Assembly: GCA_001247695.2 (NCBI GenBank)
Contig: LGRX02035123.1
Span: forward strand, 1 to 64,000
Direction of reading: 5' to 3'
From: Cymbomonas tetramitiformis
Taxonomy: Eukaryota; Chlorophyta; Pyramimonadophyceae; Pyramimonadales; Pyramimonadaceae
DNA: 64,000 nt
Shown: in pieces, positions 1-64,000 of the stretch
Numbering within the stretch: the first letter of the stretch is position 1
How the letters are laid out: each line of letters begins with the position of its first letter
Program-made: the position numbers and the translations under genes
The notes under the pieces: model-generated
Seen by the model: only the letters and a program-made list of their open reading frames with translations
What the model was told of the DNA's origin: nothing
Databases searched by the model: none

Positions 1-1058
1 CCGCTCCCGGACGCTTCACTCTCGGTGGCCCTAAGGGGAGGGCGCGGGTGAGCACCTCGGTGTGCTCACCTCGTGGCGACACGCATGCAAGGGGGGGCCT
101 CCTTGCACGCGCGTGGCGATGCGTCCCGTCGAGACGGGTGCACTCGCCCGGAGCTTGGGGCTCGCCGGCCTCATCAGCACCCCAAGTGTGGGTGCCGCGC
201 TCCGCGCTCGGCGGCGGGGCATGCGTGCGCGGCGTGCTGCTCCCAGGCACGCGCATCAACCTCTGCAAGGAGGCCCGATGCGCCTGGACGCGGTGCACAC
301 GCCGCGCGCTACTCCCAGGCACCATGCGTCTGGTGTGCCTGGCGGGGCAGCGGCGCGTCACGCAGCCCGAGACAGCACAGCGAGAGCTGCTGCCTCATGG
401 CGGTGCGCCTGGCGCGCTCGCGGTGGCTGCCATCCGCCACTCGCGGCGCGCTCTCTCCCCCCCAAAAGAAAAGCGGTCCGCTCCCGGACGCTTCACTCTC
501 GGTGGCCCTAAGGGGAGGGCGCGGATGAGCACCTCGGTGTGCTCACCTCGTGGCGACACGCATGCAAGGGTGGGCCTCCTTGCACGCGCGTGGCGATGCG
601 TCCCGTCGAGACGGGTGCACTCGCCCGGAGCTTGGGGCTCGCCGGCCTCATCAGCACCCCGAGTGTGGGTGCCGCGCTCCGCGCTCGGCGGCGGGGCATG
701 CGTGCGCGGTGTGCTGCTCCCAGGCACGCGCATCAACCTCTGCAAGGAGGCCCGATGCGCCTGGACGCGGTGCACACGCTGCGCGCTACCCCCAGGCACC
801 ATGCGTCTGGTGTGCCTGGCGGGGCAGCGGCGCGTCACGCAGCCCGAGACAGCGCAGCGAGAGCTGCTGCCTCATGGCGGTGCGCCTGGCGCGCTCGCGG
901 TGGCTGCCATCTGCCACTCGCGGCGCGCTCTCTCCCCCCCAAAAGAAAAGCGGTCCGCTCCCGGACGCTTCACTCTCGGTGGCCCTAAGGGGAGGGCGCG
1001 GGTGAGCACCTCGGTGTGCTCACCTCGTGGCGACACGCATGCAAGGGTGGGCCTCCTA
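1..1058 (+). repeat. 477-bp GC-rich satellite array (left)
   Basis: Just over two tandem copies of a 477-bp unit; the same start motif recurs at 1, 478 and 955 and the copies differ at only a few positions. The array stops abruptly at about 1058, inside a unit, against retroelement sequence. The same satellite recurs in inverted orientation at 13285-14985. Long open frames exist in several frames on both strands, but this is expected of stop-poor GC-rich repeats and I do not treat them as genes. Confidence 0.9.
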
Positions 1059-1429
1059 TCCTCCGCAAACATCTCCTGACAAACTGTGGCTGGGTCTGCT
1101 TCTTGCTGAATCTCTCGAAATCGGTGTACTCGATATAAACTACACCACGTATCAGGAATTCCAGGGATGTCCCCCCCAGATCCTGGTATCCTGCCCGTAT
1201 CAGATATCGCCGCTGATGGGCGTGCCACAGGAGATTGCAAGGATTCTAGCACCAGTAGAGTTCCAGAATCGTCACGCACAGAGATGGGCTTATATCTTTT
1301 CCTCACACGCTTCCACCCCTCCAACTCCCACTGTCTGCTGCCTCTTGGAGTGGAGGTCTCCTGAGACATAGCGTGTAGTTGCTCTTCCATAGACAACTCT
1401 TCCCAAGCATACCTTAAAAGGGTAGCTAG
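1059..1429 (-). pseudogene. retroelement gag/pol fragment, distal piece
   Basis: Minus-strand open frame that continues the 2499-4996 retroelement gene. When the transposon at 1430-2498 and one AG duplication are removed, the reading frame runs straight across the junction, giving an uninterrupted hydrophilic segment rich in E, R, W and S. The frame is cut by the 477-bp satellite at about 1058, so the protease/reverse-transcriptase part expected downstream is missing. No catalytic motif is visible in this piece; assignment rests on continuity with the gag segment. Confidence 0.6.
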
Positions 1430-2498
1430 ATGTCTATTGCCAGATCGGTGGGTTTACCCACCGTAACACGCTGTTACGGTGGGTAAACCAACCCTACGCG
1501 TTTGGCGCGTAACGGGGTCGTTATGCGGTTCCGCAAGAAATGTGACATTATAGTGACCAACTAGACACCTAAAACTAATACTAAAAGTACTCGGGGGTCA
1601 ATAGACTTGGCGGCAGACGCTGTTAAACATGCCTCATATTGCGCTCAACTTGAGAAAACTTGAGAAAATAATAGGGTGTGAGTTATGCATTCCCGCTGGT
1701 GCGTGTGGGCGGGAATGGACTGTCCAAGAGTTTGGCGGGCAATGTCCCAACCCCCTTGACTATATATTGAAGGCTCGAGTGACCACATGTGACCCGGACA
1801 AAGCACCTGCTGGCAAGCGATTCGAAGTGACGTTCGAATATGCCGGAGACAAACACGCGAAGTCCCTCGTCTTCATCACCGCGTATTTGCACTTGGGTGA
1901 ATACATGACAATGCACATGCTTAAACACAATGGAATGCCTTGTTGACATGAAAAACGTTTGGTATACTGATATATTTTGATGTACAAACTTTTGCAGCTG
2001 CTTGAGCTGTACCCATTGACGTGAACTTATTTCCCCCACGAAACCCTATGAAAATAACGGATTTTAGCCAATTTTGGGGCTTAATGAACCCCGACACCCC
2101 CATGGTAACGTAGCATGCCTACGATATGCACATGCCTCCCCAAGTGATGTACATCAAAACTTAACATTGTCAACTATCATATATGAAGTGCCAACCCTAA
2201 GATCGCATACTACCGCCTGCCTCCGTACGGCACGGATCTACCAATATTTGTGACACTTGTAAACCCACCGTAAGCAAATTTCCCAACCCACCATAATATT
2301 TGGCAACTTAATGCGCCTCTTACATATCGAAAACACCTTAGAATGATGCAAATTATGTTTTCCATGTTCGAAGGGACTCTTAATGAGTGCCATGAAACAT
2401 AGGTTTGAGACAATATACGCCGTTACATAGAAGCTTTGGGTTGTTTAAAATCGTCATTACGGTGGGTTAACCCACCGTACCCATTTGGCAATAGACAT
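1430..2498. mobile_element. 1069-bp TIR transposon inserted in retroelement gene
   Basis: Ends are inverted copies of ATGTCTATTGCC (1430 onward; complement ends at 2498), followed inward by nested palindromes around GGTGGGTTTACCCACC at both ends. The flanking dinucleotide AG is duplicated (1428-1429 and 2499-2500). Excising the element restores a minus-strand reading frame. Inside is a plus-strand frame of 105 codons (1629-1946) with cysteine pairs but no recognisable domain. Probably non-autonomous; superfamily not recognised. Confidence 0.7.
1629..1946 (+). CDS. small ORF inside the 1069-bp transposon
   Basis: A 105-residue frame starting with ATG, wholly inside the inverted-repeat element. 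It has several cysteines and a mixed hydrophobic/charged composition, with no signal peptide or known motif. It may be a remnant of the element's own protein or a chance frame. Nothing is visible upstream that would fix the start. Confidence 0.25.
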   Translation: MPHIALNLRKLEKIIGCELCIPAGACGREWTVQEFGGQCPNPLDYILKARVTTCDPDKAPAGKRFEVTFEYAGDKHAKSLVFITAYLHLGEYMTMHMLKHNGMPC

Positions 2499-4996
2499 AG
2501 AGGCATCGCCAAATCCAGAGCTGTCAAACTCCGGCTGCGATGTAATTCACCAATATCCACCACACCTCGCTGAAGTAGATTATCAACGTGTGATGTGATC
2601 ATAGATTTCCGGGTACATACCGGTACCACACCCCCTGCAGCGTGATGTGCGAGAGGTAGGTCTGCCATTGTCCGCATCATATCCAGATTGCTCCTTCTGT
2701 TTAGGAACCTGATTGGAATATTGCGTCGCCGCCGTCCATTAATAAGGTCCTTGTCCAGGTCCTTCTGTATGTCAGCAGCAGATACTTTCTGTCGCAGCTG
2801 TTTCCGGATCCGCAGCATCAGAGCCTCCATCGAGGTCGCCCTCCCCTTACTTCGCCACTGCCACGCGGGTAAACGCTGTGACTGTTCCGTCAAGAGGGGC
2901 GCGTACACATTATTGTACATCCATGTGCCCAACACTGCAAAGTGCCGAGGCATAGGATCACCTTCTTCAGGTGAAACTCTCAGCCTACTGCTGAAAGTCA
3001 GTGGCGAGCTTGTCGCCACCGAGAAGGGTGATTCATCACCCTTCCTCCTCGGAGATAGTGATCTCCTCGGAGTTGCGCAACTCCGCATCAATAACCGCCA
3101 GCTGCTCGGAGCACCCTACCAAGGCCGCCAAGGATTCCACGGCCTCTCCATCCATCTCTGCCAAGCTCTCGATCTCCGCCTTTAGCTCGACAGGTGCCCA
3201 CTCAGTGTCCTCATTGCGCGACAACGCCCAGAACAACGCCGCCACTTGTTCTCGGTTTCGAGCTAAACGAGGGGGTGCGTTTGCCTTCCACGCAGCCAAC
3301 TTCACCGCGTCCGTACAGTCCCGCACCAGATGGTCGGGACTTTGACACGCGTAGCAGTTTCTCACTCGCTTCGGATAGGTCGGGGTTGTTGTCAAGGCCG
3401 GGGGCGATGGTCGAGCAGAGGTCGGCGCTGCAGCGAGCTCAGCGTGCGTGGCTGCCATCAATCGATGGGGCTCCCGAGAGCGGCTTCGGAAGAAGGACCT
3501 GGAGGGTGACGGAGATGTAGAAGGGGAATTCTAGGGGCGGCCAGTTCGTTCTCCACTTCTGTTGGATTGAGCCTGAGCCGCCTTCTTCTCCTTGCGCGAC
3601 TCGATGTTTTTGGCAATCTCCAGCACTTTTAAGATTGCCTGAGTAACATCACGGGGCGTCGCCTCCTCCTTCATCTTCTCCTCCCACACATGCGGCTCGG
3701 AGAGGTCCAGCTTGATCCTTCGCAGCTCCTCACCCACCTTGTCAGTGTAGGTGAGTCCCCTCCAGAATATGTATGAGAACTCAGACTCCGAGACTTGCAC
3801 GCACCCTTGAACGACCTTTGCCATAAAGTTCACAGTCTTATGGCGATTGGTCAATCGCGAGTGGTAGGCATCAGCGGTCTCGTCTTTCTTCTGACCAATC
3901 TGGAGGTCATCTCGAAGAGTTTGAAGTTCCGCCACCGGAAGAGTACTCACCGCCAGGTCCCCCAAAAAGACGTCGGGGTCGCTGTATCGAAGACGCCAGG
4001 CCTCCGATGTCCCAGAACCGCCGCCAGCCCTCTCCATATACTCTTTCTGCTCCGTGCCCAATGCAGTTTCTGTCACGGTCCATAGCACCTCGGAGACCGA
4101 AGATTGACGCCCTCTCCCGCATAGCAGCTCGCCTGAGAGAACGCCCTCAGTACCACCTTCTCGTTGAGGAGCTTGTGCAGATTCCTCGCAAAGGTTTCCA
4201 ACTCAGTAATGGCCTTCTCTTTACTCAGCTTTTCCGCGGAAGGGAAGCGGGTCAGCTTTTCAACGAGGCGGTCAATGTTGCTCTGCACCTTGCTCTCCAG
4301 ATAAGCCGCCTTGTCGCCAGGGTCGTGTTCTCCTTGTCCAGGAGGGCGTGGGTTAAAGACCTGAGCGTGTGGAGAAAGGCCTGGACGAGCGTGGGGATGT
4401 GGCGCAACCGGTCCTGCGAACTAGGGACTCCGGTGTTGCGGCGCATGCGGTCCTGAATGAAGGGAATGTCCATGACCTCCTGCAGAAGATCCCGTTGCAG
4501 CCGCGCTGATCTGCGGAATCCCAGAATGAACAGCCACACCGGGATTAAGTCCGACGCAGGGTGTCCCAGGTTGCACAGCAATGCCCGAAGGATGTCCGAC
4601 AGGAGGCACCCCAGATTGAACAGCGAGACCGGGTGGGACTCCAATGTTTGATAGCCCAGGAGGGGCAGCAAGGGCAGGAGGGACTCCAGCAGGTTGTACT
4701 CCAGATGGTACAGATGAGTCTCCTGCGTGTGGTATCATAGCCGATAAGGTTGTCGAAGTGTTCGCAGTAGCCACCGGAATACGCGTTACCATCGGGTCAT
4801 TAAGTATAGGCGTATTGGTCAGAGCCACTGATAATGATGGCGCCCTGACCATTGATGAGGATGGCGCAGCCGAAGAGGATGGAGGCGTCGCAGGAGCTTC
4901 CAAGGCCGGAAGGTTCCTCTCTCTCCGGCACTCGTCTACGTACCATTGACTTCGCTGCACCTCGAACCAGGCTGCCAGACAATCTCGATCCAGCAT
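2499..4996 (-). pseudogene. retrotransposon gag/pol gene, frameshifted
   Basis: Reads on the minus strand from about 4996 down. The order is a Pro/Gly/Val-rich N-terminal region (4996-4490), a helical charged region (about 4490-4090), a capsid-like gag segment (4088-3531), a CCHC zinc knuckle of form C-X2-C-X4-H-X4-C (near 3350) and a long charged tail reaching 2499, continued after the inserted transposon at 1429-1059. The pieces lie in at least three frames, so several indels broke the gene. Zinc knuckle plus capsid-like region are typical of Ty3/gypsy-type gag, where the protein packages the element RNA. No reverse transcriptase remains in the window. The start is uncertain because of the frameshifts. 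Confidence 0.7.
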
Positions 4997-6090
4997 TGTG
5001 CAAAATATTTCCTGTCAGTTTTGTCTTTATATGCTGCTGTTCTCCTTGTATCCTGTAGGTATGCATCCCCAAGGTTAGGGTTTCTTCTTGGTTGTTCGTG
5101 TGTATCCGCGCGGTTTGTTTTAACCGGCTCCCCAACTTTCAGTGTGCCTTGTGAGTTGTCTTCATGTCTATTATTCACTACGCATCTCCTTTGGTTGTGT
5201 TTTCCTCCCCCCGTACTGCCTCCCTTGTTACGCGTTACGCACTCCTTCCGTCTCCTTACACCCTCCTTACTGCATTTCTGAGCTTCGTTTTCCTCAATCC
5301 TTGGTTGTGTATGCCCTATGGGTGCCCCCTCAAAATATTTTCCCCTTTGGGCCGTTTGTACAAAACTTCGTATTTTTACGTAGAGCTCCTGGAGCAATTC
5401 GCTAAATGTCCAATGTCGTCCGTTCAAGCTCGTTTTTATTTTACATTCGTATTTTACCATTTGTAGGCCCTGTGTAAAACATTTCCGTCTAATTTTGCTA
5501 CTATGTGCCCCTATTCCCCCCTTTCTCTGTAGGTACGCCCCCTTTGGGTTAGGGTTTCCCCTCATTTCCCTGCATATAGTTGTGCAGGTTGTTGTAGTCA
5601 GCCTTTTCCCGTTCAATGTATCTTGTGGGTTCCTCTTGTTGTTATTATCCCTATCGTTCTGCCAGCGTGCATGTTCTCCTGACTTCACACTGTTCTCCTT
5701 GTTACGCGTTACATATGTCTGCGGCGTCGTCCCGTCCTTTTTGCAGCACATCTGGGCTTCATTCTTCCCAATATGTCTTTGTGTGTAACCCTTGGTTGTC
5801 TCCTTGGAATATTGCTCTGCTGGGGTTGTTTTTACAAAACTTCGCATTTTTACGTAGAGCTCCTGGAGCAATTCGCTAAATGTCCAATGTCGTCCGTTCA
5901 AGCTTGTTTTCATTTTACATTCGTATTTTACCATTTGTAGGCCCTGTGTAAAATATTTCCGTCCAATTTTGCTATTATGTGCCCCTATTCCCCCCTTTTC
6001 CTGTAGGTAAGCCCCCTTTGGGTTAGGGTTTCCCCTCATTTCCCTCCATATAGTTGTGAAGGTTGTTGTAATCAGCCTTTTCCCATTCAA
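4936..6090 (-). repeat. 483-bp tandem repeat with an open frame
   Basis: About 2.4 copies of a 483-bp unit; for example a block at 5354 recurs at 5837. Because 483 is divisible by three, a minus-strand frame of 384 codons stays open across the copies, encoding a basic, low-hydrophobicity 161-residue repeat. It lies immediately 5' (minus strand) of the gag pseudogene and overlaps its first codons. It could be the untranslated leader of that retroelement or a repeat-derived reading frame; no domain is recognised. Confidence 0.6.
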
Positions 6091-6255
6091 TATATCTTGT
6101 GGGTTCCTCTTGTTGTCACTATCCCCATCGTTCTGCCAGTGTGCAGGTTCTCCTGACTCCGCATTGTTCTCCTTGTTACGCGTTGACTAACACAAGCAAG
6201 GCCAAGCAGTGCGTTCAGTGCAACACACTAGGGAAGTTCGCATCGGCGTTGGATC

Positions 6256-6699
6256 CTAAATGCACGAGTCGTGCACGTCAGTGTCCAAGCCGTCCACCTC
6301 GTGCCAAGGGTCCTCGTACTCGAGGTCGGCAATGTCCTCGTCCTCATGGCTACCAGGCTGCTCTGCTGCCTTCCCCTTTTTGCTGATTCGCGGCGGGCTT
6401 GGCGGCACCGATGGCGGCTTTCCGCTGCGCTTCTCACCAGGAGAGGGCGGTTGCTCTGCTGTCGATGTCCGCACGACGTCGCTGAAACTGCTGAAGTCGC
6501 TGACTGCTCCGCTGCCAGATGGCGGCGCAGCCAGATTGAAGTCTGTGGGCTGCACTTGCCCAGAGACTTTGCCAAACGTGAATTTACCGCCTGGCACTAC
6601 GGTTGGCATAGGGGAGCTGGTCGTGAAAAAACCCGTAGCTGCTGGCGGATGGTTCCGCTCCTCAGCTCTTCCCCTCGCCTTATACTGATTGAAACCCAT
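6256..6699 (-). CDS. hypothetical disordered ORF upstream of gag remnant
   Basis: Minus-strand frame; the internal ATG at 6699 is preferred over the one at 6783 because the upstream part is AT-rich and looks non-coding. The protein (about 147 residues) is rich in Pro, Ser, Gly and Lys and ends in an acidic Asp/Glu/His stretch, so it is probably unstructured. It lies 5' of the 483-bp repeats on the same strand as the gag remnant and may be the first ORF of that retroelement. No domain is recognised. Confidence 0.4.
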   Translation of the reverse strand: MGFNQYKARGRAEERNHPPAATGFFTTSSPMPTVVPGGKFTFGKVSGQVQPTDFNLAAPPSGSGAVSDFSSFSDVVRTSTAEQPPSPGEKRSGKPPSVPPSPPRISKKGKAAEQPGSHEDEDIADLEYEDPWHEVDGLDTDVHDSCI

Positions 6700-8766
6700 G
6701 ATAAATAGACCAAACCCTAATATATATATATTTATCAATAGTGACTTGCAGTCACTTAAGTGATATGTCAGATAACTTATCATTTACTTAGGCATATGGT
6801 AATGCACTGGAGATTATCAAAATGATACCTCCAGTTTCTAAGTAAATCAGAACAATGCTTGAATAATTAGAGCAGTGTCTGTTTAGTAACCTCTATTAGC
6901 TATATCAGTGTCGAGATAAATTCTGATATGTGAGATTTACTAAGATATGCATTGAAGTGATCAGGTTCTGAATCAACTGTCAAAATGCATAGTAGATGAT
7001 GGTGTTGCTCCAGCGATAGAATGAAAGGGCATGGACAGTGCTCAACAGTGACCAACTGTTTTTTGAGCACTGTATATTGCCTTCGGGTCTTGTCGTTTTA
7101 CAGTCCTGTCCTCTTTTGCGTGCCTCCCTCTGGTAATCGTGTTAGGTGTCCTTGGTGCTCCACGTGGTGTTTTACAGTCCGTCTGCATCCAGCCATGTGG
7201 TTCTGTATTGGCACTCTACCGTGGCTTCATTTCCCGGCATCAACAGGCATGTTCTGGTGGCTGTGATCGCTATCGGCATGTCAATTGTTCCGCGTGTGGC
7301 TAGCTTTATTCCTATGTTCACTTGCTGATCGGGGTCTATCTCATCCACCTATTTTACCATCAGTTTTCTTTTGTTCTTGGGTATTCCTCCATTGTGGGTG
7401 TTCGTGTCCTCCTGTTCTTCTTAACCCTAAACATTGGTTTGGTCAGTGGGTGTAGGGAGAGTGCTTGTTTTATTTGTCTCGGGGTGTCTCCCCTGTCCTC
7501 ATGACCTGTATGGTCGCTTGTTGTGCTAGTGGGGTGGTGGTATTCCATACTCCTGTTGCTGTCCTTTCCGTTCTGTTGAGTATGGCCGTCTTTTGCGTAT
7601 GTTTGTCTATGGGTCCCGTTTGTGTCATGTTGAGGTATCGCGCTTGGAGTGTAATGTTGTCATTTTTCTGCCAGTGTTCCTTGGGCTTGTTGAGGCCCGT
7701 GGGTTGGCTGTTGCATATGTAGGGGTACAGGTACCTCACGCCTCTTTGCATGGCTTCCTTGCGGGTTTTGTTCGTGGCGTCTCCACATTTCCTGGCGAGT
7801 TGTTGATGTGGGCTTATCGTTTTTGTGCCATCAGTGGTTATAAGGTGTCTTAAGTCGGGAAAGCTGTGAAATAGTGCCATGCACACTGTGAAGTTTATTG
7901 CGAGCGGTGTATCTTTTTGGAGGGTGACATGTTCGCCAGGTGCTCCTTCCAGTAGGTCCGCTTGCCCCTCAATGAGTCCATCCAGCGTTTTGCTATAATT
8001 CGTTTGTCTCGTGGTGCCACCTAGTTCCTTGCTGGTGCGCGTTCTACTGGCGTCTTGTAGCTGTTGCATAATGTGTGGTTGTTTAATTTAGAGTTTTGTC
8101 GTCATTCCTATTCCCTCTCTTATGTTAATCCCATATTCCAGTAATGAGTTGAGTTTTCAGAGTGTGTTGTATTTTGTCTGTTGGCCTCCCCAGAGTTGTG
8201 CCATGTTTTCACATCCTTGTCTGTTTTGTAGGTGGTAGAGTAGCAGTCCTTCCATGCTTCTGCTGACGCGCGACACTTTCATTTTGTCCCTCAGGCTTCT
8301 CGCCCTTCCGCTGCTGGCGATACTGTAAATCGTTTCGTGTGTTGCCTTGTATGCCCCGTCGCGCCAAGACAGGCGACGTGATTACCACGGTCTGATGAAA
8401 TATTTATTGGATGCCTCTGTTGCTCGGTACAAATCGCACGATGCGTGGTGGTAAGCAAGATGCTGAATAATAATATGGCATTAAAAGGATAAGACCAATG
8501 CGGATATCCTTGGAAACCCACGTTCAGAGAATTTATCAAATGAGAGTTTTTACCGATGATAACAAATGTACGAATTGTCGACAACGTGATCAAGAACACA
8601 TCATGTTCTATTCGCTTGTCCACAGCATGCTTCGTTGCGCGCATATACGCGTTTCTTGCCAAAATCCAGTATGCTGCATAACGATGGGTTGCGCGGGACC
8701 CGCATATTCAATATTCTGGAGCGATTAAACAATACTTTGATAAACGATTGTGGCATGGTTGATAAG
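6700..8766. other. intergenic, T-rich, no supported gene
   Basis: About 2 kb of T-rich plus-strand sequence. The longest frame is a 199-codon minus-strand frame at 7470-8069 with Thr/Asn/Gln-rich translation and no recognisable domain; I would not call it a gene. It may be the leader or LTR of the minus-strand retroelement at 1059-6700, but no LTR pair is visible. Confidence 0.4.
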
Positions 8767-9192
8767 TGTGCTAGGAGGCAAGCACACGAGCAAGAAAAAC
8801 GGCTAAGTACAAAACGCAAGAGTACTCAGTACGGAGTACAGTAGGACCGATCAGAATGATGTTGATGTGAGGTGCCTAGCCTGTTGTACGGAGTACTCAG
8901 TACAGTTGAGTTATGGAAAGAGTTCCTGAATGTATAAGAACTCTAAGTGTAACCAGTTTCGGGGATGAGAACTGAACTGAGAACTGTAACATAAAAAGTA
9001 AGAGCCGTAACTGCTGTATATTGTGTATTAAAAGCATGCACTTGAAAGCAAAAGCATAACTAGAAAGATTTACGAAACCGAAGTCTGATAGTTGACCAAG
9101 CGTAATCATACCTCGTGCGGTCGTTTAATAAGTGTAGATATATTAAGTCCGAAACCGTAAAGAAGAGATAAGCAAGAGTGGAGACTCCTACA
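8767..9192 (+). mobile_element. LTR, left copy (family 1)
   Basis: A 426-bp sequence beginning TGTGCTAGGAGG and ending CTCCTACA, i.e. with TG...CA ends and short inverted termini. It is about 95% identical by eye to 15710-16137. The flanking bases of the two copies do not match (ATAAG versus GTTAC), so no target duplication is seen and one copy may have recombined. Confidence 0.7.
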
Positions 9193-10117
9193 AAATGGTA
9201 ATTAGTCCGTGTTTTCACGTTGCTTCCCTGTTTTGTTTGCGCGAATTCTGATCAAGGCCACCTTGCCTTGCGTGATTAGCTAGCGTAGAGCGACACTACG
9301 AAATCGAGAATGTCTGCTCTTGTGCTTGCGTTGCGCGGCGGTGTGTGGGTTTGAGGGTTCCAGGTACCCTTGGGACCGCGTTGGCGTGGAGGAATCTAGC
9401 CCGACGACAAAATCTTTTGAGGTGCGCGCTTGCCTTCGCGAATTGCCTTGCCCCCTTGATAATTTCTTGAAATCTAGATCTTGTCGCTTGGGGTGGTGTT
9501 CGCGTCGGTGGGTGTGTGTTTGGTGGTTTCAGGTGCCCCTGAAGCCAAGACCGTCGTGAATTTCTTTTCGCACGGTAAATTGCGTGAGAACACTCACGTG
9601 GCAACCCTTGTTTGCGCATGCATAACGCATATGTGGCACGAGCGGTTTGGTTCTAGGATTTAGGCCTCAGGCTTCGGAGATTTAGGAATCGCGTGGATTT
9701 TTTGGCAAAACCGACCCTTCGCGGCGGGAGCGCTGCGCAATTTTTTACAAATTGTGCGGCCTTTGCTAAAATGTCCTCGTGTTTCTAGATCGCGGATGTC
9801 CTAGGTGTTGTACCCTCTAGGCTCGGGAATTGCCGCGCTTCGGCCGGTTTGGCCACTCGTGCTCGTGCACGAGTGGTAAATTCCTGAGTGCGGCGGGTGC
9901 TACTCCTTTGCAATTGCATATATTAGTGCCTCCACACACGATTAGTGTAGCTTCGTCATGTGCTCGAGGGATTAACAACCTCCTCGTGTACGGCGGGAGT
10001 TTGCGGTCGAACCGCACACTCCCCTAGCACTGATTGATTTGGGATGGCGCGAGATCTTGGCCGGGACGTTAGGATGGCGCGAGATCTTGGCCGGGGCGTT
10101 AGGAGTTAAAGTCGGCT
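9193..10117 (+). repeat. leader region of LTR element; dispersed repeat
   Basis: Non-coding sequence following the left LTR. From about 9300 to 10020 it matches, in inverted orientation, 36350-36950 elsewhere in the window; a shared landmark is the GC-rich stretch around GACCCTTCGCGGCGGGAG (9715). Two 33-bp tandem copies (GATGGCGCGAGATCTTGGCC) lie at 10043-10100, just before the GC-rich repeat block. No gene supported. Confidence 0.6.
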
Positions 10118-13100
10118 ATGGCGCACGGCGGTGGTGAGCACCTGGCTCAAGTGGCTACGTGCCGCGCGGCGCATATGGCTCGACGGCGGGCTTGGGATCG
10201 GGCGGCGTGGTTCGTTCTGCGGCTTCAGGTGTTGCGGGATGTCCGTGTCGGGCGCGATCGTTGCGTGGTTTGGCTTAGGGGTCAGGAGATGCGGGATCGG
10301 GCGGCGGGTTTGCGGGCGTGGCGGCGGGCGGCGTTTTTCGTTGCTAGGCTTAGCTTTTTGCGGGTGGCGTCCCGTGGGATTGTGCGCCGTGCGGTCTTGC
10401 GCCTGTCCGAAGGGGGGGGAGGTACCTCAGATCGGACGAGCGCAGAGCGCACTCGGCGTACGGCCACGTCACCGGTGCTACCTTTAGGGGAGCGCGTGGC
10501 CACAGCCACAGCACGAGCGCTGCCTCGAGCGAGGCTCGCGGCCATGGCCACAGTGCTGGCGCTGCCCCTGGCGAGGCGCACGGCCACAGCCACTGCGCGA
10601 GCGTTGCCCTAAGCGAGGCGTGCGGCCACATCGGCGTTGCCCCTAGCGAGGTGCGCGGCCACTGCCCTAGCACCAGCGCTGCCCCTGGCGAGGCGCGTGG
10701 TGGCAGTCGCGGCATTGGCGCTGCCCTGGCGAGGCGCGTGGTGGCAGTCGCGGCACTGGCGCTGCCCCTAGCGAGGCGCGTGGTGGCAGTCACGGCACTG
10801 GCGCTGCCCCTAGCGAGGCGCGTGGTGGCAGTCGCGGCACTGGCGCTGCCCCTAGCGAGGCGCGCGGCCACATCGGCGCCGCTCTGAGCGAGTCACGCGG
10901 CCACAGGCACGCACGGCGCTGGCGCTGCCCCTAGCGAGGCGCGTGGTGGCAGTCGCGGCACTGGCGCTGCCCCTAGCGAGGCGCGTGGTGGCAGTCGCGG
11001 CACTGGCGCTGCCCCTAGCGAGGCGCGTGGTGGCAGTCGCGGCACTGGCGCTGCCCCTAGCGAGGCGCGCGGCCACATCGGCGCTGCCCCTAGCAAGGCG
11101 CGCGGCCGCACTGGCGCTGCCCCTAGCGAGGCGTGCGGTCACATCGGCGCCGCTCTGAGCGATGCACGCGGCCACAGCCACAGCATTGGCACTGCCCCTA
11201 GCGAGGCGCGCGGCCACATCGGCGCCGCTCTGAGTGAGGCACGCGGCCACAGGCACGGCGCGGGCGCTGCCCCTAGCGAGGCGCGCAACCACATCGGCAT
11301 TGCCCCAAGCGAGGTGCGCGGCCACTGCCCTAGCACCAGCGCTGCCCTTGGCGAGGCGAGTGGTGGCAGTCGCGGCACGAGCGCTGCCCCTAGCGAGGCG
11401 CGTGGTGGCAGTCGCGGCACGAGCGCTGCCCCTAGCGAGGCGCATGGTGGCAGTCGCGGCACTGGCGCTGCCCCTAGCGAGGCGCGCGGCCACATCGGTG
11501 CTGCCCCTAGCGAGGCGCGCGGCCACATCGGCGCCGCTCTGAGCGAGGCACGCGGCCACAGGCACGGCGCTGGCGCTGCCCCTAGCGAGGCGCGCAACCA
11601 CATCGTCGCTGCTCTGAGCATGACGCACGGCCACGGCACGAGCGATGCCTCGAGCGAGGCGCGCGGCGACGGCCACAGCGCAAGCGCTGCCCAGAGCGAA
11701 GCGCACGGCTACTGTGCAAGTGCCGTCCCTAGCGGGGCGCGCAGTAGCAAGCATGGCGCGGGCATGCGCTACATATGCCCCGGCGCGAGGCGCACCCATA
11801 GCCATAGCGCTAGCAGTGCCCCTAGCGAGCCCCGCGAGCACGGCCATGGCACCGGCGCAACCCCCTGTGAGGTGCACGGCCACGGTCAGAGCGCTGGCGG
11901 TGACCCGAGCGAGGCGCTAGACCACAGCCAGAGCGTTGGCGGTGCCCCGAGCGAGGCGCGCGACCAAAGCCACGACACAGACGCGCGCGCTGGCGTGACA
12001 CGCACCCAGCTGTCCGTTGATGCGGAGCCTTGGAGGCCGCTCACGGCGCCACCACTAGGCCCATATCCGCAGTCGTCGGTGGAGGTGCTGCCCGGGGAGC
12101 GCACACAGTGGCCACCTGATGGTAGTGGAGCAGGAGTGTTGCCCCAGGAGCACACACTGCCGCCACCCGACGAGGAGGCAGAGGCGTCGCTCCGAGAGTG
12201 CGCACAGCTGGCCCCTGGCAGCACATTGGCGGTGCGGCCCGACGAGTGCGCGCAGCGGCCACCTGCCAGCAGAGTCGAGTCACCGCGTGAGGGGTGCACG
12301 CAGTCATCACCGGAGCGCACAGTCGAGGTGCAACCCATGGGGTGTGCACGGATGTCCTCTAGTGGCACTGCCGAGGTGCTGCCCGAGGAGGTGTCATTGC
12401 CGCTACCTGGCGGCGAGGCGGAGGCGTTGCTCCGAGAGGGCGCACGGCTGCCCCCTAGCCACACGGACCTGTTAGGCTCGCAGGCTCTCGACGTTGTGGC
12501 CGCGTCGCCCGATGCGGGGAAGTGGTGCGGTGTCCCTGATGCGGCAGGCGCAGCACCCACGAGGCGAGCGAGCCGTAGAGGGAGGCGAGCAGGTCGCCGC
12601 GGGAGGCGAGGAGCCCGTGGTAGGCGAGGCGTGGTCGAGCCATCGGCCGAGGCGTTGGAGTCGACAGGCTCGCAAGCTCTCGGCATTGAGGCCGCTTCGC
12701 CGGATGCGAGGAGGTGGCATGATACCCGGGTTGCGGCAAGCGCAACACCCACGAGGCGAGCGAACCGTAGAGGAAGGCGAGCAGGGCGCCGCGGGAGGCG
12801 AGGGACCCATGATAGGCGAGGCGTGGTCGGGCCATCGGCCGAGGCATTGGACTCGACAGGCTCGCAGGCTCTCGGCGTCCAGGCCGTGTCGCAGGATGCG
12901 AGAGGGAGGAGCGATGCTCGGAGTGCGATAGGCGCGACCCCCACGAGGCGAGCATGCCGTCGGGGGAGGCGAGCAGGTCGCCGCGGGAGACGAGGGGCCC
13001 GCGATAGAAGGCGGATAGCCTCACGTAGGAGGCGAGGGGCCCGTGGCACGAGGAGCTCAGTGGGTGTCGCACCGGACCCTAGTGGCGTTGCTGAGCCAAA

Positions 13101-13245
13101 GGCTGAGAGCATAGCGCTCACGAGCCTAGCTAAGGGTGTGAGCAGACAACTATCAGTTGCTCCATGCTCACATCCTTACGCACTTGGGGAAGCAAACGCC
13201 ATCTGGAGAGTCCACCTCTACGAGGGGGCCCTCGAGGCGTACTAG
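10118..13245 (+). repeat. GC-rich minisatellite block with a long open frame
   Basis: From 10450 to 11650 the DNA is a degenerate tandem array of ~18-42-bp units built on GCGCTGCCCCTAGCGAGGCG. A second set of ~180-bp repeats, encoding Arg/Gly-rich stretches, spans 12480-13060. A plus-strand frame stays open from 11314 to 13245 (643 codons, hydrophilic Ala/Ser/Gly/His then Arg-rich), but opposite-strand frames of 343 and 411 codons are open too, so openness alone is weak evidence. It sits inside the LTR pair 8767/15710 and may be cargo of a non-autonomous element. No domain recognised. Confidence 0.6.
11314..13245 (+). CDS. possible low-complexity repeat protein
   Basis: 643-codon frame through the minisatellite block. 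Residues 1-220 are ~10-residue repeats of the type G-A-A-P-S-E-A-R-G-H; the middle is acidic and Pro-rich; residues ~390-560 hold three repeats with Arg/Gly-rich cores. The non-repetitive ends and the change of composition along the frame slightly favour real coding. Against it, the other strand is also open and no start context, intron or domain is visible. It could be wholly non-coding. Confidence 0.25.
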   Translation: MRGHCPSTSAALGEASGGSRGTSAAPSEARGGSRGTSAAPSEAHGGSRGTGAAPSEARGHIGAAPSEARGHIGAALSEARGHRHGAGAAPSEARNHIVAALSMTHGHGTSDASSEARGDGHSASAAQSEAHGYCASAVPSGARSSKHGAGMRYICPGARRTHSHSASSAPSEPREHGHGTGATPCEVHGHGQSAGGDPSEALDHSQSVGGAPSEARDQSHDTDARAGVTRTQLSVDAEPWRPLTAPPLGPYPQSSVEVLPGERTQWPPDGSGAGVLPQEHTLPPPDEEAEASLRECAQLAPGSTLAVRPDECAQRPPASRVESPREGCTQSSPERTVEVQPMGCARMSSSGTAEVLPEEVSLPLPGGEAEALLREGARLPPSHTDLLGSQALDVVAASPDAGKWCGVPDAAGAAPTRRASRRGRRAGRRGRRGARGRRGVVEPSAEALESTGSQALGIEAASPDARRWHDTRVAASATPTRRANRRGRRAGRRGRRGTHDRRGVVGPSAEALDSTGSQALGVQAVSQDARGRSDARSAIGATPTRRACRRGRRAGRRGRRGARDRRRIASRRRRGARGTRSSVGVAPDPSGVAEPKAESIALTSLAKGVSRQLSVAPCSHPYALGEANAIWRVHLYEGALEAY

Positions 13246-13284
13246 GGAAGTATTAGGAGGTTTAGGACTTAGGGTAGAAAGTAG

Positions 13285-14985
13285 GCGTACGCGGAGCGTG
13301 GGGTGCTGATGGGGCCGGCGAGCCCCAAGCTCCGGGCGAGTGCACCCGTCTCGACGGGACGCATCGCCACGCGCGTGCAAGGAGGCCCACCCTTGCATGC
13401 GTGTCGCCACGAGGTGAGCACACCGAGGTGCTCACCCGCGCCCTCCCCTTAGGGCCACCGAGAGTGAAGCGTCCGGGAGCGGACCGCTTTTCTTTGGGGG
13501 GGGAGAGAGCGCGCCGCGAGTGGCAGATGGCAGCCACCGCGAGCGCGCCAGGCGCACCGCCATGAGGCAGCAGCTCTCGCTGTGCTGTCTCGGGCTGCGT
13601 GACGCGCCGCTGCCCCGCCAGGCACACCAGACGCATGGTGCCTGGGGGTAGCGCGCAGCGTGTGCACCGCGTCCAGGCGCATCGGGCCTCCTTGCAGAGG
13701 TTGATGCGCGTGCCTGGGAGCAGCACACCGCGCACGCATGCCCCGCCGCCGAGCGCGGAGCGCGGCACCCACACTCGGGGTGCTGATGAGGCCGGCGAGC
13801 CCCAAGCTCCGGGCGAGTGCACCCGTCTCGACGGGATGCATCGCCACGCGCCTGCAAGGAGGCCCACCCTTGCATGCGTGTCGCCACGAGGTGAGCACAC
13901 CGAGGTGCTCACCCGCGCCCTCCCCTTAGGGCCACCGAGAGTGAAGCGTCCGGGAGCGGACCGCTTTTCTTTTGGGGGGGAGAGAGCGCGCCGCGAGTGG
14001 CAGATGGCAGCCACCGCGAGCGCGCCAGGCGCACCGCCATGAGGCAGCAGCTCTCGCTGCGCTGTCTCGGGCTGCGTGACGCGCCGCTGCCCCGCCAGGC
14101 ACACCAGACGCATGGTGCCTGGGGGTAGCGCGCAGCGTGTGCACCGCGTCCAGGCGCATCGGGCCTCCTTGCAGAGGTTGATGCGCGTGCCTGGGAGCAG
14201 CACACCGCGCACGCATGCCCCGCCGCCGAGCGCGGAGCGCGGCACCCACACTCGGGGTGCTGATGAGGCCGGCGAGCCCCAAGCTCCGGGCGAGTGCACC
14301 CGTCTCGACGGGACGCATCGCCACGCGCGTGCAAGGAGGCCCACCCTTGCATGCGTGTCGCCACGAGGTGAGCACCCCGAGGTGCTCACCCGCGCCCTCC
14401 CCTTAGGGCCACCGAGAGTGAAGCGTCCGGGAGCGGACCGCTTTTCTTTGGGGGGAGGGGAGCGCGCCGCGAGTGGCAGATGGCAGCCACCGCGAGCGCG
14501 CCAGGCGCACCGCCATGAGGCAGCAGCTCTCGCTGTGCTGTCTCGGGCTGCGTGACGCGCCGCTGCCCCGCCAGGCACACCCGACGCATGGTGCCTGGGG
14601 GTAGCGCGCAGCGTGTGCACCGCGTCCAGGCGCATCGGGCCTCCTTGCAGAGGTTGATGCGCGTGCCTGGGAGCAGCACACCGCGCACGCATGCCCCGCC
14701 GCCGAGCACGGAGCGCGGCACCCACACTCGGGGTGCTGATGAGGCCGGCGAGCCCCAAGCTCCGGGCGAGTGCACCCGTCTCGACGGGACGCATCGCCAC
14801 GCGCCTGCAAGGAGGCCCACCCTTGCATGCGTGTCGCCACGAGGTGAGCACACCGAGGTGCTCACCCGCGCCCGCCCCTTAGGGCCACCGAGAGTGAAGC
14901 GTCCGGGAGTGGACCGCTTTTCTTTTGGGGGGAGAGAGCGCGCCGCGAGTGGCAGATGGCATCCACCGCGAGCGCGCCAGGCGAC
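13285..14985 (-). repeat. 477-bp GC-rich satellite array (right, inverted)
   Basis: About 3.5 tandem copies of the satellite found at 1-1058, here on the minus strand. Equivalent points recur at about 13432, 13909 and 14403. The copies are very similar to the left array. The array ends where the 64-bp repeats begin. Confidence 0.9.
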
Positions 14986-15305
14986 AGGTGAGAACCTGTA
15001 TAATCCATCCACCAGAGCAGTGGCTCTAGCCTCGGCATAGCCAGGCGACAGGTGAGAACCTGTTTAATCCATCCACCAGAGCGGTGGCTCTAGCCTCGGC
15101 ATTGCCAGGCGACAGGTGAGAACCTGTATAATCCATCCACCAGAGCGGTGGCTCTAGCCTCGGCATAGCCAGGCGACAGGTGAGAACCTGTATAATCCAT
15201 CCACCAGAGCAGTGGCTCTAGCCTTGGCCATGCCAGGCGACAGGTGAGAACCTGTATAATCCATCCACCAGAGCAGTGGCTCTAGCCTCGGCATAGCCAG
15301 GCGGC
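14977..15305 (+). repeat. 64-bp tandem repeat, five copies
   Basis: The motif CCAGGCGACAGGTGAGAACC recurs at 14977, 15041, 15105, 15169 and 15233, and a diverged copy begins at 15297. Each unit contains a small hairpin (CCACCAGAGC / GTGGCTCT). It lies between the satellite array and the 3' LTR. Confidence 0.9.
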
Positions 15306-15689
15306 AGTTGGAGATCTGGATAAAAGCTCTGCGCATCCGAGGAGGCGGTAGGGGTTTAAAACCTTTCCTCCGGGCCGGCATCCCGAGAACTGTCAGGTAA
15401 TTGGCAAACCTATTGTCATCACCTGTACCGTGTTGGAAGGTTTGAAACCTTGAGCGTGGTAATGGATGTGAGATCTCGAGCCTTGGGGGAGCCTGGTAGT
15501 GCAGATGGCAGACCGGTGAGAGGCCGACCCTTGTGCTTAAGAGGTTGATCTCCTTATTGCGGGGTGTCTTGGGAAGTGTAATGTCATCCCGGACAACAGG
15601 CGGCTGAGACCTGTATAATCATCCTGAGCAACAGTAGAAGATCCGTATAAAAACTTTACTGGTCCGACGTGGTCAGCGTGGACGTGACC

Positions 15690-15709
15690 TTCCCTAAGGG
15701 GGGGGGAGT
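15690..15709 (+). other. polypurine tract before LTR
   Basis: A run of A and G with eight or more consecutive G, ending GGGAGT directly before the TGTGCTAGG start of the LTR at 15710. This is the expected plus-strand priming site of an LTR retrotransposon and orients the element left to right. A near-identical tract precedes the LTR at 19501. Confidence 0.6.
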
Positions 15710-16137
15710 TGTGCTAGGAGGCAAGCACAAGAGCAAGAAAAACGGCTAAGTACAAAACGCAAGAGTACTCAGTACGGAGTACAGTAGGACCGATCAGAAT
15801 GATGTTGATGTGAGGTGCCTAGCTTGTTGTACGGAGTACTCAGTACAGTTGAGTTATGGAGAGAGTTCCTGAATGCATAAGAACTCTAAGTGTAACCAGT
15901 TTCGGGGAGATGAACTGAACTGAAAAGTAAAACATAAAAGTAAAGAGCCGTAACTGCTGTATATTGTGTATTGAAAGCATGCACTGATAGCAAAAGCATA
16001 ACTATTAAGATTTACGAAACCGAAGTCTTGTAGTTGACCAATCGTAAGCATACCTCGTGCGGTCGTTTAATAAGTGTAGAATAGTATAAGTCCGAAACCG
16101 TAAAGAAGAGAAGAAACTGGAGTGGTAGCCTCCTACA
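15710..16137 (+). mobile_element. LTR, right copy (family 1)
   Basis: 428 bp, TGTGCTAGGAGG...GCCTCCTACA, matching 8767-9192. It is preceded by a polypurine tract, so it acts as the 3' LTR. Together the two copies bound a 7.4-kb element whose interior lacks gag-pol, which fits a large non-autonomous (LARD-type) retrotransposon or two solo LTRs of one family. Confidence 0.7.
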
Positions 16138-16379
16138 GTTACAGGGCCCGATTTCAGATCGCAGACCCCCCTGGACAGTGGGTCGTGGGTCGTGGGTCGA
16201 CGGTTTCAGATTAAAGTATTTTGTAATCGTTCGATTAAATAATATCGAAGGTCTGTGCGAAATCTGTGTATAATTTCAAATGCTCCTTGGACGCAGGAAC
16301 GCTTTCGAAGTTATTACGTCATAGAGTTCCAGTGAAATTTGCGTATAAACATAAAAGTCCGACTTGAAACACTCTTTTG

Positions 16380-16665
16380 CCATGCTGGAACAGTATATAA
16401 GTGACTATAATTACTTTCTCCACGGTGGAGCACTCGTTTGCCATGCTGGAACACTAAATAAACGAGTCTGAAATTTATTTCCATGCTGGAACAGTATATA
16501 AGTGACTATAATTACTTTCTCCACGGTGGAGCACTCGTTTGCCATGCTGGAACACTAAATAAACGAGTCTGAAATTTATTTCCATGCTGGAACAGTATAT
16601 AAGTGACTATAATTACTTTCTCCACGGTGGAGCACTCGTTTGCCATGCTGGAACACTACCATTGG
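16380..16665 (+). repeat. 101-bp tandem repeat, 2.8 copies
   Basis: CCATGCTGGAACAGTATATA recurs at 16380, 16481 and 16582. Within each unit are two half-units beginning CCATGCTGGAACA. Downstream at 16740-16815 a 24-bp repeat built on GTCGACCTGGAACATTC follows, so the whole 16380-16820 stretch is a repeat-rich leader before the ORF at 16971. Confidence 0.85.
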
Positions 16666-16970
16666 GTCGAAAAGAATTATACGATCAAAACCGCCGAAAA
16701 TATCCCGATAATATGTAATGACACGGAACGGACGATCGTCAACCTGGAACATTCAATTGTCGACCTGGAACATTCAATTGTCGACCTGGAACATTCCATT
16801 GTTTATCTGGAACACTGTCATTGGATAATTTGAAATGCCAATCTAAGTGAGAACTTACATCCATGCTCTGCTAAAACACTGCCGGCGTTTTCAAGGTGCG
16901 AGCCAACTTTTCGACCCTGCCTGTTGACTGTCCAGCTGTTTGATATCTATTCTATTTACCTACTTCTATC

Positions 16971-17687
16971 ATGACTTCTTTGGCTATTGATGATGATACC
17001 TATGAGGAGAGACAAGAAGAGGCTGAAAAGCATCCTGCCTTAGTCGCAAAGGAAAAAGCTATTCTCTTGACTGAGTTGAAACGCCCGAATCTTGATTCTA
17101 TTCAGCAGCGAGTTCAAAATTTTACGACTTGGCACAGGTCTGAACTGATATCTACTGCTGAGCACGCTGTGATTCTCGTGACCTCCTTCCAAGGACGAGA
17201 ACACAAGCTATTGATTGAGGAGCCAAGCCTCCCTAATATCGTCCAGTTACTATTTGACATACCTGATGCGAATATGAGAAGTGACTATGTCGACTTTTTC
17301 TATGACGCTCGTTCCGCATCTATCGTAGGAAAAGAAGTGTTAGACGCGAAAAAAGAAGCTGAGAAAACTGAAGCGGTCGCTTTGAAAAATGCGGGTGTCG
17401 ATAAGCTCCTTGCTGCCTTGCAAGCACAAGGAGTTGACGTTTCTACTTTGAAAACTAGCAGCGATTTAACTCTCCCTACTGCTCCTCCTATGGCTCAAGT
17501 TGTTCCTGGAGTCCCTGCTACTGCACCTCCTAACTTAATCGACATAGTAGGTCCTAATCCGCCCACTAGTGAGCCAGCCGCCTTACAGAACGTGGGGGAG
17601 AAACGTTCGCAGCCTGAGGCGAGAAGTTCTCTCGCTGAGACTCTTGGAAGTTTGTTGGGCTCGTCGAAAGCACCTCGCAAGTTTTAA
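16971..17687 (+). CDS. gag-like ORF of a non-autonomous LTR element
   Basis: 238 codons beginning with ATG after a repeat-rich leader. Residues 1-150 are charged and predicted helical (E/K/R/D-rich with regular hydrophobic positions); 160-215 are Pro/Ala/Thr-rich; the end is basic. No zinc knuckle or enzyme motif. It is followed by a second ORF of similar character and then by a polypurine tract and LTR at 19501. A structural gag-type protein is the simplest reading, inferred from context rather than homology. Confidence 0.45.
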   Translation: MTSLAIDDDTYEERQEEAEKHPALVAKEKAILLTELKRPNLDSIQQRVQNFTTWHRSELISTAEHAVILVTSFQGREHKLLIEEPSLPNIVQLLFDIPDANMRSDYVDFFYDARSASIVGKEVLDAKKEAEKTEAVALKNAGVDKLLAALQAQGVDVSTLKTSSDLTLPTAPPMAQVVPGVPATAPPNLIDIVGPNPPTSEPAALQNVGEKRSQPEARSSLAETLGSLLGSSKAPRKF

Positions 17688-17892
17688 GGTAAGTCCCTTC
17701 CGCATTTTCAGTTCTTAGCTTCGCATCACGCTTCGCATGTCGCACTTCAGTTACTCCGCATGTCCCTTCGCACTTCAATGTTTCGCATCACGCTTCGCAT
17801 TTTCAGTTCTTCGCTTCTCTTGACTTATCACGTTCCGCATGTCGCACTTCAATATTCACTTCAATGTTTCGCATCGTGTGCTGTGGCGTGCA

Positions 17893-18498
17893 GATATGAG
17901 CGACGAAGGCGAATCTCGGACGTGGCGTGACCTAGAGGGCCACTTGTGGTGGCACGTCGACGACTTGAATAAGAAAGTTAAGCTTTCCAAAGCTCAAAAC
18001 CGCACTGAAATTAAGAAGTTTGTTTTGGACCAGCTTGAGCCTATTAAGGCTATGTTTGATTCGCACTTGGAAAGTGCACACGTTGATCCGCCACCAGCAG
18101 CGGATGGGCCAGCTCGTTCTGGGTCCAACGACCCGCAGTTTGTTTCAATGCGTAAGTTTCAAGCTATGGAGGCACAGCTTGCTTTCCTTCAAGCAGATGT
18201 AGCCAAGCAGGCTAAGGAGCTAGAACAGGCACACGAGGAGTGGAACGTCTTCGCATCCGAGCCCCACAAGCCGGCGGCCCCTTCATTCGTCACTTGCAAG
18301 CAAGTTGTCATTGAGAGCAGTGAGATAGATAGGCTTAAAACTGAGGCGGTGCTTATCCAGGGACAGACTTTGACGCAAGAAGATGCTCAGCACTTGACTT
18401 ATTTCCGTGAGCTCTTAAAGGACGGAATTGTGCAGCTCGAGGCACGCAGCCTGCTTCTCTCGTCCCCTCCAGCCAAGAAACGAAAAACCCAGCCGTAA
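17893..18498 (+). CDS. second gag-like / coiled-coil ORF
   Basis: About 201 residues; the ATG at 17893 (M-S-D-E-G-E) is preferred to the upstream in-frame ATG at 17839, whose translation comes from the repeated cytosine/thymine-rich spacer. The middle third has heptad-like spacing (lysine, glutamate, glutamine, alanine) consistent with a coiled coil, and the C-terminus ends in a basic K-K-R-K type stretch like a nuclear signal. It lies ~200 bp after the ORF at 16971, on the same strand. Function not recognised. Confidence 0.4.
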   Translation, partial: DMSDEGESRTWRDLEGHLWWHVDDLNKKVKLSKAQNRTEIKKFVLDQLEPIKAMFDSHLESAHVDPPPAADGPARSGSNDPQFVSMRKFQAMEAQLAFLQADVAKQAKELEQAHEEWNVFASEPHKPAAPSFVTCKQVVIESSEIDRLKTEAVLIQGQTLTQEDAQHLTYFRELLKDGIVQLEARSLLLSSPPAKKRKTQP

Positions 18499-18499
18499 T

Positions 18500-18760
18500 T
18501 CGAGTCTGATAGTTAACATCCGAGTGTAGCCGTGAACATCCGAACATCCGAGAGCCCAAGTGGCTGATATGCTATTATTTTGGTACTTTTTCACTTTTAT
18601 AATATGTGCTTTTAGTCTGTTCAGTGAAAAAAACTTCTTAACTCACTTGCTTGCCTTGCAACATCCGAGCATCCGAACACCCGAAGTGCACTTGTGCACC
18701 CGAGCATCCGAACATCCGAAGTCACACACGCACCCGAGCATACCTGTAAAGTGATATTAT
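18500..18760 (+). repeat. short degenerate ACATCCGA repeats
   Basis: Multiple imperfect copies of ACATCCGA/GCATCCGAACA at 18515-18560 and again at 18655-18740, separated by an AT-rich stretch. No gene visible. Confidence 0.5.
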
Positions 18761-18810
18761 ATCATAAAGCACTTCACATATTATTGCATAGATCATTGCA
18801 TAATAACTTG

Positions 18811-19260
18811 CTAGCTTTCAGTTATTTCTTTTGTTATCTGATAATATTTATGATCTTTTTCAATCCCTATATATCTGCGTGAATTATCTAAACCGACTTG
18901 AGCTGAACTCCCAGTACCCATAAAAGGGTCTAATACTGTATCATTTTCATTTGAATAAGTTCTTATTATGTATTGCATGATATCATATGGCTTTGCTGTC
19001 GGGTGTGTAGACTTGTAATTACTTTTGTCAATATGTATAACAGATCGAGGAAATCGTTTTCCATCTGTGTTTTGGGTATTTACTCTCGGTGATTGTCCTG
19101 CGTAGAGTTCTGTGCGTCGGCCGGGAACACGTGTGTAAGGTTGACCGTCAGTCTTTTGAGGATTATATGTAGTCCGACCTTTCGCAAATATGTAGATCAT
19201 TTCGTGTGCTCTTAGCTCTTGATAATTTGCGTGATAAAAGAGAGTCGACATGGACTTAAC
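18811..19260 (-). pseudogene. N6/N4 DNA methyltransferase, C-terminal fragment
   Basis: Minus-strand frame ending at 18811. It carries the signature of the N6_N4_Mtase family (beta-type, as in phages and restriction systems): H-P-T-A-K-P at about residues 83-88, then the cofactor-binding motif D-P-F-M-G-T-G-S at 108-115 and the conserved R-R-Y-I-G-I-E block at 125-131. The catalytic D-P-P-Y motif, which in this family lies N-terminal, is absent; upstream of about 19260 the sequence changes to unrelated 71-bp repeats, so the gene is truncated at its 5' end. The segment is more AT-rich than its neighbours. Likely a captured fragment of a viral or bacterial gene, no longer active. Confidence 0.8.
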
Positions 19261-19267
19261 GTAACAA

Positions 19268-19405
19268 AGATCAGCGCGGAAGGGGACTCAGACCCAAGGA
19301 CTGAGGGGCACGGGACCCAAGAACCCGAGGCTTAGAAGCCAGGGGGACTCAGACCCGAGGACTGAGGGGCACGGGACCCGAGAACCCGAGGCTTAGCAGC
19401 CAGCA
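19268..19405 (+). repeat. 71-bp tandem repeat, two copies
   Basis: GGGACTCAGACCCAAGGACT at 19279 recurs at about 19344 with a few changes, including the shared block GAGGGGCACGGGACCC. It abuts the truncated 5' end of the methyltransferase fragment and precedes the polypurine tract at 19487-19500. Confidence 0.7.
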
Positions 19406-19500
19406 TCACTGTGCATGTTTGTTGATCCCCAGACAATGTAAATGCAGGCGAACACTAAACGCTAGCGAGGACGTAAGCGCGCGCCTAAGGGGGGGAGAGT

Positions 19501-20106
19501 TGTGCTAGGGTAAGTCACGAGACAGAATGACGACGTGTCAGAATGGCGAGTGACGGGTACTATGACAGTCACCAATGACAGGCATTTATATGACCAGATG
19601 ACGAGAGGTCTGACAGAAATGACTGACAGAAATGCCTGACCCGAAAGTGAGTTTTGAAGGTTGAGAGAATTGGTGGGAAACCATCCCAGAAATGGTGGGA
19701 ACCATTTCATATTCAAACAGCCACACAGAACTGGAGGGAAACCAGGAGAGCCCCAGTTCTTGCCACATCATCAGATCTATGACTATTCAGTAATTCAGAG
19801 CAGAGATCATTGTATGACTGGCAGCTGCAGCCCAAGGGCCAAATGACAAGACCTGTCATAGGATATGTGAACATGAAGTGACTGAGCACTGTGACTGTCG
19901 AATTCGGATGAGATCTGAGGGAATTCGAGTCGACATGTTACTACTTAAAGAGCTGAACAAGCTCTCATGTCAGTTTTTGAATTAGTTACACATTGGCACT
20001 GACCTCTGGTGTCTTGTAACTTCAAACAGTGAAAGTTCACCTAAGTATTAAGAAATATCCGACAGTATACAAAGTATTCCGATATCAACCTATGGCCCTA
20101 GTACCA
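19501..20106 (+). mobile_element. LTR (family 2), probably 3' or solo
   Basis: Starts TGTGCTAGGG directly after a polypurine tract (CTAAGGGGGGGAGAGT) and shows a matching inverted end CCCTAGTACCA at 20106. The start resembles family 1 LTRs but the body is different. No second copy is present in the window, so the right boundary is inferred from the inverted ends only. Confidence 0.5.
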
Positions 20107-20912
20107 TATTCCTTGTAAGTGTTACTTGCACCCTTGTGAGACTGGTTCAGTCCTCACAACCGAACATATGACCCAAGGGTACCTAAAATTGATTTGTGAA
20201 GCCGTCTAAAATCCAAAAATGCTTTTGAAAACAGTTTTGAAAAGGTCTCTTTTATGCGCATCAAACTGCGTGCCCAATGTCCCTTAAAACTGTCGCATGC
20301 TTCCAAGATCAAACGATGAAGAGTGTGAAAATCGTTTGACGCAACACACGGTTATGGTTTGCGCGTATAAATACGCATGTGCAACCCTATTTAGGTCACG
20401 TTACATCTTCAACACATAGTTAGGCGTTATGCAAAACATGCTAGGGTCATTATTAGGGTTTACACGGGGCAGTGGATACGCATTCAGCGCCGCAATGCGT
20501 GAGATATACATTCATTGGTGACATCGCATTTTCACTCGATGCTCGATTTTGAACAATGCAGTACGATGCGCCTTTGAAATACGTTTCAAGTGGTATGCTC
20601 AAAACGCAAATCGGCCTTCGTATGCGGCGACTATATGGAAAACACTGACTTCAACCAAAACCAAAAATAGTTATGACGGTTTAGGGGTTAAATGTATGTA
20701 ACTTATGATTATTGCACATATTTGGAGTTATGCTTCGATCGCTTTGAGAAAGCAGATTTAATCTGTCGGGTGGAAATATGCCGTGTGTATTCAGTAGATC
20801 GGGCAGTGAGATCTTTATATAACGTGCAATCGTGCATCGTCTCCTCAGAGTTGGCGACACGATCGTGACATGCACATCCGAAGCTCGTGCGAGCAGCTGA
20901 GAAAATCTGGAG
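20107..20912. other. intergenic, no gene seen
   Basis: Mixed composition sequence between the family 2 LTR and the ORF at 20913. No open frame longer than about 125 codons and no repeat with internal copies was found. Confidence 0.5.
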
Positions 20913-21707
20913 ATGCCTTTTCTCGGTCTCAGAACGAATTTGGAATCGAGGGCTGCTGACGCGGAGCATGTGACACACGGTTTACGTCCCGGTGCCATTT
21001 TCGCGATATGGCATAGGGGGTGGCGCGCGTCATGTGGGCGTGAGAAGAAACCGTCCCTCAACTCCGTCTCCTTTGACCGTAAGCCCGCCTACACCACCAA
21101 GCCCGTCGGTGAGTGGAAGGCGGAACCCGTTGGCGCCATGGTGAGGCGCTGGGTGGGTGTCGGGTACCCCTGCATTCTTTGCTTCCGCATGTGGGGTGTC
21201 ACCGATGCACACCCTGACACCCGTGGATGCTGCCCTTACATGTGTAAGGAGGCATTTGGCAGTGGGCGCGCGCCCGACACCGCGCTCCCCGCTGGGAAGC
21301 GGCCCCCGCCCCCAGACTTCGTTGTTGCCATCGCGGCATTCCGGGCGACGGATTGCCCTGCCGACGGCCCTCCGGTGGTGCCAGCCCCCCAGTCTGACAC
21401 CCCGGCGGACGTGGCAATCATGACGTTCGTTGCCCCCGTGATCGACCCGTCACCACAGCTCGCTCCGTTATCCGCATCTACGGCTGGCGAGCCGGTGGTG
21501 CCGTCTGCGGAGCCACCGCTTACTCAGCCGGCTCTGCACTTGGCATGCTCTGACCCCGACGAGGTACCCGAGGACCCCGGATGACGACGCCGCCCTTCAT
21601 GGCTTCACTGAGGAGGAAGACTTCGATTGGCCGGCTTTCCGAGAGACTCCGTGGATTCCGTCGATCGTCACCAGCGCCAACACCAAAAAGACCGTAGAGC
21701 GGGACTA
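20913..21707 (+). pseudogene. frameshifted hypothetical gene, Cys-rich then acidic
   Basis: The frame 20913-21584 encodes 223 residues with a cysteine-rich segment (C-X2-C ... C-C-X3-C near residues 95-125) followed by a Pro/Ala/Ser-rich region. Just before its stop, a one-base shift opens a second frame that runs to a stop near 21707 and encodes a clearly biased acidic and aromatic tail (E-E-E-D-F-D-W-P type). The continuity suggests one gene with a single-base frameshift at about 21580. It could be a gag-like protein or a degraded host gene; no family recognised. Confidence 0.35.
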
Positions 21708-22239
21708 GCCCGCCTAGCCTGTTTGTATGTCTCTTAGATGCCTAGGCAGCGCCCATGCACGGATGTGCTTCTAGCTGGGTTGGAAAAGGCCCCCTCGGCC
21801 TGGACACTAAATTGACATTGGGTTAGGGCTTAGGGTTTACCCTGCTCTTGCATGGCCACTCACACCTTCGGGGTGAGGTGGTGTCACGGGGAAGCTGAAA
21901 TCCCCCCCCCACTGTATGGGGGTCCAGCTCCTCCTAGCATCACCCCTTGCTGCGTGTGTCACTGGTCGTGTGTCACCGTATGACACTCACCTGCTAGAAA
22001 ACTCACTCCCGTAATTCTTCTATCAGTTTTGTATCACCGGTTTCCCCAGCCACTGCTTTCTGAGTCCCTGTTTCAGTGATACTGTTATATATCTTTATCA
22101 ATATATATACACATTTTCACCTGTTCTATCAGTCCTCCGTGTTAGCGCACGCGAAACTTCGCACTAAATTTGCTGAGAGTAATATTAGTTCACCATCTTG
22201 CGCGCAAGGATTGTCGTCAAGTATGCACGAGAAGGTCAC

Positions 22240-22985
22240 TTCATGACAAAGAGCTTTTTGGGTTTGGGTTTTCATGTACCCAAACCAACAAATGCCAAAC
22301 AGTCAAGGTCTTCCCGTGCTTCCTAGCAAACGAAACTACGCTGATATTTTGCCAAGATATATATCTTCAAGTTCCCTAAAGCACAAGGACTGAGATACAT
22401 TGTTTGCGAAACAAACAGTTTATTTCCTTGGCAGATTTATTGGGTTTGGGCTCGAATGTACCCAAACCCAATATATTCCAAACAGCCAAGGGCTTCCCGT
22501 GCGTTCTAGCGCACGAGACTTTCCGCAAATATTGTCGAGATATATACATTTATTAAGTTCCCTGAAGCTCAAGGACTGGCATACACTGTGCCCGAAACGA
22601 ACAGTTTATTTCTTTGGCAGATTTATTGGGTTTGGGCTCGAATGTACCCAAACCCAATACATGCCAAACAGCCAAGGGCTTCCCGTGCGTTCTAGCGCAC
22701 GAGACTTTCCACAAATATTGTCGAGATATATACATTTAAGTTCCCTGAAGCTCAAGGACTGGCATACACTGTGCCCGAAACGAACAGTTTATTTCTTTGG
22801 CAGATTTATTGGGTTTGGGCTCGAATGGACCCAAACCCAATACATGCCAAACAGCCAAGGGCTTCCCGTGCGTTCTAGCGCACGAGACTTTCCACAAATA
22901 TTGCTAAGATATACATATTTTAGTTCCCTGAAGCACAAGGACTCAGACTTCGATGTGGTTGGGTTCGAACCCAAGCAAGGTTGGC
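22240..22985 (+). repeat. ~185-bp tandem repeat of palindrome modules
   Basis: Four imperfect tandem units of about 180-186 bp. Each unit is a chain of short hairpins: a GTTTGGG...CCCAAAC module, a CGTGCG...CGCACG module, and others. The modules are the same as those in the foldback elements at 25738-27517 and 42711-44373 (reverse orientation), so this is a fragment of the same family. Confidence 0.75.
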
Positions 22986-23559
22986 ATGCTCAACCTTGAC
23001 TTCCACATCCCAAGAGGTCGCGATGGCGCCACAAACCCAAAAAGATAAATCAGTCTAAAACTTATCAAACCTCGATGCTCCTCAAAGTTTGTATGCATAT
23101 GCAAGGTGAGTAGATTAAAATATGAAAACAAAGTAAGTCCGATGTGGTTGGGTATCATCCCAAGCTAGGTTGCCCTAGACTTCCACATCTCAAAAAGGTG
23201 CGTCCCTCCTCGCCATCGGAAAACCTGCGACACAAGCTGCACACACCGAATACCGTGAGTAATAATATAAAACATTTACGTCGATGAGTAAGGCAACGCC
23301 TTCGGAACGATCTACTCGAGTCTGTTCCCCTCATACATGACAGTCTGCTAGGCAGGAAGCATTCCACAAAGCGTGGAAGCAAGGGTGGCAAGGCACTAAT
23401 GAGAGCGTGTCTGCCGCCAGCGTCGGAGAAACATCAGCAGGTCGTGGAGCTGATGCACGATGGGGATGGAGGCGGTGTGGGCGGTGGTGGTGATGAAGTG
23501 AGAAAAACCCAGGGGTGCTCCGGCCCCTGAGCCGGTGGTGCCCCCTTAGGGCCGGGGCC

Positions 23560-24987
23560 CTAAGGGGCCCCAGCCCCGTGGGGGCTGGGAGGAGGGTAGG
23601 GGTTCACATAGCTGCTTAGCATTTCCCCTGCTGCCTTTATCACATCGGTTTCTTTCACATCTCCCATGCGGAGTTCCTGAAAGCTGGGAGCCTCTTCTAC
23701 AATGCCACTCTCAGTTAGGGCTCCCGTTTCATGCAATATGCATCTTTCCCTTGCATGACGCCTACACATCCTGGACAGTTTTTTCAAAAGTGTCTTCACC
23801 CCACGGTGTGGAACCCCAATCCCTTTGAGCACCTTGCCAAAGCCTTCTGGTAAGTACCCCATAAGAGCAAGTTCCTCCGGCCACTCCACCGCATTAAGGA
23901 AGGGGGTTCCTCCAGCGTTCCTGTGTCCGCCATCCAAGTGTGCTCCAGGGTACTGGTTTCGTTGTTCCACATTATTCCTGCCCCCCACCCACGGGCACAG
24001 TCGGGGTGGCAACAGACCATCCCTCTCACTCAAGACTTGCTCAATCATATCCGGGTGCAGGCCCGTTTCTTTGAGCAATTTGGGGGTGATCTTTTTATGC
24101 GGGACTACATTTATGAACCACTGAAGCAACTTGTATTGCATTTTCTCATTATCAAGCTTCTTACTAACAGGACAACCCATGCTCTCGCTGTCAATGGACA
24201 ATATGACTACATCCGAATACTTATCTTTGTAACATCCCTCCCCTGGCATTGTGTAGGGCCCTTTACCCGACCAGTAATCATGTGGTATGAAGGGTATGGT
24301 CCCCCTTGGGTATTTGAAGATTAACTTAAAGCCTTTGCCTGTCCACTTTTTAAGGTTCTTTGGAGACAACGGTAGGATCCAAATTCCCTCAAATCCCTCC
24401 GAAGTCCTGGCCGCCTCTAGGCCACGGGACAACGTTTGCATAACAGCAGATGCTTCCCTGAGAACCCCCCCATCAAAGGGTGGGTTCCCATAGACCTTCT
24501 TTCCTTTTCCCGTGACACTGTTGACATATGCATCTCTTGCAAGTCCATCCCATCCTATCCTCCCTTTGTGGCAAAAGGGTCTCAACGCCTCCTTCATAGC
24601 TGCCGTGGGAATGCACCTCCTTGATTTGATTCCTGGGTGAGAGTTTACAGGGTTACAAAAAAGCTCACATCCGTCTTTTCCTAAGCCTCTTTCGTCTATG
24701 ATGATATCTAATAAGTCTCTTCTTATTGCATAACAATTCTTCGGGTCACCCGACTCAGTATTACATGCTATAAGTGCCGAGTGAATATCATTGGCCCGTT
24801 GTGTGTAATTGCTGATCGATGTCTGGGGTGTATCGGTTGTCAGCCTATGCCACTCAACTAACTTCCAGAATTCTTTCTTTTTGATGTACTGTAGGTCTTG
24901 GAAGTTGTGACTACCGTGAGTTCGCATATATGCAATAAACGAATTGAAAAATAAAAACAGCCAAACACTTCCGCAATCCCTGCACAT
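23560..24987 (-). CDS. NPPF-type N6-methyltransferase-like protein
   Basis: 475-codon minus-strand frame. Around residues 163-175 it has K-K-V-Y-G-N-P-P-F-D, the (D/N)-P-P-(Y/F/W) active-site pattern of amino-methyltransferases. It is followed by a segment with hydrophobic strand patterns (W-I-L-P-L-S-P and a block ending in a strand) as in methyltransferase folds that use NPPF, such as PCIF1-like proteins. A clear AdoMet-binding glycine motif is not obvious, so the fold assignment is tentative. The native start may be the internal methionine at residue 21, since residues 1-20 are hydrophobic and Cys/Phe-rich. The C-terminal third is unrecognised and ends Pro-rich. No gene neighbours on the same strand. 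Confidence 0.5.
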   Translation of the reverse strand: MCRDCGSVWLFLFFNSFIAYMRTHGSHNFQDLQYIKKKEFWKLVEWHRLTTDTPQTSISNYTQRANDIHSALIACNTESGDPKNCYAIRRDLLDIIIDERGLGKDGCELFCNPVNSHPGIKSRRCIPTAAMKEALRPFCHKGRIGWDGLARDAYVNSVTGKGKKVYGNPPFDGGVLREASAVMQTLSRGLEAARTSEGFEGIWILPLSPKNLKKWTGKGFKLIFKYPRGTIPFIPHDYWSGKGPYTMPGEGCYKDKYSDVVILSIDSESMGCPVSKKLDNEKMQYKLLQWFINVVPHKKITPKLLKETGLHPDMIEQVLSERDGLLPPRLCPWVGGRNNVEQRNQYPGAHLDGGHRNAGGTPFLNAVEWPEELALMGYLPEGFGKVLKGIGVPHRGVKTLLKKLSRMCRRHARERCILHETGALTESGIVEEAPSFQELRMGDVKETDVIKAAGEMLSSYVNPYPPPSPHGAGAP

Positions 24988-25737
24988 AACACAGCAGTCA
25001 CAGTGTACACCGTTCCGGCCATGAGGCGAAGGAACGTTGAGAAAATTATGAGCAGTAAATGTCGCAGCGAGCGCTTTATGGTTGAGCTAGTCAACGACGC
25101 TTGCGCCAACGGTAATCGTATCCGCGATATCGATGGAAGATAAATTGATTATCTGTTTTAATAATCCTGGAAATTAAATTCACGATGACACGCGAGACGA
25201 TGCAAGACGATATGACCGTCACGCCGCTGGTTCAGAATTTTTTCGGGATTGAGACGGAAACGACGTGTGAATTCCAGCGCGTATAACCCTTCCCGTATGG
25301 AAAGGGGGGGATCTATATTTAATTATTCCAAACCGTGACGCGAACACCCTCATACCGAATGCGGGCCCTACGGGTAGTACGGTAGCTAGTTAGAGTCGAG
25401 GCATGGATAGTTGGATACATTCGTCTTTGTTCAGGGCGGATGTGACTGTGTCGCAAGCGGAAATCGCGAGTCGCCGCGTGGTTGCTAGCTTGAATCCTAG
25501 CGACAGAGGAGAGCGTAAAAACGATGAATCGGTTCTGGAGCCAATGTCAGGAGTCGCTTCTGCATGGTCACATGCGCCATGTCATGGAGATGAAAGATTG
25601 CGACATGTCATGTCATGGAGCGTCAGTCACGTCTATGTAGCACAGGCCTTTACGCCCATGCAAAGCAACAAGCACACGCACACGCCGCACCCAGAAATTC
25701 ACCACGGTAAACGTTACTGTACAGTATTGGGCACGAA

Positions 25738-27517
25738 GTGGGAACTGATTCCGCGCGATCGAGATGTCATCAGACCTGAGCAGAGGTCGTCATCGTCATT
25801 TCGCCGGATCCGAGGTGCCACCGCACCGCTCCGAGGTGCACATGGTAAAACTGCGAACGGAAGGTCAAAGGCAAAGGGAAAGGCAAAGGGTTTAAGATTT
25901 AGCGGCAGTAGGAATAGTTTTCAGAAGCGTATGGAAAGTATTCTAGTGCTTCTGAAAACTATTCCTACTTCTTCTATATCCTAAACCCTTTGCCTTGCCT
26001 TTTACTGCTGCACGCGACCGGCAAGCATCTTTGAAACTTCCGAGTTTCAAAGATGCGTTTTGTATTTTGGGTGCACCCTAAAATTACAAAACAGCCGAGC
26101 GCTTCCCGTTTGTGCGGGATATTCACATGTATTCCATGGAATATTTCATATGAATTAACACACATGCACACGCAGGGGAAACCCTCGGCTGCTTGGTTCG
26201 AACCCAAACCCGAACCCAAAACATCTGCCTTAGAAATAAATTGCGCGTTGGGCGCACAAGTAACTTGAAGCCTTGAGCTTCAGGTAACTTAAAGATATAT
26301 CCCTTGGCAGTATTTGCGCCAAGTTTCGTGCTCTAGGACGCACGGGAAGCCCTCGGCTGTTTGGCATCTTTGCGTTTGGGTTCGAACCCAAACCCAAACC
26401 CAAAACATCTGCCTTAGAAATAAAATTGCGCGTTTCGCGCAGAAGTAACTTGAAGCCTTGAGCTTCAAGTAACTTGAAGATATGTATCTTGGCAGTATTT
26501 GTGCCAAGCTTCGTGCTCTGGGACGCACGGGAAGCCCTCGGCTGTTTGGCATCTTTGGGTTTGGGTTCGAACCCAAACCCAAACCCAAAACATCTGCCTT
26601 AGAAACAAATTGCGCGCTTCGCGCACAAGTAACTTGAAGCCTTGAGCTTCAGGTAACTTAAAGATATGTATCTTGGCAGTATTTGTGCCAAGTTTCGTGC
26701 TCTGGGACGCACGGGAAGCCCTCGGCTGTTTGGCATCTTTGGGTTTGGGTGTCACGTTCGAACCCAAACCCAAAACATCTGCCTTAGAAATAAATTGCGC
26801 GTTTCGCGCAGAAGTAACTTGAAGCCTTGAGCTTCAGGTAACTTAAAGATATGTATCTTGGCAGTATTTGTGCCAAGTTTCGTGCGCTAGGACGCACGGG
26901 AAGCCCTCGGCTGTTTGCCATCTTTGGGTTTGGGTACGTTCGAACCCAAACCCAAAGGCAAAGGCATAGGACAGTTTCGCTAACTCCTATTATAATGAAT
27001 ATTCAACATCCAAGCGTTGGATACCCCACGCCAACGGGAAGCGCTCGGCTGATTTGTTATTTGGGTATGCGCACCCAAATGACAAAAAACGCATCTTTGA
27101 AACTCGTTAGTTTCAAAGATGCGTGGCCGGTGCCTTCGTGCTTATGTGTATATTTCATATGAAATATGCCATGGAATAAATGTGAATATCCCGCACAAAC
27201 GGGAAGCGCTCGGCTGTTTTGTAATTTTAGGGTGCACCCAAATTACAAAACGCATCTTTGAAACTCGGAAGTTTCAAAGATGCTTGCCGGTCGCGTGCAG
27301 CAGTAAAAGGCAAGGCAAAGGGTTTAGGATATAGAAGAAGTATGAATAGTTTTCAGAAGCACTAGAATACTTTTCATATGCTTCTGAAAACTATTGCTAC
27401 TGCCGCTAAATCTTAAACCCTTTTCCCCTTGCCTTTGACCTTCCGTTCGCAGCTTTACCCAGTGGTCCCAACTTACGACATGACACAGTGTTAAGGCGCG
27501 ATCGGACCAGTTCCCAC
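25738..27517. mobile_element. foldback hairpin-array element, copy A
   Basis: About 1.78 kb bounded by inverted GTGGGAACTG / CAGTTCCCAC. The element is built of nested and serial palindromes. Examples: a 20-bp stem near 25910-25970 (AGGAATAGTTTTCAGAAGC type), a perfect 13-bp stem GCATCTTTGAAAC / GTTTCAAAGATGC at about 26027-26058, and four tandem ~186-bp units (26180-26960), each with several stems including one around TTTGGGTTCGAACCCAAA. The left and right halves are inverted copies. No coding capacity, so mobilisation in trans is inferred. Relatives: 42711-44373, 32894-32993, 22240-22985. Confidence 0.75.
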
Positions 27518-28097
27518 CTGGGACCTGTCATCGGAGAATGATCGGAGATTCCCACTGTTAAGCTCCTGTTCTCGGTAAAAACGAGTAAAAACCGTCATTT
27601 TATGGGATAGTGCAAGAGCGATTGTGAATATATTATCCCGCGAAATCTGCAATATGCAGCCGCCACCGCTTCAAAAAAGCCTTCGGAAACTCACACTTGG
27701 ACTTCGCCACACCACCAGTCTTCTCGAAGCCATCCGATATACCCCTCCGATCCGGTGCTGCTCAGCGCGTTGCAGGCATTTTTCGTCGTTCGGATAGGCC
27801 TCTCAGTCCTTCACAAGACGTGAATAGCAGGTAATAAACTGAGCGATGATAATGTTTTCTCCGTTCCGGTGCATTATCAGATCTGCCGTTGCCGTTACCG
27901 TAGGAATTGGAATGACACCTCATCAGTAAGAGTATCATCCGATCGCATGAACCTTGAAAACCGTTTCCGTATTTCAAAAGGGAAGGTGGCATAGAAATTA
28001 TCAGAGTGTGTTAGAGAGGACTGCAAATCTATATCGACCGCCCCACTCCTGGGACTCCAAGTAGCTTTGTCTAGGCCCAGCGAGTAAATATTTTCCA

Positions 28098-29014
28098 GCT
28101 CATGAATGCGTTAAAAAATAGTCGCCAGCGACAGTGACAGCGGCCGTACGAGGTTTGTGATAAACTCGACAGGGACTTAAGTGAAGAAGAGCAAAATCCC
28201 GGGTTCGAAGATTTCGCGTCCACCTGCGCTTGCGACCTGCACAATTCCTCCCTGCCGGTGCGCCAACTTGTTCGTGACCGCTTGTATGTCTGCACCACCC
28301 CGACGCATAATCGTGCCAAACTCTCTCCACGCGATCCTATTGTCTCCCTTCTGTATAAGCGTACTCAACTTCGTGGTGTGAACTCAACTTCGTTGTGTGA
28401 AGCCTTGAAACCACCTAAGACGGCATGCTCAGAGCCCTCTGTATTTTGAAATTTGGCTTAATACCTCCTGCCTGCCTCTCCTTCAAGACCTGCGTGGCCT
28501 CTGCTGCCCTGTTTTCTCGTATTAGAAGTTTGATAAGATGAAAGTAAGAATCAGCATCGCATGATATTCCGTCACTCCGCAATTTCTGAATCATCTCCTT
28601 CACCTGTGTGCTTTTTCCACACGCCTTCATGATGACATTGTAGTGGATTTTGCTCGCAGTGCCTACTCGGACGATCTGATCAAAGTGGCTCCAAGCCTTG
28701 CTATCCTCTCCTTGTTCGAGAAGCATATTCAACGTTGTACTATTTTGCTTTGAAACCACCACAGGCGTCATGCCCAGAGCCCTCTGTGAGCCCTTATCTG
28801 CCTCCACGCCTGCTGCCTGCATCTCCTCCAAGACTTCCCCGGCCTCTGCTGCCCTGCCTTCCAGCATCAAGCTCCTCATCAGCGCGTTGTACACCACAAC
28901 ACACCTCAGCAAACTCAATATCCTAAATATGAGCGCAATATGCATCAGCGAGCACGGATGTGACGTGGGGCTGCAGGCCGAGCCTGTCGAGCTCTTTTCG
29001 TGGCTGGCCAACAC
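28098..29014 (-). pseudogene. PPR (pentatricopeptide repeat) pseudogene
   Basis: Minus-strand sequence with recognisable ~35-residue PPR helices: V-V-Y-N-A-L-M near 28905 and I-H-Y-N-V-I-M-K-A-C near 28640, with intervening A-A-E-A-x-x-V-L-E-E-M type segments. The frame ends at 28415 with an in-frame TAG. Just beyond, a short tandem duplication (AACGAAGTTGAGT / ACGAAGTTGAGT at about 28362-28396) shifts the frame, and a further PPR-like segment follows at 28368-28177. PPR proteins bind organellar RNA; this copy has a stop and a frameshift and looks dead, unless the region is spliced. Upstream exons were not found. Confidence 0.7.
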
Positions 29015-29839
29015 GTTGCATTATGACCTCACAGGTATTGGATCGCATATGGTTGATACCCCAATGCCCTCCTTGCCGAGTCGTGCTCGCTGGTGTCACG
29101 GCCGCCTTCCTCGCTTGAAGCCGTGCTCACCGGTGTCACGGTCGCCTTCCTCACTTGAGCTGTGGTGATGTTGTGCGAAACTTACATCCTGAAGCCTAAA
29201 GGGATGGCGTGGACTCATCCCGCAGGGGGAAAGGTGAAGAAGTGGAGTGTCATCACAGACTGCCTGCAGGTGCGCGGGAATGCTCTGCAGCGAGTTGGGC
29301 CTTCTCTTGCCCTCCCTCACGGCACCGCTCCGGCACTGCTCTTTCACTGCTCGGCGTGTTTCACATCGGAGGATATGACTGCGTTGGCACTTGCGGGGCT
29401 GCCGCCATGCAGCACAGATTAGTTGGTAATGCTCCTCTATATTGGGCGCGGAGATTCAGTGACGCCTGGCTGCGAGTGTTATTATAGCAACTGAATAAAC
29501 CCCAATAAACTATCTACAGTTGAAGCGCCTTGTGCATCTATATGTTACGTACAACCAATAACTAGGTTATTAATCGACGAAAAGTAGTCGAGGTTTAACC
29601 TATTCCAGATTGACTATCGAAATGTTGATTGCGAATGAACTCCGAACGATGATGCTTGATCAATTGGTCATAATTATTTTCATTATAAATTTCTGATCAC
29701 GGTAAGGAATGTCGGCATGATGATACATGCATATCTCCATGAGGTGCAACCGCGATAGATATGGGGGGGGTGACCCACCCAATCCCCTGTGTTGTGTGTG
29801 CGGTGGGTGGCATGATGAGCAACAATAGTGGTTTGCTAT

Positions 29840-30745
29840 GATCTCATCTGCCACGCCATCTTGCCACTGGCTGCTGTCGGCGCATCCAGACCCCTAGCAA
29901 CAAACGCCGCGCCACAAGACCCTATTGTAGCCGAGGATCCCCTGCAGGTGTGTGCGGCGACAACCATCCCGGATTGTCTCTAGCTTCGATGGTTCTCAAC
30001 GGCTTTGCCATTATCTGATCTGCCACACCATTTTGCCACAGGCTGCTGTCGGCGCATCCAGACCCACAGCAACAAATGCCGCGCCACAAGACCCTATTAT
30101 TGTAGCTGAGGATCCCCTGCAGGTGTGTGCGGCAACCACCGGCCCGGATTGTCTCTAGCTTCGACTTTTCTCAACGGCTTTGCTATGATCTGATCTCGTC
30201 ACACCATCTTGCCACAGGCTGCCGTCAAGACCAGACCCCCAGCACAATGCCGCCACAAGACCCTATTGTAGCTGAGGATCCCCTGCAGGTGTGTGCGGCG
30301 ACCACCATCCCGGATTGTCTCTAGCTTCGACTTTTCTCAACGGCTTTGCTATGATCTCATCTGCCACGCCATCTTGCCATAGGCTGCCGTCGGCGCATCC
30401 AGACCCCCACCCAGCAACAAACGCCGCGCCACAAGACCCTATTGTAGCCGAGGATCCCCTGCAGGTGTGTGCGGCGACAACCATCCCGGATTGTCTCTAA
30501 CTTCGATGGTTCTCAACGCCTTTGCTATGATCTAATCTGCAACACCATCTTGCCACAGGCTGCCGTCGGCGCATTCAGACCCACAGCAACAAATGCCGCG
30601 CCACAAGACCCTATTGTAGCCGAGGATCCCCTGCAGGTGTGTGCGGCGAAAACCATCCCGGATTGTCTCTAGCTTCGATTGTTCTGAACGGGTTCGCTAT
30701 GATCTGATCTGCCACACAATTTGGCCACAGGCTACTGCTTCTGCT
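29840..30745 (+). repeat. ~172-bp tandem repeat, five to six copies
   Basis: Units contain GAGGATCCCCTGCAGGTGTG, which recurs at about 29932, 30109, 30278, 30451 and 30626. Spacing varies from 168 to 178 bp. Short plus-strand frames of 65-69 codons repeat with the units and are not treated as genes. The array stops just before the ORF at 30864. Confidence 0.9.
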
Positions 30746-30863
30746 CAAACTCCCGCGATGATCGCACATAGTCTCCTAGATGGTGAGTTATACGTTTTGG
30801 TGATTAAGTCGATGATCGCAAGAGTACAATGCACTCTCGCCACTTGAGCGACAAGAGTGGTCA

Positions 30864-31604
30864 ATGAATCCACACACACTTTTGAAGATCATTACTGGTC
30901 TCACCGACAAACAAAATGTGCCATGTGCGATGGCAGTTTATGACTCAGTTGAGCTCGCACAGGCCCTTCATCGTGAGGGATTTCCACGTGAGGCCACGTA
31001 TATGCATGTTATTTCAAATGCATTTGCCGCGATGGATAAGAGAGGCATACCATTAGCTACGAGGACAATTTGGTTATTGGATCGGAGCCTCATGCTCATG
31101 CGCATTGTTGGAAACTTGCCATTCATTCCGCTAAAGTCGTTTCCAGACAAGCTTGATGGATTGACATTTCAACAGGTGCAAAGTTGGCCGTGCAATGCGG
31201 ATGTCCGTTTATGGGTACTGGACCGCCTCTCTCCACAGGATAGAATACACTTGAATGAGCGTGCACTTAGCTCAGATACAGTGGAGTTGGTGTTTTCCAC
31301 TCTTCACCAGCTCTGCGGTTATGACCCACCACGTCGTATCGCACAGGGGTGTCTCCGGAACGTACGTTTTGTAGCGGCTGTCAAACAAATGCCGGAAAAA
31401 GAGAGGGGGGTTTCAGTCGCACCGTCGAAGCGTAAACGCTGGTACGCGATGCATGAGCATGCTCCAACATCTGGCTCAATGATCCCAGATTGGGTGGATC
31501 CAGCACATTGTGATGACCGCAGCCGCCAAAAGAAATTGCGCAAAAAGTCTGATAAGAAGGCCTCAGGCAAACATGTGCGTGTCAGGTCGCACTTCAATAG
31601 ATAA
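30864..31604 (+). CDS. hypothetical protein, possibly transposase C-terminus
   Basis: 246 codons from the first ATG after the 172-bp repeats. The N-terminal 190 residues look globular; a segment S-S-D-T-V-E-L-V-F-S-T-L near residues 135-147 resembles the late catalytic-Glu region of some DDE transposases (P/THAP-like), and the last 60 residues are strongly basic with nuclear-signal-like K-K-L-R-K-K-S-D-K-K. No catalytic aspartates can be assigned, so this is only a suggestion. It may be a degraded transposon protein. Confidence 0.35.
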   Translation: MNPHTLLKIITGLTDKQNVPCAMAVYDSVELAQALHREGFPREATYMHVISNAFAAMDKRGIPLATRTIWLLDRSLMLMRIVGNLPFIPLKSFPDKLDGLTFQQVQSWPCNADVRLWVLDRLSPQDRIHLNERALSSDTVELVFSTLHQLCGYDPPRRIAQGCLRNVRFVAAVKQMPEKERGVSVAPSKRKRWYAMHEHAPTSGSMIPDWVDPAHCDDRSRQKKLRKKSDKKASGKHVRVRSHFNR

Positions 31605-32893
31605 GTCATAGAGTAACCAAAATGTCCGGATAAATTGAAATAATGTACAAACTTGCCATGAACCTTTGAATCCATTAGACTTTTTCGTGTAGCACGTTGT
31701 GCATTATAAAAATGTGTCGAAGCGATTCGTGTAAGACGTATATTTGGTTGATGTAAAAAAACTAGCTATTGTTTTGTATTATGCAAAATATAAATTACAC
31801 GTATGCCTGGCGACAACAGTGCAAGTATCGCAAGTAGAATTCAATGTTTATGCGACGCAACAACTGGACGAGGAACGACGGGTGCGTACGGGTGCAAACT
31901 TGGTTGGACAAAAATGTATGATCAAAATATTCCTTAACAATATTATCACATCCGCCGCGGAAAAAAAATTGTATCGAGTAACCGTATGTCGAGCGTCGCG
32001 TCGATTCGCGTGTTAGACTATATCTATATCTCTCAATCGTTTTTTACCCTCCATAGTCTATTTCTTAGGGTTTATATATTTATAGCGGGTAACTTTTCCC
32101 CCCTCCCAGTACTCTACAATGAATAGCGCTATAGGAATCGGAACCGTGCAAATGAGGGCTCATGTTGAAATATAAATATTCACCGTTAGATATCCTAATT
32201 CTTCACGATGCTGGAATCTGTATAGGCAGCCGTGACTGGGAGTCCCGGTGCAGGCCCCTATGACAGACCCCTAGGACCGACACTGGACTGCTGACTGATC
32301 TATAGGTTCGTGCTGTGACACACGCGGTGTCACAGGTAGGCTAGTTTCCGAGACCGTTGCGAGACCGTTCCGGGTATATCTAGCTTAGGGTTTATTTATC
32401 TTATGAGAGTTTATCCACACAGTTCGGGACCCTCTGATATCTAGTGAACTAGGATATTCCGGTAGGTTATGGGCCCACCACGCTTCATCTTATCATCACT
32501 ATCCAGGTGTTCATGTTCCTACGAAGCACAAGCACTACGTACGAAGCACAAGCTAGTACAGGGATCGTATTACGGGCTAGATACCTACCTCGGGACTGCA
32601 ATAATGACTCCAAGAAGTTTCCCGTCCACACATTTCGAGTCGCGGGAAAATTCTGGAAAATTTCGGTAATTTCTCAGTATATTTTTCTTAAATTTTCCTG
32701 ATTTTTTGAGATTTTTTTGATGATTTATTTTTCTTGAGTGCGGACGGCCATACACTGTGAAGCGGTCAACTTTGGGCCCCTACCGCTACATGATATGCAT
32801 CGATGTAATTTCTCCCGAGGGTTTCTATTGGTCCTAGGGTGACCAAAGATCGACTTTTACCGCACGCGGGCAATTGCATCGATGCATATCGAG
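31605..32893. other. intergenic, no gene seen
   Basis: Mostly AT-rich sequence without long frames. Nothing beyond short chance frames is supported. A short foldback derivative begins at 32894. Confidence 0.5.
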
Positions 32894-32993
32894 GTGGGAA
32901 CTGGCTGTTGTAAACCATGTCGTAAGTTGGGACCCCTGATGACGACCTGTCTCAGGTCTGATGACATCTCGATCGCGCGGAATCAGTTCCCAC
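32894..32993. mobile_element. 100-bp internally deleted foldback derivative
   Basis: Begins GTGGGAACTG and ends CAGTTCCCAC. It contains the CATGTCGTAAGTTGGGACC segment found near the right end of copy A (27470-27495) joined to the ATGACGACCTGTCTCAGGTC segment found near the ends of copies A and B. Homology with the left flank of copy A continues about 20 bp beyond 32993, apart from a 10-bp palindrome (ACTGTACAGT) present only in copy A. It looks like a MITE-sized deletion product of the same family. Confidence 0.65.
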
Positions 32994-33546
32994 TTCGTGC
33001 CCAATAACGTTTACCTTCACCACTCAGACACGAGCTACATCGTTTTGTCTCCATATACCTAGCTAGTACTATTTATCTTATACAAAAAATTTCGATGTAA
33101 TCGCCGCAGTCATGATGACCCAAAAGGCTACATCGCGACCGTAAATATTCTGTCAGACTGTATCTGCACCATCAGATTCCGTATTCTGACAGGTGGGTAA
33201 CTCGAAACCGACTAAATGTGCATAATGCCGTTTAATGTGCATGTACGCTTCCGGTCAAAGCTGTGCTAAGGTCAACTTTTCACGGCGGTTCGATCTATCC
33301 GGAGGGTTTCTTCTAGTTCGCAGGATTCCCGCCTGCTAACGAGAGCCCTAGGGTAGGGGTTCCCGCCCGATCGTTTCCGCCTTTCAATTTGGCGCATGAT
33401 GCCTGACATTTGAAAGATTTCCTTCCGCTGAATCTTTCAAACTGAAGGTTTCTTTCCAAAATACTTCAAGTTTCACTCCCGAACGTATCGTTAACATTCC
33501 ACTACGTTGGGTCCCCCGCTTATCGCTCAAGGTTCTCTTTGATCCG

Positions 33547-35839
33547 TTGCGTTACTCGCCTTGTAGTATGGGGCATTCAAAAGTGGATAAGATGTTTAAC
33601 ACATATTCCGAAGGTGTTCGTCAAAAAGGCAGGAAAGTTTCGCTTAAACGAAACTCTTCTGGCTGGTTCGCGCGCAAAGAGACAGCAGATCAATCTGTTG
33701 GTTCTAACGCGTCCTCGACGAATGCACCGGCTACGCAACCCTCTTCGCCAGTTGCATTCGTTCCAAGAAAACCGCGTAGCACCGGCCAACGTTCTATTAC
33801 CGAAACGGAGACTTACCGCACGACGCTTGAGAAGGGTGACCGGAATGTCGCGCCTGCGATGCCTCCCGGAACGGTAAATTTGGACCGCAAACGCCAGCGA
33901 TCTTCGGACATCGCGGACTCCTCATTTTACTCGCGTCACCAACAAATAGTGAAACTTACCGGCGGGGACTTCAACGGACATTGTGTACGACACTTTCAAA
34001 CTTCAAATGGACAGCGCGACCTGAAGGAGATCTTCGCCGTCCTGGAAGAACGACATCCGGGACTCATAAATGAGATACTACACGAGGAGACAGAGCAGTA
34101 TCCGTTAGACAAAAGTGTCGCACTATACAACGATCTCATGCTTTCCTCTCGCGAATATTGTATGCTACGTTTTCACTTGAAAACGTTACCCACCTACGCT
34201 AAGATTCTCGAAAGAATGCAGCTGACCGACGTTGGCCTAGACCTGTTGAAAGACGAAACAAACGGCATCAACACCTGGGTAGTCAAGCAGATTCAGCAAG
34301 ACATTATCATCCCCGAGCTTGAACATTATTTTGCAACTGGTGGCAACCTTTCACACCTCGAGTATAAGGTTATCGGCGATGGATTCACGTACGCAAAGTT
34401 TGATGACACCACTGTGCCCAACGAGCAGGTGGGATTTTATTTATTGGATCCACGGAAAAAGTACAACTCGATTCTACAAGTGAGACCTCTGGCTTTTGCT
34501 TACAATGTCAAAGAGTCCCGCGCCTTATTGGCTTTAATATTGGGACATGTGGGAAAACAGTTGCCACGTGATGGCTGTACGTTGAACGTGCGGGACCCAA
34601 ACACCGGTGACATTCGTGAAGTGAAATTAACTGGATACAAAGGCTCGGACGTGGCCTTCGAAAACATGATGGTACAGTGTGGACGGTACGAGTGCAACGC
34701 ATGGATGTTCTCAATGCTTTGGCAGGTTTGGTCCGAACGCACCGGATCAAAATACGCATCCCGTTTTTGATCCGGCCTCACTAAGGACTCTCAAAAAGAT
34801 GAAAGTCCTCGGGGAGATCAACCAACACTACAATGCAAATATGACCAGTGCGGAGTTGATTGCCCAGAAAGCTGCGGACAGGTTGCCCGAACTTTTCGAG
34901 GCCTCTGGCATGGAGATCCCGAACTGGAATCGGAAACCGAGCACCCTCTGCGCTGAGATAAACATCGCCTGCAAAAACCAACGCGCCCCACCGCTCACAT
35001 TCACTGAGCCAGAGAATAGTGTTATGGAATCATGTCACTGGTTTCTAAATATCAATCGGGGTTGGCGATGCTGCTATTTGCAAAAGCTAGGAGACCAAGT
35101 GGGCCAAGATATCAAGTCAGAGGACGAAGCGTACCTCGGTACTAAACGCCCATTAAAAGGCTGGGATGCAACGGCCTCTGTGAAACTACTTGCCAACCCG
35201 AAGCATACAAATGACCTACTATCTGGACATTTTTTGCAGAAGCAAGTTGCCGTGGTGAACGACAATCTCGCCGTGCTTGGTGCTTTTATGCTCAAGAAAG
35301 AACTCAATGATGATGACGTGAATGCTTTTGAGAAGGCCGCAACCCTCTTAGGCGTAACGTGGAAATGCTTTTCTTCAACGAAGGAGCGATGCGAGGAAGC
35401 CTGCCAGGAACTAGGACTGCCCTTACCCCCTCCCGGGGATACGTTCATCAGCTTTCATCCAGGTTCCTATGAGCACCACACCATCTCCCACGCCGTCCCT
35501 TTCGTTAGAAAACATAAGAGCTTTATCAAATATTCTTCGTGGGGATGCGAGGCACTCAACAAAGTTTGGAAAACCCTGCTTCTGGAATACACGACCAACG
35601 GTGGTGACAGCCAAGAGTTTGATCCTGGGTATGAGGCCATGGTTCGAATGCTTCGAATGACCAACCCGTTATTTCGCCAACATAGCGAACGTTTCGCCGA
35701 GGAGCGCAGAAGGCGCGTGTACCGGTGCGGAAAGTGCAAGGAAGTGAAGGAAGATGGGCACACAAAAATATGCCCACTCAACCCTAAACGTCTCACAGCA
35801 CAAGGGCAACAAGACTATTTGGAGGAATGCCGTGTGTGA
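33547..35839 (+). pseudogene. large transposase-like gene with one frameshift
   Basis: Two overlapping plus-strand frames, 33547-34770 (407 codons) and 34679-35839 (386 codons), appear to be one protein of about 750 residues split by a single-base shift near 34700. There a C-X6-C pair in the first frame meets a C-X2-C pair in the second. The C-terminal half has a segment S-S-W-G-C-E-A-L-N-K-V-W near residue 290 of the second frame, similar in kind to the late Glu region of KDZ-type and related DDE transposases, and ends with a C-X2-C...H-X3-C zinc-binding pattern. Family assignment is weak; a programmed shift cannot be excluded. Confidence 0.45.
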
Positions 35840-36349
35840 ACTAAAGCTAGAGTGAAAAGATGATGTGAACTATTTTTGTATATGTGCATATTTTTTAGTC
35901 GCAAACCTGCAAACCTGTAAATGTTGACCGCGCGTTCTTGTCTTCTCTTGTCTTCACTTGTTCTCATTCGTATTCGACGGTGTCGACCACGTACGCATCA
36001 AAGCAGATCGTGCGACGGGAGTTGAATATTAAAATATATTAAGGCTGCGCTTACGAGCGCAATATAATGACCCACATAATTCTTCTCCGTAAAATATTAT
36101 ACAGAGATACTGCAGAGGCAGAGGGAGCGAGAGAGTGATGAAAGTGATCTCTGTTTCTGAGCGAGCTTAAGTTTCAAGTTCGGCAGTTTGCCAGAGTTCC
36201 CCATAAATTATCTTCATTCACGAAAGCAGTCGGATTAAGAATTTGCTAAATCCAGATCGTTGAAAATAATTTATATCCTGGGTATATTCGAAGCATCTTG
36301 AGTCAGAAGTTGGTGTATTTAGTAGAGTTCATTACACATGAAAATCGCC

Positions 36350-36950
36350 GTACGAGCCGAGTGGTCAAACCGGCCGAAGCGCGGCAATCCCTGAGTATAG
36401 AGGGCGCAAGCCCTAGGCCACCCGAGATTGAGAAACACGGGGACAATTCAGCAAAGGCCGCACAATTTAAAAAAAAACCCGCGCGGCGCTCCCGCCGCGA
36501 AGGGTCGGTTCTGCCGAAAAATCCACGCGATTCCAAATCCCAAGCCCGACCTGCGCAACTGTGCGCTCGTGACACGAGCTCAAGCGTTATGCGTGAACAA
36601 GAAACATGCTAGGGCAGAAGCGCGCCTGAATCTCCTCGCGGCCCAAAGTACCCGGAGATCGGAACTTCAAGAACACCTGAAACCCGGCATCACCAACCCG
36701 CAGCCAAACCGACACGCCGCCCAAAGCGCACGACAAAACATCCAGACCAAAAGAAAGAATCTAGAGCAACGCGTCAACGCAAAACACGTTCTCGTTCGCA
36801 AAAGTAAAAATAATTCCAAAGCATATACGCAAAGGACGCTACTACGCCACGTCAGAGCAGCCGTTCCATCCGAGGACATAACAGACTCAAAGTACATTCG
36901 CAAAGGGGAGGGAGGACCAAGGGCCCCAAGCCACCTCCTCCATTGCTAGG
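36350..36950 (-). repeat. dispersed repeat, inverted copy of 9300-10020
   Basis: Reverse complement of the leader region that follows the left LTR at 8767. Matching landmarks are the GCAAAGGCCGCACAATT block near 36456 and the GCGGCGCTCCCGCCGCGAAG block near 36485. The 5' edge shows a weak tRNA A-box-like GCCGAGTGGTC at 36356, but no B box or tRNA fold. No gene supported, though a stop-poor frame of 173 codons crosses it. Confidence 0.6.
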
Positions 36951-37219
36951 TAGTCGTACCAAACTACGTCGCGGATCAAAGCACTCGGAGAATTCCACCC
37001 CTAGAGCACCTGATTCCCACAACCACGCACCCACCAACACGAAGCAGAAACGCACGACACACTGTTCTAGATTTCAAGAAAGAAACGTCGGGCGAAAGGC
37101 ATTACGCAAGGGGGCTGCAATCAGAACACGCAGAAACAGAAATTTTCAGGAAGCGACCGGCAAAAACGATCCAATTACGATCAAGCGATTCAAAATAAAC
37201 ACGATTTCCTTTTTATCGA

Positions 37220-37841
37220 TTTACATAAGAAAAAAATAACATCCAAGTTCATTTCGACGAAATTTTGATGAATTTATAATTCCAGTTGAAAAAAAAAATG
37301 AAAGCTATTACATTAAAAATGAGACCTCTTTTATCAGACGAATATGTAAAAAATAAATGTTTACAACATTTTATAGGGATATCAAAAAAATATTCCAAAT
37401 AAAGAACAATTTTTTAAGACTTATAGTAAATTATCACAAGATTCATATGTTACGACCATGCCAAGCAAAAATATTGAAATGTTTTATTATAACTTGAGGA
37501 ATTCAAGTATAAACACATAACACTTAACTTCTCAATTGGAAAGTGAATTTGAATTTCCTAAATATAAAAATAAATTGGAAAGAACATACGAATTATTGAT
37601 TGAGTATCCATTCAGAGATAAATTCGAAAGAGAGAGAAATGAAAAACCAAATGAAGCAGGTCTAAAAGAAATGTTAGATAAAGATATTGCAGAATACTTT
37701 GATGTTTCTGAAAACGAATCTGAAGACGAATTTTTCGATTCCCCGAGTAAAACTAATGAAGAAAAAAATAAAGAAAAGAAAACAAGACGTAAAGAAAAAG
37801 CAAAGGAACTTCAAGCTCAAGTTGACAAACTTGACGCATAA
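37220..37841 (+). pseudogene. AT-rich island with decayed ORF
   Basis: Composition drops abruptly to very AT-rich. The frame 37536-37841 (101 codons, lysine/glutamate-rich, ending in a coiled-coil-like K/E tail) is preceded by related-looking coding fragments in other frames from about 37301 (M-K-A-I-T-L-K). This suggests one gene of roughly 180 residues with two or more frameshifts. The composition resembles large DNA viruses or organelle DNA rather than the flanks. No family recognised. Confidence 0.45.
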
Positions 37842-38559
37842 AGGATTTTTTTTATCAATGTAACAAACCCCGGCTTTTCATGGTACCGCGCCGGGTTTGT
37901 CCAGCTGGTGACACATTGTGACACAGGTGTGACGTACGTATGACAGATTATCGTATGTGGCACTGGCGATGCAGACTGCTGATGACAGTTTATGGCAGAC
38001 TGCTGATGACAGTTTATGGCTGGTTTTAGATGTGACACAGAATGCAGAGTACAGCCGATGGTGCATGTGGTAGATGTTTGGATGACGACTGACGACGTGG
38101 GCACGATCGTAGGAGGCGGTGAGATAATGTGACACAGGTGGTGGTCGCGCAGAGGTGAGAGCGCGACGCGCGGACTGAAAATAACAAAGCAACTGGAAAA
38201 GCGCTCACATTCGAAGCACCTTCCCAGGCTTTGGCGGCGCCTTTGCACTCTTCCCGTGCCAAGCTCCTGGTGACGAACTCAGAAAGATTAAGTTCTCACT
38301 TAGTGAAGAGGTTGACTGCAATGTGTGATGTTGTAAATTTTGCAGCCTCCCCAACACAAAAAGCAGGCTGAACCCAAGGCCTCCGAGAGAAGGAACACTG
38401 GAGCATCAAAGCTGTTTCAAAGCCGTGTGCTCATCATCGTCTTAGAGAGGATAGTGCCATACCCTATTCAGAAAGCAGATTTTCAGGTGCAGTGAACTTG
38501 CAACCTTAAGATAACAAATGAGACGAGCTTCGTAGGCAGAAAGGCAGAAGTAGATACAC

Positions 38560-38688
38560 CTTGACGAGGTAAGTCACATCTGCAGGGTCCACATGTATGG
38601 CCTCGACTCCACCCCATTCCTCCTCCGCTCTTCGGACAAGCCGATTATACAGGATCTCATATTGGTCCAGCTTGAGCTCGATAGGACC
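38560..38688 (-). CDS. TCD/TcdA-like tRNA t6A dehydratase, exon after PLV intron
   Basis: A 129-bp exon (43 codons) bounded by TTCTTAG| acceptor at 38689-38690 and |GTGTAT donor at 38559. The translation holds the block Y-E-I-L-Y-N-R-L-V-R-R followed by an acidic segment ending D-V-T-Y-L-V-K, the conserved region C-terminal to the ThiF/E1-like domain in eukaryotic TCD1/TCD2 and related proteins. These enzymes cyclise N6-threonylcarbamoyladenosine in tRNA using ATP. It pairs with the exon at 57398-57517 across an 18.7-kb intron that contains the viral element. Downstream exons probably lie at 38200-38520 but their borders are not clear. Confidence 0.8.
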
Positions 38689-38742
38689 CTAAGAATATCT
38701 CTCACAGTTTGTCAGAGCCGAACTTGCTGATGTCAAGCATGT

Positions 38743-38748
38743 CTCACT
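38743..38748 (+). other. target-site duplication, left (CTCACT)
   Basis: CTCACT directly before the left terminus ACTACAT, repeated at 57280-57285 directly after the right terminus ATGTAGT. The identity extends two more bases outward on the left (GTCTCACT), so 6 bp is the most parsimonious size and 8 bp is possible. Confidence 0.8.
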
Positions 38749-38862
38749 ACTACATAAGAGGCGTGTAGTGGGGGAGTATTCTTATTATATACACTTGTAT
38801 CTCTTAAGTACCTTATGTATTTGCCAGGATTTCCCAGTATTTCGGAACGCCTCTTATGTAGT
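38749..38862 (+). other. terminal hairpin of left TIR
   Basis: Outer arm ACTACATAAGAGGCGT (38749-38764) is perfectly complementary to inner arm ACGCCTCTTATGTAGT (38847-38862), with an 82-bp loop. The right terminus has the same hairpin with a different stem core; see the corresponding entry at 57165-57279. Confidence 0.9.
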
Positions 38863-38937
38863 GAGTACCTACGGTTATCTACGGCAGAATTGCGTAAGTC
38901 GACACAACGACTGGCTACAATCTATGCTATTGCCGCC

Positions 38938-41264
38938 TTACCTACCACCCATGCCCGCCTTGCATTGCTCGCTTCCCAGCTCGCAACCATATATCAATGG
39001 ATTGATTGTTGTATGTGTTCCGATGTGAGGATATATTACTATAGTATTAATCCCCAATTTGGCAGTGTGGACAATGTAATCCAACCACTGATTCTCTTTG
39101 ATAGATGCATTCTGCGACTTGACCAATGATTGCAATATAGCCACTGAATCCTTTGGCATGCAATCACTTCTCCATATATTAATCGCCAGTTGTGCCAACG
39201 TCAGATAGCTAAATGGGTCAAATTTGTTGTCGGTTATCTTCAGAAAACAATCCCTGAAAGCGAAGACTGCACGGCGTAGAATGGTCACGTCATCATGGCA
39301 ATATCGTGCAATCTCTTTTGGATTTTCAAATATAAAACACTTGTATCTCTTTTCATGCCACCATTGGTACAACTTTTGATAAGCCTCAGGTTGCAGTATC
39401 TCTGGATTATAGTACTTGATATCAGGATATAGACCGATGTATTTCTCATTTTCCAACGTGTTGAAGAGATGTGGATAATACCCTTTTGATATTTCGTTTT
39501 CAAAGCCAAACATCTCTGGCAGAGCATGCAATGGACGTGACATGAACATGTATGAATCAATGAACCTCACGTTGGCAATCTTAACACACAATATATCAGC
39601 CCCTGTGTACAATATATCCTTGGGAGGTTTTCTTTGAACGTTAATAACATGCTCTACTATCAATCTGAAGTCGAACTTGGAACCGCAATGGGCAATGTAT
39701 GTATAACCTGAATGCTTCTCTAAACATGTCCATTCAAGAAACTCGTCTATTGACTTGTGAATGACACTTACACCATTATGATATTGACTCTCGCAGTGGT
39801 TGACGACAAGCTTGCCGCTGTCGTTTCGAGTTTCAAAATCGAAACACACAATTAATTCAGGTGACAGTACGGACTTCGGTTTGACCTGTGTCATGTAGCA
39901 TCTGTGTTCATATAGATTACAAACGACCTTACAATTTGGGCATGCTTTGTATCCACACACGTGTTTCTCCTTAGGATTGAACTTGACATTGCACATCTTA
40001 CATTTGTGAAGCTGATTGCACGTCACCAATTCTTTATGCAAATTGTAACATTCTTCGTTCATGAATTTACGATTGCAAATATCACAATGATGCCATTGCT
40101 TGTTTCCTTTTGTCAACCGTACATCCTTGCTGGCAAATATGCATTTTTGAGATTTGCATTGGGTGCAAGATGGACGATAGGTTTTTCCTCTGAAGCAATC
40201 AATACGCGTGATAGGTTCATAATGATTGTCGTGCAACAATATATGAAAGCTGTCATTATAACTTGAATACTCATTGTGTTCGTTGAAGTACGGCGGGTAA
40301 TACATGATTGGTTCACCGCCAAGTCGTTCAGTGATACCCCACACAAATAAATTTCTGCTGTAATGCCTCTCTAAAACTGGAAAGTCTTCGATATTGATTC
40401 CTTCGTCAGCATCCTTTTTCGCAAACAATTCCAAACGCAATCGAACGGAAACTGATGTTATGTTGCCCTTGTGACCGCTGGCGTCTCGTTTCAGTTGTTT
40501 CCACTTATTCTCGTATTGATTTTTACATACAACATTGTCGCTTAGCATTGTATCTAATTTCCGTTTTCTATCAAGCAGTTCCAAAGATTTGATGCCACAG
40601 TTATTGCGGGATTCAATCTTAATGACACATTGCTTCAGTCGTAATTCTACGGTGTTTTTTGGTGCGGCTAAGCATCGAGACCCCTTGCCTTCTGGTGGTT
40701 TTGAGGAGTAATATTCTACCTCCACATCTTTAGCAACCTCAACCGACTTTTTGCTGCTATCTCCACCCTTAGGACTTTGCAGCATCTCTTCAAACTTCAT
40801 CATCACATCTTGACGGTCGGAACCTTTCACCCATTTGGATGTAGTCCCATCCTCGAAGACCGCTCTCATTGATACTTGCTCAACTCCTTTTGTCTTCTCC
40901 GGTAACCAATAGTTCAGACTGCTACCATCAGGTGCTGCTCTTTGTAAAAACGTTGTGAATGGTACCTTCAACTTCTCAACGTCTGTGCTAAACTTCTTTA
41001 TATGTCTCTTGGAATCTCCAATGCTGTACTTTTGAATCTCATCAAGTCTACTTTGTTCTTTGGCAAGTTTCTTCCCTATCTTGGTCCATTGTCGTCTGGT
41101 AACTTTCTCAACCTTCTCTTTTGATTTCCGATAGTTCTTCTTGTAATCACGTATAGCTTTGGCTCTATCATCACCGGTTAGGTTTCTACTTTGTAAATTT
41201 TCCCAATCGTCGGCTGTAAGCTTATGGCGAGCCTCCGGATTTTTTTTCTTGATTTGGGGGGCAT
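38938..41264 (-). pseudogene. protein-primed DNA polymerase B lacking palm domain
   Basis: Minus strand; frame open from about 41268 to 38938. Residues are numbered from the TTG-initiated 677-codon part (40971). A cysteine/histidine array (about 270-360) of C-X2-C and C2H2-like zinc fingers matches Polinton/Maverick polymerases. Exonuclease motifs follow: Exo I D-F-E at 378-380, Exo II with F-D near 433-434, Exo III Y-C-H-D-D-V near 557-562. The conserved S-X2-A-X3-Q-W-L block before the palm is at 620-630. The polymerase palm and thumb are absent: the gene runs into the terminal inverted repeat at residue ~635 and stops at 38938. The best start, ATG at 41264, is one base out of frame, next to runs of six C and eight A, so a single-base indel or read error there is likely. 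It lies 18 bp after the 41283-41729 gene. Confidence 0.85.
39017..39064. promoter_or_regulatory. 49-bp palindrome P1 (left TIR edge)
   Basis: Starts GTTCCGATGTGAGG and continues through a TACTATAGTA core to TTTGG. The right arm has decayed (GGCA instead of GGAAC). The truncated polymerase gene joins the TIR exactly here. Confidence 0.75.
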
Positions 41265-41282
41265 CTTCCTATACTATACAAA

Positions 41283-41729
41283 TTATATTTTTGTGACGTC
41301 CGCTGCTCGGCGTTTTCTAATCTGCTTTTTCATTCTTTCGCGTTTCTCAATATTAGCTATGGAGTCACGGAATGTCTTTACACCCGTATATTCTGCATTA
41401 GGTCGTTGAAATACTGGGTCACCTGTTATTGTGCCAGTGCTTGTTTGGTCCAAAGGAGCTACCATGATAGGAGCTATCCTACGAGGTGCCTTCGATGGAA
41501 GAGCAGGGTCTTTAATAGGCTGTTGGTAGAGTGGTTGTCCGGTTGGAGTTCCATGGTCTAAAGCTGTTCTATTGGCAGATTTCTTTGTCTTTTTGGCCAC
41601 TGGTCGGCCTCGTAAGCTTTTCAGTCTTTCAGCTTGTGTCATCTTACCGGGCCTCTTTTTAATTCCATGTTCTTCTCTATACTCCTGAGCACATTGCTTC
41701 AATTTTGCAATCCAAGTCTCCTTAGTCAT
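41283..41729 (-). CDS. PLV small basic protein, unknown
   Basis: About 148 residues from the ATG at 41729 (M-T-K-E-T-W); an upstream TTG at 41756 falls inside the P2 palindrome and is not used. The protein is rich in Lys, Arg and Pro with two basic clusters, consistent with a DNA-binding or virion core protein. Charge is the only clue. It reads in the same direction as the polymerase, with an 18-bp gap, and is divergent from the gene at 41850. P2 lies between them and may promote both. Confidence 0.65.
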   Translation of the reverse strand: MTKETWIAKLKQCAQEYREEHGIKKRPGKMTQAERLKSLRGRPVAKKTKKSANRTALDHGTPTGQPLYQQPIKDPALPSKAPRRIAPIMVAPLDQTSTGTITGDPVFQRPNAEYTGVKTFRDSIANIEKRERMKKQIRKRRAADVTKI

Positions 41730-41749
41730 ATAGTATATCTCATATAAAA

Positions 41750-41798
41750 GTTCCAAACTGAGGATTAATATTAGTATATCATATCCTTACTTTAGAAC
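41750..41798. promoter_or_regulatory. 49-bp palindrome P2 between divergent genes
   Basis: GTTCCAAACTGAGG on the left and its imperfect complement ending GAAC on the right, with an AT-rich core. It sits between the minus-strand gene starting at 41729 and the plus-strand gene at 41850, the position expected of a bidirectional promoter. Confidence 0.75.
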
Positions 41799-41849
41799 AC
41801 TAAGTCACATCAAGACATTTATTTTCTTAAGGTATCTTATAGTGACCCA

Positions 41850-42344
41850 ATGCCAGTCAAAGGGCAGAAGATTACCGATAGTGAAACGTTGGAACGTCTC
41901 GCCAAAATGAGAGAGAAAGCTTTAGAGACACGTCGGGCGAAGGCAAAAGTCAAATCTGATTTGAAAATGGCGGAACAACTTAAGGAAAATGAGAAAGTTG
42001 TGGCAGCTCAGGAAACCATTAAGAAAGCTGCAACTACGATTAAACCGGAACCGCAGCCAGAATCGGACCCTGAACCTGAGGTTGAACACGTCGTTGTTAA
42101 AAAACCTAAGGCACCTAAAAAGAAACCCAAGAAGCAGGTAGTAATAGTTGAATCTGATAGTTCTGAATCAGAAGAAGAACCAGAGGTCATTGTTAGGAAG
42201 TCCACACGGCGTAAGCAAAGCCGAGTTGCATCGGACCCGGGGACAATCGAAGATTGTTCCTTTTCACCTCCACCTCGTAAGAAAGATGCAGAATTACATC
42301 CTCATTACGACAAAGCGTACAACAGTCTATTTCTATCGTTATAG
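41850..42344 (+). CDS. PLV charged protein, unknown
   Basis: 164 residues starting with ATG 50 bp after palindrome P2. N-terminal helical K/E/R-rich segment, then an acidic/Pro stretch (residues ~65-80), a K-K-P-K cluster (~85-100), a serine/glutamate acidic run (~105-120) and a basic patch. This alternation of acidic and basic low-complexity blocks suggests a disordered nucleic-acid-associated protein. The stop is three bases before the ATPase start, so the two are likely co-transcribed. Confidence 0.7.
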   Translation: MPVKGQKITDSETLERLAKMREKALETRRAKAKVKSDLKMAEQLKENEKVVAAQETIKKAATTIKPEPQPESDPEPEVEHVVVKKPKAPKKKPKKQVVIVESDSSESEEEPEVIVRKSTRRKQSRVASDPGTIEDCSFSPPPRKKDAELHPHYDKAYNSLFLSL

Positions 42345-42347
42345 TAT

Positions 42348-42710
42348 ATGCAGTTTCAAAGACTGAAAGATAAATCATATGATATTCAAGTGCCAAAGAG
42401 TTCAGCGTTTCCAATTGACACACCCGATGATTTTATTCAATTGCACGGGGTCATATTAGCGTGTGCAAAGCGTGGCACGGGAAAATCATGTAGTCTTACA
42501 CACCTACTTCGATTGATGAAACAGAACAATGCTTTAGACAGACTTATTCTTGTATCACCAACTTATCACAACAATATGCATTACTATAATGACCTGCCAC
42601 TCGATCAGTCAGATGTATTAGAGCCTACTGTCGATGTTCCAAATCAGATTGAAGGCATTCTTGATACCGAAGCTCAAGAGTACGATGAATATCAAGAGAA
42701 AATGGAACGG
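42348..42710 (+). pseudogene. packaging ATPase, N-terminal part (interrupted)
   Basis: First 121 codons of an FtsK/HerA-type (poxvirus A32-like) DNA-packaging ATPase, the enzyme that pumps the genome into the capsid. The Walker A motif G-T-G-K-S is at residues 43-47 inside A-C-A-K-R-G-T-G-K-S. The gene is cut after ATGGAACGG by a foldback transposon at 42711-44373 and resumes at 44385. The open frame continues about ten codons into the transposon before a stop. Confidence 0.88.
42700..42710 (+). other. 11-bp target duplication, left
   Basis: AAATGGAACGG, repeated at 44374-44384 on the far side of the inserted element. Removing one copy with the element keeps the ATPase in frame. Confidence 0.7.
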
Positions 42711-44373
42711 GAAAAGGTTTATTTTAGATTAAGTTTTTGACATCTACTGGATTAAGTTTTGTCTGGGGTAGATTTAGATTAAGTTCATGTGACACGATCG
42801 ATCGAGAGGTCATCAGACCTGAGACAGGTCGTCATCGTCATTTCGCCGGATCCGAGGTGCCACCGCTCCGAGGTCAGGCGCACATGGTAAAACTGCGAAC
42901 GGAAGGTCAAAGGCAAAGGGAAAGGCAAAGGGTGTAAGATTTAGCGGCAGTAGGAATAGTTTTCAGAAGCATATGAAAAGTATTCTAGTGCTTCTGAAAA
43001 CTATTCCTACGTCTTCTATATCATAAACCCTTTGCCTTGCCTTTTTACCTCTGCACGCGACCGGCAAGCATATTTCAAACTTCCGAGTTTCAAATATGCG
43101 TTTTGTATTTTGGGTGCACCCTAATTTTACAAAACGGCCGAGCGCTTCCCGTTTGTGCGGGATATTCACATTTATTTCATGGAATATTTCACATGGTTTA
43201 ACACACATGCACACGCATGGGAAACCCTCGGCTGTTTGGCATTTTTGGGTTTGGGTTCGAACCCAAACCCAAACCCAAAACATCTGCCTTAGAAATAAAT
43301 TGCGCGTTTCGCGTACAAGTAACTTGAAGCTTTGAGCTTCAGGTAACTTAAAGATTTGTATCTTGGCAGTATTTGTGCCAAGTTTCGCGCTCTAGGACGC
43401 ACGGGAAGCCCTCGGCTGTTTGGCATCTTTGGGTTTGGGTGTCACGTTCGAACCCAAACCCAAAACATCTGCCTTAGAAATAAATTGCGCGTTGGGCGCA
43501 CAAGTAACTTGAAGCTTTGAGCTTCAAGTAACTTAGGTAAATATCTCTTGGCAGTATTTGCGCCAAGTTTCGTGCGCTAGGACGCACGGGAAGCCCTCGG
43601 CTGTTTGGCATCTTTGGGTTTGGATACGTTCGAACCCAAAGGCAAAGGCATAGGACAGTTTCGTAGATTCTGTCCCGATGCCTTTGCAACCTCGCACGCT
43701 AACTCATATTATAATGAATATTTAACATTCAAGCGTTGGATACCCCACGCCAACGGGAAGCGCTCGGCTGATTTGTTATTTGGGTATGCGCACCCAAATG
43801 ACAAAAACGCATCTTTGAAACTCGTTAGTTTCAAAGATGCGTGGCCGATGCCTTCGTGCTTATGTGTATATTTCATATGAAATATACCGTGGAATAAATG
43901 TGAATATCCCGCACAAACGGGAAGCGCTCGGCTGTTTTGTAATTTTAGGGTGCACCCAAAATACCAAACGCATCTTTGAAACTTCCGAGTTTCAAAGATG
44001 CTTGCCGGTCGCGTGCAGCGGTAAATGTCAAGGCAAAGGGTTTATGATATATAATAAGTAGTTTTTAGAAGCAATAGAATATTTTTCATATGCTTCTGAA
44101 AACTATTCCCCAGCATGCAAGCATGCAACCTGCTCTCGGCACCATGCGGCACCATGCAACCTGCCTTCCCAGCATGCATGCTGCCCTCCGCTCGGCAGCA
44201 TGCAATGTGTTGATGTGATTTCGCCGGAAATTTCCGGCGAAGAGACGATGACGACCTGTCTCAGGTCTGATGACCTCTCGATCGATCGTGTCACATGAAC
44301 TTAATCTAAATCTACCCAAACAAAACTTAATCCAGTAGATGTCAAAAACTTAATCCAACATAAACCCCGAGCC
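42711..44373. mobile_element. foldback hairpin-array element, copy B, in the ATPase
   Basis: 1663 bp. The ends carry inverted GGTTTAT followed by inverted GATTAAGTTTTTGACATCTA and a further ~90 bp of inverted match reaching the GATCGATCGAGAGGTCATCA and GACGATGACGACC segments. The interior is a chain of hairpins: perfect 20-bp arms at 42952-42971/42989-43008, a stem at 43068-43080/43087-43099, two ~186-bp tandem units, then inverted copies of the same modules. The 11-bp duplication and long inverted repeats are what Mutator-like (MULE) elements make. No transposase. A short insert of GCATGC-rich sequence (44109-44215) sits near the right end. Confidence 0.8.
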
Positions 44374-44384
44374 AAATGGAACGG

Positions 44385-44942
44385 TATAAGAAGCTTATGA
44401 AGATGTTAAACAACCACAACATCAGTGTGTATGAGATTCCGGGTGAATTGCTATTGGAATTTGGAGATGAGAATGGTAACATTCTTCCTCCGCAACACAA
44501 GTATGGTGGCAAACGGCCAGTAATCGCCGCCTTCTTTGATGATACACAAGACACCGACATGATGAGACCATCGAGTAAGCTCAGCAACATGGTTATCAAA
44601 CATAGACATCTTGGAAAGCTTAAGGACGGGGCCCTTGGAGTGACATTGTTGTTTGCAACTCAGAATTATACCTCAAGCTCAGGAGGCTTGCTAAAATCAA
44701 TAAGAGGTAACCTAACACATATGTTAGTCTTCCGAAATAAGAATAAAAAAGAGATTGATAAAATAGGGGAGGAGGTCGGAGGGGAGATTCCAATCGAGGA
44801 ATTCAACTCGGTATACAATCAGGCTATACAAGGGCCTCATGATTTCCTGTTTATTGACCTGCATCGGAAACCGAGTCATTTAAGTATGTTCAGAAGGAAT
44901 TTCAACGAGTGGATTCTTCCCGCTCAAACTCTACAATCATAA
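44385..44942 (+). pseudogene. packaging ATPase, C-terminal part
   Basis: Continuation of the ATPase after the insertion (frame from 44374). The Walker B-like strand P-V-I-A-A-F-F-D-D-T-Q-D is at codons 48-59 of the 44376 frame, followed by a segment ending in F-A-T-Q-N, which fits the Gln/Asn sensor of the FtsK/HerA group, and a C-terminal helical region. With the insertion removed the full protein would be about 306 residues, a normal length for this family. Stop at 44942, 8 bp from the convergent gene end at 44951. Confidence 0.85.
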
Positions 44943-44950
44943 ACTTTAGA

Positions 44951-45247
44951 CTATTTTTCAGCGTTTGACCTTACTTTATAAAATTTTATCAGTTTGTCAA
45001 CGTAATTGACAACTTCATCGGTCACACAACAACACTCGTCATCATAATGGGAAGGGTCATCTGGCGGACAATTATAAGGCAATGCAATAAGTTTTTCAAG
45101 AATCTCCTGGGTGTCTACGTGTGTCGAACCTTCATCTGCATATATTTCCTTTACAATATAATCATGCGCTAGTTCGACTTGTTTGTTGACCGTAAGTTCA
45201 CCGAGAATAAGTGTCTTGAGAATATTCATTTTTGTTTCGGTATCCAT
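44951..45247 (-). CDS. PLV small protein, unknown
   Basis: 98 residues, acidic and predicted helical, with a cysteine cluster (E-C-C-C-V) at residues ~73-77. ATG at 45247 is 53 bp from palindrome P3, which also precedes the methyltransferase on the other strand. Its stop lies 8 bp from the ATPase stop (convergent). No family recognised. Confidence 0.65.
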   Translation of the reverse strand: MDTETKMNILKTLILGELTVNKQVELAHDYIVKEIYADEGSTHVDTQEILEKLIALPYNCPPDDPSHYDDECCCVTDEVVNYVDKLIKFYKVRSNAEK

Positions 45248-45300
45248 TCTTACTTATGTTAGAATTGAAATCTTTAAGTAGTGTTGTATGTCTATAGACC

Positions 45301-45350
45301 GTTCCAAACTGAGGATTAAATATACTATATTATAATCTGAGTTTAGAACA
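45301..45350. promoter_or_regulatory. 50-bp palindrome P3 abutting methyltransferase ATG
   Basis: GTTCCAAACTGAGG ... TTTAGAACA, an imperfect palindrome of the P family with AT-rich centre. It ends one base before the ATG at 45351 and lies between divergent genes (45247 minus, 45351 plus). This would give the methyltransferase almost no leader if transcription starts inside it. Confidence 0.75.
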
Positions 45351-45980
45351 ATGAATATCTTAGAGCTATTCTCCGGCACGGCATCGGTCAGCAAAGTACT
45401 TAAAGAACTGTACGAAAATTGCGAAATCGTATCGGTTGACATATTGCCGGGTTACAGCCCGACTCATGCAGTCGACATCTTGACCTGGGAATATACCGTG
45501 TATCCACCAAAGCACTTTGAGATAATCTGGGCATCTCCGCCATGCACCGAGTATAGTAAGGCAAAGAGACGTAGCCCACGGAATCTAGCCTTGGCTGATA
45601 GTATAGTCGAGAGAACATTGCAAATCATTGACTACTTCAAACCTACGTATTGGTACGTCGAGAACCCCGCTGATGGTGGCTTGATGAAACATAGACCGGT
45701 GATGCAACATATGAACAAATACATACACACGTGTTGCTATTGTCGATATGGTTTTGAGTATAGAAAGGCGACAAACATTTGGACTAATAGACCTGGACTA
45801 AACCTAAAGATGTGTTACAAACACAGCACACCGTGTCAATCAATGGAATTGTATGGGAAGCATATGAAGTCGGCTCAATATGGCCGAAGCTCGTGTGCAA
45901 AGCATGGAGTAGGCAGGGGTAAGGCTGAAAATGCTTTTAGTATACCTCGTGAATTAATTATTAGTCTTGTGCCAAAGTGA
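45351..45980 (+). CDS. C5 cytosine DNA methyltransferase
   Basis: 209 residues. Motif I L-E-L-F-S-G-T at 4-10 (AdoMet binding), motif IV A-S-P-P-C-T-E-Y-S at 61-69 with catalytic Cys65, motif VI V-E-N-P at 103-106, and a late K-A-T-N-I-W-T block equivalent to the motif VIII/X region. This is the short, phage/virus-type Dcm family enzyme, transferring a methyl group to C5 of cytosine in DNA. All key residues seen are intact, and unlike the other large PLV genes it is unbroken. ATG fixed by the adjoining P3 palindrome; the stop lies within palindrome P4. Confidence 0.9.
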   Translation: MNILELFSGTASVSKVLKELYENCEIVSVDILPGYSPTHAVDILTWEYTVYPPKHFEIIWASPPCTEYSKAKRRSPRNLALADSIVERTLQIIDYFKPTYWYVENPADGGLMKHRPVMQHMNKYIHTCCYCRYGFEYRKATNIWTNRPGLNLKMCYKHSTPCQSMELYGKHMKSAQYGRSSCAKHGVGRGKAENAFSIPRELIISLVPK

Positions 45981-46017
45981 AGATATATTATTATAGTATT
46001 AATCCTTAATTTGGAAC
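45971..46017. promoter_or_regulatory. palindrome P4 between convergent genes
   Basis: GCCAAAGTGAAGATAT ... AATTTGGAAC with core TATTATAGTATT. It overlaps the last codons and stop of the methyltransferase (45978-45980) and ends 2 bp before the stop of the primase-helicase gene (46019). This position suggests a terminator or shared processing hairpin, unlike P2 and P3. Confidence 0.7.
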
Positions 46018-46018
46018 T

Positions 46019-46552
46019 TTAAAATACTATTGGGTGTATCTTTCTTGATACTAAATGGTCCCACAGCTCAACACATTTCCTTGACTTTTTCTCTTCTTCA
46101 GATTCTTCATCGTCAATGAATTGGTACTCTCCATTGAACAATCCATACTCCTTAAACAGGCTGGGTGACCGAAATTCTAGTAATTGTCTTTGTTCTTCTA
46201 AGAACTCAGGTTCCACCGTATACACATATCCTAACTTCTCTTTGCTCCTCTTCCTCTTTCCGATTGTGAACCCGTCTCCGAACAATGCATGGTACATCTT
46301 ATTTAGCATTGCATTGCATTGCAACTCCGTTGTCAAGTCAAAATCTTTTCCGGTCTTGCTAAAGATTTGTTTGTACTTCTTGTTGAACTCTTCGCTTTCC
46401 TCCGGTGTCAATGCTCTTTGTGCATCGATGACACACTTGTCCTCGATTCCAACTAGTTCTTGAAGTTCTTTGAGTAACAATATTCTCATATTGGTACATG
46501 TTACTATGTTCACCACGAAATCATCGGCACTTTGTACTCTTTCATACATATG
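46019..46552 (-). pseudogene. primase-helicase, C-terminal part (split by PLE)
   Basis: About 178 codons that continue the 51969-54218 gene on the minus strand after the Penelope-like insertion. Joining at the duplicated ATG gives an uninterrupted frame (the His of ...W-L-H followed by M-Y-E-R-V). The segment is helical and basic with K-R-K-R-S-K-E-K and an acidic E-E-S-E-E-E-K-K run near the end. It has no catalytic motif itself. Its upstream ATG-led frame inside the pLTR is an artefact of the insertion. Confidence 0.75.
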
Positions 46553-46556
46553 CTCT

Positions 46557-47367
46557 CTGGGTCTGCACTGGTGGGGAGGAAAATGAGGGGCCTTCGGGCC
46601 GTTGCACTGGGGTTGGTTTATTGTTTGACACACCGGCGATGAGCTTGTGTACTTATGGGATGGTTTCAACTTTCTTCTTTTCTGTGAAATTTCGACTGTC
46701 TTACAAAGTCGTGGGAGTTTTTTTAGACTTTATTACGTGAGACACGGGGTATTGCTGCTTGCATGAGTATGGCGCACCTTATCCCTACCAGTTTGTATTA
46801 CACACTCGTGGAAGAAAATCAGAACTTTTTACGTAAGACATATGACATATTTCTCGGTCTTGTTATTCTGGTGACACCCTTGCTGCATATTGGGGACCTT
46901 TGGGCATCGAGACTTCTGGACCATGACGGCTTTTGCCTGAGAACTACCAGTTTTCTTGAAGTGTTTATCTGGGGTATATTCCCTCTACCTGTGACGGTAT
47001 ATTTGGACAAGTGACAGTCAGCTTTTGTTATTTTTGTACCCAACAGTAGTGGGCTCCTCGTGCTTATAAGGTGTCCGATCTGGACTAGTTTTCTAGTCTC
47101 TGCAAAGCTCACTGATGAGGTCTATGGTTTGACCGAAAAGCTTATGAGTAGCCAGCAAGCTCCGGTATTTTATCGTTATTACACAGCAGTATTATTTTGG
47201 TTTATACATTATTATCAGTGCTGACTTATCAAAGAGTGCATCTCAAGTTACTTGTTTTATCACTTGCTTGTTTTCGAGCCGGCACTCGGTCGTATCTGTT
47301 TTTGACCACACTACTACGTGCATATTTCGAGCACATACCGTATATACGCGAAAGTTTTTGATTATAA
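46557..47367 (+). repeat. pLTR, left copy
   Basis: 811-bp direct repeat starting CTGGGTCTGCACTGG and ending GATTATAA, offset 4600-4601 bp from the right copy. It contains an 83-codon frame (46763-47014), duplicated in the other copy, that I do not consider a gene. Confidence 0.92.
47108..47148 (+). ncRNA. hammerhead ribozyme (left pLTR)
   Basis: The catalytic core CTGATGA (47112-47118) is followed by stem II GGTC/GACC with loop TATGGTTT, then GAAA (47135-47138). Stem I is CTCA (47108-47111) paired with TGAG (47145-47148). Stem III is the self-complementary AAGCTT, which cannot close as a monomer hairpin but suits a dimeric hammerhead, as described for Penelope-like elements. The predicted cleavage is after A47144. 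It would self-cut tandem or full-length transcripts at the pLTR. Confidence 0.85.
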
Positions 47368-47539
47368 CTTTTATTTACAGCAGTCACAGGGACGTTTTTC
47401 TTACGATTGACCCACGACGCTGATTACAGATCCAGCGGGCTATCACCAGCATAGGTACCGGATCGAGAACTCTTTGGTTACGTACAGAGAGGGACACTTG
47501 GACAACACTCTATTTTACATATTTACTTTACTGTTTTAC

Positions 47540-48838
47540 ATGGCTCAATCACAACAGACTCCAGGAGCTATTCCAGGGACGCCAATCCCAAATCCTACAC
47601 CACAGGTTAATCCTGCAACACCGGTGGCGGCGGGTCTTGTTCCAGGATTGCCCCAGCACGCGCTCGGCCAGTATACTCCGAATTCTTTTGCTTCTTACAA
47701 TTCCTACACCACCCCCACCCAGGCTCAGCCAGCGCCGCCAATTGCGGGTGGAATGCAGTACCAACTACCTTTGCCCCAGCCGCCAGTCCCGCAGCAGAAT
47801 GCGGCCGGTTTCCAAGTTAACAATGGCCCCCCGATCGACCCAAGGACGAATGCGCCCTATGTGTCCAGGTTCAAGAAAGATTTTGAGGAGGAGAAACAGC
47901 GCTCCGCAGCGCTGGAGGCTCGTATTTTAGAATTACAAAACACGGTGGGGGAAATGCAAGGTAGGCTGCTACAATCGCAGGCGGCTACGGCTGAAGCGGT
48001 CCGCGAGACAGAGTTCGAAAAACGGGTGGCCCAGGCAATTGGTCTGAACAAGGCAGACCTGGATTTACAGAAGCTGGGGGGAGCACTGGCAGGGGCGGCG
48101 GCTGCCGCGCCGCCGGATGCAAAAGGCAAAGCTGTGCACTTTGATCTATCTCAGCAAGGTGGCAGCAGCGATGAGGATCGCAAGAAGAAGAAGGTAAAGG
48201 ACAGGAAGAGGAGGAAGTCCTCAAAGAAGAAGAAGAAAAAACATACCAGCTCAGACAGCGATTCTTCAGCGACGGGTACCAGCGACAGCGGTAGTCGGAG
48301 AAGCCGTCAACGCGAAAAGAGGGCGAAGGGTGCGTCTCGGGTTCAGGCGACCCAGAGTGGCAGCGGTCACAAGGGGGCTAGTACAGGCACCAGCCCGGAT
48401 CCGAAGGGGGCAGCCCTCCGAGTGATGCTGGACGCTCGTGAGGCAGCATATGTTCAGGCTCTCGCTAGTGGTCTGGATGAGGCGGCGGCCCAAGCTGCAG
48501 GAGTGGCGGCGGCTTTCGGTCGCCCAGTGACGAACACTCCTTCCCTTCCGATCCCTCTTCCAATTCCTGCCCCCACCCCCAACTCGACACCGGTACCGTC
48601 AGGTCCTAAAAAAGCGAATGTCCCAAAGGCTGCGCCAGCACGGGGCGTGATTCCTGTGAATGAGAAAATTATGTCAGAGAACTACAGGACTAAAGCGAAG
48701 TGGGGACGCCTGACAATGCAACTTGTGAAACACGGCGTGGTGGAGCCAGACACAGCACACGAGATGACTAAAGTGGAAGTGCTGGTGGCGGCGTCGGAGG
48801 CCCACAATGCAGGTCACCTCGACCTGCGCAATCTCTGA
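47540..48838 (+). CDS. PLE ORF1, coiled-coil gag-like protein
   Basis: About 432 residues from the ATG at 47540 (M-A-Q-S-Q-Q); an in-frame earlier start at 47474 would add a hydrophobic leader and is less likely. Order: Pro/Gln/Gly-rich N-terminus (1-110), a coiled coil (about 115-185, E/K/R/L heptads), an Ala/Gly stretch, a lysine-rich block (K-K-K-V-K-D-R-K-R-R-K) with Ser/Asp repeats, then a globular C-terminus. It ends in TGA, and the same frame continues into ORF2. Probably an RNA-binding, multimerising protein for the retroelement. Confidence 0.7.
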   Translation: MAQSQQTPGAIPGTPIPNPTPQVNPATPVAAGLVPGLPQHALGQYTPNSFASYNSYTTPTQAQPAPPIAGGMQYQLPLPQPPVPQQNAAGFQVNNGPPIDPRTNAPYVSRFKKDFEEEKQRSAALEARILELQNTVGEMQGRLLQSQAATAEAVRETEFEKRVAQAIGLNKADLDLQKLGGALAGAAAAAPPDAKGKAVHFDLSQQGGSSDEDRKKKKVKDRKRRKSSKKKKKKHTSSDSDSSATGTSDSGSRRSRQREKRAKGASRVQATQSGSGHKGASTGTSPDPKGAALRVMLDAREAAYVQALASGLDEAAAQAAGVAAAFGRPVTNTPSLPIPLPIPAPTPNSTPVPSGPKKANVPKAAPARGVIPVNEKIMSENYRTKAKWGRLTMQLVKHGVVEPDTAHEMTKVEVLVAASEAHNAGHLDLRNL

Positions 48839-51061
48839 CAGGGAGGCAACTGGCGGCGACGATTGTACAGGGTGAAGAATTTACTGTACCTTGTAATGGA
48901 AGTGCTGGATGAAGTCGTCGCTGGATGCACAGGGGATGGGGGTGGGGGACAGTTGGATCTCGCGGTTCGGCTGTCGATGTTTGGGTCTTTGGTTTTCTTG
49001 GAATGGGCTGCGTTGCAGCCGAGGTGGTGGCTGCGGAGATTCCTACCATGGTGGAATTGTTTGAGTGCTGAGGAGCTGAAGAGGTGGTTTTCGGGGGATG
49101 TGCGCTACGGGACATATGTGCTGGCGTCTGTAAGATCCCGCCGCACCTACGTCGGGAAGTTCTGGAGCGGACCGCGGGAAAGGATGCTGGCACACCTGAA
49201 GACTGCCCTGGACCCGTCTAGACGAGGGGGGAGACGCCTGTATGGTGGCCTGCGGGCGCGTGGGGTGCACTGTTTTTTCATGCTGCCACTGAAGACTTAC
49301 GGGGGTAAAGGCGACTGCGACGCCGACGAGAAGGTTATTATCAGGCGAACTCAGAAGCCTGCTGACTCTTTGAACACGGTCGGCGTTTGGCGGCGCAGGG
49401 TGACACCCGGTCGCGAACGTTATAGGAAGGCGCGACAGCTGGAGCGACGGTCGAGACGTCGAGGGGGAGGTCGGCGCAACATGCGGGACAGGGCGCGAGG
49501 CGCAGGGGCAGCTGCGAAGCAGATGGTGTACGGAGGAGCGGCGGTACAGGGCTATAACGGGGGAGCGCTGCATCTTGCACTTCGGAGGTTGGTGAAGGGT
49601 GAGACAGTCCGCGAGTCTTCGTGGGACTTGCAGTGGCACGTGGGGCAGTGGAACTTCACTGACTGGACTTGCGTGAAGTTGAAGTATGGGAGGTCGCGGG
49701 TGGAAGTTGTGGGGGGAGGTTCGGACGGTTTGCGGAGTTCACTGCGCGAGCTTATTCCGTTGCTCAAGCGGAGTAATGCCAGGTTGAAGTTCACACGGAT
49801 TGAGGTCACTGAGTCAGATCTCTGGGCACAGCGGGAGGTCAAACAGTTGGTGCGCAGACCGGCGAAGGCGTGGAAGCGGGTCCCTAAGTATGCTCTCGAC
49901 AGGATGGTTCGCCTCTGGCAGGCTGCAGCGTCAGTGGTTGGGAAGCAGCAGCTCCCTAGGATCAGGACGTCACTCTCTGCGATTGCGAAGCGGGCACACG
50001 ATTTTGTTTTCAGAGCGACCTATATTTGTAAGGTCCCTTTTCCAGACGGCTTGAACACAGCAGTGCTACGGGATTTTCTTCTGCAATGCGTTGACGCTAA
50101 GTACCCGGAGGGCGCGACAAGATCTTTTGTTCGACGGCGTACTAGTGTGGTAAGAACAGCGAAGCAGAAAGTGCATGACTTATTCTGTAACCTTTCTTCT
50201 GTTTCACTGTGCGTTGATGATGCTGAGTGTAACTGCCACAGAGCCGACCCGAGCCTGCCACGACGCAATGGACACGTTTGCTTTCGGACGATCGAGCTGG
50301 ATGGGGAGTTCGCAGCTTTTAACCGCAGCCTTAAAGACACTCCGCGTCACTCTGTGGGCACGCCTGATTTTTTACTGACCAGCACTTCTGATTTTCTTCG
50401 ACAGTTTCGCAGTGGTATCGGTATTGGCGGCGGCGCAAGTCCGGGCTTGGCACAGAGTGTGTGTGTCTTTGGCGAGATGCAATGGACTTTATCCCTTGGT
50501 GCGGACCGGCGGCTGGCTGGTGCGAAGATCCTTGGCACCCGACTGATGGACGATTGCACGCTGCTGGTGGCTTGGGACTGTGGCGGAGATGCTGCGAAGC
50601 GGGAGGCGATGAGGAGGATCTTCACCGGCTATTTGGAGTCTTGCTACCCCGACGGTATGACGGTTGAGTTGACCTCTGACGGGCTCACTTGGGTGTTTTG
50701 TGGTATGCAGCTGACCGTTGACTCTGGCGGGGTGAGCACGAAAATGGTGACAAAGAATGTTCAGGCTGGTGTGGCGGGTGATGCGGGCTTACTCTTTTTC
50801 CCGTTTGTCTCCTTCTACTCAGATTGCAGCAGAGTCCAGAAAATGGCGAGTACCGTTAATGCTCTTTACCGTGTGGACAGGCACTGCTCAAATGACGGCT
50901 TGAAGGCAGCAGCCGTGATTGATGTGTACCGTGAGCTTCGGTGGCAGGGTTGCCCACGGGGTTGGCTGTTCGAGGCACTGGAGAGGATGGTGTCCCGGAC
51001 CCCGGAAGGGTTCTGGCACCGCCTCCGTAGGCGGATGGAGAAAGGCGGTCTCCGGCTGTGA
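48839..51061 (+). CDS. PLE ORF2: GIY-YIG endonuclease plus reverse transcriptase
   Basis: Frame continuous with ORF1 after its TGA; the first ATG is at 48896 (M-E-V-L-D-E). Residues are numbered from 48863. GIY-YIG domain: G-T-Y at 83-85, Y-V-G at 96-98, catalytic-type Glu156 in D-E-K-V-I-I, Asn171. An Arg-rich linker (175-215) follows, then a Cys/His cluster (450-472). RT motif B is G-I-G-I-G-G-G-A-S-P-G at 518-528 and the catalytic M-D-D at 562-564. I cannot place a convincing RT motif A with its Asp upstream of motif B, so an internal loss is possible. Copies RNA to DNA at a nicked target. Confidence 0.8.
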   Translation, partial: QGGNWRRRLYRVKNLLYLVMEVLDEVVAGCTGDGGGGQLDLAVRLSMFGSLVFLEWAALQPRWWLRRFLPWWNCLSAEELKRWFSGDVRYGTYVLASVRSRRTYVGKFWSGPRERMLAHLKTALDPSRRGGRRLYGGLRARGVHCFFMLPLKTYGGKGDCDADEKVIIRRTQKPADSLNTVGVWRRRVTPGRERYRKARQLERRSRRRGGGRRNMRDRARGAGAAAKQMVYGGAAVQGYNGGALHLALRRLVKGETVRESSWDLQWHVGQWNFTDWTCVKLKYGRSRVEVVGGGSDGLRSSLRELIPLLKRSNARLKFTRIEVTESDLWAQREVKQLVRRPAKAWKRVPKYALDRMVRLWQAAASVVGKQQLPRIRTSLSAIAKRAHDFVFRATYICKVPFPDGLNTAVLRDFLLQCVDAKYPEGATRSFVRRRTSVVRTAKQKVHDLFCNLSSVSLCVDDAECNCHRADPSLPRRNGHVCFRTIELDGEFAAFNRSLKDTPRHSVGTPDFLLTSTSDFLRQFRSGIGIGGGASPGLAQSVCVFGEMQWTLSLGADRRLAGAKILGTRLMDDCTLLVAWDCGGDAAKREAMRRIFTGYLESCYPDGMTVELTSDGLTWVFCGMQLTVDSGGVSTKMVTKNVQAGVAGDAGLLFFPFVSFYSDCSRVQKMASTVNALYRVDRHCSNDGLKAAAVIDVYRELRWQGCPRGWLFEALERMVSRTPEGFWHRLRRRMEKGGLRL

Positions 51062-51156
51062 AGATTGGCAGTAAAGAAATGAGTGTTGGAAATGGAAGGA
51101 CAACAGGGGCAGACACAGGGTGGAGGGGTGGCACGGCGATGGAAATGGGGGCGGTG

Positions 51157-51968
51157 CTGGGTCTGCACTGGTGGGGAGGAAAATGAGGGGCCTTCGGGCC
51201 GTTGCACTGGGGTTGGTTTATTGTTTGACACACCGGCGATGAGCTTGTGTACTTATGGGATGGTTTCAACTTTCTTCTTTTCTGTGAAATTTCGACTGTC
51301 TTACAAAGTCGTGGGAGTTTTTTTAGACTTTATTACGTGAGACACGGGGTATCGCTGCTTGCATGAGTATGGCGCACCTTATCCCTACCAGTTTGTATTA
51401 CACACTCGTGGAAGAAAATCAGAACTTTTTACGTAAGACATATGACATATTTCTCGGTCTTGTTATTCTGGTGACACCCTTGCTGCATATTGGGGACCTT
51501 TGGGCATCGAGACTTCTGGACCATGACGGCTTTTGCCTGAGAACTACCAGTTTTCTTGAAGTGTTTATTTGGGGTATATTCCCTCTACCTGTGACGGTAT
51601 ATTTGGACAAGTGACAGTCAGCTTTTTGTTATTTTTGTACCCAACAGTAGTGGGCTCCTCGTGCTTATAAGGTGTCCGATCTGGACTAGTTTTCTAGTCT
51701 CTGCAAAGCTCACTGATGAGGTCTATGGTTTGACCGAAAAGCTTATGAGTAGCCAGCAAGCTCCGGTATTTTATCGTTATTACACAGCAGTATTATTTTG
51801 GTTTATACATTATTATCAGTGCTGACTTATCAAAGAGTGCATCTCAAGTTACTTGTTTTATCACTTGCTTGTTTTCGAGCCGGCACTCGGTCGTATCTGT
51901 TTTTGACCACACTACTACGTGCATATTTCGAGCACATACCGTATATACGCGAAAGTTTTTGATTATAA
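51157..51968 (+). repeat. pLTR, right copy
   Basis: 812-bp direct repeat, identical to 46557-47367 except for a 1-bp insertion in a T run near 51625 and two or so substitutions. Ends GATTATAA against viral coding sequence at 51969. Confidence 0.92.
51709..51749 (+). ncRNA. hammerhead ribozyme (right pLTR)
   Basis: Identical copy of the motif at 47108-47148: CTGATGA at 51713-51719, stem II GGTC/GACC, GAAA, palindromic AAGCTT stem III, CTCA/TGAG stem I. Both copies are intact, so a transcript of the whole element could be cut at both repeats. Confidence 0.85.
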
Positions 51969-54218
51969 ATGTAGCCAAAAGTGCTTCGAAGCCGCAAAGT
52001 GTTTCTTTAATTCATAGTCCTTTGTGTAGTACTTTCTATATGTGTTCAAATGCTCCTTTGGTACTTGCAATATCTCATGAATTCTCGACCACTTTTCACA
52101 ACCTTCAGGGTCAAAGTCCTTAGCAAGGTCGTCCTCAGCGTCCTCCCATTTTGTTCTTTTATTCTTCACATAAGGAAACTCGAACACAAAGCCTTGTTCT
52201 TGCATGATTTGGATGAAGTGAGCAAACTTGTTTGTGCTATAACATTGCTTCTCGTAAATGTACTCGACTAGAAAGTCAAAGTACTCTTCATTCAATACTT
52301 TTGGTACTAATGGATTGTCGAAAAGGTCGTATCCAAACTGATTGGTATCTTTGTAAGCCTGTCTCACTTGTTCAAGAGTAAAAGGGTTGCACTTATACCT
52401 TTTACCATAGAAGAAGATGTACACCTCCGTGATGTTTCTTTCACGTTGAATTTGTTGACTCATACCAAGAGGGTCGATTGTATGTTCTTTGTAATAACCA
52501 AATACGGGTCTCATTTTGTCATTGTTGCTATCTATACCATACATAACTTTTGGGCTGAATATGATTCTTGGAGTTGTGTTAAAATCGGGTAACTTGTCGG
52601 TCTCTTCGGTTATTACTACTACATCGGGATGATGCACTATCAAATACTTGTGCAACTTTTTGGCGATATCTTTAGAGTCACATGCAACTATGTACCCGTT
52701 TGGTTGTGATTTTATTAATTCCCTAAATTGATGCTCACTTTGAATTTCTTTTATCTTCACTCCATCATAATGGTTTTGTTTATTACGTATGTATGTGTAT
52801 GGTTTGTTCACTAAATTCATATATTTCATGCATCGGTCACTTATATCGCCGTCAACCGCTATGTAGTTCTTGCAATCATTCAATACTTGTTTCAATCTGA
52901 CCCACACATCGACCCGCCTAGCGTTCAATGTCTCACTACCAATCACGTGCTTCAATAGTGAATTGAACTCATCGATAAATATTGTGTACCCACTCAGGTC
53001 CATTCTTCTTAACTTTATCAAGCTATCGACTTGTATTATGATGTTATCTCCATCTTGGATGTCCTCCGACTCGACATTCTTGTAAAATGTGCATTCAAGG
53101 CCGCTCTCATTAAAGGTTTGGTGTATTGTTTCTCCCAAAGTCACTCTCGAAACTATGACTATAAAATTAAGGTTGTTGTGAGCAATATGGTCCCTTACAC
53201 TTGTAGTTTTGGACGTTCCGGGTTTGGATTTCATTATGCACGATTTACCAACCTCATAGATGTCTTCACCTCTAGTTTTTTGAAGGTACTTCCGATTCCA
53301 AATCACATGTGGCTTGATGGTATTCTTGGGTGTCGGTTTCATTTTGTGATAATCAATGATGTTCTCATTCCTAGATAAGAGCCACCCGATGGCATCAAAG
53401 TCGCCATTGGGTTTACATGAATTCCAAGTTTGATTGTTGGTATCTTGGTGATAGTTAGGTTTAGTCTTGCAAAATGCATCCCACTTGTCATATTGGTTCA
53501 ATCCTTTCATGGCGGTGGTGAATTTGAAAAAATCTCCGAAATTATCGATGATATTGTTAGGCAACATGTCCATTATACTATCAATGTTCTTATTGCTTAA
53601 GTTGTAATGCACGTCTCCTTCATATTCAAATTCCTTTTTAGGTTTAACTTCATACTTTCCGGTCTTTTCATTTTTTTGTGAGCTGGATGTGTAAATGTGT
53701 TCAAACAAGAATTGCTTTAAGTTTTCGGGTATCGGCTTGATGGATGTGTCGTGGTATACGGTGTAATCCTTATGAATGATGTTCTTTTTGATATTATATA
53801 TGTGTGAATGAGGTGCCACAATGTATGTTCCATTGCTCAACACATCAATCCCTATCGAGCTATTCTTCTTGTCGGCGAAGTCATCGTCATACAAAAAATA
53901 CAAATGATAACCTCCACTACATGTTTTGACGGTGTATGTATCAAACTTCCTAAGAGCTTGTCCGAACTTTTTCACCCAAGGATGTGTTTTCAAATCCCAC
54001 TTGTGTGAGTCCAAATCAACCACAATGATGTTGTTCACTTTGCCTCCAAAGAGACCAACGTTGTAGGATTTACAAGATTCAATTCCAATAAATTGAACAT
54101 TCTTATCGTTGTAAAAGTTGGACGTCATTGGTTCTTTCGAGTTTTTCCATAACTTGTGCTTAACCATGTTTTTGAGAACGAGAGTGTCATCATAAGAAGG
54201 ATTGCATTGCATAGCCAT
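51969..54218 (-). pseudogene. primase-helicase (AEP plus origin-binding-type helicase), N-terminal part
   Basis: About 750 codons from ATG at 54218. The N-terminal primase-polymerase domain has V-V-D-L-D (Asp68, Asp70), S-G-G-Y-H-L-Y-F (His105) and the I-G-I-D-V...Y-I-V-A-P-H-S block (122-138). The C-terminal superfamily 2-type helicase resembles the herpesvirus origin-binding (UL9-like) family: Walker A S-K-P-G-T-S-K-T-T at 331-339, Walker B F-I-D-E-F at 414-418, motif VI Q-Q-I-Q-R-E-R-N at 588-595. It would prime and unwind DNA for viral replication. The gene is cut by the Penelope-like element after residue ~750 and continues at 46552-46019; the rejoined length is about 930 residues. Confidence 0.85.
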
Positions 54219-54285
54219 GGTTTCTTATATATAGTCACAACTCTTTTCTTTAAGTAGTTGATATAGTCACACGAAACAAAAAAAT

Positions 54286-54471
54286 CTATACATGCGAGAT
54301 TTTTTCTGCACACTTTTTTAGCCTATATGCTTCTCGTTTTTTGGCATTTATCTCGTTCTTATGTAAGGCATAATAAGTTTGAGAACTTTTCCTTGAAATT
54401 TCCCTAGATTTGTCAACATGTCTCTCTCTATACCGTTTTTGGGCTAACTTCAAGGTTTCGCTGCGAGCCAT
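54286..54471 (-). CDS. PLV very small basic protein
   Basis: 61 residues, ATG at 54471, upstream of and co-directional with the primase-helicase (67-bp gap). Very rich in Lys, Arg, Glu and Ser with Y-R-E-R-H and K-K-R-E-A-Y-R-L-K-K segments; predicted to be one or two charged helices, perhaps DNA binding. No family recognised. Palindrome P6 lies 44 bp upstream of its start. Confidence 0.55.
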   Translation of the reverse strand: MARSETLKLAQKRYRERHVDKSREISRKSSQTYYALHKNEINAKKREAYRLKKCAEKISHV

Positions 54472-54514
54472 ACTAATATATACATTGAAGATAAGCCTTA
54501 AATCGATTATCTAT

Positions 54515-54563
54515 GTTCCAAAGTAAGGATATAATAGTCTAATATTAAACCCTGGTTTGGAAC
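54515..54563. promoter_or_regulatory. 49-bp palindrome P6
   Basis: GTTCCAAAGTAAGGATAT ... CCCTGGTTTGGAAC. It lies 44 bp upstream of the 54471 start and is the likely promoter of the small basic protein and the primase-helicase. A related copy follows at 54665. Confidence 0.7.
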
Positions 54564-54664
54564 AAGGGGTGTAAGGTCGAAAATCGCAAAAAAAATTGAG
54601 CAAGATGTCAAAAATCGCAAAAAGTTGAGCCCGACGTTTTTTGGCCCCAAAATGACCGATATAG

Positions 54665-54714
54665 TGTTCCAATGTGAGGTTATATTACTATAGTATTAAG
54701 CCCTGGTTCGGAAC
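54665..54714. promoter_or_regulatory. 50-bp palindrome P7
   Basis: GTTCCAATGTGAGG ... CCCTGGTTCGGAAC with core TACTATAGTA. No gene start follows on the right; between P6 and P7 runs a short repeated AT-rich sequence (AAAATTGAGC type). Confidence 0.7.
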
Positions 54715-54824
54715 AAATGGTGTAAGGTCAAACATGATCGAAAAACTCAAAAAATGACCCTAAAATGTCAAAATCTCAAAAAATTGAGCCGGAGATTTAA
54801 AACCCTAAATGGCCCATATGGGTT

Positions 54825-54877
54825 TGTCATAAAGTGGAACTTAATATTACTATATACATGAATCTCACTTTATGACA
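54825..54877. promoter_or_regulatory. 53-bp palindrome P8, second arm type
   Basis: TGTCATAAAGTGGAACT ... TCTCACTTTATGACA. Same length and an ATTACTATATA-type centre as the GTTCC copies, but entirely different arms that still pair with each other. Confidence 0.7.
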
Positions 54878-55119
54878 CCCGCGAAAAATACTGCCAAAAA
54901 ATGGGCGAAAACAGAGCCTTAAAACGTCAAAAACTGCAGCCTGCAGATCGCGAAATTTCTCTACCTTTTTTTCAGAGTGAAAAAATCCCAAAACACAAAA
55001 TCGCGAAAAAAACACTCCCGATTTTTTTAAAATCCTTGTCATCTCCGACGTCTAAATTATCTCATCCACGTCGTCATCTACGATCTGACCCCGTCATCAC
55101 CTTTGTGATGACCCAGGTC

Positions 55120-55375
55120 GTCATTTACTGGTCACGTTGCCGGCCATTTCTTTCAATGCCGGTCACCTACTGGTCATAAGATTGATTTACACATCATCAG
55201 AACGTGCGGCACTGATCGCGATCACCAGAACGTGACCAGTAGGTGACCGGCACTTTTCGCGATCATCCAGAACGTGACCAGTAGGTGATCGGCACTGATC
55301 GCGATCATGCAGAACGTGACCAGTAGGTGACCGGCACTGACAGAGGTGGTCGGTGACGTGACCAGTAGGTAATGA
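55120..55375 (+). repeat. 42-bp iteron array with internal palindromes
   Basis: CAGAACGTGACCAGTAGGTG at 55226, 55268 and 55310 (42-bp period), with partial copies at about 55198 and 55363. Units contain GATCGCGATCA palindromes. Inverted partial copies (ACCTACTGGTCA) lie just upstream at 55125-55175, so the array is flanked by an inverted repeat. It lies in the gene-free right third, behind the primase-helicase. Confidence 0.85.
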
Positions 55376-55389
55376 CGTGGGTGATCGCA

Positions 55390-56515
55390 AAGGTCGTATA
55401 TGTCACGATATGTGTCATGGTCGCCAAATATAAATTTGAAACTCGCTAAAAATTAGAAATTTAAAGTTGTATAAAATTGAAAATTTAAATTTAAATAAAT
55501 TTGATTTAAATGCAAATTTTGTATAAAGAGAATTTCAGGAAGTTATATTTTGAATATATTTATATCAAATTATGATTATATATATTTTTAATATTGTTGA
55601 TATTTATGCTAACAAGAAATAGTAATAAATCGTATAAATTCAAATCTCGCTAAAATTTTGATAATTAAATTTGTATAAATTTGAAATATATACATGAACA
55701 ATTTTGATTTAAATTAACATTTTGTAAAAAAGGGAAAGTCAGGTCGTTATTTTATATATATATAAATTTATACCAAGTTCTGAATATATATTTATATATT
55801 TATAATTTCAATGGATGATTATTCAAATGAAATATCTTGCCAGATATAACCGTATATTAAAAAAATATTCCCACCAAAAAATTAAATATATACTTGCAGA
55901 AATATCAAAATTTTATTTTGAGACAAATTGCGAAATTTTATCTATATCGCAGAAAGATATAAATTTGAGGTACGCCGATTCCATATAAATATAAACATTT
56001 ATACCATTGCCCATTCTAAATACATATAATTACTATATACATTTACATATACAGAATTACTATAAACTTATATTTCATTATTAATACAAAGTGTAAACAA
56101 CGTCAAACGCGAAATATTTATTTCATTATCATTTCCCCCAAAATTATATATTATACCAGACTTATTTTAAACCACAAGATATCTACACAAATCTGACGAT
56201 TTACAATTTTATCCAGCACGCGGAATTAAAATAGCAAAACTAAATCGCCCGAACGAATCAGAGGGAGGCATCGTCTGAAATTAGCAAAATAATGCCAAAA
56301 TAAATGCAAACGGTGTGTAAAAAATGAAAAATAAATCATGCACACTTTCACCGTATCGGGCACACGTCCGTTGGTAAAATACACGTTTTAGGGTTGCCTA
56401 TCTTATGTTTCAACGATGAAAAGCGAAGTATACACTTGAATAATCTATCATAAACGACTCCCCCAAAAATTCTGTGTCGCCATGAAGATATCGGAAGAGA
56501 AAAAGGAATCAAGTT
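55390..56515. other. AT-rich gene-free region of the PLV
   Basis: More than 1.1 kb of strongly AT-rich DNA with many short A/T runs and no frame above about 40 codons. This is where capsid genes might once have lain, or a natural non-coding segment; nothing else is visible. Confidence 0.6.
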
Positions 56516-56516
56516 T

Positions 56517-56569
56517 TGTCATAAAGAGAAACTTAAAATTACTATATACACCATTCTCAGTTTATGACA
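56517..56569. promoter_or_regulatory. 53-bp palindrome P9, second arm type
   Basis: TGTCATAAAGAGAAACTT ... TTCTCAGTTTATGACA. A 70-codon frame (56482-56694) overlaps it and is probably a chance frame. Confidence 0.7.
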
Positions 56570-56748
56570 AGGATCGCGATCGCAAAAAAAGCATGAAACG
56601 CCAAAAGCAACAAAAGGAACAATTGGAGACCGGAAAGATTGTTGCCGATATTTTAGGTAACCATTGCCTCACTTTTTCAATAAATCACAACTAATTTCAA
56701 ATTGCACTGTGAGGAAAAATCCCAGATCAATCTACACAAATTCATAGT

Positions 56749-56801
56749 TGTCACAAACAGAAACTTATATTTACTATAATACTACTTCTCTAATTATGAC
56801 A
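56749..56801. promoter_or_regulatory. 53-bp palindrome P10, second arm type, decayed
   Basis: TTGTCACAAACAGAAACTT ... TTCTCTAATTATGACA with a TTTACTATAATAC centre. The arms are partly mismatched. Confidence 0.6.
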
Positions 56802-56840
56802 AGGATCGTGGTGTCGGCTTATGCAGATCTGCCATAGGAT

Positions 56841-56889
56841 GTTCCAAACCGGGGATTAATACTATAGTAATATATCCTCACATCGGAAC
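56841..56889. promoter_or_regulatory. 49-bp palindrome P11
   Basis: GTTCCAAACCGGGG ... CACATCGGAAC, identical to P12. It is preceded by TTATGCAGATCTGCCATAG, a stretch that also occurs inside the right TIR (57130-57150), so a piece of the TIR seems duplicated here. Confidence 0.75.
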
Positions 56890-56971
56890 ACATAACACAC
56901 AAGAGCGGGTTGTCACAGATTTCCAGAAACACAATTTCAGATATTGTCGCAGAATTCCAGAAAATTCTAAT

Positions 56972-57020
56972 GTTCCAAACCGGGGATTAATACTATAGTA
57001 ATATATCCTCACATCGGAAC
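56972..57020. promoter_or_regulatory. 49-bp palindrome P12 (right TIR edge)
   Basis: GTTCCAAACCGGGGATTAAT ... CTCACATCGGAAC with core TACTATAGTA. It is the intact counterpart of P1. Confidence 0.75.
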
Positions 57021-57164
57021 ACATACGACAATCACACAATGACATATGTTTGCGAGCTGGGGAGCGAGCAATGCAAGGCGGGCAGGGGCTGGTAAGTAGG
57101 CGGTATTGTACGAAGATCGCGGTGTCGACTTATGCAGATCTGCCATAGATAACCGTAGGTACTC

Positions 57165-57279
57165 ACTACATGGGTAGCGTTCCGAAATACTGGTAAATCC
57201 TGGCAAAATGCAGAAGGTACTTAAGGAATACAGTTGTATTTAATAAGGATACTCCCCCTCTACACGCTACCCATGTAGT
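57165..57279 (-). other. terminal hairpin of right TIR
   Basis: Inner arm ACTACATGGGTAGCGT (57165-57180) pairs perfectly with outer arm ACGCTACCCATGTAGT (57264-57279). Relative to the left hairpin four stem bases differ, and all four are matched by changes in the partner arm. Confidence 0.9.
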
Positions 57280-57285
57280 CTCACT
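57280..57285 (+). other. target-site duplication, right (CTCACT)
   Basis: Direct repeat of 38743-38748. Confidence 0.8.
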
Positions 57286-57397
57286 GTTCTGCCTCCAGTG
57301 GAACAGAGCGTTACTCGCGCACAAAGATGGACACTGTGCCATTAACTAAACCTTAAGTTTCACGAAGCGGTGCACAAATCTGAATGGGTGGACGCAC

Positions 57398-57517
57398 TTG
57401 ATAATTCAACGGTTGGCATGCCAGTTTGCAGAGGGTGTAACTAGCACACGCCATTCCAAATATAGCCGGAGTAGTTCCCAGCACTGGAATTGTCCGCACG
57501 CGAAAGTTCGGCACCAC
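57398..57517 (-). CDS. TCD/TcdA-like tRNA t6A dehydratase, exon before PLV intron
   Basis: A 120-bp exon (40 codons) with TTTTACAG| acceptor at 57518 and CAA|GTGCGT donor at 57397. It encodes F-R-V-R-T-I-P-V-L-G-T-T-P-A-I-F-G-M, the highly conserved segment of the ThiF/E1-like domain in TcdA and eukaryotic TCD proteins (usual form R-T-[IV]-P-V-L-G-[TP]-x-P-A-I-F-G). Phase-0 junction to the exon at 38688. The enzyme uses ATP to form cyclic t6A at tRNA position 37; fungal members are at the mitochondrial outer membrane. Without the virus the intron would be about 170 bp. Confidence 0.85.
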
Positions 57518-57712
57518 CTGTAAAAGGCAAGCACGTCTTTTTGCGTCAAGGATGGTATTCAGAAACCCGAGAGAGGTTTGCAACTGCGAGGCGGCCCTAG
57601 AGAGCCTCGCAATCGTGATTCAAATGTATCCTGAAGGTGCTTGGGCCCCAATTGAAGCACTGGGCACAGAAGGAGTCCAAAATGTTTCCACAAAATCAGG
57701 TCGCCACACTAC

Positions 57713-57763
57713 TTGCAGAGACTCTCAGGCTCCCTCTCGCACCGCTGTTCTGAGGAGAAACCC
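57713..57763 (-). CDS. candidate further upstream exon of the TCD-like gene
   Basis: Minus-strand segment between a CAG| acceptor and an AA|GTAGTG donor; its frame reads G-F-S-S-E-Q..., comparable to the V-V-[FY]-S-[ST]-E block found upstream of the R-T-[IV]-P-V-L-G segment in the family. Short and not certain. Confidence 0.4.
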
Positions 57764-57793
57764 TGCTGGTGTGTTGCCATCACATTCAATCAC

Positions 57794-57852
57794 CTAACAG
57801 TCAAGGCGTGCCGAGTTCCCTCCTTGAGCAGCGCCGTCAGACGACGCCTTGA
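57794..57852 (-). CDS. candidate upstream exon of the TCD-like gene
   Basis: Minus-strand segment ending at donor AG|GTGATT (57794/57793). The frame contains S-R-R-R-L-T-A-L-L-K-E-G, which fits the R-R-R-L-(R/K)-x-x-G-(V/I) segment that precedes the S-T-E block in TcdA/TCD proteins. The start of the exon is not fixed. More 5' exons should lie beyond 57852 but were not identified. Confidence 0.5.
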
Positions 57853-57885
57853 AAAGGTTGCCGTGTATGTGAAGGCAACCACTCT

Positions 57886-58215
57886 TTGGTCGTTGTACAA
57901 AAAAAAAGGAGACCTACTGAGCCACAATCAACAGGGGAAACCCTAAAGTGGATCTGCCAAAAGAGAGGCAACCATCCAATTTCGGAAGATAGACTTATCA
58001 AGCTATGTTTGACGGGAGAAACTCTAAAGTGGTTCTGCGATACAAAGGGAGCTATCGCAAGTTCGCAAGGTAGACTTACCCAGCCATACATATTGAGAGA
58101 AACCCTAAAGTGGAACCGTGAAGAAAGAGGCAGCCATCCAAATTCGGAAGACAGACTTATCAACTCATGTTTGACGGGAGAAACCCTAAAGTGGATGTGT
58201 GCAAGTGGGAAGTGA
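57886..58215 (+). repeat. 81-bp tandem repeat, in-frame on both strands
   Basis: GAAACCCTAAAGTGG recurs at 57937, 58018, 58099 and 58180, exactly 81 bp apart. As 81 is 27 codons, the plus strand gives a 109-codon frame of 27-residue repeats (G-E-T-L-K-W ... S-E-D-R-L-I type) and the minus strand a frame with its own 27-residue repeats. It lies antisense to, and just upstream of, the TCD-like exons, so it is probably intronic. A short repeat protein is possible. Confidence 0.7.
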
Positions 58216-58449
58216 TACGGCTGTAGATACAAGCGCCGTGAATATATTATCAATATACAAAGAAACACTGCAAAGTTGGACAGCAATGCAAGTGAACAGA
58301 TGAGCGGGTTTGTGAGTGCAGTCTCTGTAAGAAGATCTGCTGAAGCACAACGCTTCCTCACTTAAGTACCATACGTCTCCCATCATCTTAGATGGTACCG
58401 CCATTGGGTTGTGAACCCGAGACGTAGGTTGAACGACCAACATTGTGGA

Positions 58450-58820
58450 AACGACTAGTTCGTTCATGCTGCGCATGCGAGTTCCGCGCATGCTAAAAGC
58501 CAAGATGGTTCTTGTTTGTTATTCAAGATGTATCTTTGCTTTGCCATCATCGAGTTCGACTTACGAACTCTCGATGACAGGGATGCCTGATGATATAACA
58601 TTATCATCTGGCGACATGTACAGTCATCGTCGACCGTACTGACGAATGTCATATCAATATATGACGCGACTCGACATGTACAGTCATGGTCGACCATACT
58701 GTCGACTGTCATAAATATATGACACGACCGACTGACATGACATGACATGGTATGACATGTCTGACAGGTATGACATGTATGACATGTATGACACATATGT
58801 CATCGGTCATGACCCTGACA
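58450..58820 (-). mobile_element. probable LTR on minus strand
   Basis: Reading the minus strand, a purine-rich tract (AAGAGGGGAGATC) ends at 58821 and is followed by TGTCAGGGTCATGACC. This is the polypurine-tract/LTR-start arrangement of an LTR retrotransposon with its interior to the right. The sequence is full of GTCATAC/GACATG repeats. The far end, near CCACAATG at about 58440, is a guess and no second copy is present. Confidence 0.35.
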
Positions 58821-58859
58821 GATCTCCCCTCTTAAAAGAGTTGTGACCTCACAACGGGC

Positions 58860-61800
58860 ATACCTTTGTATATGTCTATGATGTCTTTGTCGTTGTCGCT
58901 TCTTGCTGGTACCAGTCTTCTTACACCGATTTGAGGCGTCCCTCATGGTGTTTTTAGGTTATTGGGGGGAACTGAGTCCACTTTAGTCCCTCACCTTACA
59001 GTTCTTAGGATGTAGCCCACCTTTCAAGGTTCAATGAATTGCGTTTCGTGATGCAGATTGACGCTGGATTAGTGATTGATCCATACGTATCGTGCGTCAG
59101 AGTGACGATTCAAAGCATCCGAAGTATACGTTACGGATTATTTGCGCTAGCCGTCGTCGCTTTGCGAACGATGATCCCACGATTTAACAATTTATAATCG
59201 AACGATTCTCGGCCTGATATATACAACTGATCGACGAAAACCCTTGGGTACATGTTTCCACAGTTATATATAGTGCACCCAACCCTTCCTCCCCTCCTGA
59301 AGCTACTATGGAGGTTCACAGGCGGCAACGGGGAGCCCGTGTTTGTTTCCGGAGTTATTTCACCGGGGGCTTGTTTTAATGCAAACGGAGTGGCCCTGCT
59401 TAACGGGATTGGACTTATAATCCTTTACCCGGTCTGCTCAACTCCTCAATATTTGGTCCGGTACGCGCGCTTTGACGAACATCTATCGCGATGAGTGAGA
59501 ATGGATTCGCCACGTACTAATGTGAAATTTCTTTAGTTATGTTTGTCAAGCATAACTTAGGATCACAACTCCGTCTACCTCAGTCGATGTCTCCGGTAGC
59601 TCGGATGACTGGCCACAGAATCCGATGACAAACCACGGTCTTGGCAAAGGTAGCATTAGCAGTTTTTCACAGATATTGGTACCCGCATATGCGTATCTGT
59701 GTAAGGGTATGATTTGTACAAGGCTCACTACACCTTAGCAAGGAAGGATCAATTCCTGCTCCTGTCATATCAATTTGATACATGTTAGGGATATAACCCC
59801 GCAGTTCTCGGGTTGCAGCCCATTGCACCGAAGGTGCATTGCAGTCTTTGGGATGCAGCCCTGCAGTTCTTGGGATGCAGCCCTGCAGTTCTTGGGATGC
59901 AGCCCTGATATATATATATATATGTGACCGATGGACGAAAACCTCTTGGGTACATGTTTCCACGGCCTGATTATTATTAGGTCGGCAATTTATTGGCAAA
60001 AAGTCATCAGCTATCAGCTTTTGACTCAGAAGCCACAATGTTATAGAAGCTGCGACCTATTGTGATCATATGCGGCAGTTATGTCTTTAGCATACGTAGA
60101 CAATATGATTATATGGAACTTATAATCCCACTTAAGTTGCATCATGATAAATTTATCCAGGTGTTAACAAATGTTCAGGATTTGATAAGAGGTTGACGCC
60201 CCACAAGCCAAAGGTCACTGCTCATAAGGCTCGCCTCAAGTGTGCGGCTTTGAGGATTAGCGTCCTGGCGAGGCACAGTCATGATGCTTCCTAGTCCATA
60301 ATGGAGCTGGAAATGAGAATGCTCAAGATATCCGAAGACAGGAAGGCTTTTGGTTGGCCAGAGTTACTGTCAAGATGCTTAACCTTGATGGAATGGCAGT
60401 TTGATACAAACTGTGTAACCATGCATGTGATTTATGCATTGGTGTATGACTTTGATGAATTGTCTCTTGTCATGAACCTGGAAGGAATGACGGGCAAATA
60501 GCTAGAGTGGCGGATTTACTCACTCGACTTTGCTGTTAATGGAATTCGATGCCTGATGGCACAACTGGCAATCCTTTGCTCAAATGCTTTCCTTAAGACA
60601 TTGGCAACAACTTGTGTGCCAGCTTCTCTAGATTTGGGGAGAAACCATGGATCAACAATTCATCAATCAAAACACATGTATCAAGGTTGATTCATCGAAT
60701 CCTTCAACTCTTGAATTTCGACCATCAGCATCTCAGGCTGTTGACGTCAAAGTGATGGTCGTAAGCTTACAATATAGCTTATTCACATTTGAAAAACCAT
60801 CGTTCTCCTATGTCAGTGCCCTTTATGTGATATGATAGAGCCGGAGAAATATGCATCTATGATTTCTTCATAATGAACTTTATGTGTCAATAAGTCAAAT
60901 AAGACTTCATTTGATGTTTCAATCGGCATGATGTACCGTGTTATCAACTTTATGGCTGCTATATACAGATGCTGGAACTTTTGATAAGATTTTTAATTTT
61001 CCAAGCAAAATCAATGATGTAAATCAATATGTGGCAAGCAGCTGTATGAAGAATGAATGAATCTATACTCCTTCCTCCCCCTTTTAAAAAGAGGTGCATC
61101 AAACCAATCAGATGGTGATGGAGAATGCTATTCAATCATTATGTCATGTGAAAATGGTTTGATAGAGAATCAGACTGAGATTACTCATCGAATGCTTTAG
61201 AGGTAACAATGTCAATCTGAACATTGATTCTCTCTACGTCATATTGGCAGTATGCCTGACGTTTTTGAATGTGGCAAATGCCAGATGATGTCAAATGCAG
61301 TCGTTGGGTTGCAGCCCACATACTTTGTCAATTCAGGGTCACTATAGTGTACCCAACTTAGACAATGGTTCTGAAAAATGATTGTCATGATGAACAAAGA
61401 ATCAGTGATGGTACCGAAGTTAACTTTGGTATCGAAGCTAATGGAGAGTCAATCAAGAAGTGTCCGTAATGACAACAACTTACTACGAGTTGTATTTTCG
61501 TAGTTGATTGATGGCTGACATGTCATTCATTATGAATAGAACATGGCATTGCCTAGTGATATGTGTATATTCTTCAGCACATGATCATTTATCTCAATGG
61601 TGCCCATTTTATTTTTGGGCAAACATTATTCAGAGACTTGTTATGATAAAGAAGTATGAATGATGGATGTGTCATTTCAATCCGATAGAATTGTGACTTG
61701 TTGATGACTATAAAATTTCTGTCACTTTCCAGAATGAGAATGAACTGCGCTTGGAATCCAGCTGCAGATTGCGGTAGTCTGGCTTTTCCCAAGACTTTGT

Positions 61801-62083
61801 GGCCTAATGGTCGAGACAACAAATTTCTAAACATTCCAGAATGAACTTTCAGAGAGTCATGATTCCTCAATGAAGCATGCGTGTCTTGTGTGCCAGAATG
61901 ATATGAACCACAAGTATGATGCCAATCTTATGTGGATGGTTTGTATCATTATATGCTATTCCACAAATAAGTAATGATGTCAGAGTGAAAACTTTGGACA
62001 ATTGCAACTCAGTACAAATTTGAGTGCATTCAAGCTCACTTAAATGTTCAGAATCTGAATCTAATGTACTTTTCTAGCTAGAG
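58860..62083. other. decayed repetitive DNA, no supported gene
   Basis: Only short frames (under 100 codons). A 23-bp tandem repeat GCAGTTCTTGGGATGCAGCC occurs at about 59845-59905, and related single copies at 61310 and 63500, marking dispersed remnants of one repeat family. Runs such as CTTCCTCCCCCTTTTAAAAA (61072) resemble further polypurine tracts on the minus strand. Confidence 0.5.
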
Positions 62084-62299
62084 CTACCATTGACTATCCA
62101 ACATCCACTGAGGACATTGTTTCTTACGTCTTTTGGCATCACGCTCAGCGTTTTTCTTATTCTGCAAGCGCCTCTTTGCTACTGCTACATCCGGAACGTT
62201 GTACCGGCTACGAAACTTGCTGGTAACTTCATCTTCTGAGCTTTCTTCATCCAAAAGCAAAGCTGGCTTCAACATGTCTTGTTCTTTCATCGAGGACGA
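62084..62299 (-). CDS. possible terminal exon, Lys/Arg-rich protein
   Basis: Minus-strand frame that ends at 62084; the C-terminal ~70 residues are strongly charged (E-E-S-S-E-D-E-V then K-R-R-L-Q-N-K-K and D-A-K-R-R-K-K), unlike the chance frames around it. A CTGCAG| acceptor-like site lies at about 62320 and an in-frame ATG at 62299. It could be the last exon of a host gene or a relic. No family recognised. Confidence 0.3.
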   Translation of the reverse strand, partial: SSSMKEQDMLKPALLLDEESSEDEVTSKFRSRYNVPDVAVAKRRLQNKKNAERDAKRRKKQCPQWMLDSQW

Positions 62300-64000
62300 A
62301 TCACACAGGGATGCAGCAGACCTGCAGCATGAGAAGAAAATAAACAGCAAGAAAGTCACTATGCAAAATCACCACTGAAGGAGATGACTTTCATCATAGG
62401 GTGATATATTGATTGTTTCATATGACACATAGAAAATATGAATAATTCGAAGAGAATTTTGGGATAAACATCCTGGATTGGCTGTGCTTGATTGCTTTAT
62501 GCCCAAGAATGACCGAAGAGATTGCTTGCCATTTTTCAGCCATATAGCATGGAGGCTGTTTAACAACGGTTGGGTCATAAGCTAAATAGCTATGCAGCTA
62601 TGTCGGAGGCTGAATAGCCATGATTGCACAGACTCTGTCTTTTATGATGAATAGACCTCTGAGAAATGGTGTCTAAAAAATTCAATTGACAACAACTCAA
62701 CCTTTTGGTATGATGTAGAGCTGATGATCTTTGTTGCACTTCAATTGTTTATTGTGCACTAATGAAATGCCTCGTGATATATAATCTCACAGAATAGGCA
62801 TTGCTCAATGGCGATATGATCAGATATGTAATGATCAATGAAGACAAGATGACTGGTATGGCTCATTCAGTAGGCATAATTACCTCAAAGAGATGCCAAT
62901 ACACGGATACATATCAAGACATAAGGGCAATAGGCTTATTGTATAGCCTTCAGGGCAACTAGCATTTATGCTGCATTGGTCAGCTCAATGGCTTTGACCT
63001 TTCTAGGTGTGGTACTCAGACCGTGGCCTGCATATTGCATTGAGTACTCTTGACACCTTTAATGATACAATCAGATGATATGTATGAAATATCAAGAATG
63101 GTTGCCCTTTCCAATGATCATCGGTGGCAGAGGCTATAGTGCTTGCACCGTGTCAGTATACAATTCTAGTCTGGATACATGCTAGACCAGATGTATACAA
63201 TGTCTAGGTCTTCAAAATCAAGCTCATATGTATGTCATGGCTGATGTATGTGTCAACTTCATGGAGTTCTGCATGGTTTGACTGTATACAGCCAGGCTTA
63301 CCAAAACAAAAACAATGATGCAACTTACTTGTTTTATTATTTGTCTTTATTATTATTTGGTTTTTAGTTGTATTTCTAGCTTACCATCTTCCCCCCTCAA
63401 GGAAGTGTATTGCTAGGCGGTTGTCAAGCGCCGTTCAAATACAACAGAGGTCCGACCTCTATGTGATGACGTGGAAGCTTTCTATGAAGCTGGATAGCAG
63501 TTCTCGGGATGCAGCCCAAATTCACGTCATCGGCGTGGGTCATATAGTGCCCATGCATGTGTTGTATAAAATACAACACTACCCTCCAGCGAAGTGGTTT
63601 GCTATTACCATCATCGTATGCTGTGGGACATCAAATATATGATCAGAGAGCATGGATATATATATATGTACCATGTTTGTCAATATCGGAGAGACTGTGT
63701 CTTCTTTAAAATCCTCATGACTATATGTATAATGGTGCTATACTGATGTCAACACCTTCTCTCCGAGTGATTTATTAATTTCAGATGTAATGTCGTGGCA
63801 TAAAATATGTCCACGTCATTGGCACAAGTCATGTTGTGTCCATGCATACACGATTTTAGCGCAGGTCACAATACAATGCCCGAGCATACGCGATTTTAGC
63901 GTAGGTCACATTGTGCCTCCATTTATTACATCTGAGAATATCTGTTACTCATCTTTGTGAGTCTAGACAGCATTGTGCTGATTGCAATGCTTTCTCTGGT
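62300..64000. other. decayed repetitive DNA, no supported gene
   Basis: No open frame above 75 codons. Two copies of a ~45-bp sequence (GCGATTTTAGCGTAGGTCAC and relative) lie at about 63850-63912, and a polypyrimidine run near 63390 may be another minus-strand polypurine tract. Confidence 0.5.

Follow-up and report, generated by a model that had tools for sequence, protein, structure and literature searches.

The window, a 64,000-nucleotide stretch of Cymbomonas tetramitiformis DNA, contains a probable polinton-like virus (PLV) integrated in the host genome. The element is bounded by terminal inverted repeats (TIRs; 38749..39062 and 56975..57279, detected as inverted repeats I3, I5, I6, and I11). 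Nine proteins compared with Pfam yield a PolB match at 1.1e-38 and an rve match at 4.9e-7 that falls below the cut-off (30.4 versus 32.6 bits). Pfam recognizes no packaging ATPase or capsid gene among these nine. PolB (39061..41259, minus strand), located by tblastn with the PolB of the related locus L039 and matching DNA_pol_B_2 at 4e-13, is truncated to residues 3-735 of a 1294-residue relative. Upstream of it lies the small gene P2 (41283..41729, minus), followed by P3 (41850..42344, plus) and a packaging-ATPase-like gene (42348..44942, plus) that is named by context, is split by a transposon (~42716-44366), and yields nothing above cut-off in a Pfam search. Next come the small gene sX (44951..45247, minus), a C5 DNA methyltransferase-like gene (MTase; 45351..45980, plus; PF00145 at 5.7e-4, below the curated cut-off), and a Prim-Pol/helicase gene (46019..54218, minus; Prim-Pol 1.4e-9, Herpes_ori_bp 2.8e-7) that is interrupted by an LTR-like element (~46557-51960); its open frames in many relatives span 930-932 residues. 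A small basic ORF of 61 residues (54286..54471, minus) precedes the helicase gene.

The first-pass annotation listed eleven copies of a palindrome in two arm types, and all eleven are present within ~3 nt of the places given, aligning end to end over ~50 bp. Eight carry GTTCC-type arms (type I) and three carry GTCAT-type arms (type II), the latter sharing an inner AAAG/CTTT-like sequence. Scored with a matrix derived from the eight type I copies, these reach 50.7-75.3 bits; the other window matches above 8 bits are the same sites read in reverse and reach at most 25.8 bits. Alignment of the window copies shows that the symmetry is incomplete and the family has a direction. The leftmost type I palindrome (39016..39066, minus, 68.3 bits) forms the inner ~50 bp of the left TIR. 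Its inner arm joins directly onto PolB near codon 735, and the C-terminal half of PolB, with whatever lies beyond it in relatives, is therefore missing from this copy. Another sits between the divergent P2 and P3 genes (41749..41799, plus, 62.5 bits), at distances of 19 and 50 nt from the respective start codons, and a third between the divergent sX and MTase genes (45300..45350, plus, 50.7 bits), abutting the MTase ATG. Between the convergent MTase and helicase genes, a further copy (45968..46018, minus, 64.4 bits) overlaps the MTase stop and touches the helicase stop. Upstream of the helicase gene lies an array that begins 42 nt before the small ORF (54514..54564, minus, 65.8 bits) and continues with a second type I copy (54665..54715, minus, 69.5 bits). 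A type II copy follows (54824..54877, plus), whose place is taken by type I in other copies of the element. The remaining type II palindromes (56516..56569 and 56748..56801, both plus) are followed by two type I copies of 75.3 bits each, one adjoining the right TIR (56840..56890, plus) and one at its inner end (56971..57021, plus). The palindromes at 39016 and 56971 fall inside the TIRs.

A 29-position pattern with at most one mismatch finds 349 + 362 = 711 matches in the genome (851.7 Mb, 25,745 contigs), against 0 + 0 for the reversed pattern used as a control, and the family is therefore not a product of chance. The AT-rich centre TACTATAGTA, previously noted as frequent among the copies, fares differently: the window holds 20 sites with at most two mismatches where 15.5 are expected, and exact copies number 1134 in the genome versus 1737 for the reversed control. 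With no enrichment at either scale, we dropped the core motif alone as a signal. Rfam returns no matches at gathering score in 38700-57300.

The suggestion that the palindromes mark nearly every gene junction holds for three of the seven internal junctions of the window copy (P2/P3, sX/MTase, and MTase/helicase), the region upstream of the helicase gene, and both ends of the element; it fails for the other four internal junctions (PolB/P2, P3/ATPase, ATPase/sX, and helicase/small ORF), where the family is absent. At the ATPase/sX junction, we find instead an inverted repeat that has no sequence relation to the family (11/16 pairs, equalled by 6 of 200 shuffles); DUF5754/g437 is another border without the family. 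Taken alone, single window copies are modest inverted repeats: among 200 shuffles of its own junction, those that do as well number 6 for the palindrome at 41750, 23 at 45301, 33 at 45971, and 7 at 54515. Inner mismatches hide real palindromes from hairpin scans (for example in L043, L052, and L062), and junctions of related elements were therefore scored by their outer arms, again against 200 shuffles. Besides types I and II, GGTGGCAG arms also occur.

We sampled nine copies (L002 and L072-L079), picked from listed places rather than at random, and all nine fall within element DNA or border on it, with matches beyond the palindrome itself of 399-2947 nt. Other DNA is also present at four of the nine: L074, L076, and L079, which are element ends, and, in part, L072. 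On this sample, the family is not a host MITE, for which scatter through host DNA would be expected. In IMG/VR, the window helicase and PolB gave no matches as single queries, and an alignment query gave four loci. Two IMG/VR candidates with an exact type I half-pattern, L048 and L049, were set aside, having neither a full type I or type II palindrome by matrix nor element-protein matches. Two metagenomic relatives carry recurrent intergenic quasi-palindromes of their own (four copies in L008, at least two in L007).

Across copies of the element, the palindromes keep fixed positions. No more than 150 nt separate a palindrome from the helicase stop in 25/25 copies that have an open helicase frame above 900 residues and sufficient flanking sequence (four of the 29 loci were left out), and one stands at a constant position 5′ of the helicase gene in 26 of the 27 copies with enough flank. 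In the single miss, L010, the measured start is displaced by a stop codon within the helicase frame, and palindromes are visible at the usual places. The copies share descent, and the counts are accordingly not independent. Identity between distinct sequences is 0.869 for the same site and 0.766 for different sites. Types I and II replace one another at two fixed sites. One lies 5′ of the helicase gene, with the flanks conserved. The other is the MTase start, where all six copies checked (L022, L026, L027, L028, L030, and L036) have GTCAT arms, with 13/16 pairs and 1-6 of 200 shuffles as good; these six also carry type II at the first site.

Selfish palindromic repeats include REP- and MITE-like elements, and repeats of this kind might have spread within PLVs into tolerated borders. 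Such a spread would suit the hundreds of copies, alike within an element and unlike between lineages, as well as a short palindrome that is nested in one boundary palindrome of L042 and inserted in frame in L039, though not in L041. Each site, however, keeps its own variant across copies, its arms change while the site stays, and six MTase starts without type I hold another palindrome instead; we judge a selfish origin improbable.

The P3/P2 junction carries four arm families in the same place. In one representative of each, a family's own arms pair at 13, 10, 16, and 16 of 16 positions, whereas pairing across families is 2-5/16 and left arms are identical at 2-5/16. When each is compared with shuffles of its own junction, L043, L051, L052, and L062 pair at 16/16 (0/200 shuffles as good in each case) and L039 at 13/16 (3/200); the L041 family is weak, with 61/200 shuffles as good. 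Further sites are also non-significant, namely L058 P3/P2 (48 of 200), the L039 PolB end (136), and in L042 the helicase/MTase junction (126) and the MTase start (181). Type I arms pair at a mean of 10.8/17, with 145 other mismatches in 47 distinct sequences. Within one family, both members of arm pairs 16 and 19 have changed, and a C-A intermediate is seen. Arms that differ between lineages and keep their pairing point to a real control element. Read by eye, the P3/P2 and PolB-end junctions have an arm family in common in 6/10 elements and different ones in 4/10, and the window element mixes two arm types, a pattern that a single specific repressor would not predict.

Palindromes that are transcribed could fold and set mRNA cleavage or polyadenylation, as in Mimiviridae. 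MTase, helicase, PolB, and g452 all have their stop codons inside or next to palindromes, the four L008 copies begin ~17-58 nt downstream of the stop codons of ORFs that are 90 residues or longer, and arm families vary with pairing kept. The predicted RNA folds are stable, with z-scores from -1.5 to -4.8 for nine window strands (eight palindromes) and -7.6 for L043, and leave room for a role at the RNA level. The arm chemistry is less accommodating: in 47 distinct type I sequences, G-T (71) and A-C (75) pairs are about equally frequent, so that there is no RNA-sense bias or G-U excess, and C-C and C-A are the most frequent combinations at columns 10 and 11 of the arms (29/47 each). Copies within an element also share sequence, in contrast to the mimivirus signal, which is not conserved in nucleotide sequence (PMC4402537). 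Since the P2/P3 and sX/MTase palindromes stand between start codons with no gene end nearby, a terminator hairpin alone is insufficient, and we regard 3′-end formation as unlikely to be the general function.

These same divergent sites would suit a bidirectional promoter whose AT-rich core starts transcription in both directions, as would the palindrome that abuts the MTase ATG, the resemblance of the type I core to AT-rich sequence ahead of many ATGs, and the orientation of three one-directional cases, which all turn the same side towards the start (the helicase array and, in L041, g437 and the gene after g452). A palindrome nevertheless stands at the helicase stop in 21 copies, with a convergent MTase facing it in six annotated copies and the window, and this conserved convergent site means that a promoter alone is insufficient. 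Genes without a palindrome may have a motif of their own, strict and TATAGTA-like, which lies within ~40 nt of 5/19 ATGs (0.16 in random windows, which were not AT-matched), and similar AT-rich stretches, judged by eye, precede both P3 and P2 ATGs outside the exchanged palindrome. We consider this explanation doubtful, a little less so than a selfish origin.

Origin-like palindromes such as that of herpesvirus oriS suggest a further role, as replication sites for the Prim-Pol/OBP-like helicase. Inverted boxes flank the AT core, the helicase has the Herpes_ori_bp match given above, and arrays occur at the element ends and 5′ of the helicase gene. The many copies dispersed at unit borders speak against it, as does the fact that polinton polymerases of this kind begin at element ends, and we judge a replication role very unlikely.

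Integron attC and lox sites provide models for recombination that moves gene blocks. The helicase block is inverted in type B copies and the window copy has a PolB deletion; in both cases one of the breakpoints falls inside a palindrome. A DUF5754 gain or loss begins 4 nt past a palindrome. In both rearrangements, however, the partner breakpoint is unrelated and non-palindromic, which leaves site-specific recombination unsupported. AAGGAT is shared at the inversion, and both events fit ordinary breakage of hairpin-prone sequence. Recombination is the function to which we give least credence.

Of the promoter, terminator, and recombination roles first put forward, a regulatory signal fits best, and none of the three single functions fits every site. 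We tentatively propose, by analogy with stoperators, that the palindromes are boundary/operator elements of the PLV read by a trans-acting factor, a reading that we prefer to each alternative but hold at slightly less than even odds. Each site would be an oriented dyad of ~49-75 bp, with an AT-rich core and complementary arms, placed between transcription units and marking their limits. A trans-acting protein, most likely virus-encoded, would bind the dyad. Between divergent units, the element would govern how transcription starts at core promoters close by. Where units converge or end in tandem, it would halt elongation or insulate against it, like mycobacteriophage operators and stoperators, and such sites may contribute to the silencing of integrated copies. 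Weighing against the proposal are the sites that are weak as inverted repeats on their own, the imperfect pairing of type I arms, the borders that lack the family, and the arm families that differ within an element. More speculatively, and rather improbably, the arms could be immunity-type operators, in which the regulator of a PLV lineage reads its own arms and silences co-resident or incoming PLVs of the same type. If so, they would be a eukaryotic-virus counterpart of phage superinfection immunity, and arm swaps would mark changes of immunity group.

A border element with changing, complementary arms offers a concrete handle on how PLV transcription units are defined and how PLVs are kept silent in host genomes. 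In a study of Cymbomonas, transcripts are reported for only 66 loci, and most elements of this kind are described as transcriptionally silent (PMC10675990). Arm families could serve as a sequence tag for PLV lineages, and the palindromes as a guide to unit borders where RNA data are missing. In searches of an open-access library, we recognized no description of such palindromes in PLVs or virophages; the terms hairpin, promoter, and motif do not occur in the main text of PMC10675990, nor do hairpin, promoter, palindrom, and terminator in PMC12220804.

Several known viral systems resemble the family in part. The Mimiviridae hairpin polyadenylation signal likewise places palindromes at gene ends with sequence free to change, but it has no conserved sequence and acts at transcript ends (PMC4402537), whereas the PLV palindromes share sequence element-wide, with eight type I copies aligning over ~50 bp, and also occur at divergent starts (P2/P3, sX/MTase). 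The Medusavirus immediate-early motif is palindromic and lies upstream of eukaryotic DNA virus genes, ~40-70 bp before the start codon; it is 24 bp long, however, and occurs in 22/115 divergent and 0/88 convergent regions (PMC8557863), whereas the convergent helicase/MTase palindrome is conserved in the window and six annotated copies, and the family does not behave as an upstream promoter motif of this type. Halovirus HF2 has two intergenic repeat classes with AT-rich motifs at conserved genomic positions, but these belong to an archaeal virus, measure 58 and 29 bp, and are shown promoters, and palindromic arms go unmentioned in the accessible part of the report (PMC8707807). Mycobacteriophage Cluster A stoperators and operators occur as many related sites per virus genome, of which a minority are located at promoters (PMC6550527), mostly in one orientation and with a motif that differs by lineage (PMC6550527, PMC9283540). 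The PLV, too, has many related sites on one genome, promoter-associated or not (with promoters inferred from start codons), and a motif that differs by lineage (four P3/P2 arm families, that of L041 weak). The stoperators differ in being 13 bp, asymmetric, and bound in bacteria by a known repressor (PMC6550527), in contrast to the PLV dyads of 49-75 bp, whose arm types are mixed within an element.

The polinton-like element in the window, bounded by terminal inverted repeats (TIRs) at 38749-39062 and 56975-57279, is a damaged copy. Its ATPase-like gene is split by a transposon, its Prim-Pol/helicase gene is split by an LTR-like element, and its PolB is truncated near residue 735 of 1294. The DNA transposon, with inverted ends, occupies 42716-44366, and related hairpin sequence also lies at 25911-27395. 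The LTR-like element (46557-51960) has direct repeats at 46557/51157 and 47023/51624 and encodes 454- and 732-aa ORFs, the longer of which has no Pfam match at 0.01. Among the matches scored, the genome carrying the element (851.7 Mb, 25,745 contigs) holds at least 60 to helicase and at least 36 to PolB, so the palindrome family can be compared across many copies.

All eleven palindrome copies that the first-pass annotation placed in the window are real. Type I copies (n = 8) consist of a B-side GTTCCAAAC..GGATTAATA, an AT core and an A-side TATCCTCAC..GGAACA; in type II (n = 3) the outer arms are altered to GTCAT/ATGAC. The arms partly pair, but these are not true palindromes: pairing averages 10.8 of 17 arm positions across 47 distinct type I sequences. 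Columns 10 and 11 most often hold C-C and C-A (29/47 sequences each), and columns 18 and 19 hold T-T and A-A in 46/47, so the type I site has a direction. Copies at 41750, 45301, 56841 and 56972 read on the plus strand, and those at 39017, 45971, 54515 and 54665 on the minus strand. Type II orientation comes from a single alignment with a hand-set strand and is less sure.

Were the family a MITE, it would be scattered through host DNA. A 29-position pattern of the family has 711 matches in the genome (0 for the reversed control), and at 9/9 sampled places the match to element DNA extends beyond the palindrome; the palindromes are element-borne.

Their placement at "nearly every gene junction" was overstated, as they occupy only three of seven internal junctions of the window element, along with its two ends and the region upstream of the helicase. 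Two less damaged elements, C450 and C20652, have palindromes upstream of the helicase unit, at the helicase/MTase and P3/P2 junctions and the MTase start, behind both PolB and g452, and toward their ends; none of the type I/II family was found there at P2/PolB, P3/ATPase, g437/g206 or g206/g452. The ATPase/sX and DUF5754/g437 junctions, which also lack the family, are exceptions to a simple border rule (transcription units being defined here from strand and spacing of genes, not RNA). In L070, which covers the block after g452, the two palindrome matrices match only near the end. An outer-arm test of eight intervals there picked out 614/178, where an inverted repeat of different sequence reaches 13/16 pairs (equaled by 2/200 shuffles of the interval); the remaining seven did not stand out (45 to 199 of 200). 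A tandem ~150-bp unit of palindromes and ~100-bp spacers with recurring TTTTTGCGATTTTTGAC lies 5' of the helicase (window 54564-54825; L019:850-1205). In L039 (6164-6442) a small DUF5754-like gene, whose match falls below the cut-off, lies just past a palindrome; in L041 (6390-6425) it is cleanly missing.

Among 29 helicase loci compared, 25 combined an open helicase frame >900 aa with sufficient 3' flank, and 27 had enough 5' flank. A palindrome lies ≤150 nt from the helicase stop in 25/25 and, by script, at the same upstream place in 26/27; the one exception, L010, is an artefact caused by a stop codon inside the helicase frame. Distinct palindromes from one site are 0.869 identical (56 pairs), against 0.766 (244 pairs) for those from different sites: the sites are inherited in place.

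At the P3/P2 junction, four arm families occupy the same place: GTTCC (L039, L058, L060), GTTTCC (L041), GGATTCCTTGCCAA (L043) and GGTGGCAGATT (L051, L057, L052, L062); L055 has a further arm type. With one representative per family and L055 left out, own arms pair at 13, 10, 16 and 16 of 16 positions, cross-family pairing is 2-5 of 16, and left arms are identical at 2-5 of 16. L043, L051, L052 and L062 stand out from shuffles of the junction (0/200 each), L039 (3/200) and L055 (7/200) do so fairly, and L058 (48/200) and L041 (61/200) show no excess on their own. For the GGTGGCAG family, A-T and G-C both occur at pair 16, and T-A, C-G and, once, C-A at pair 19; pairs 11-14 carry mismatches without compensation.

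At one site 5' of the helicase, with partly conserved flanks, L019, L017 and L015 carry type I, and L022, L026, L027 and the window carry type II. The MTase start is type I in L011-L014 and others; six copies checked (L022, L026, L027, L028, L030, L036) have GTCAT arms there (13/16 pairs, 1-6 of 200 shuffles) and are type II at both sites. Read by eye, P3/P2 and the PolB end share an arm family in 6/10 elements (C450, C2355, C17006, C2057, C9589, C3891) and differ in four (C20652, C21871, C161, C4052). A ~21-nt palindrome, GCAACATTC-AAA-GAATGTTGC, is nested in a boundary palindrome at L042:4740-4760; because a variant follows a start codon in frame in L039 (about 9903-9928) and is absent from the same codons in L041:9792, it looks mobile.

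The distant copies C23029 and C7898 each carry a helicase of 56% identity. Upstream of its helicase, L068 (C7898) has a palindrome with TGTCCC arms (14/16 pairs, 1/200 shuffles); palindromes picked out visually in L042 (C23029), at helicase/MTase and the MTase start, are no better than shuffles (126 and 181 of 200 as good). Helicase relatives in public data reach down to about 23% identity among the matches listed. Four loci from IMG/VR were examined: a ~55-bp quasi-palindrome particular to L008 occurs there in four intergenic copies, one of them reversed; L007 carries two or more copies of another type; and the nearly identical L005 and L006 show one AT-rich inverted repeat.

A recombination site had also been proposed. 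Type B copies carry the N6-MTase/helicase block inverted relative to PolB (L045, L017 versus L044, L019): one breakpoint falls inside the helicase-end palindrome, where arm meets core, and the other is 110 nt away from any palindrome, with a shared AAGGAT. In the window, the PolB deletion fused PolB to the outer edge of a TIR palindrome. Each event has a single palindrome breakpoint; the palindromes are fragile sites, and site-specific recombination is not supported.

The proposed promoter or terminator role holds in neither simple form. AT-rich sequence immediately precedes many of 19 ATGs viewed, with or without a palindrome nearby, which makes a core promoter in general unlikely; a strict motif precedes 5/19, against 0.16 for random windows chosen without AT matching. 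The MTase ATG adjoins its palindrome. Nor is the palindrome only a 3' signal. It occurs where starts diverge, where ends converge and at some tandem borders. Given these positions, the similarity within an element and the re-coding in pairs between lineages, the palindrome may be a dyad read by a dimeric or structure-reading factor, a reading to which we give slightly under even weight. Searches of open-access literature listed no PLV paper that describes such elements. As a model for the putative factor's effect on transcription we would take the stoperators, operator-like sites of Cluster A mycobacteriophages that block elongation (PMC6550527).
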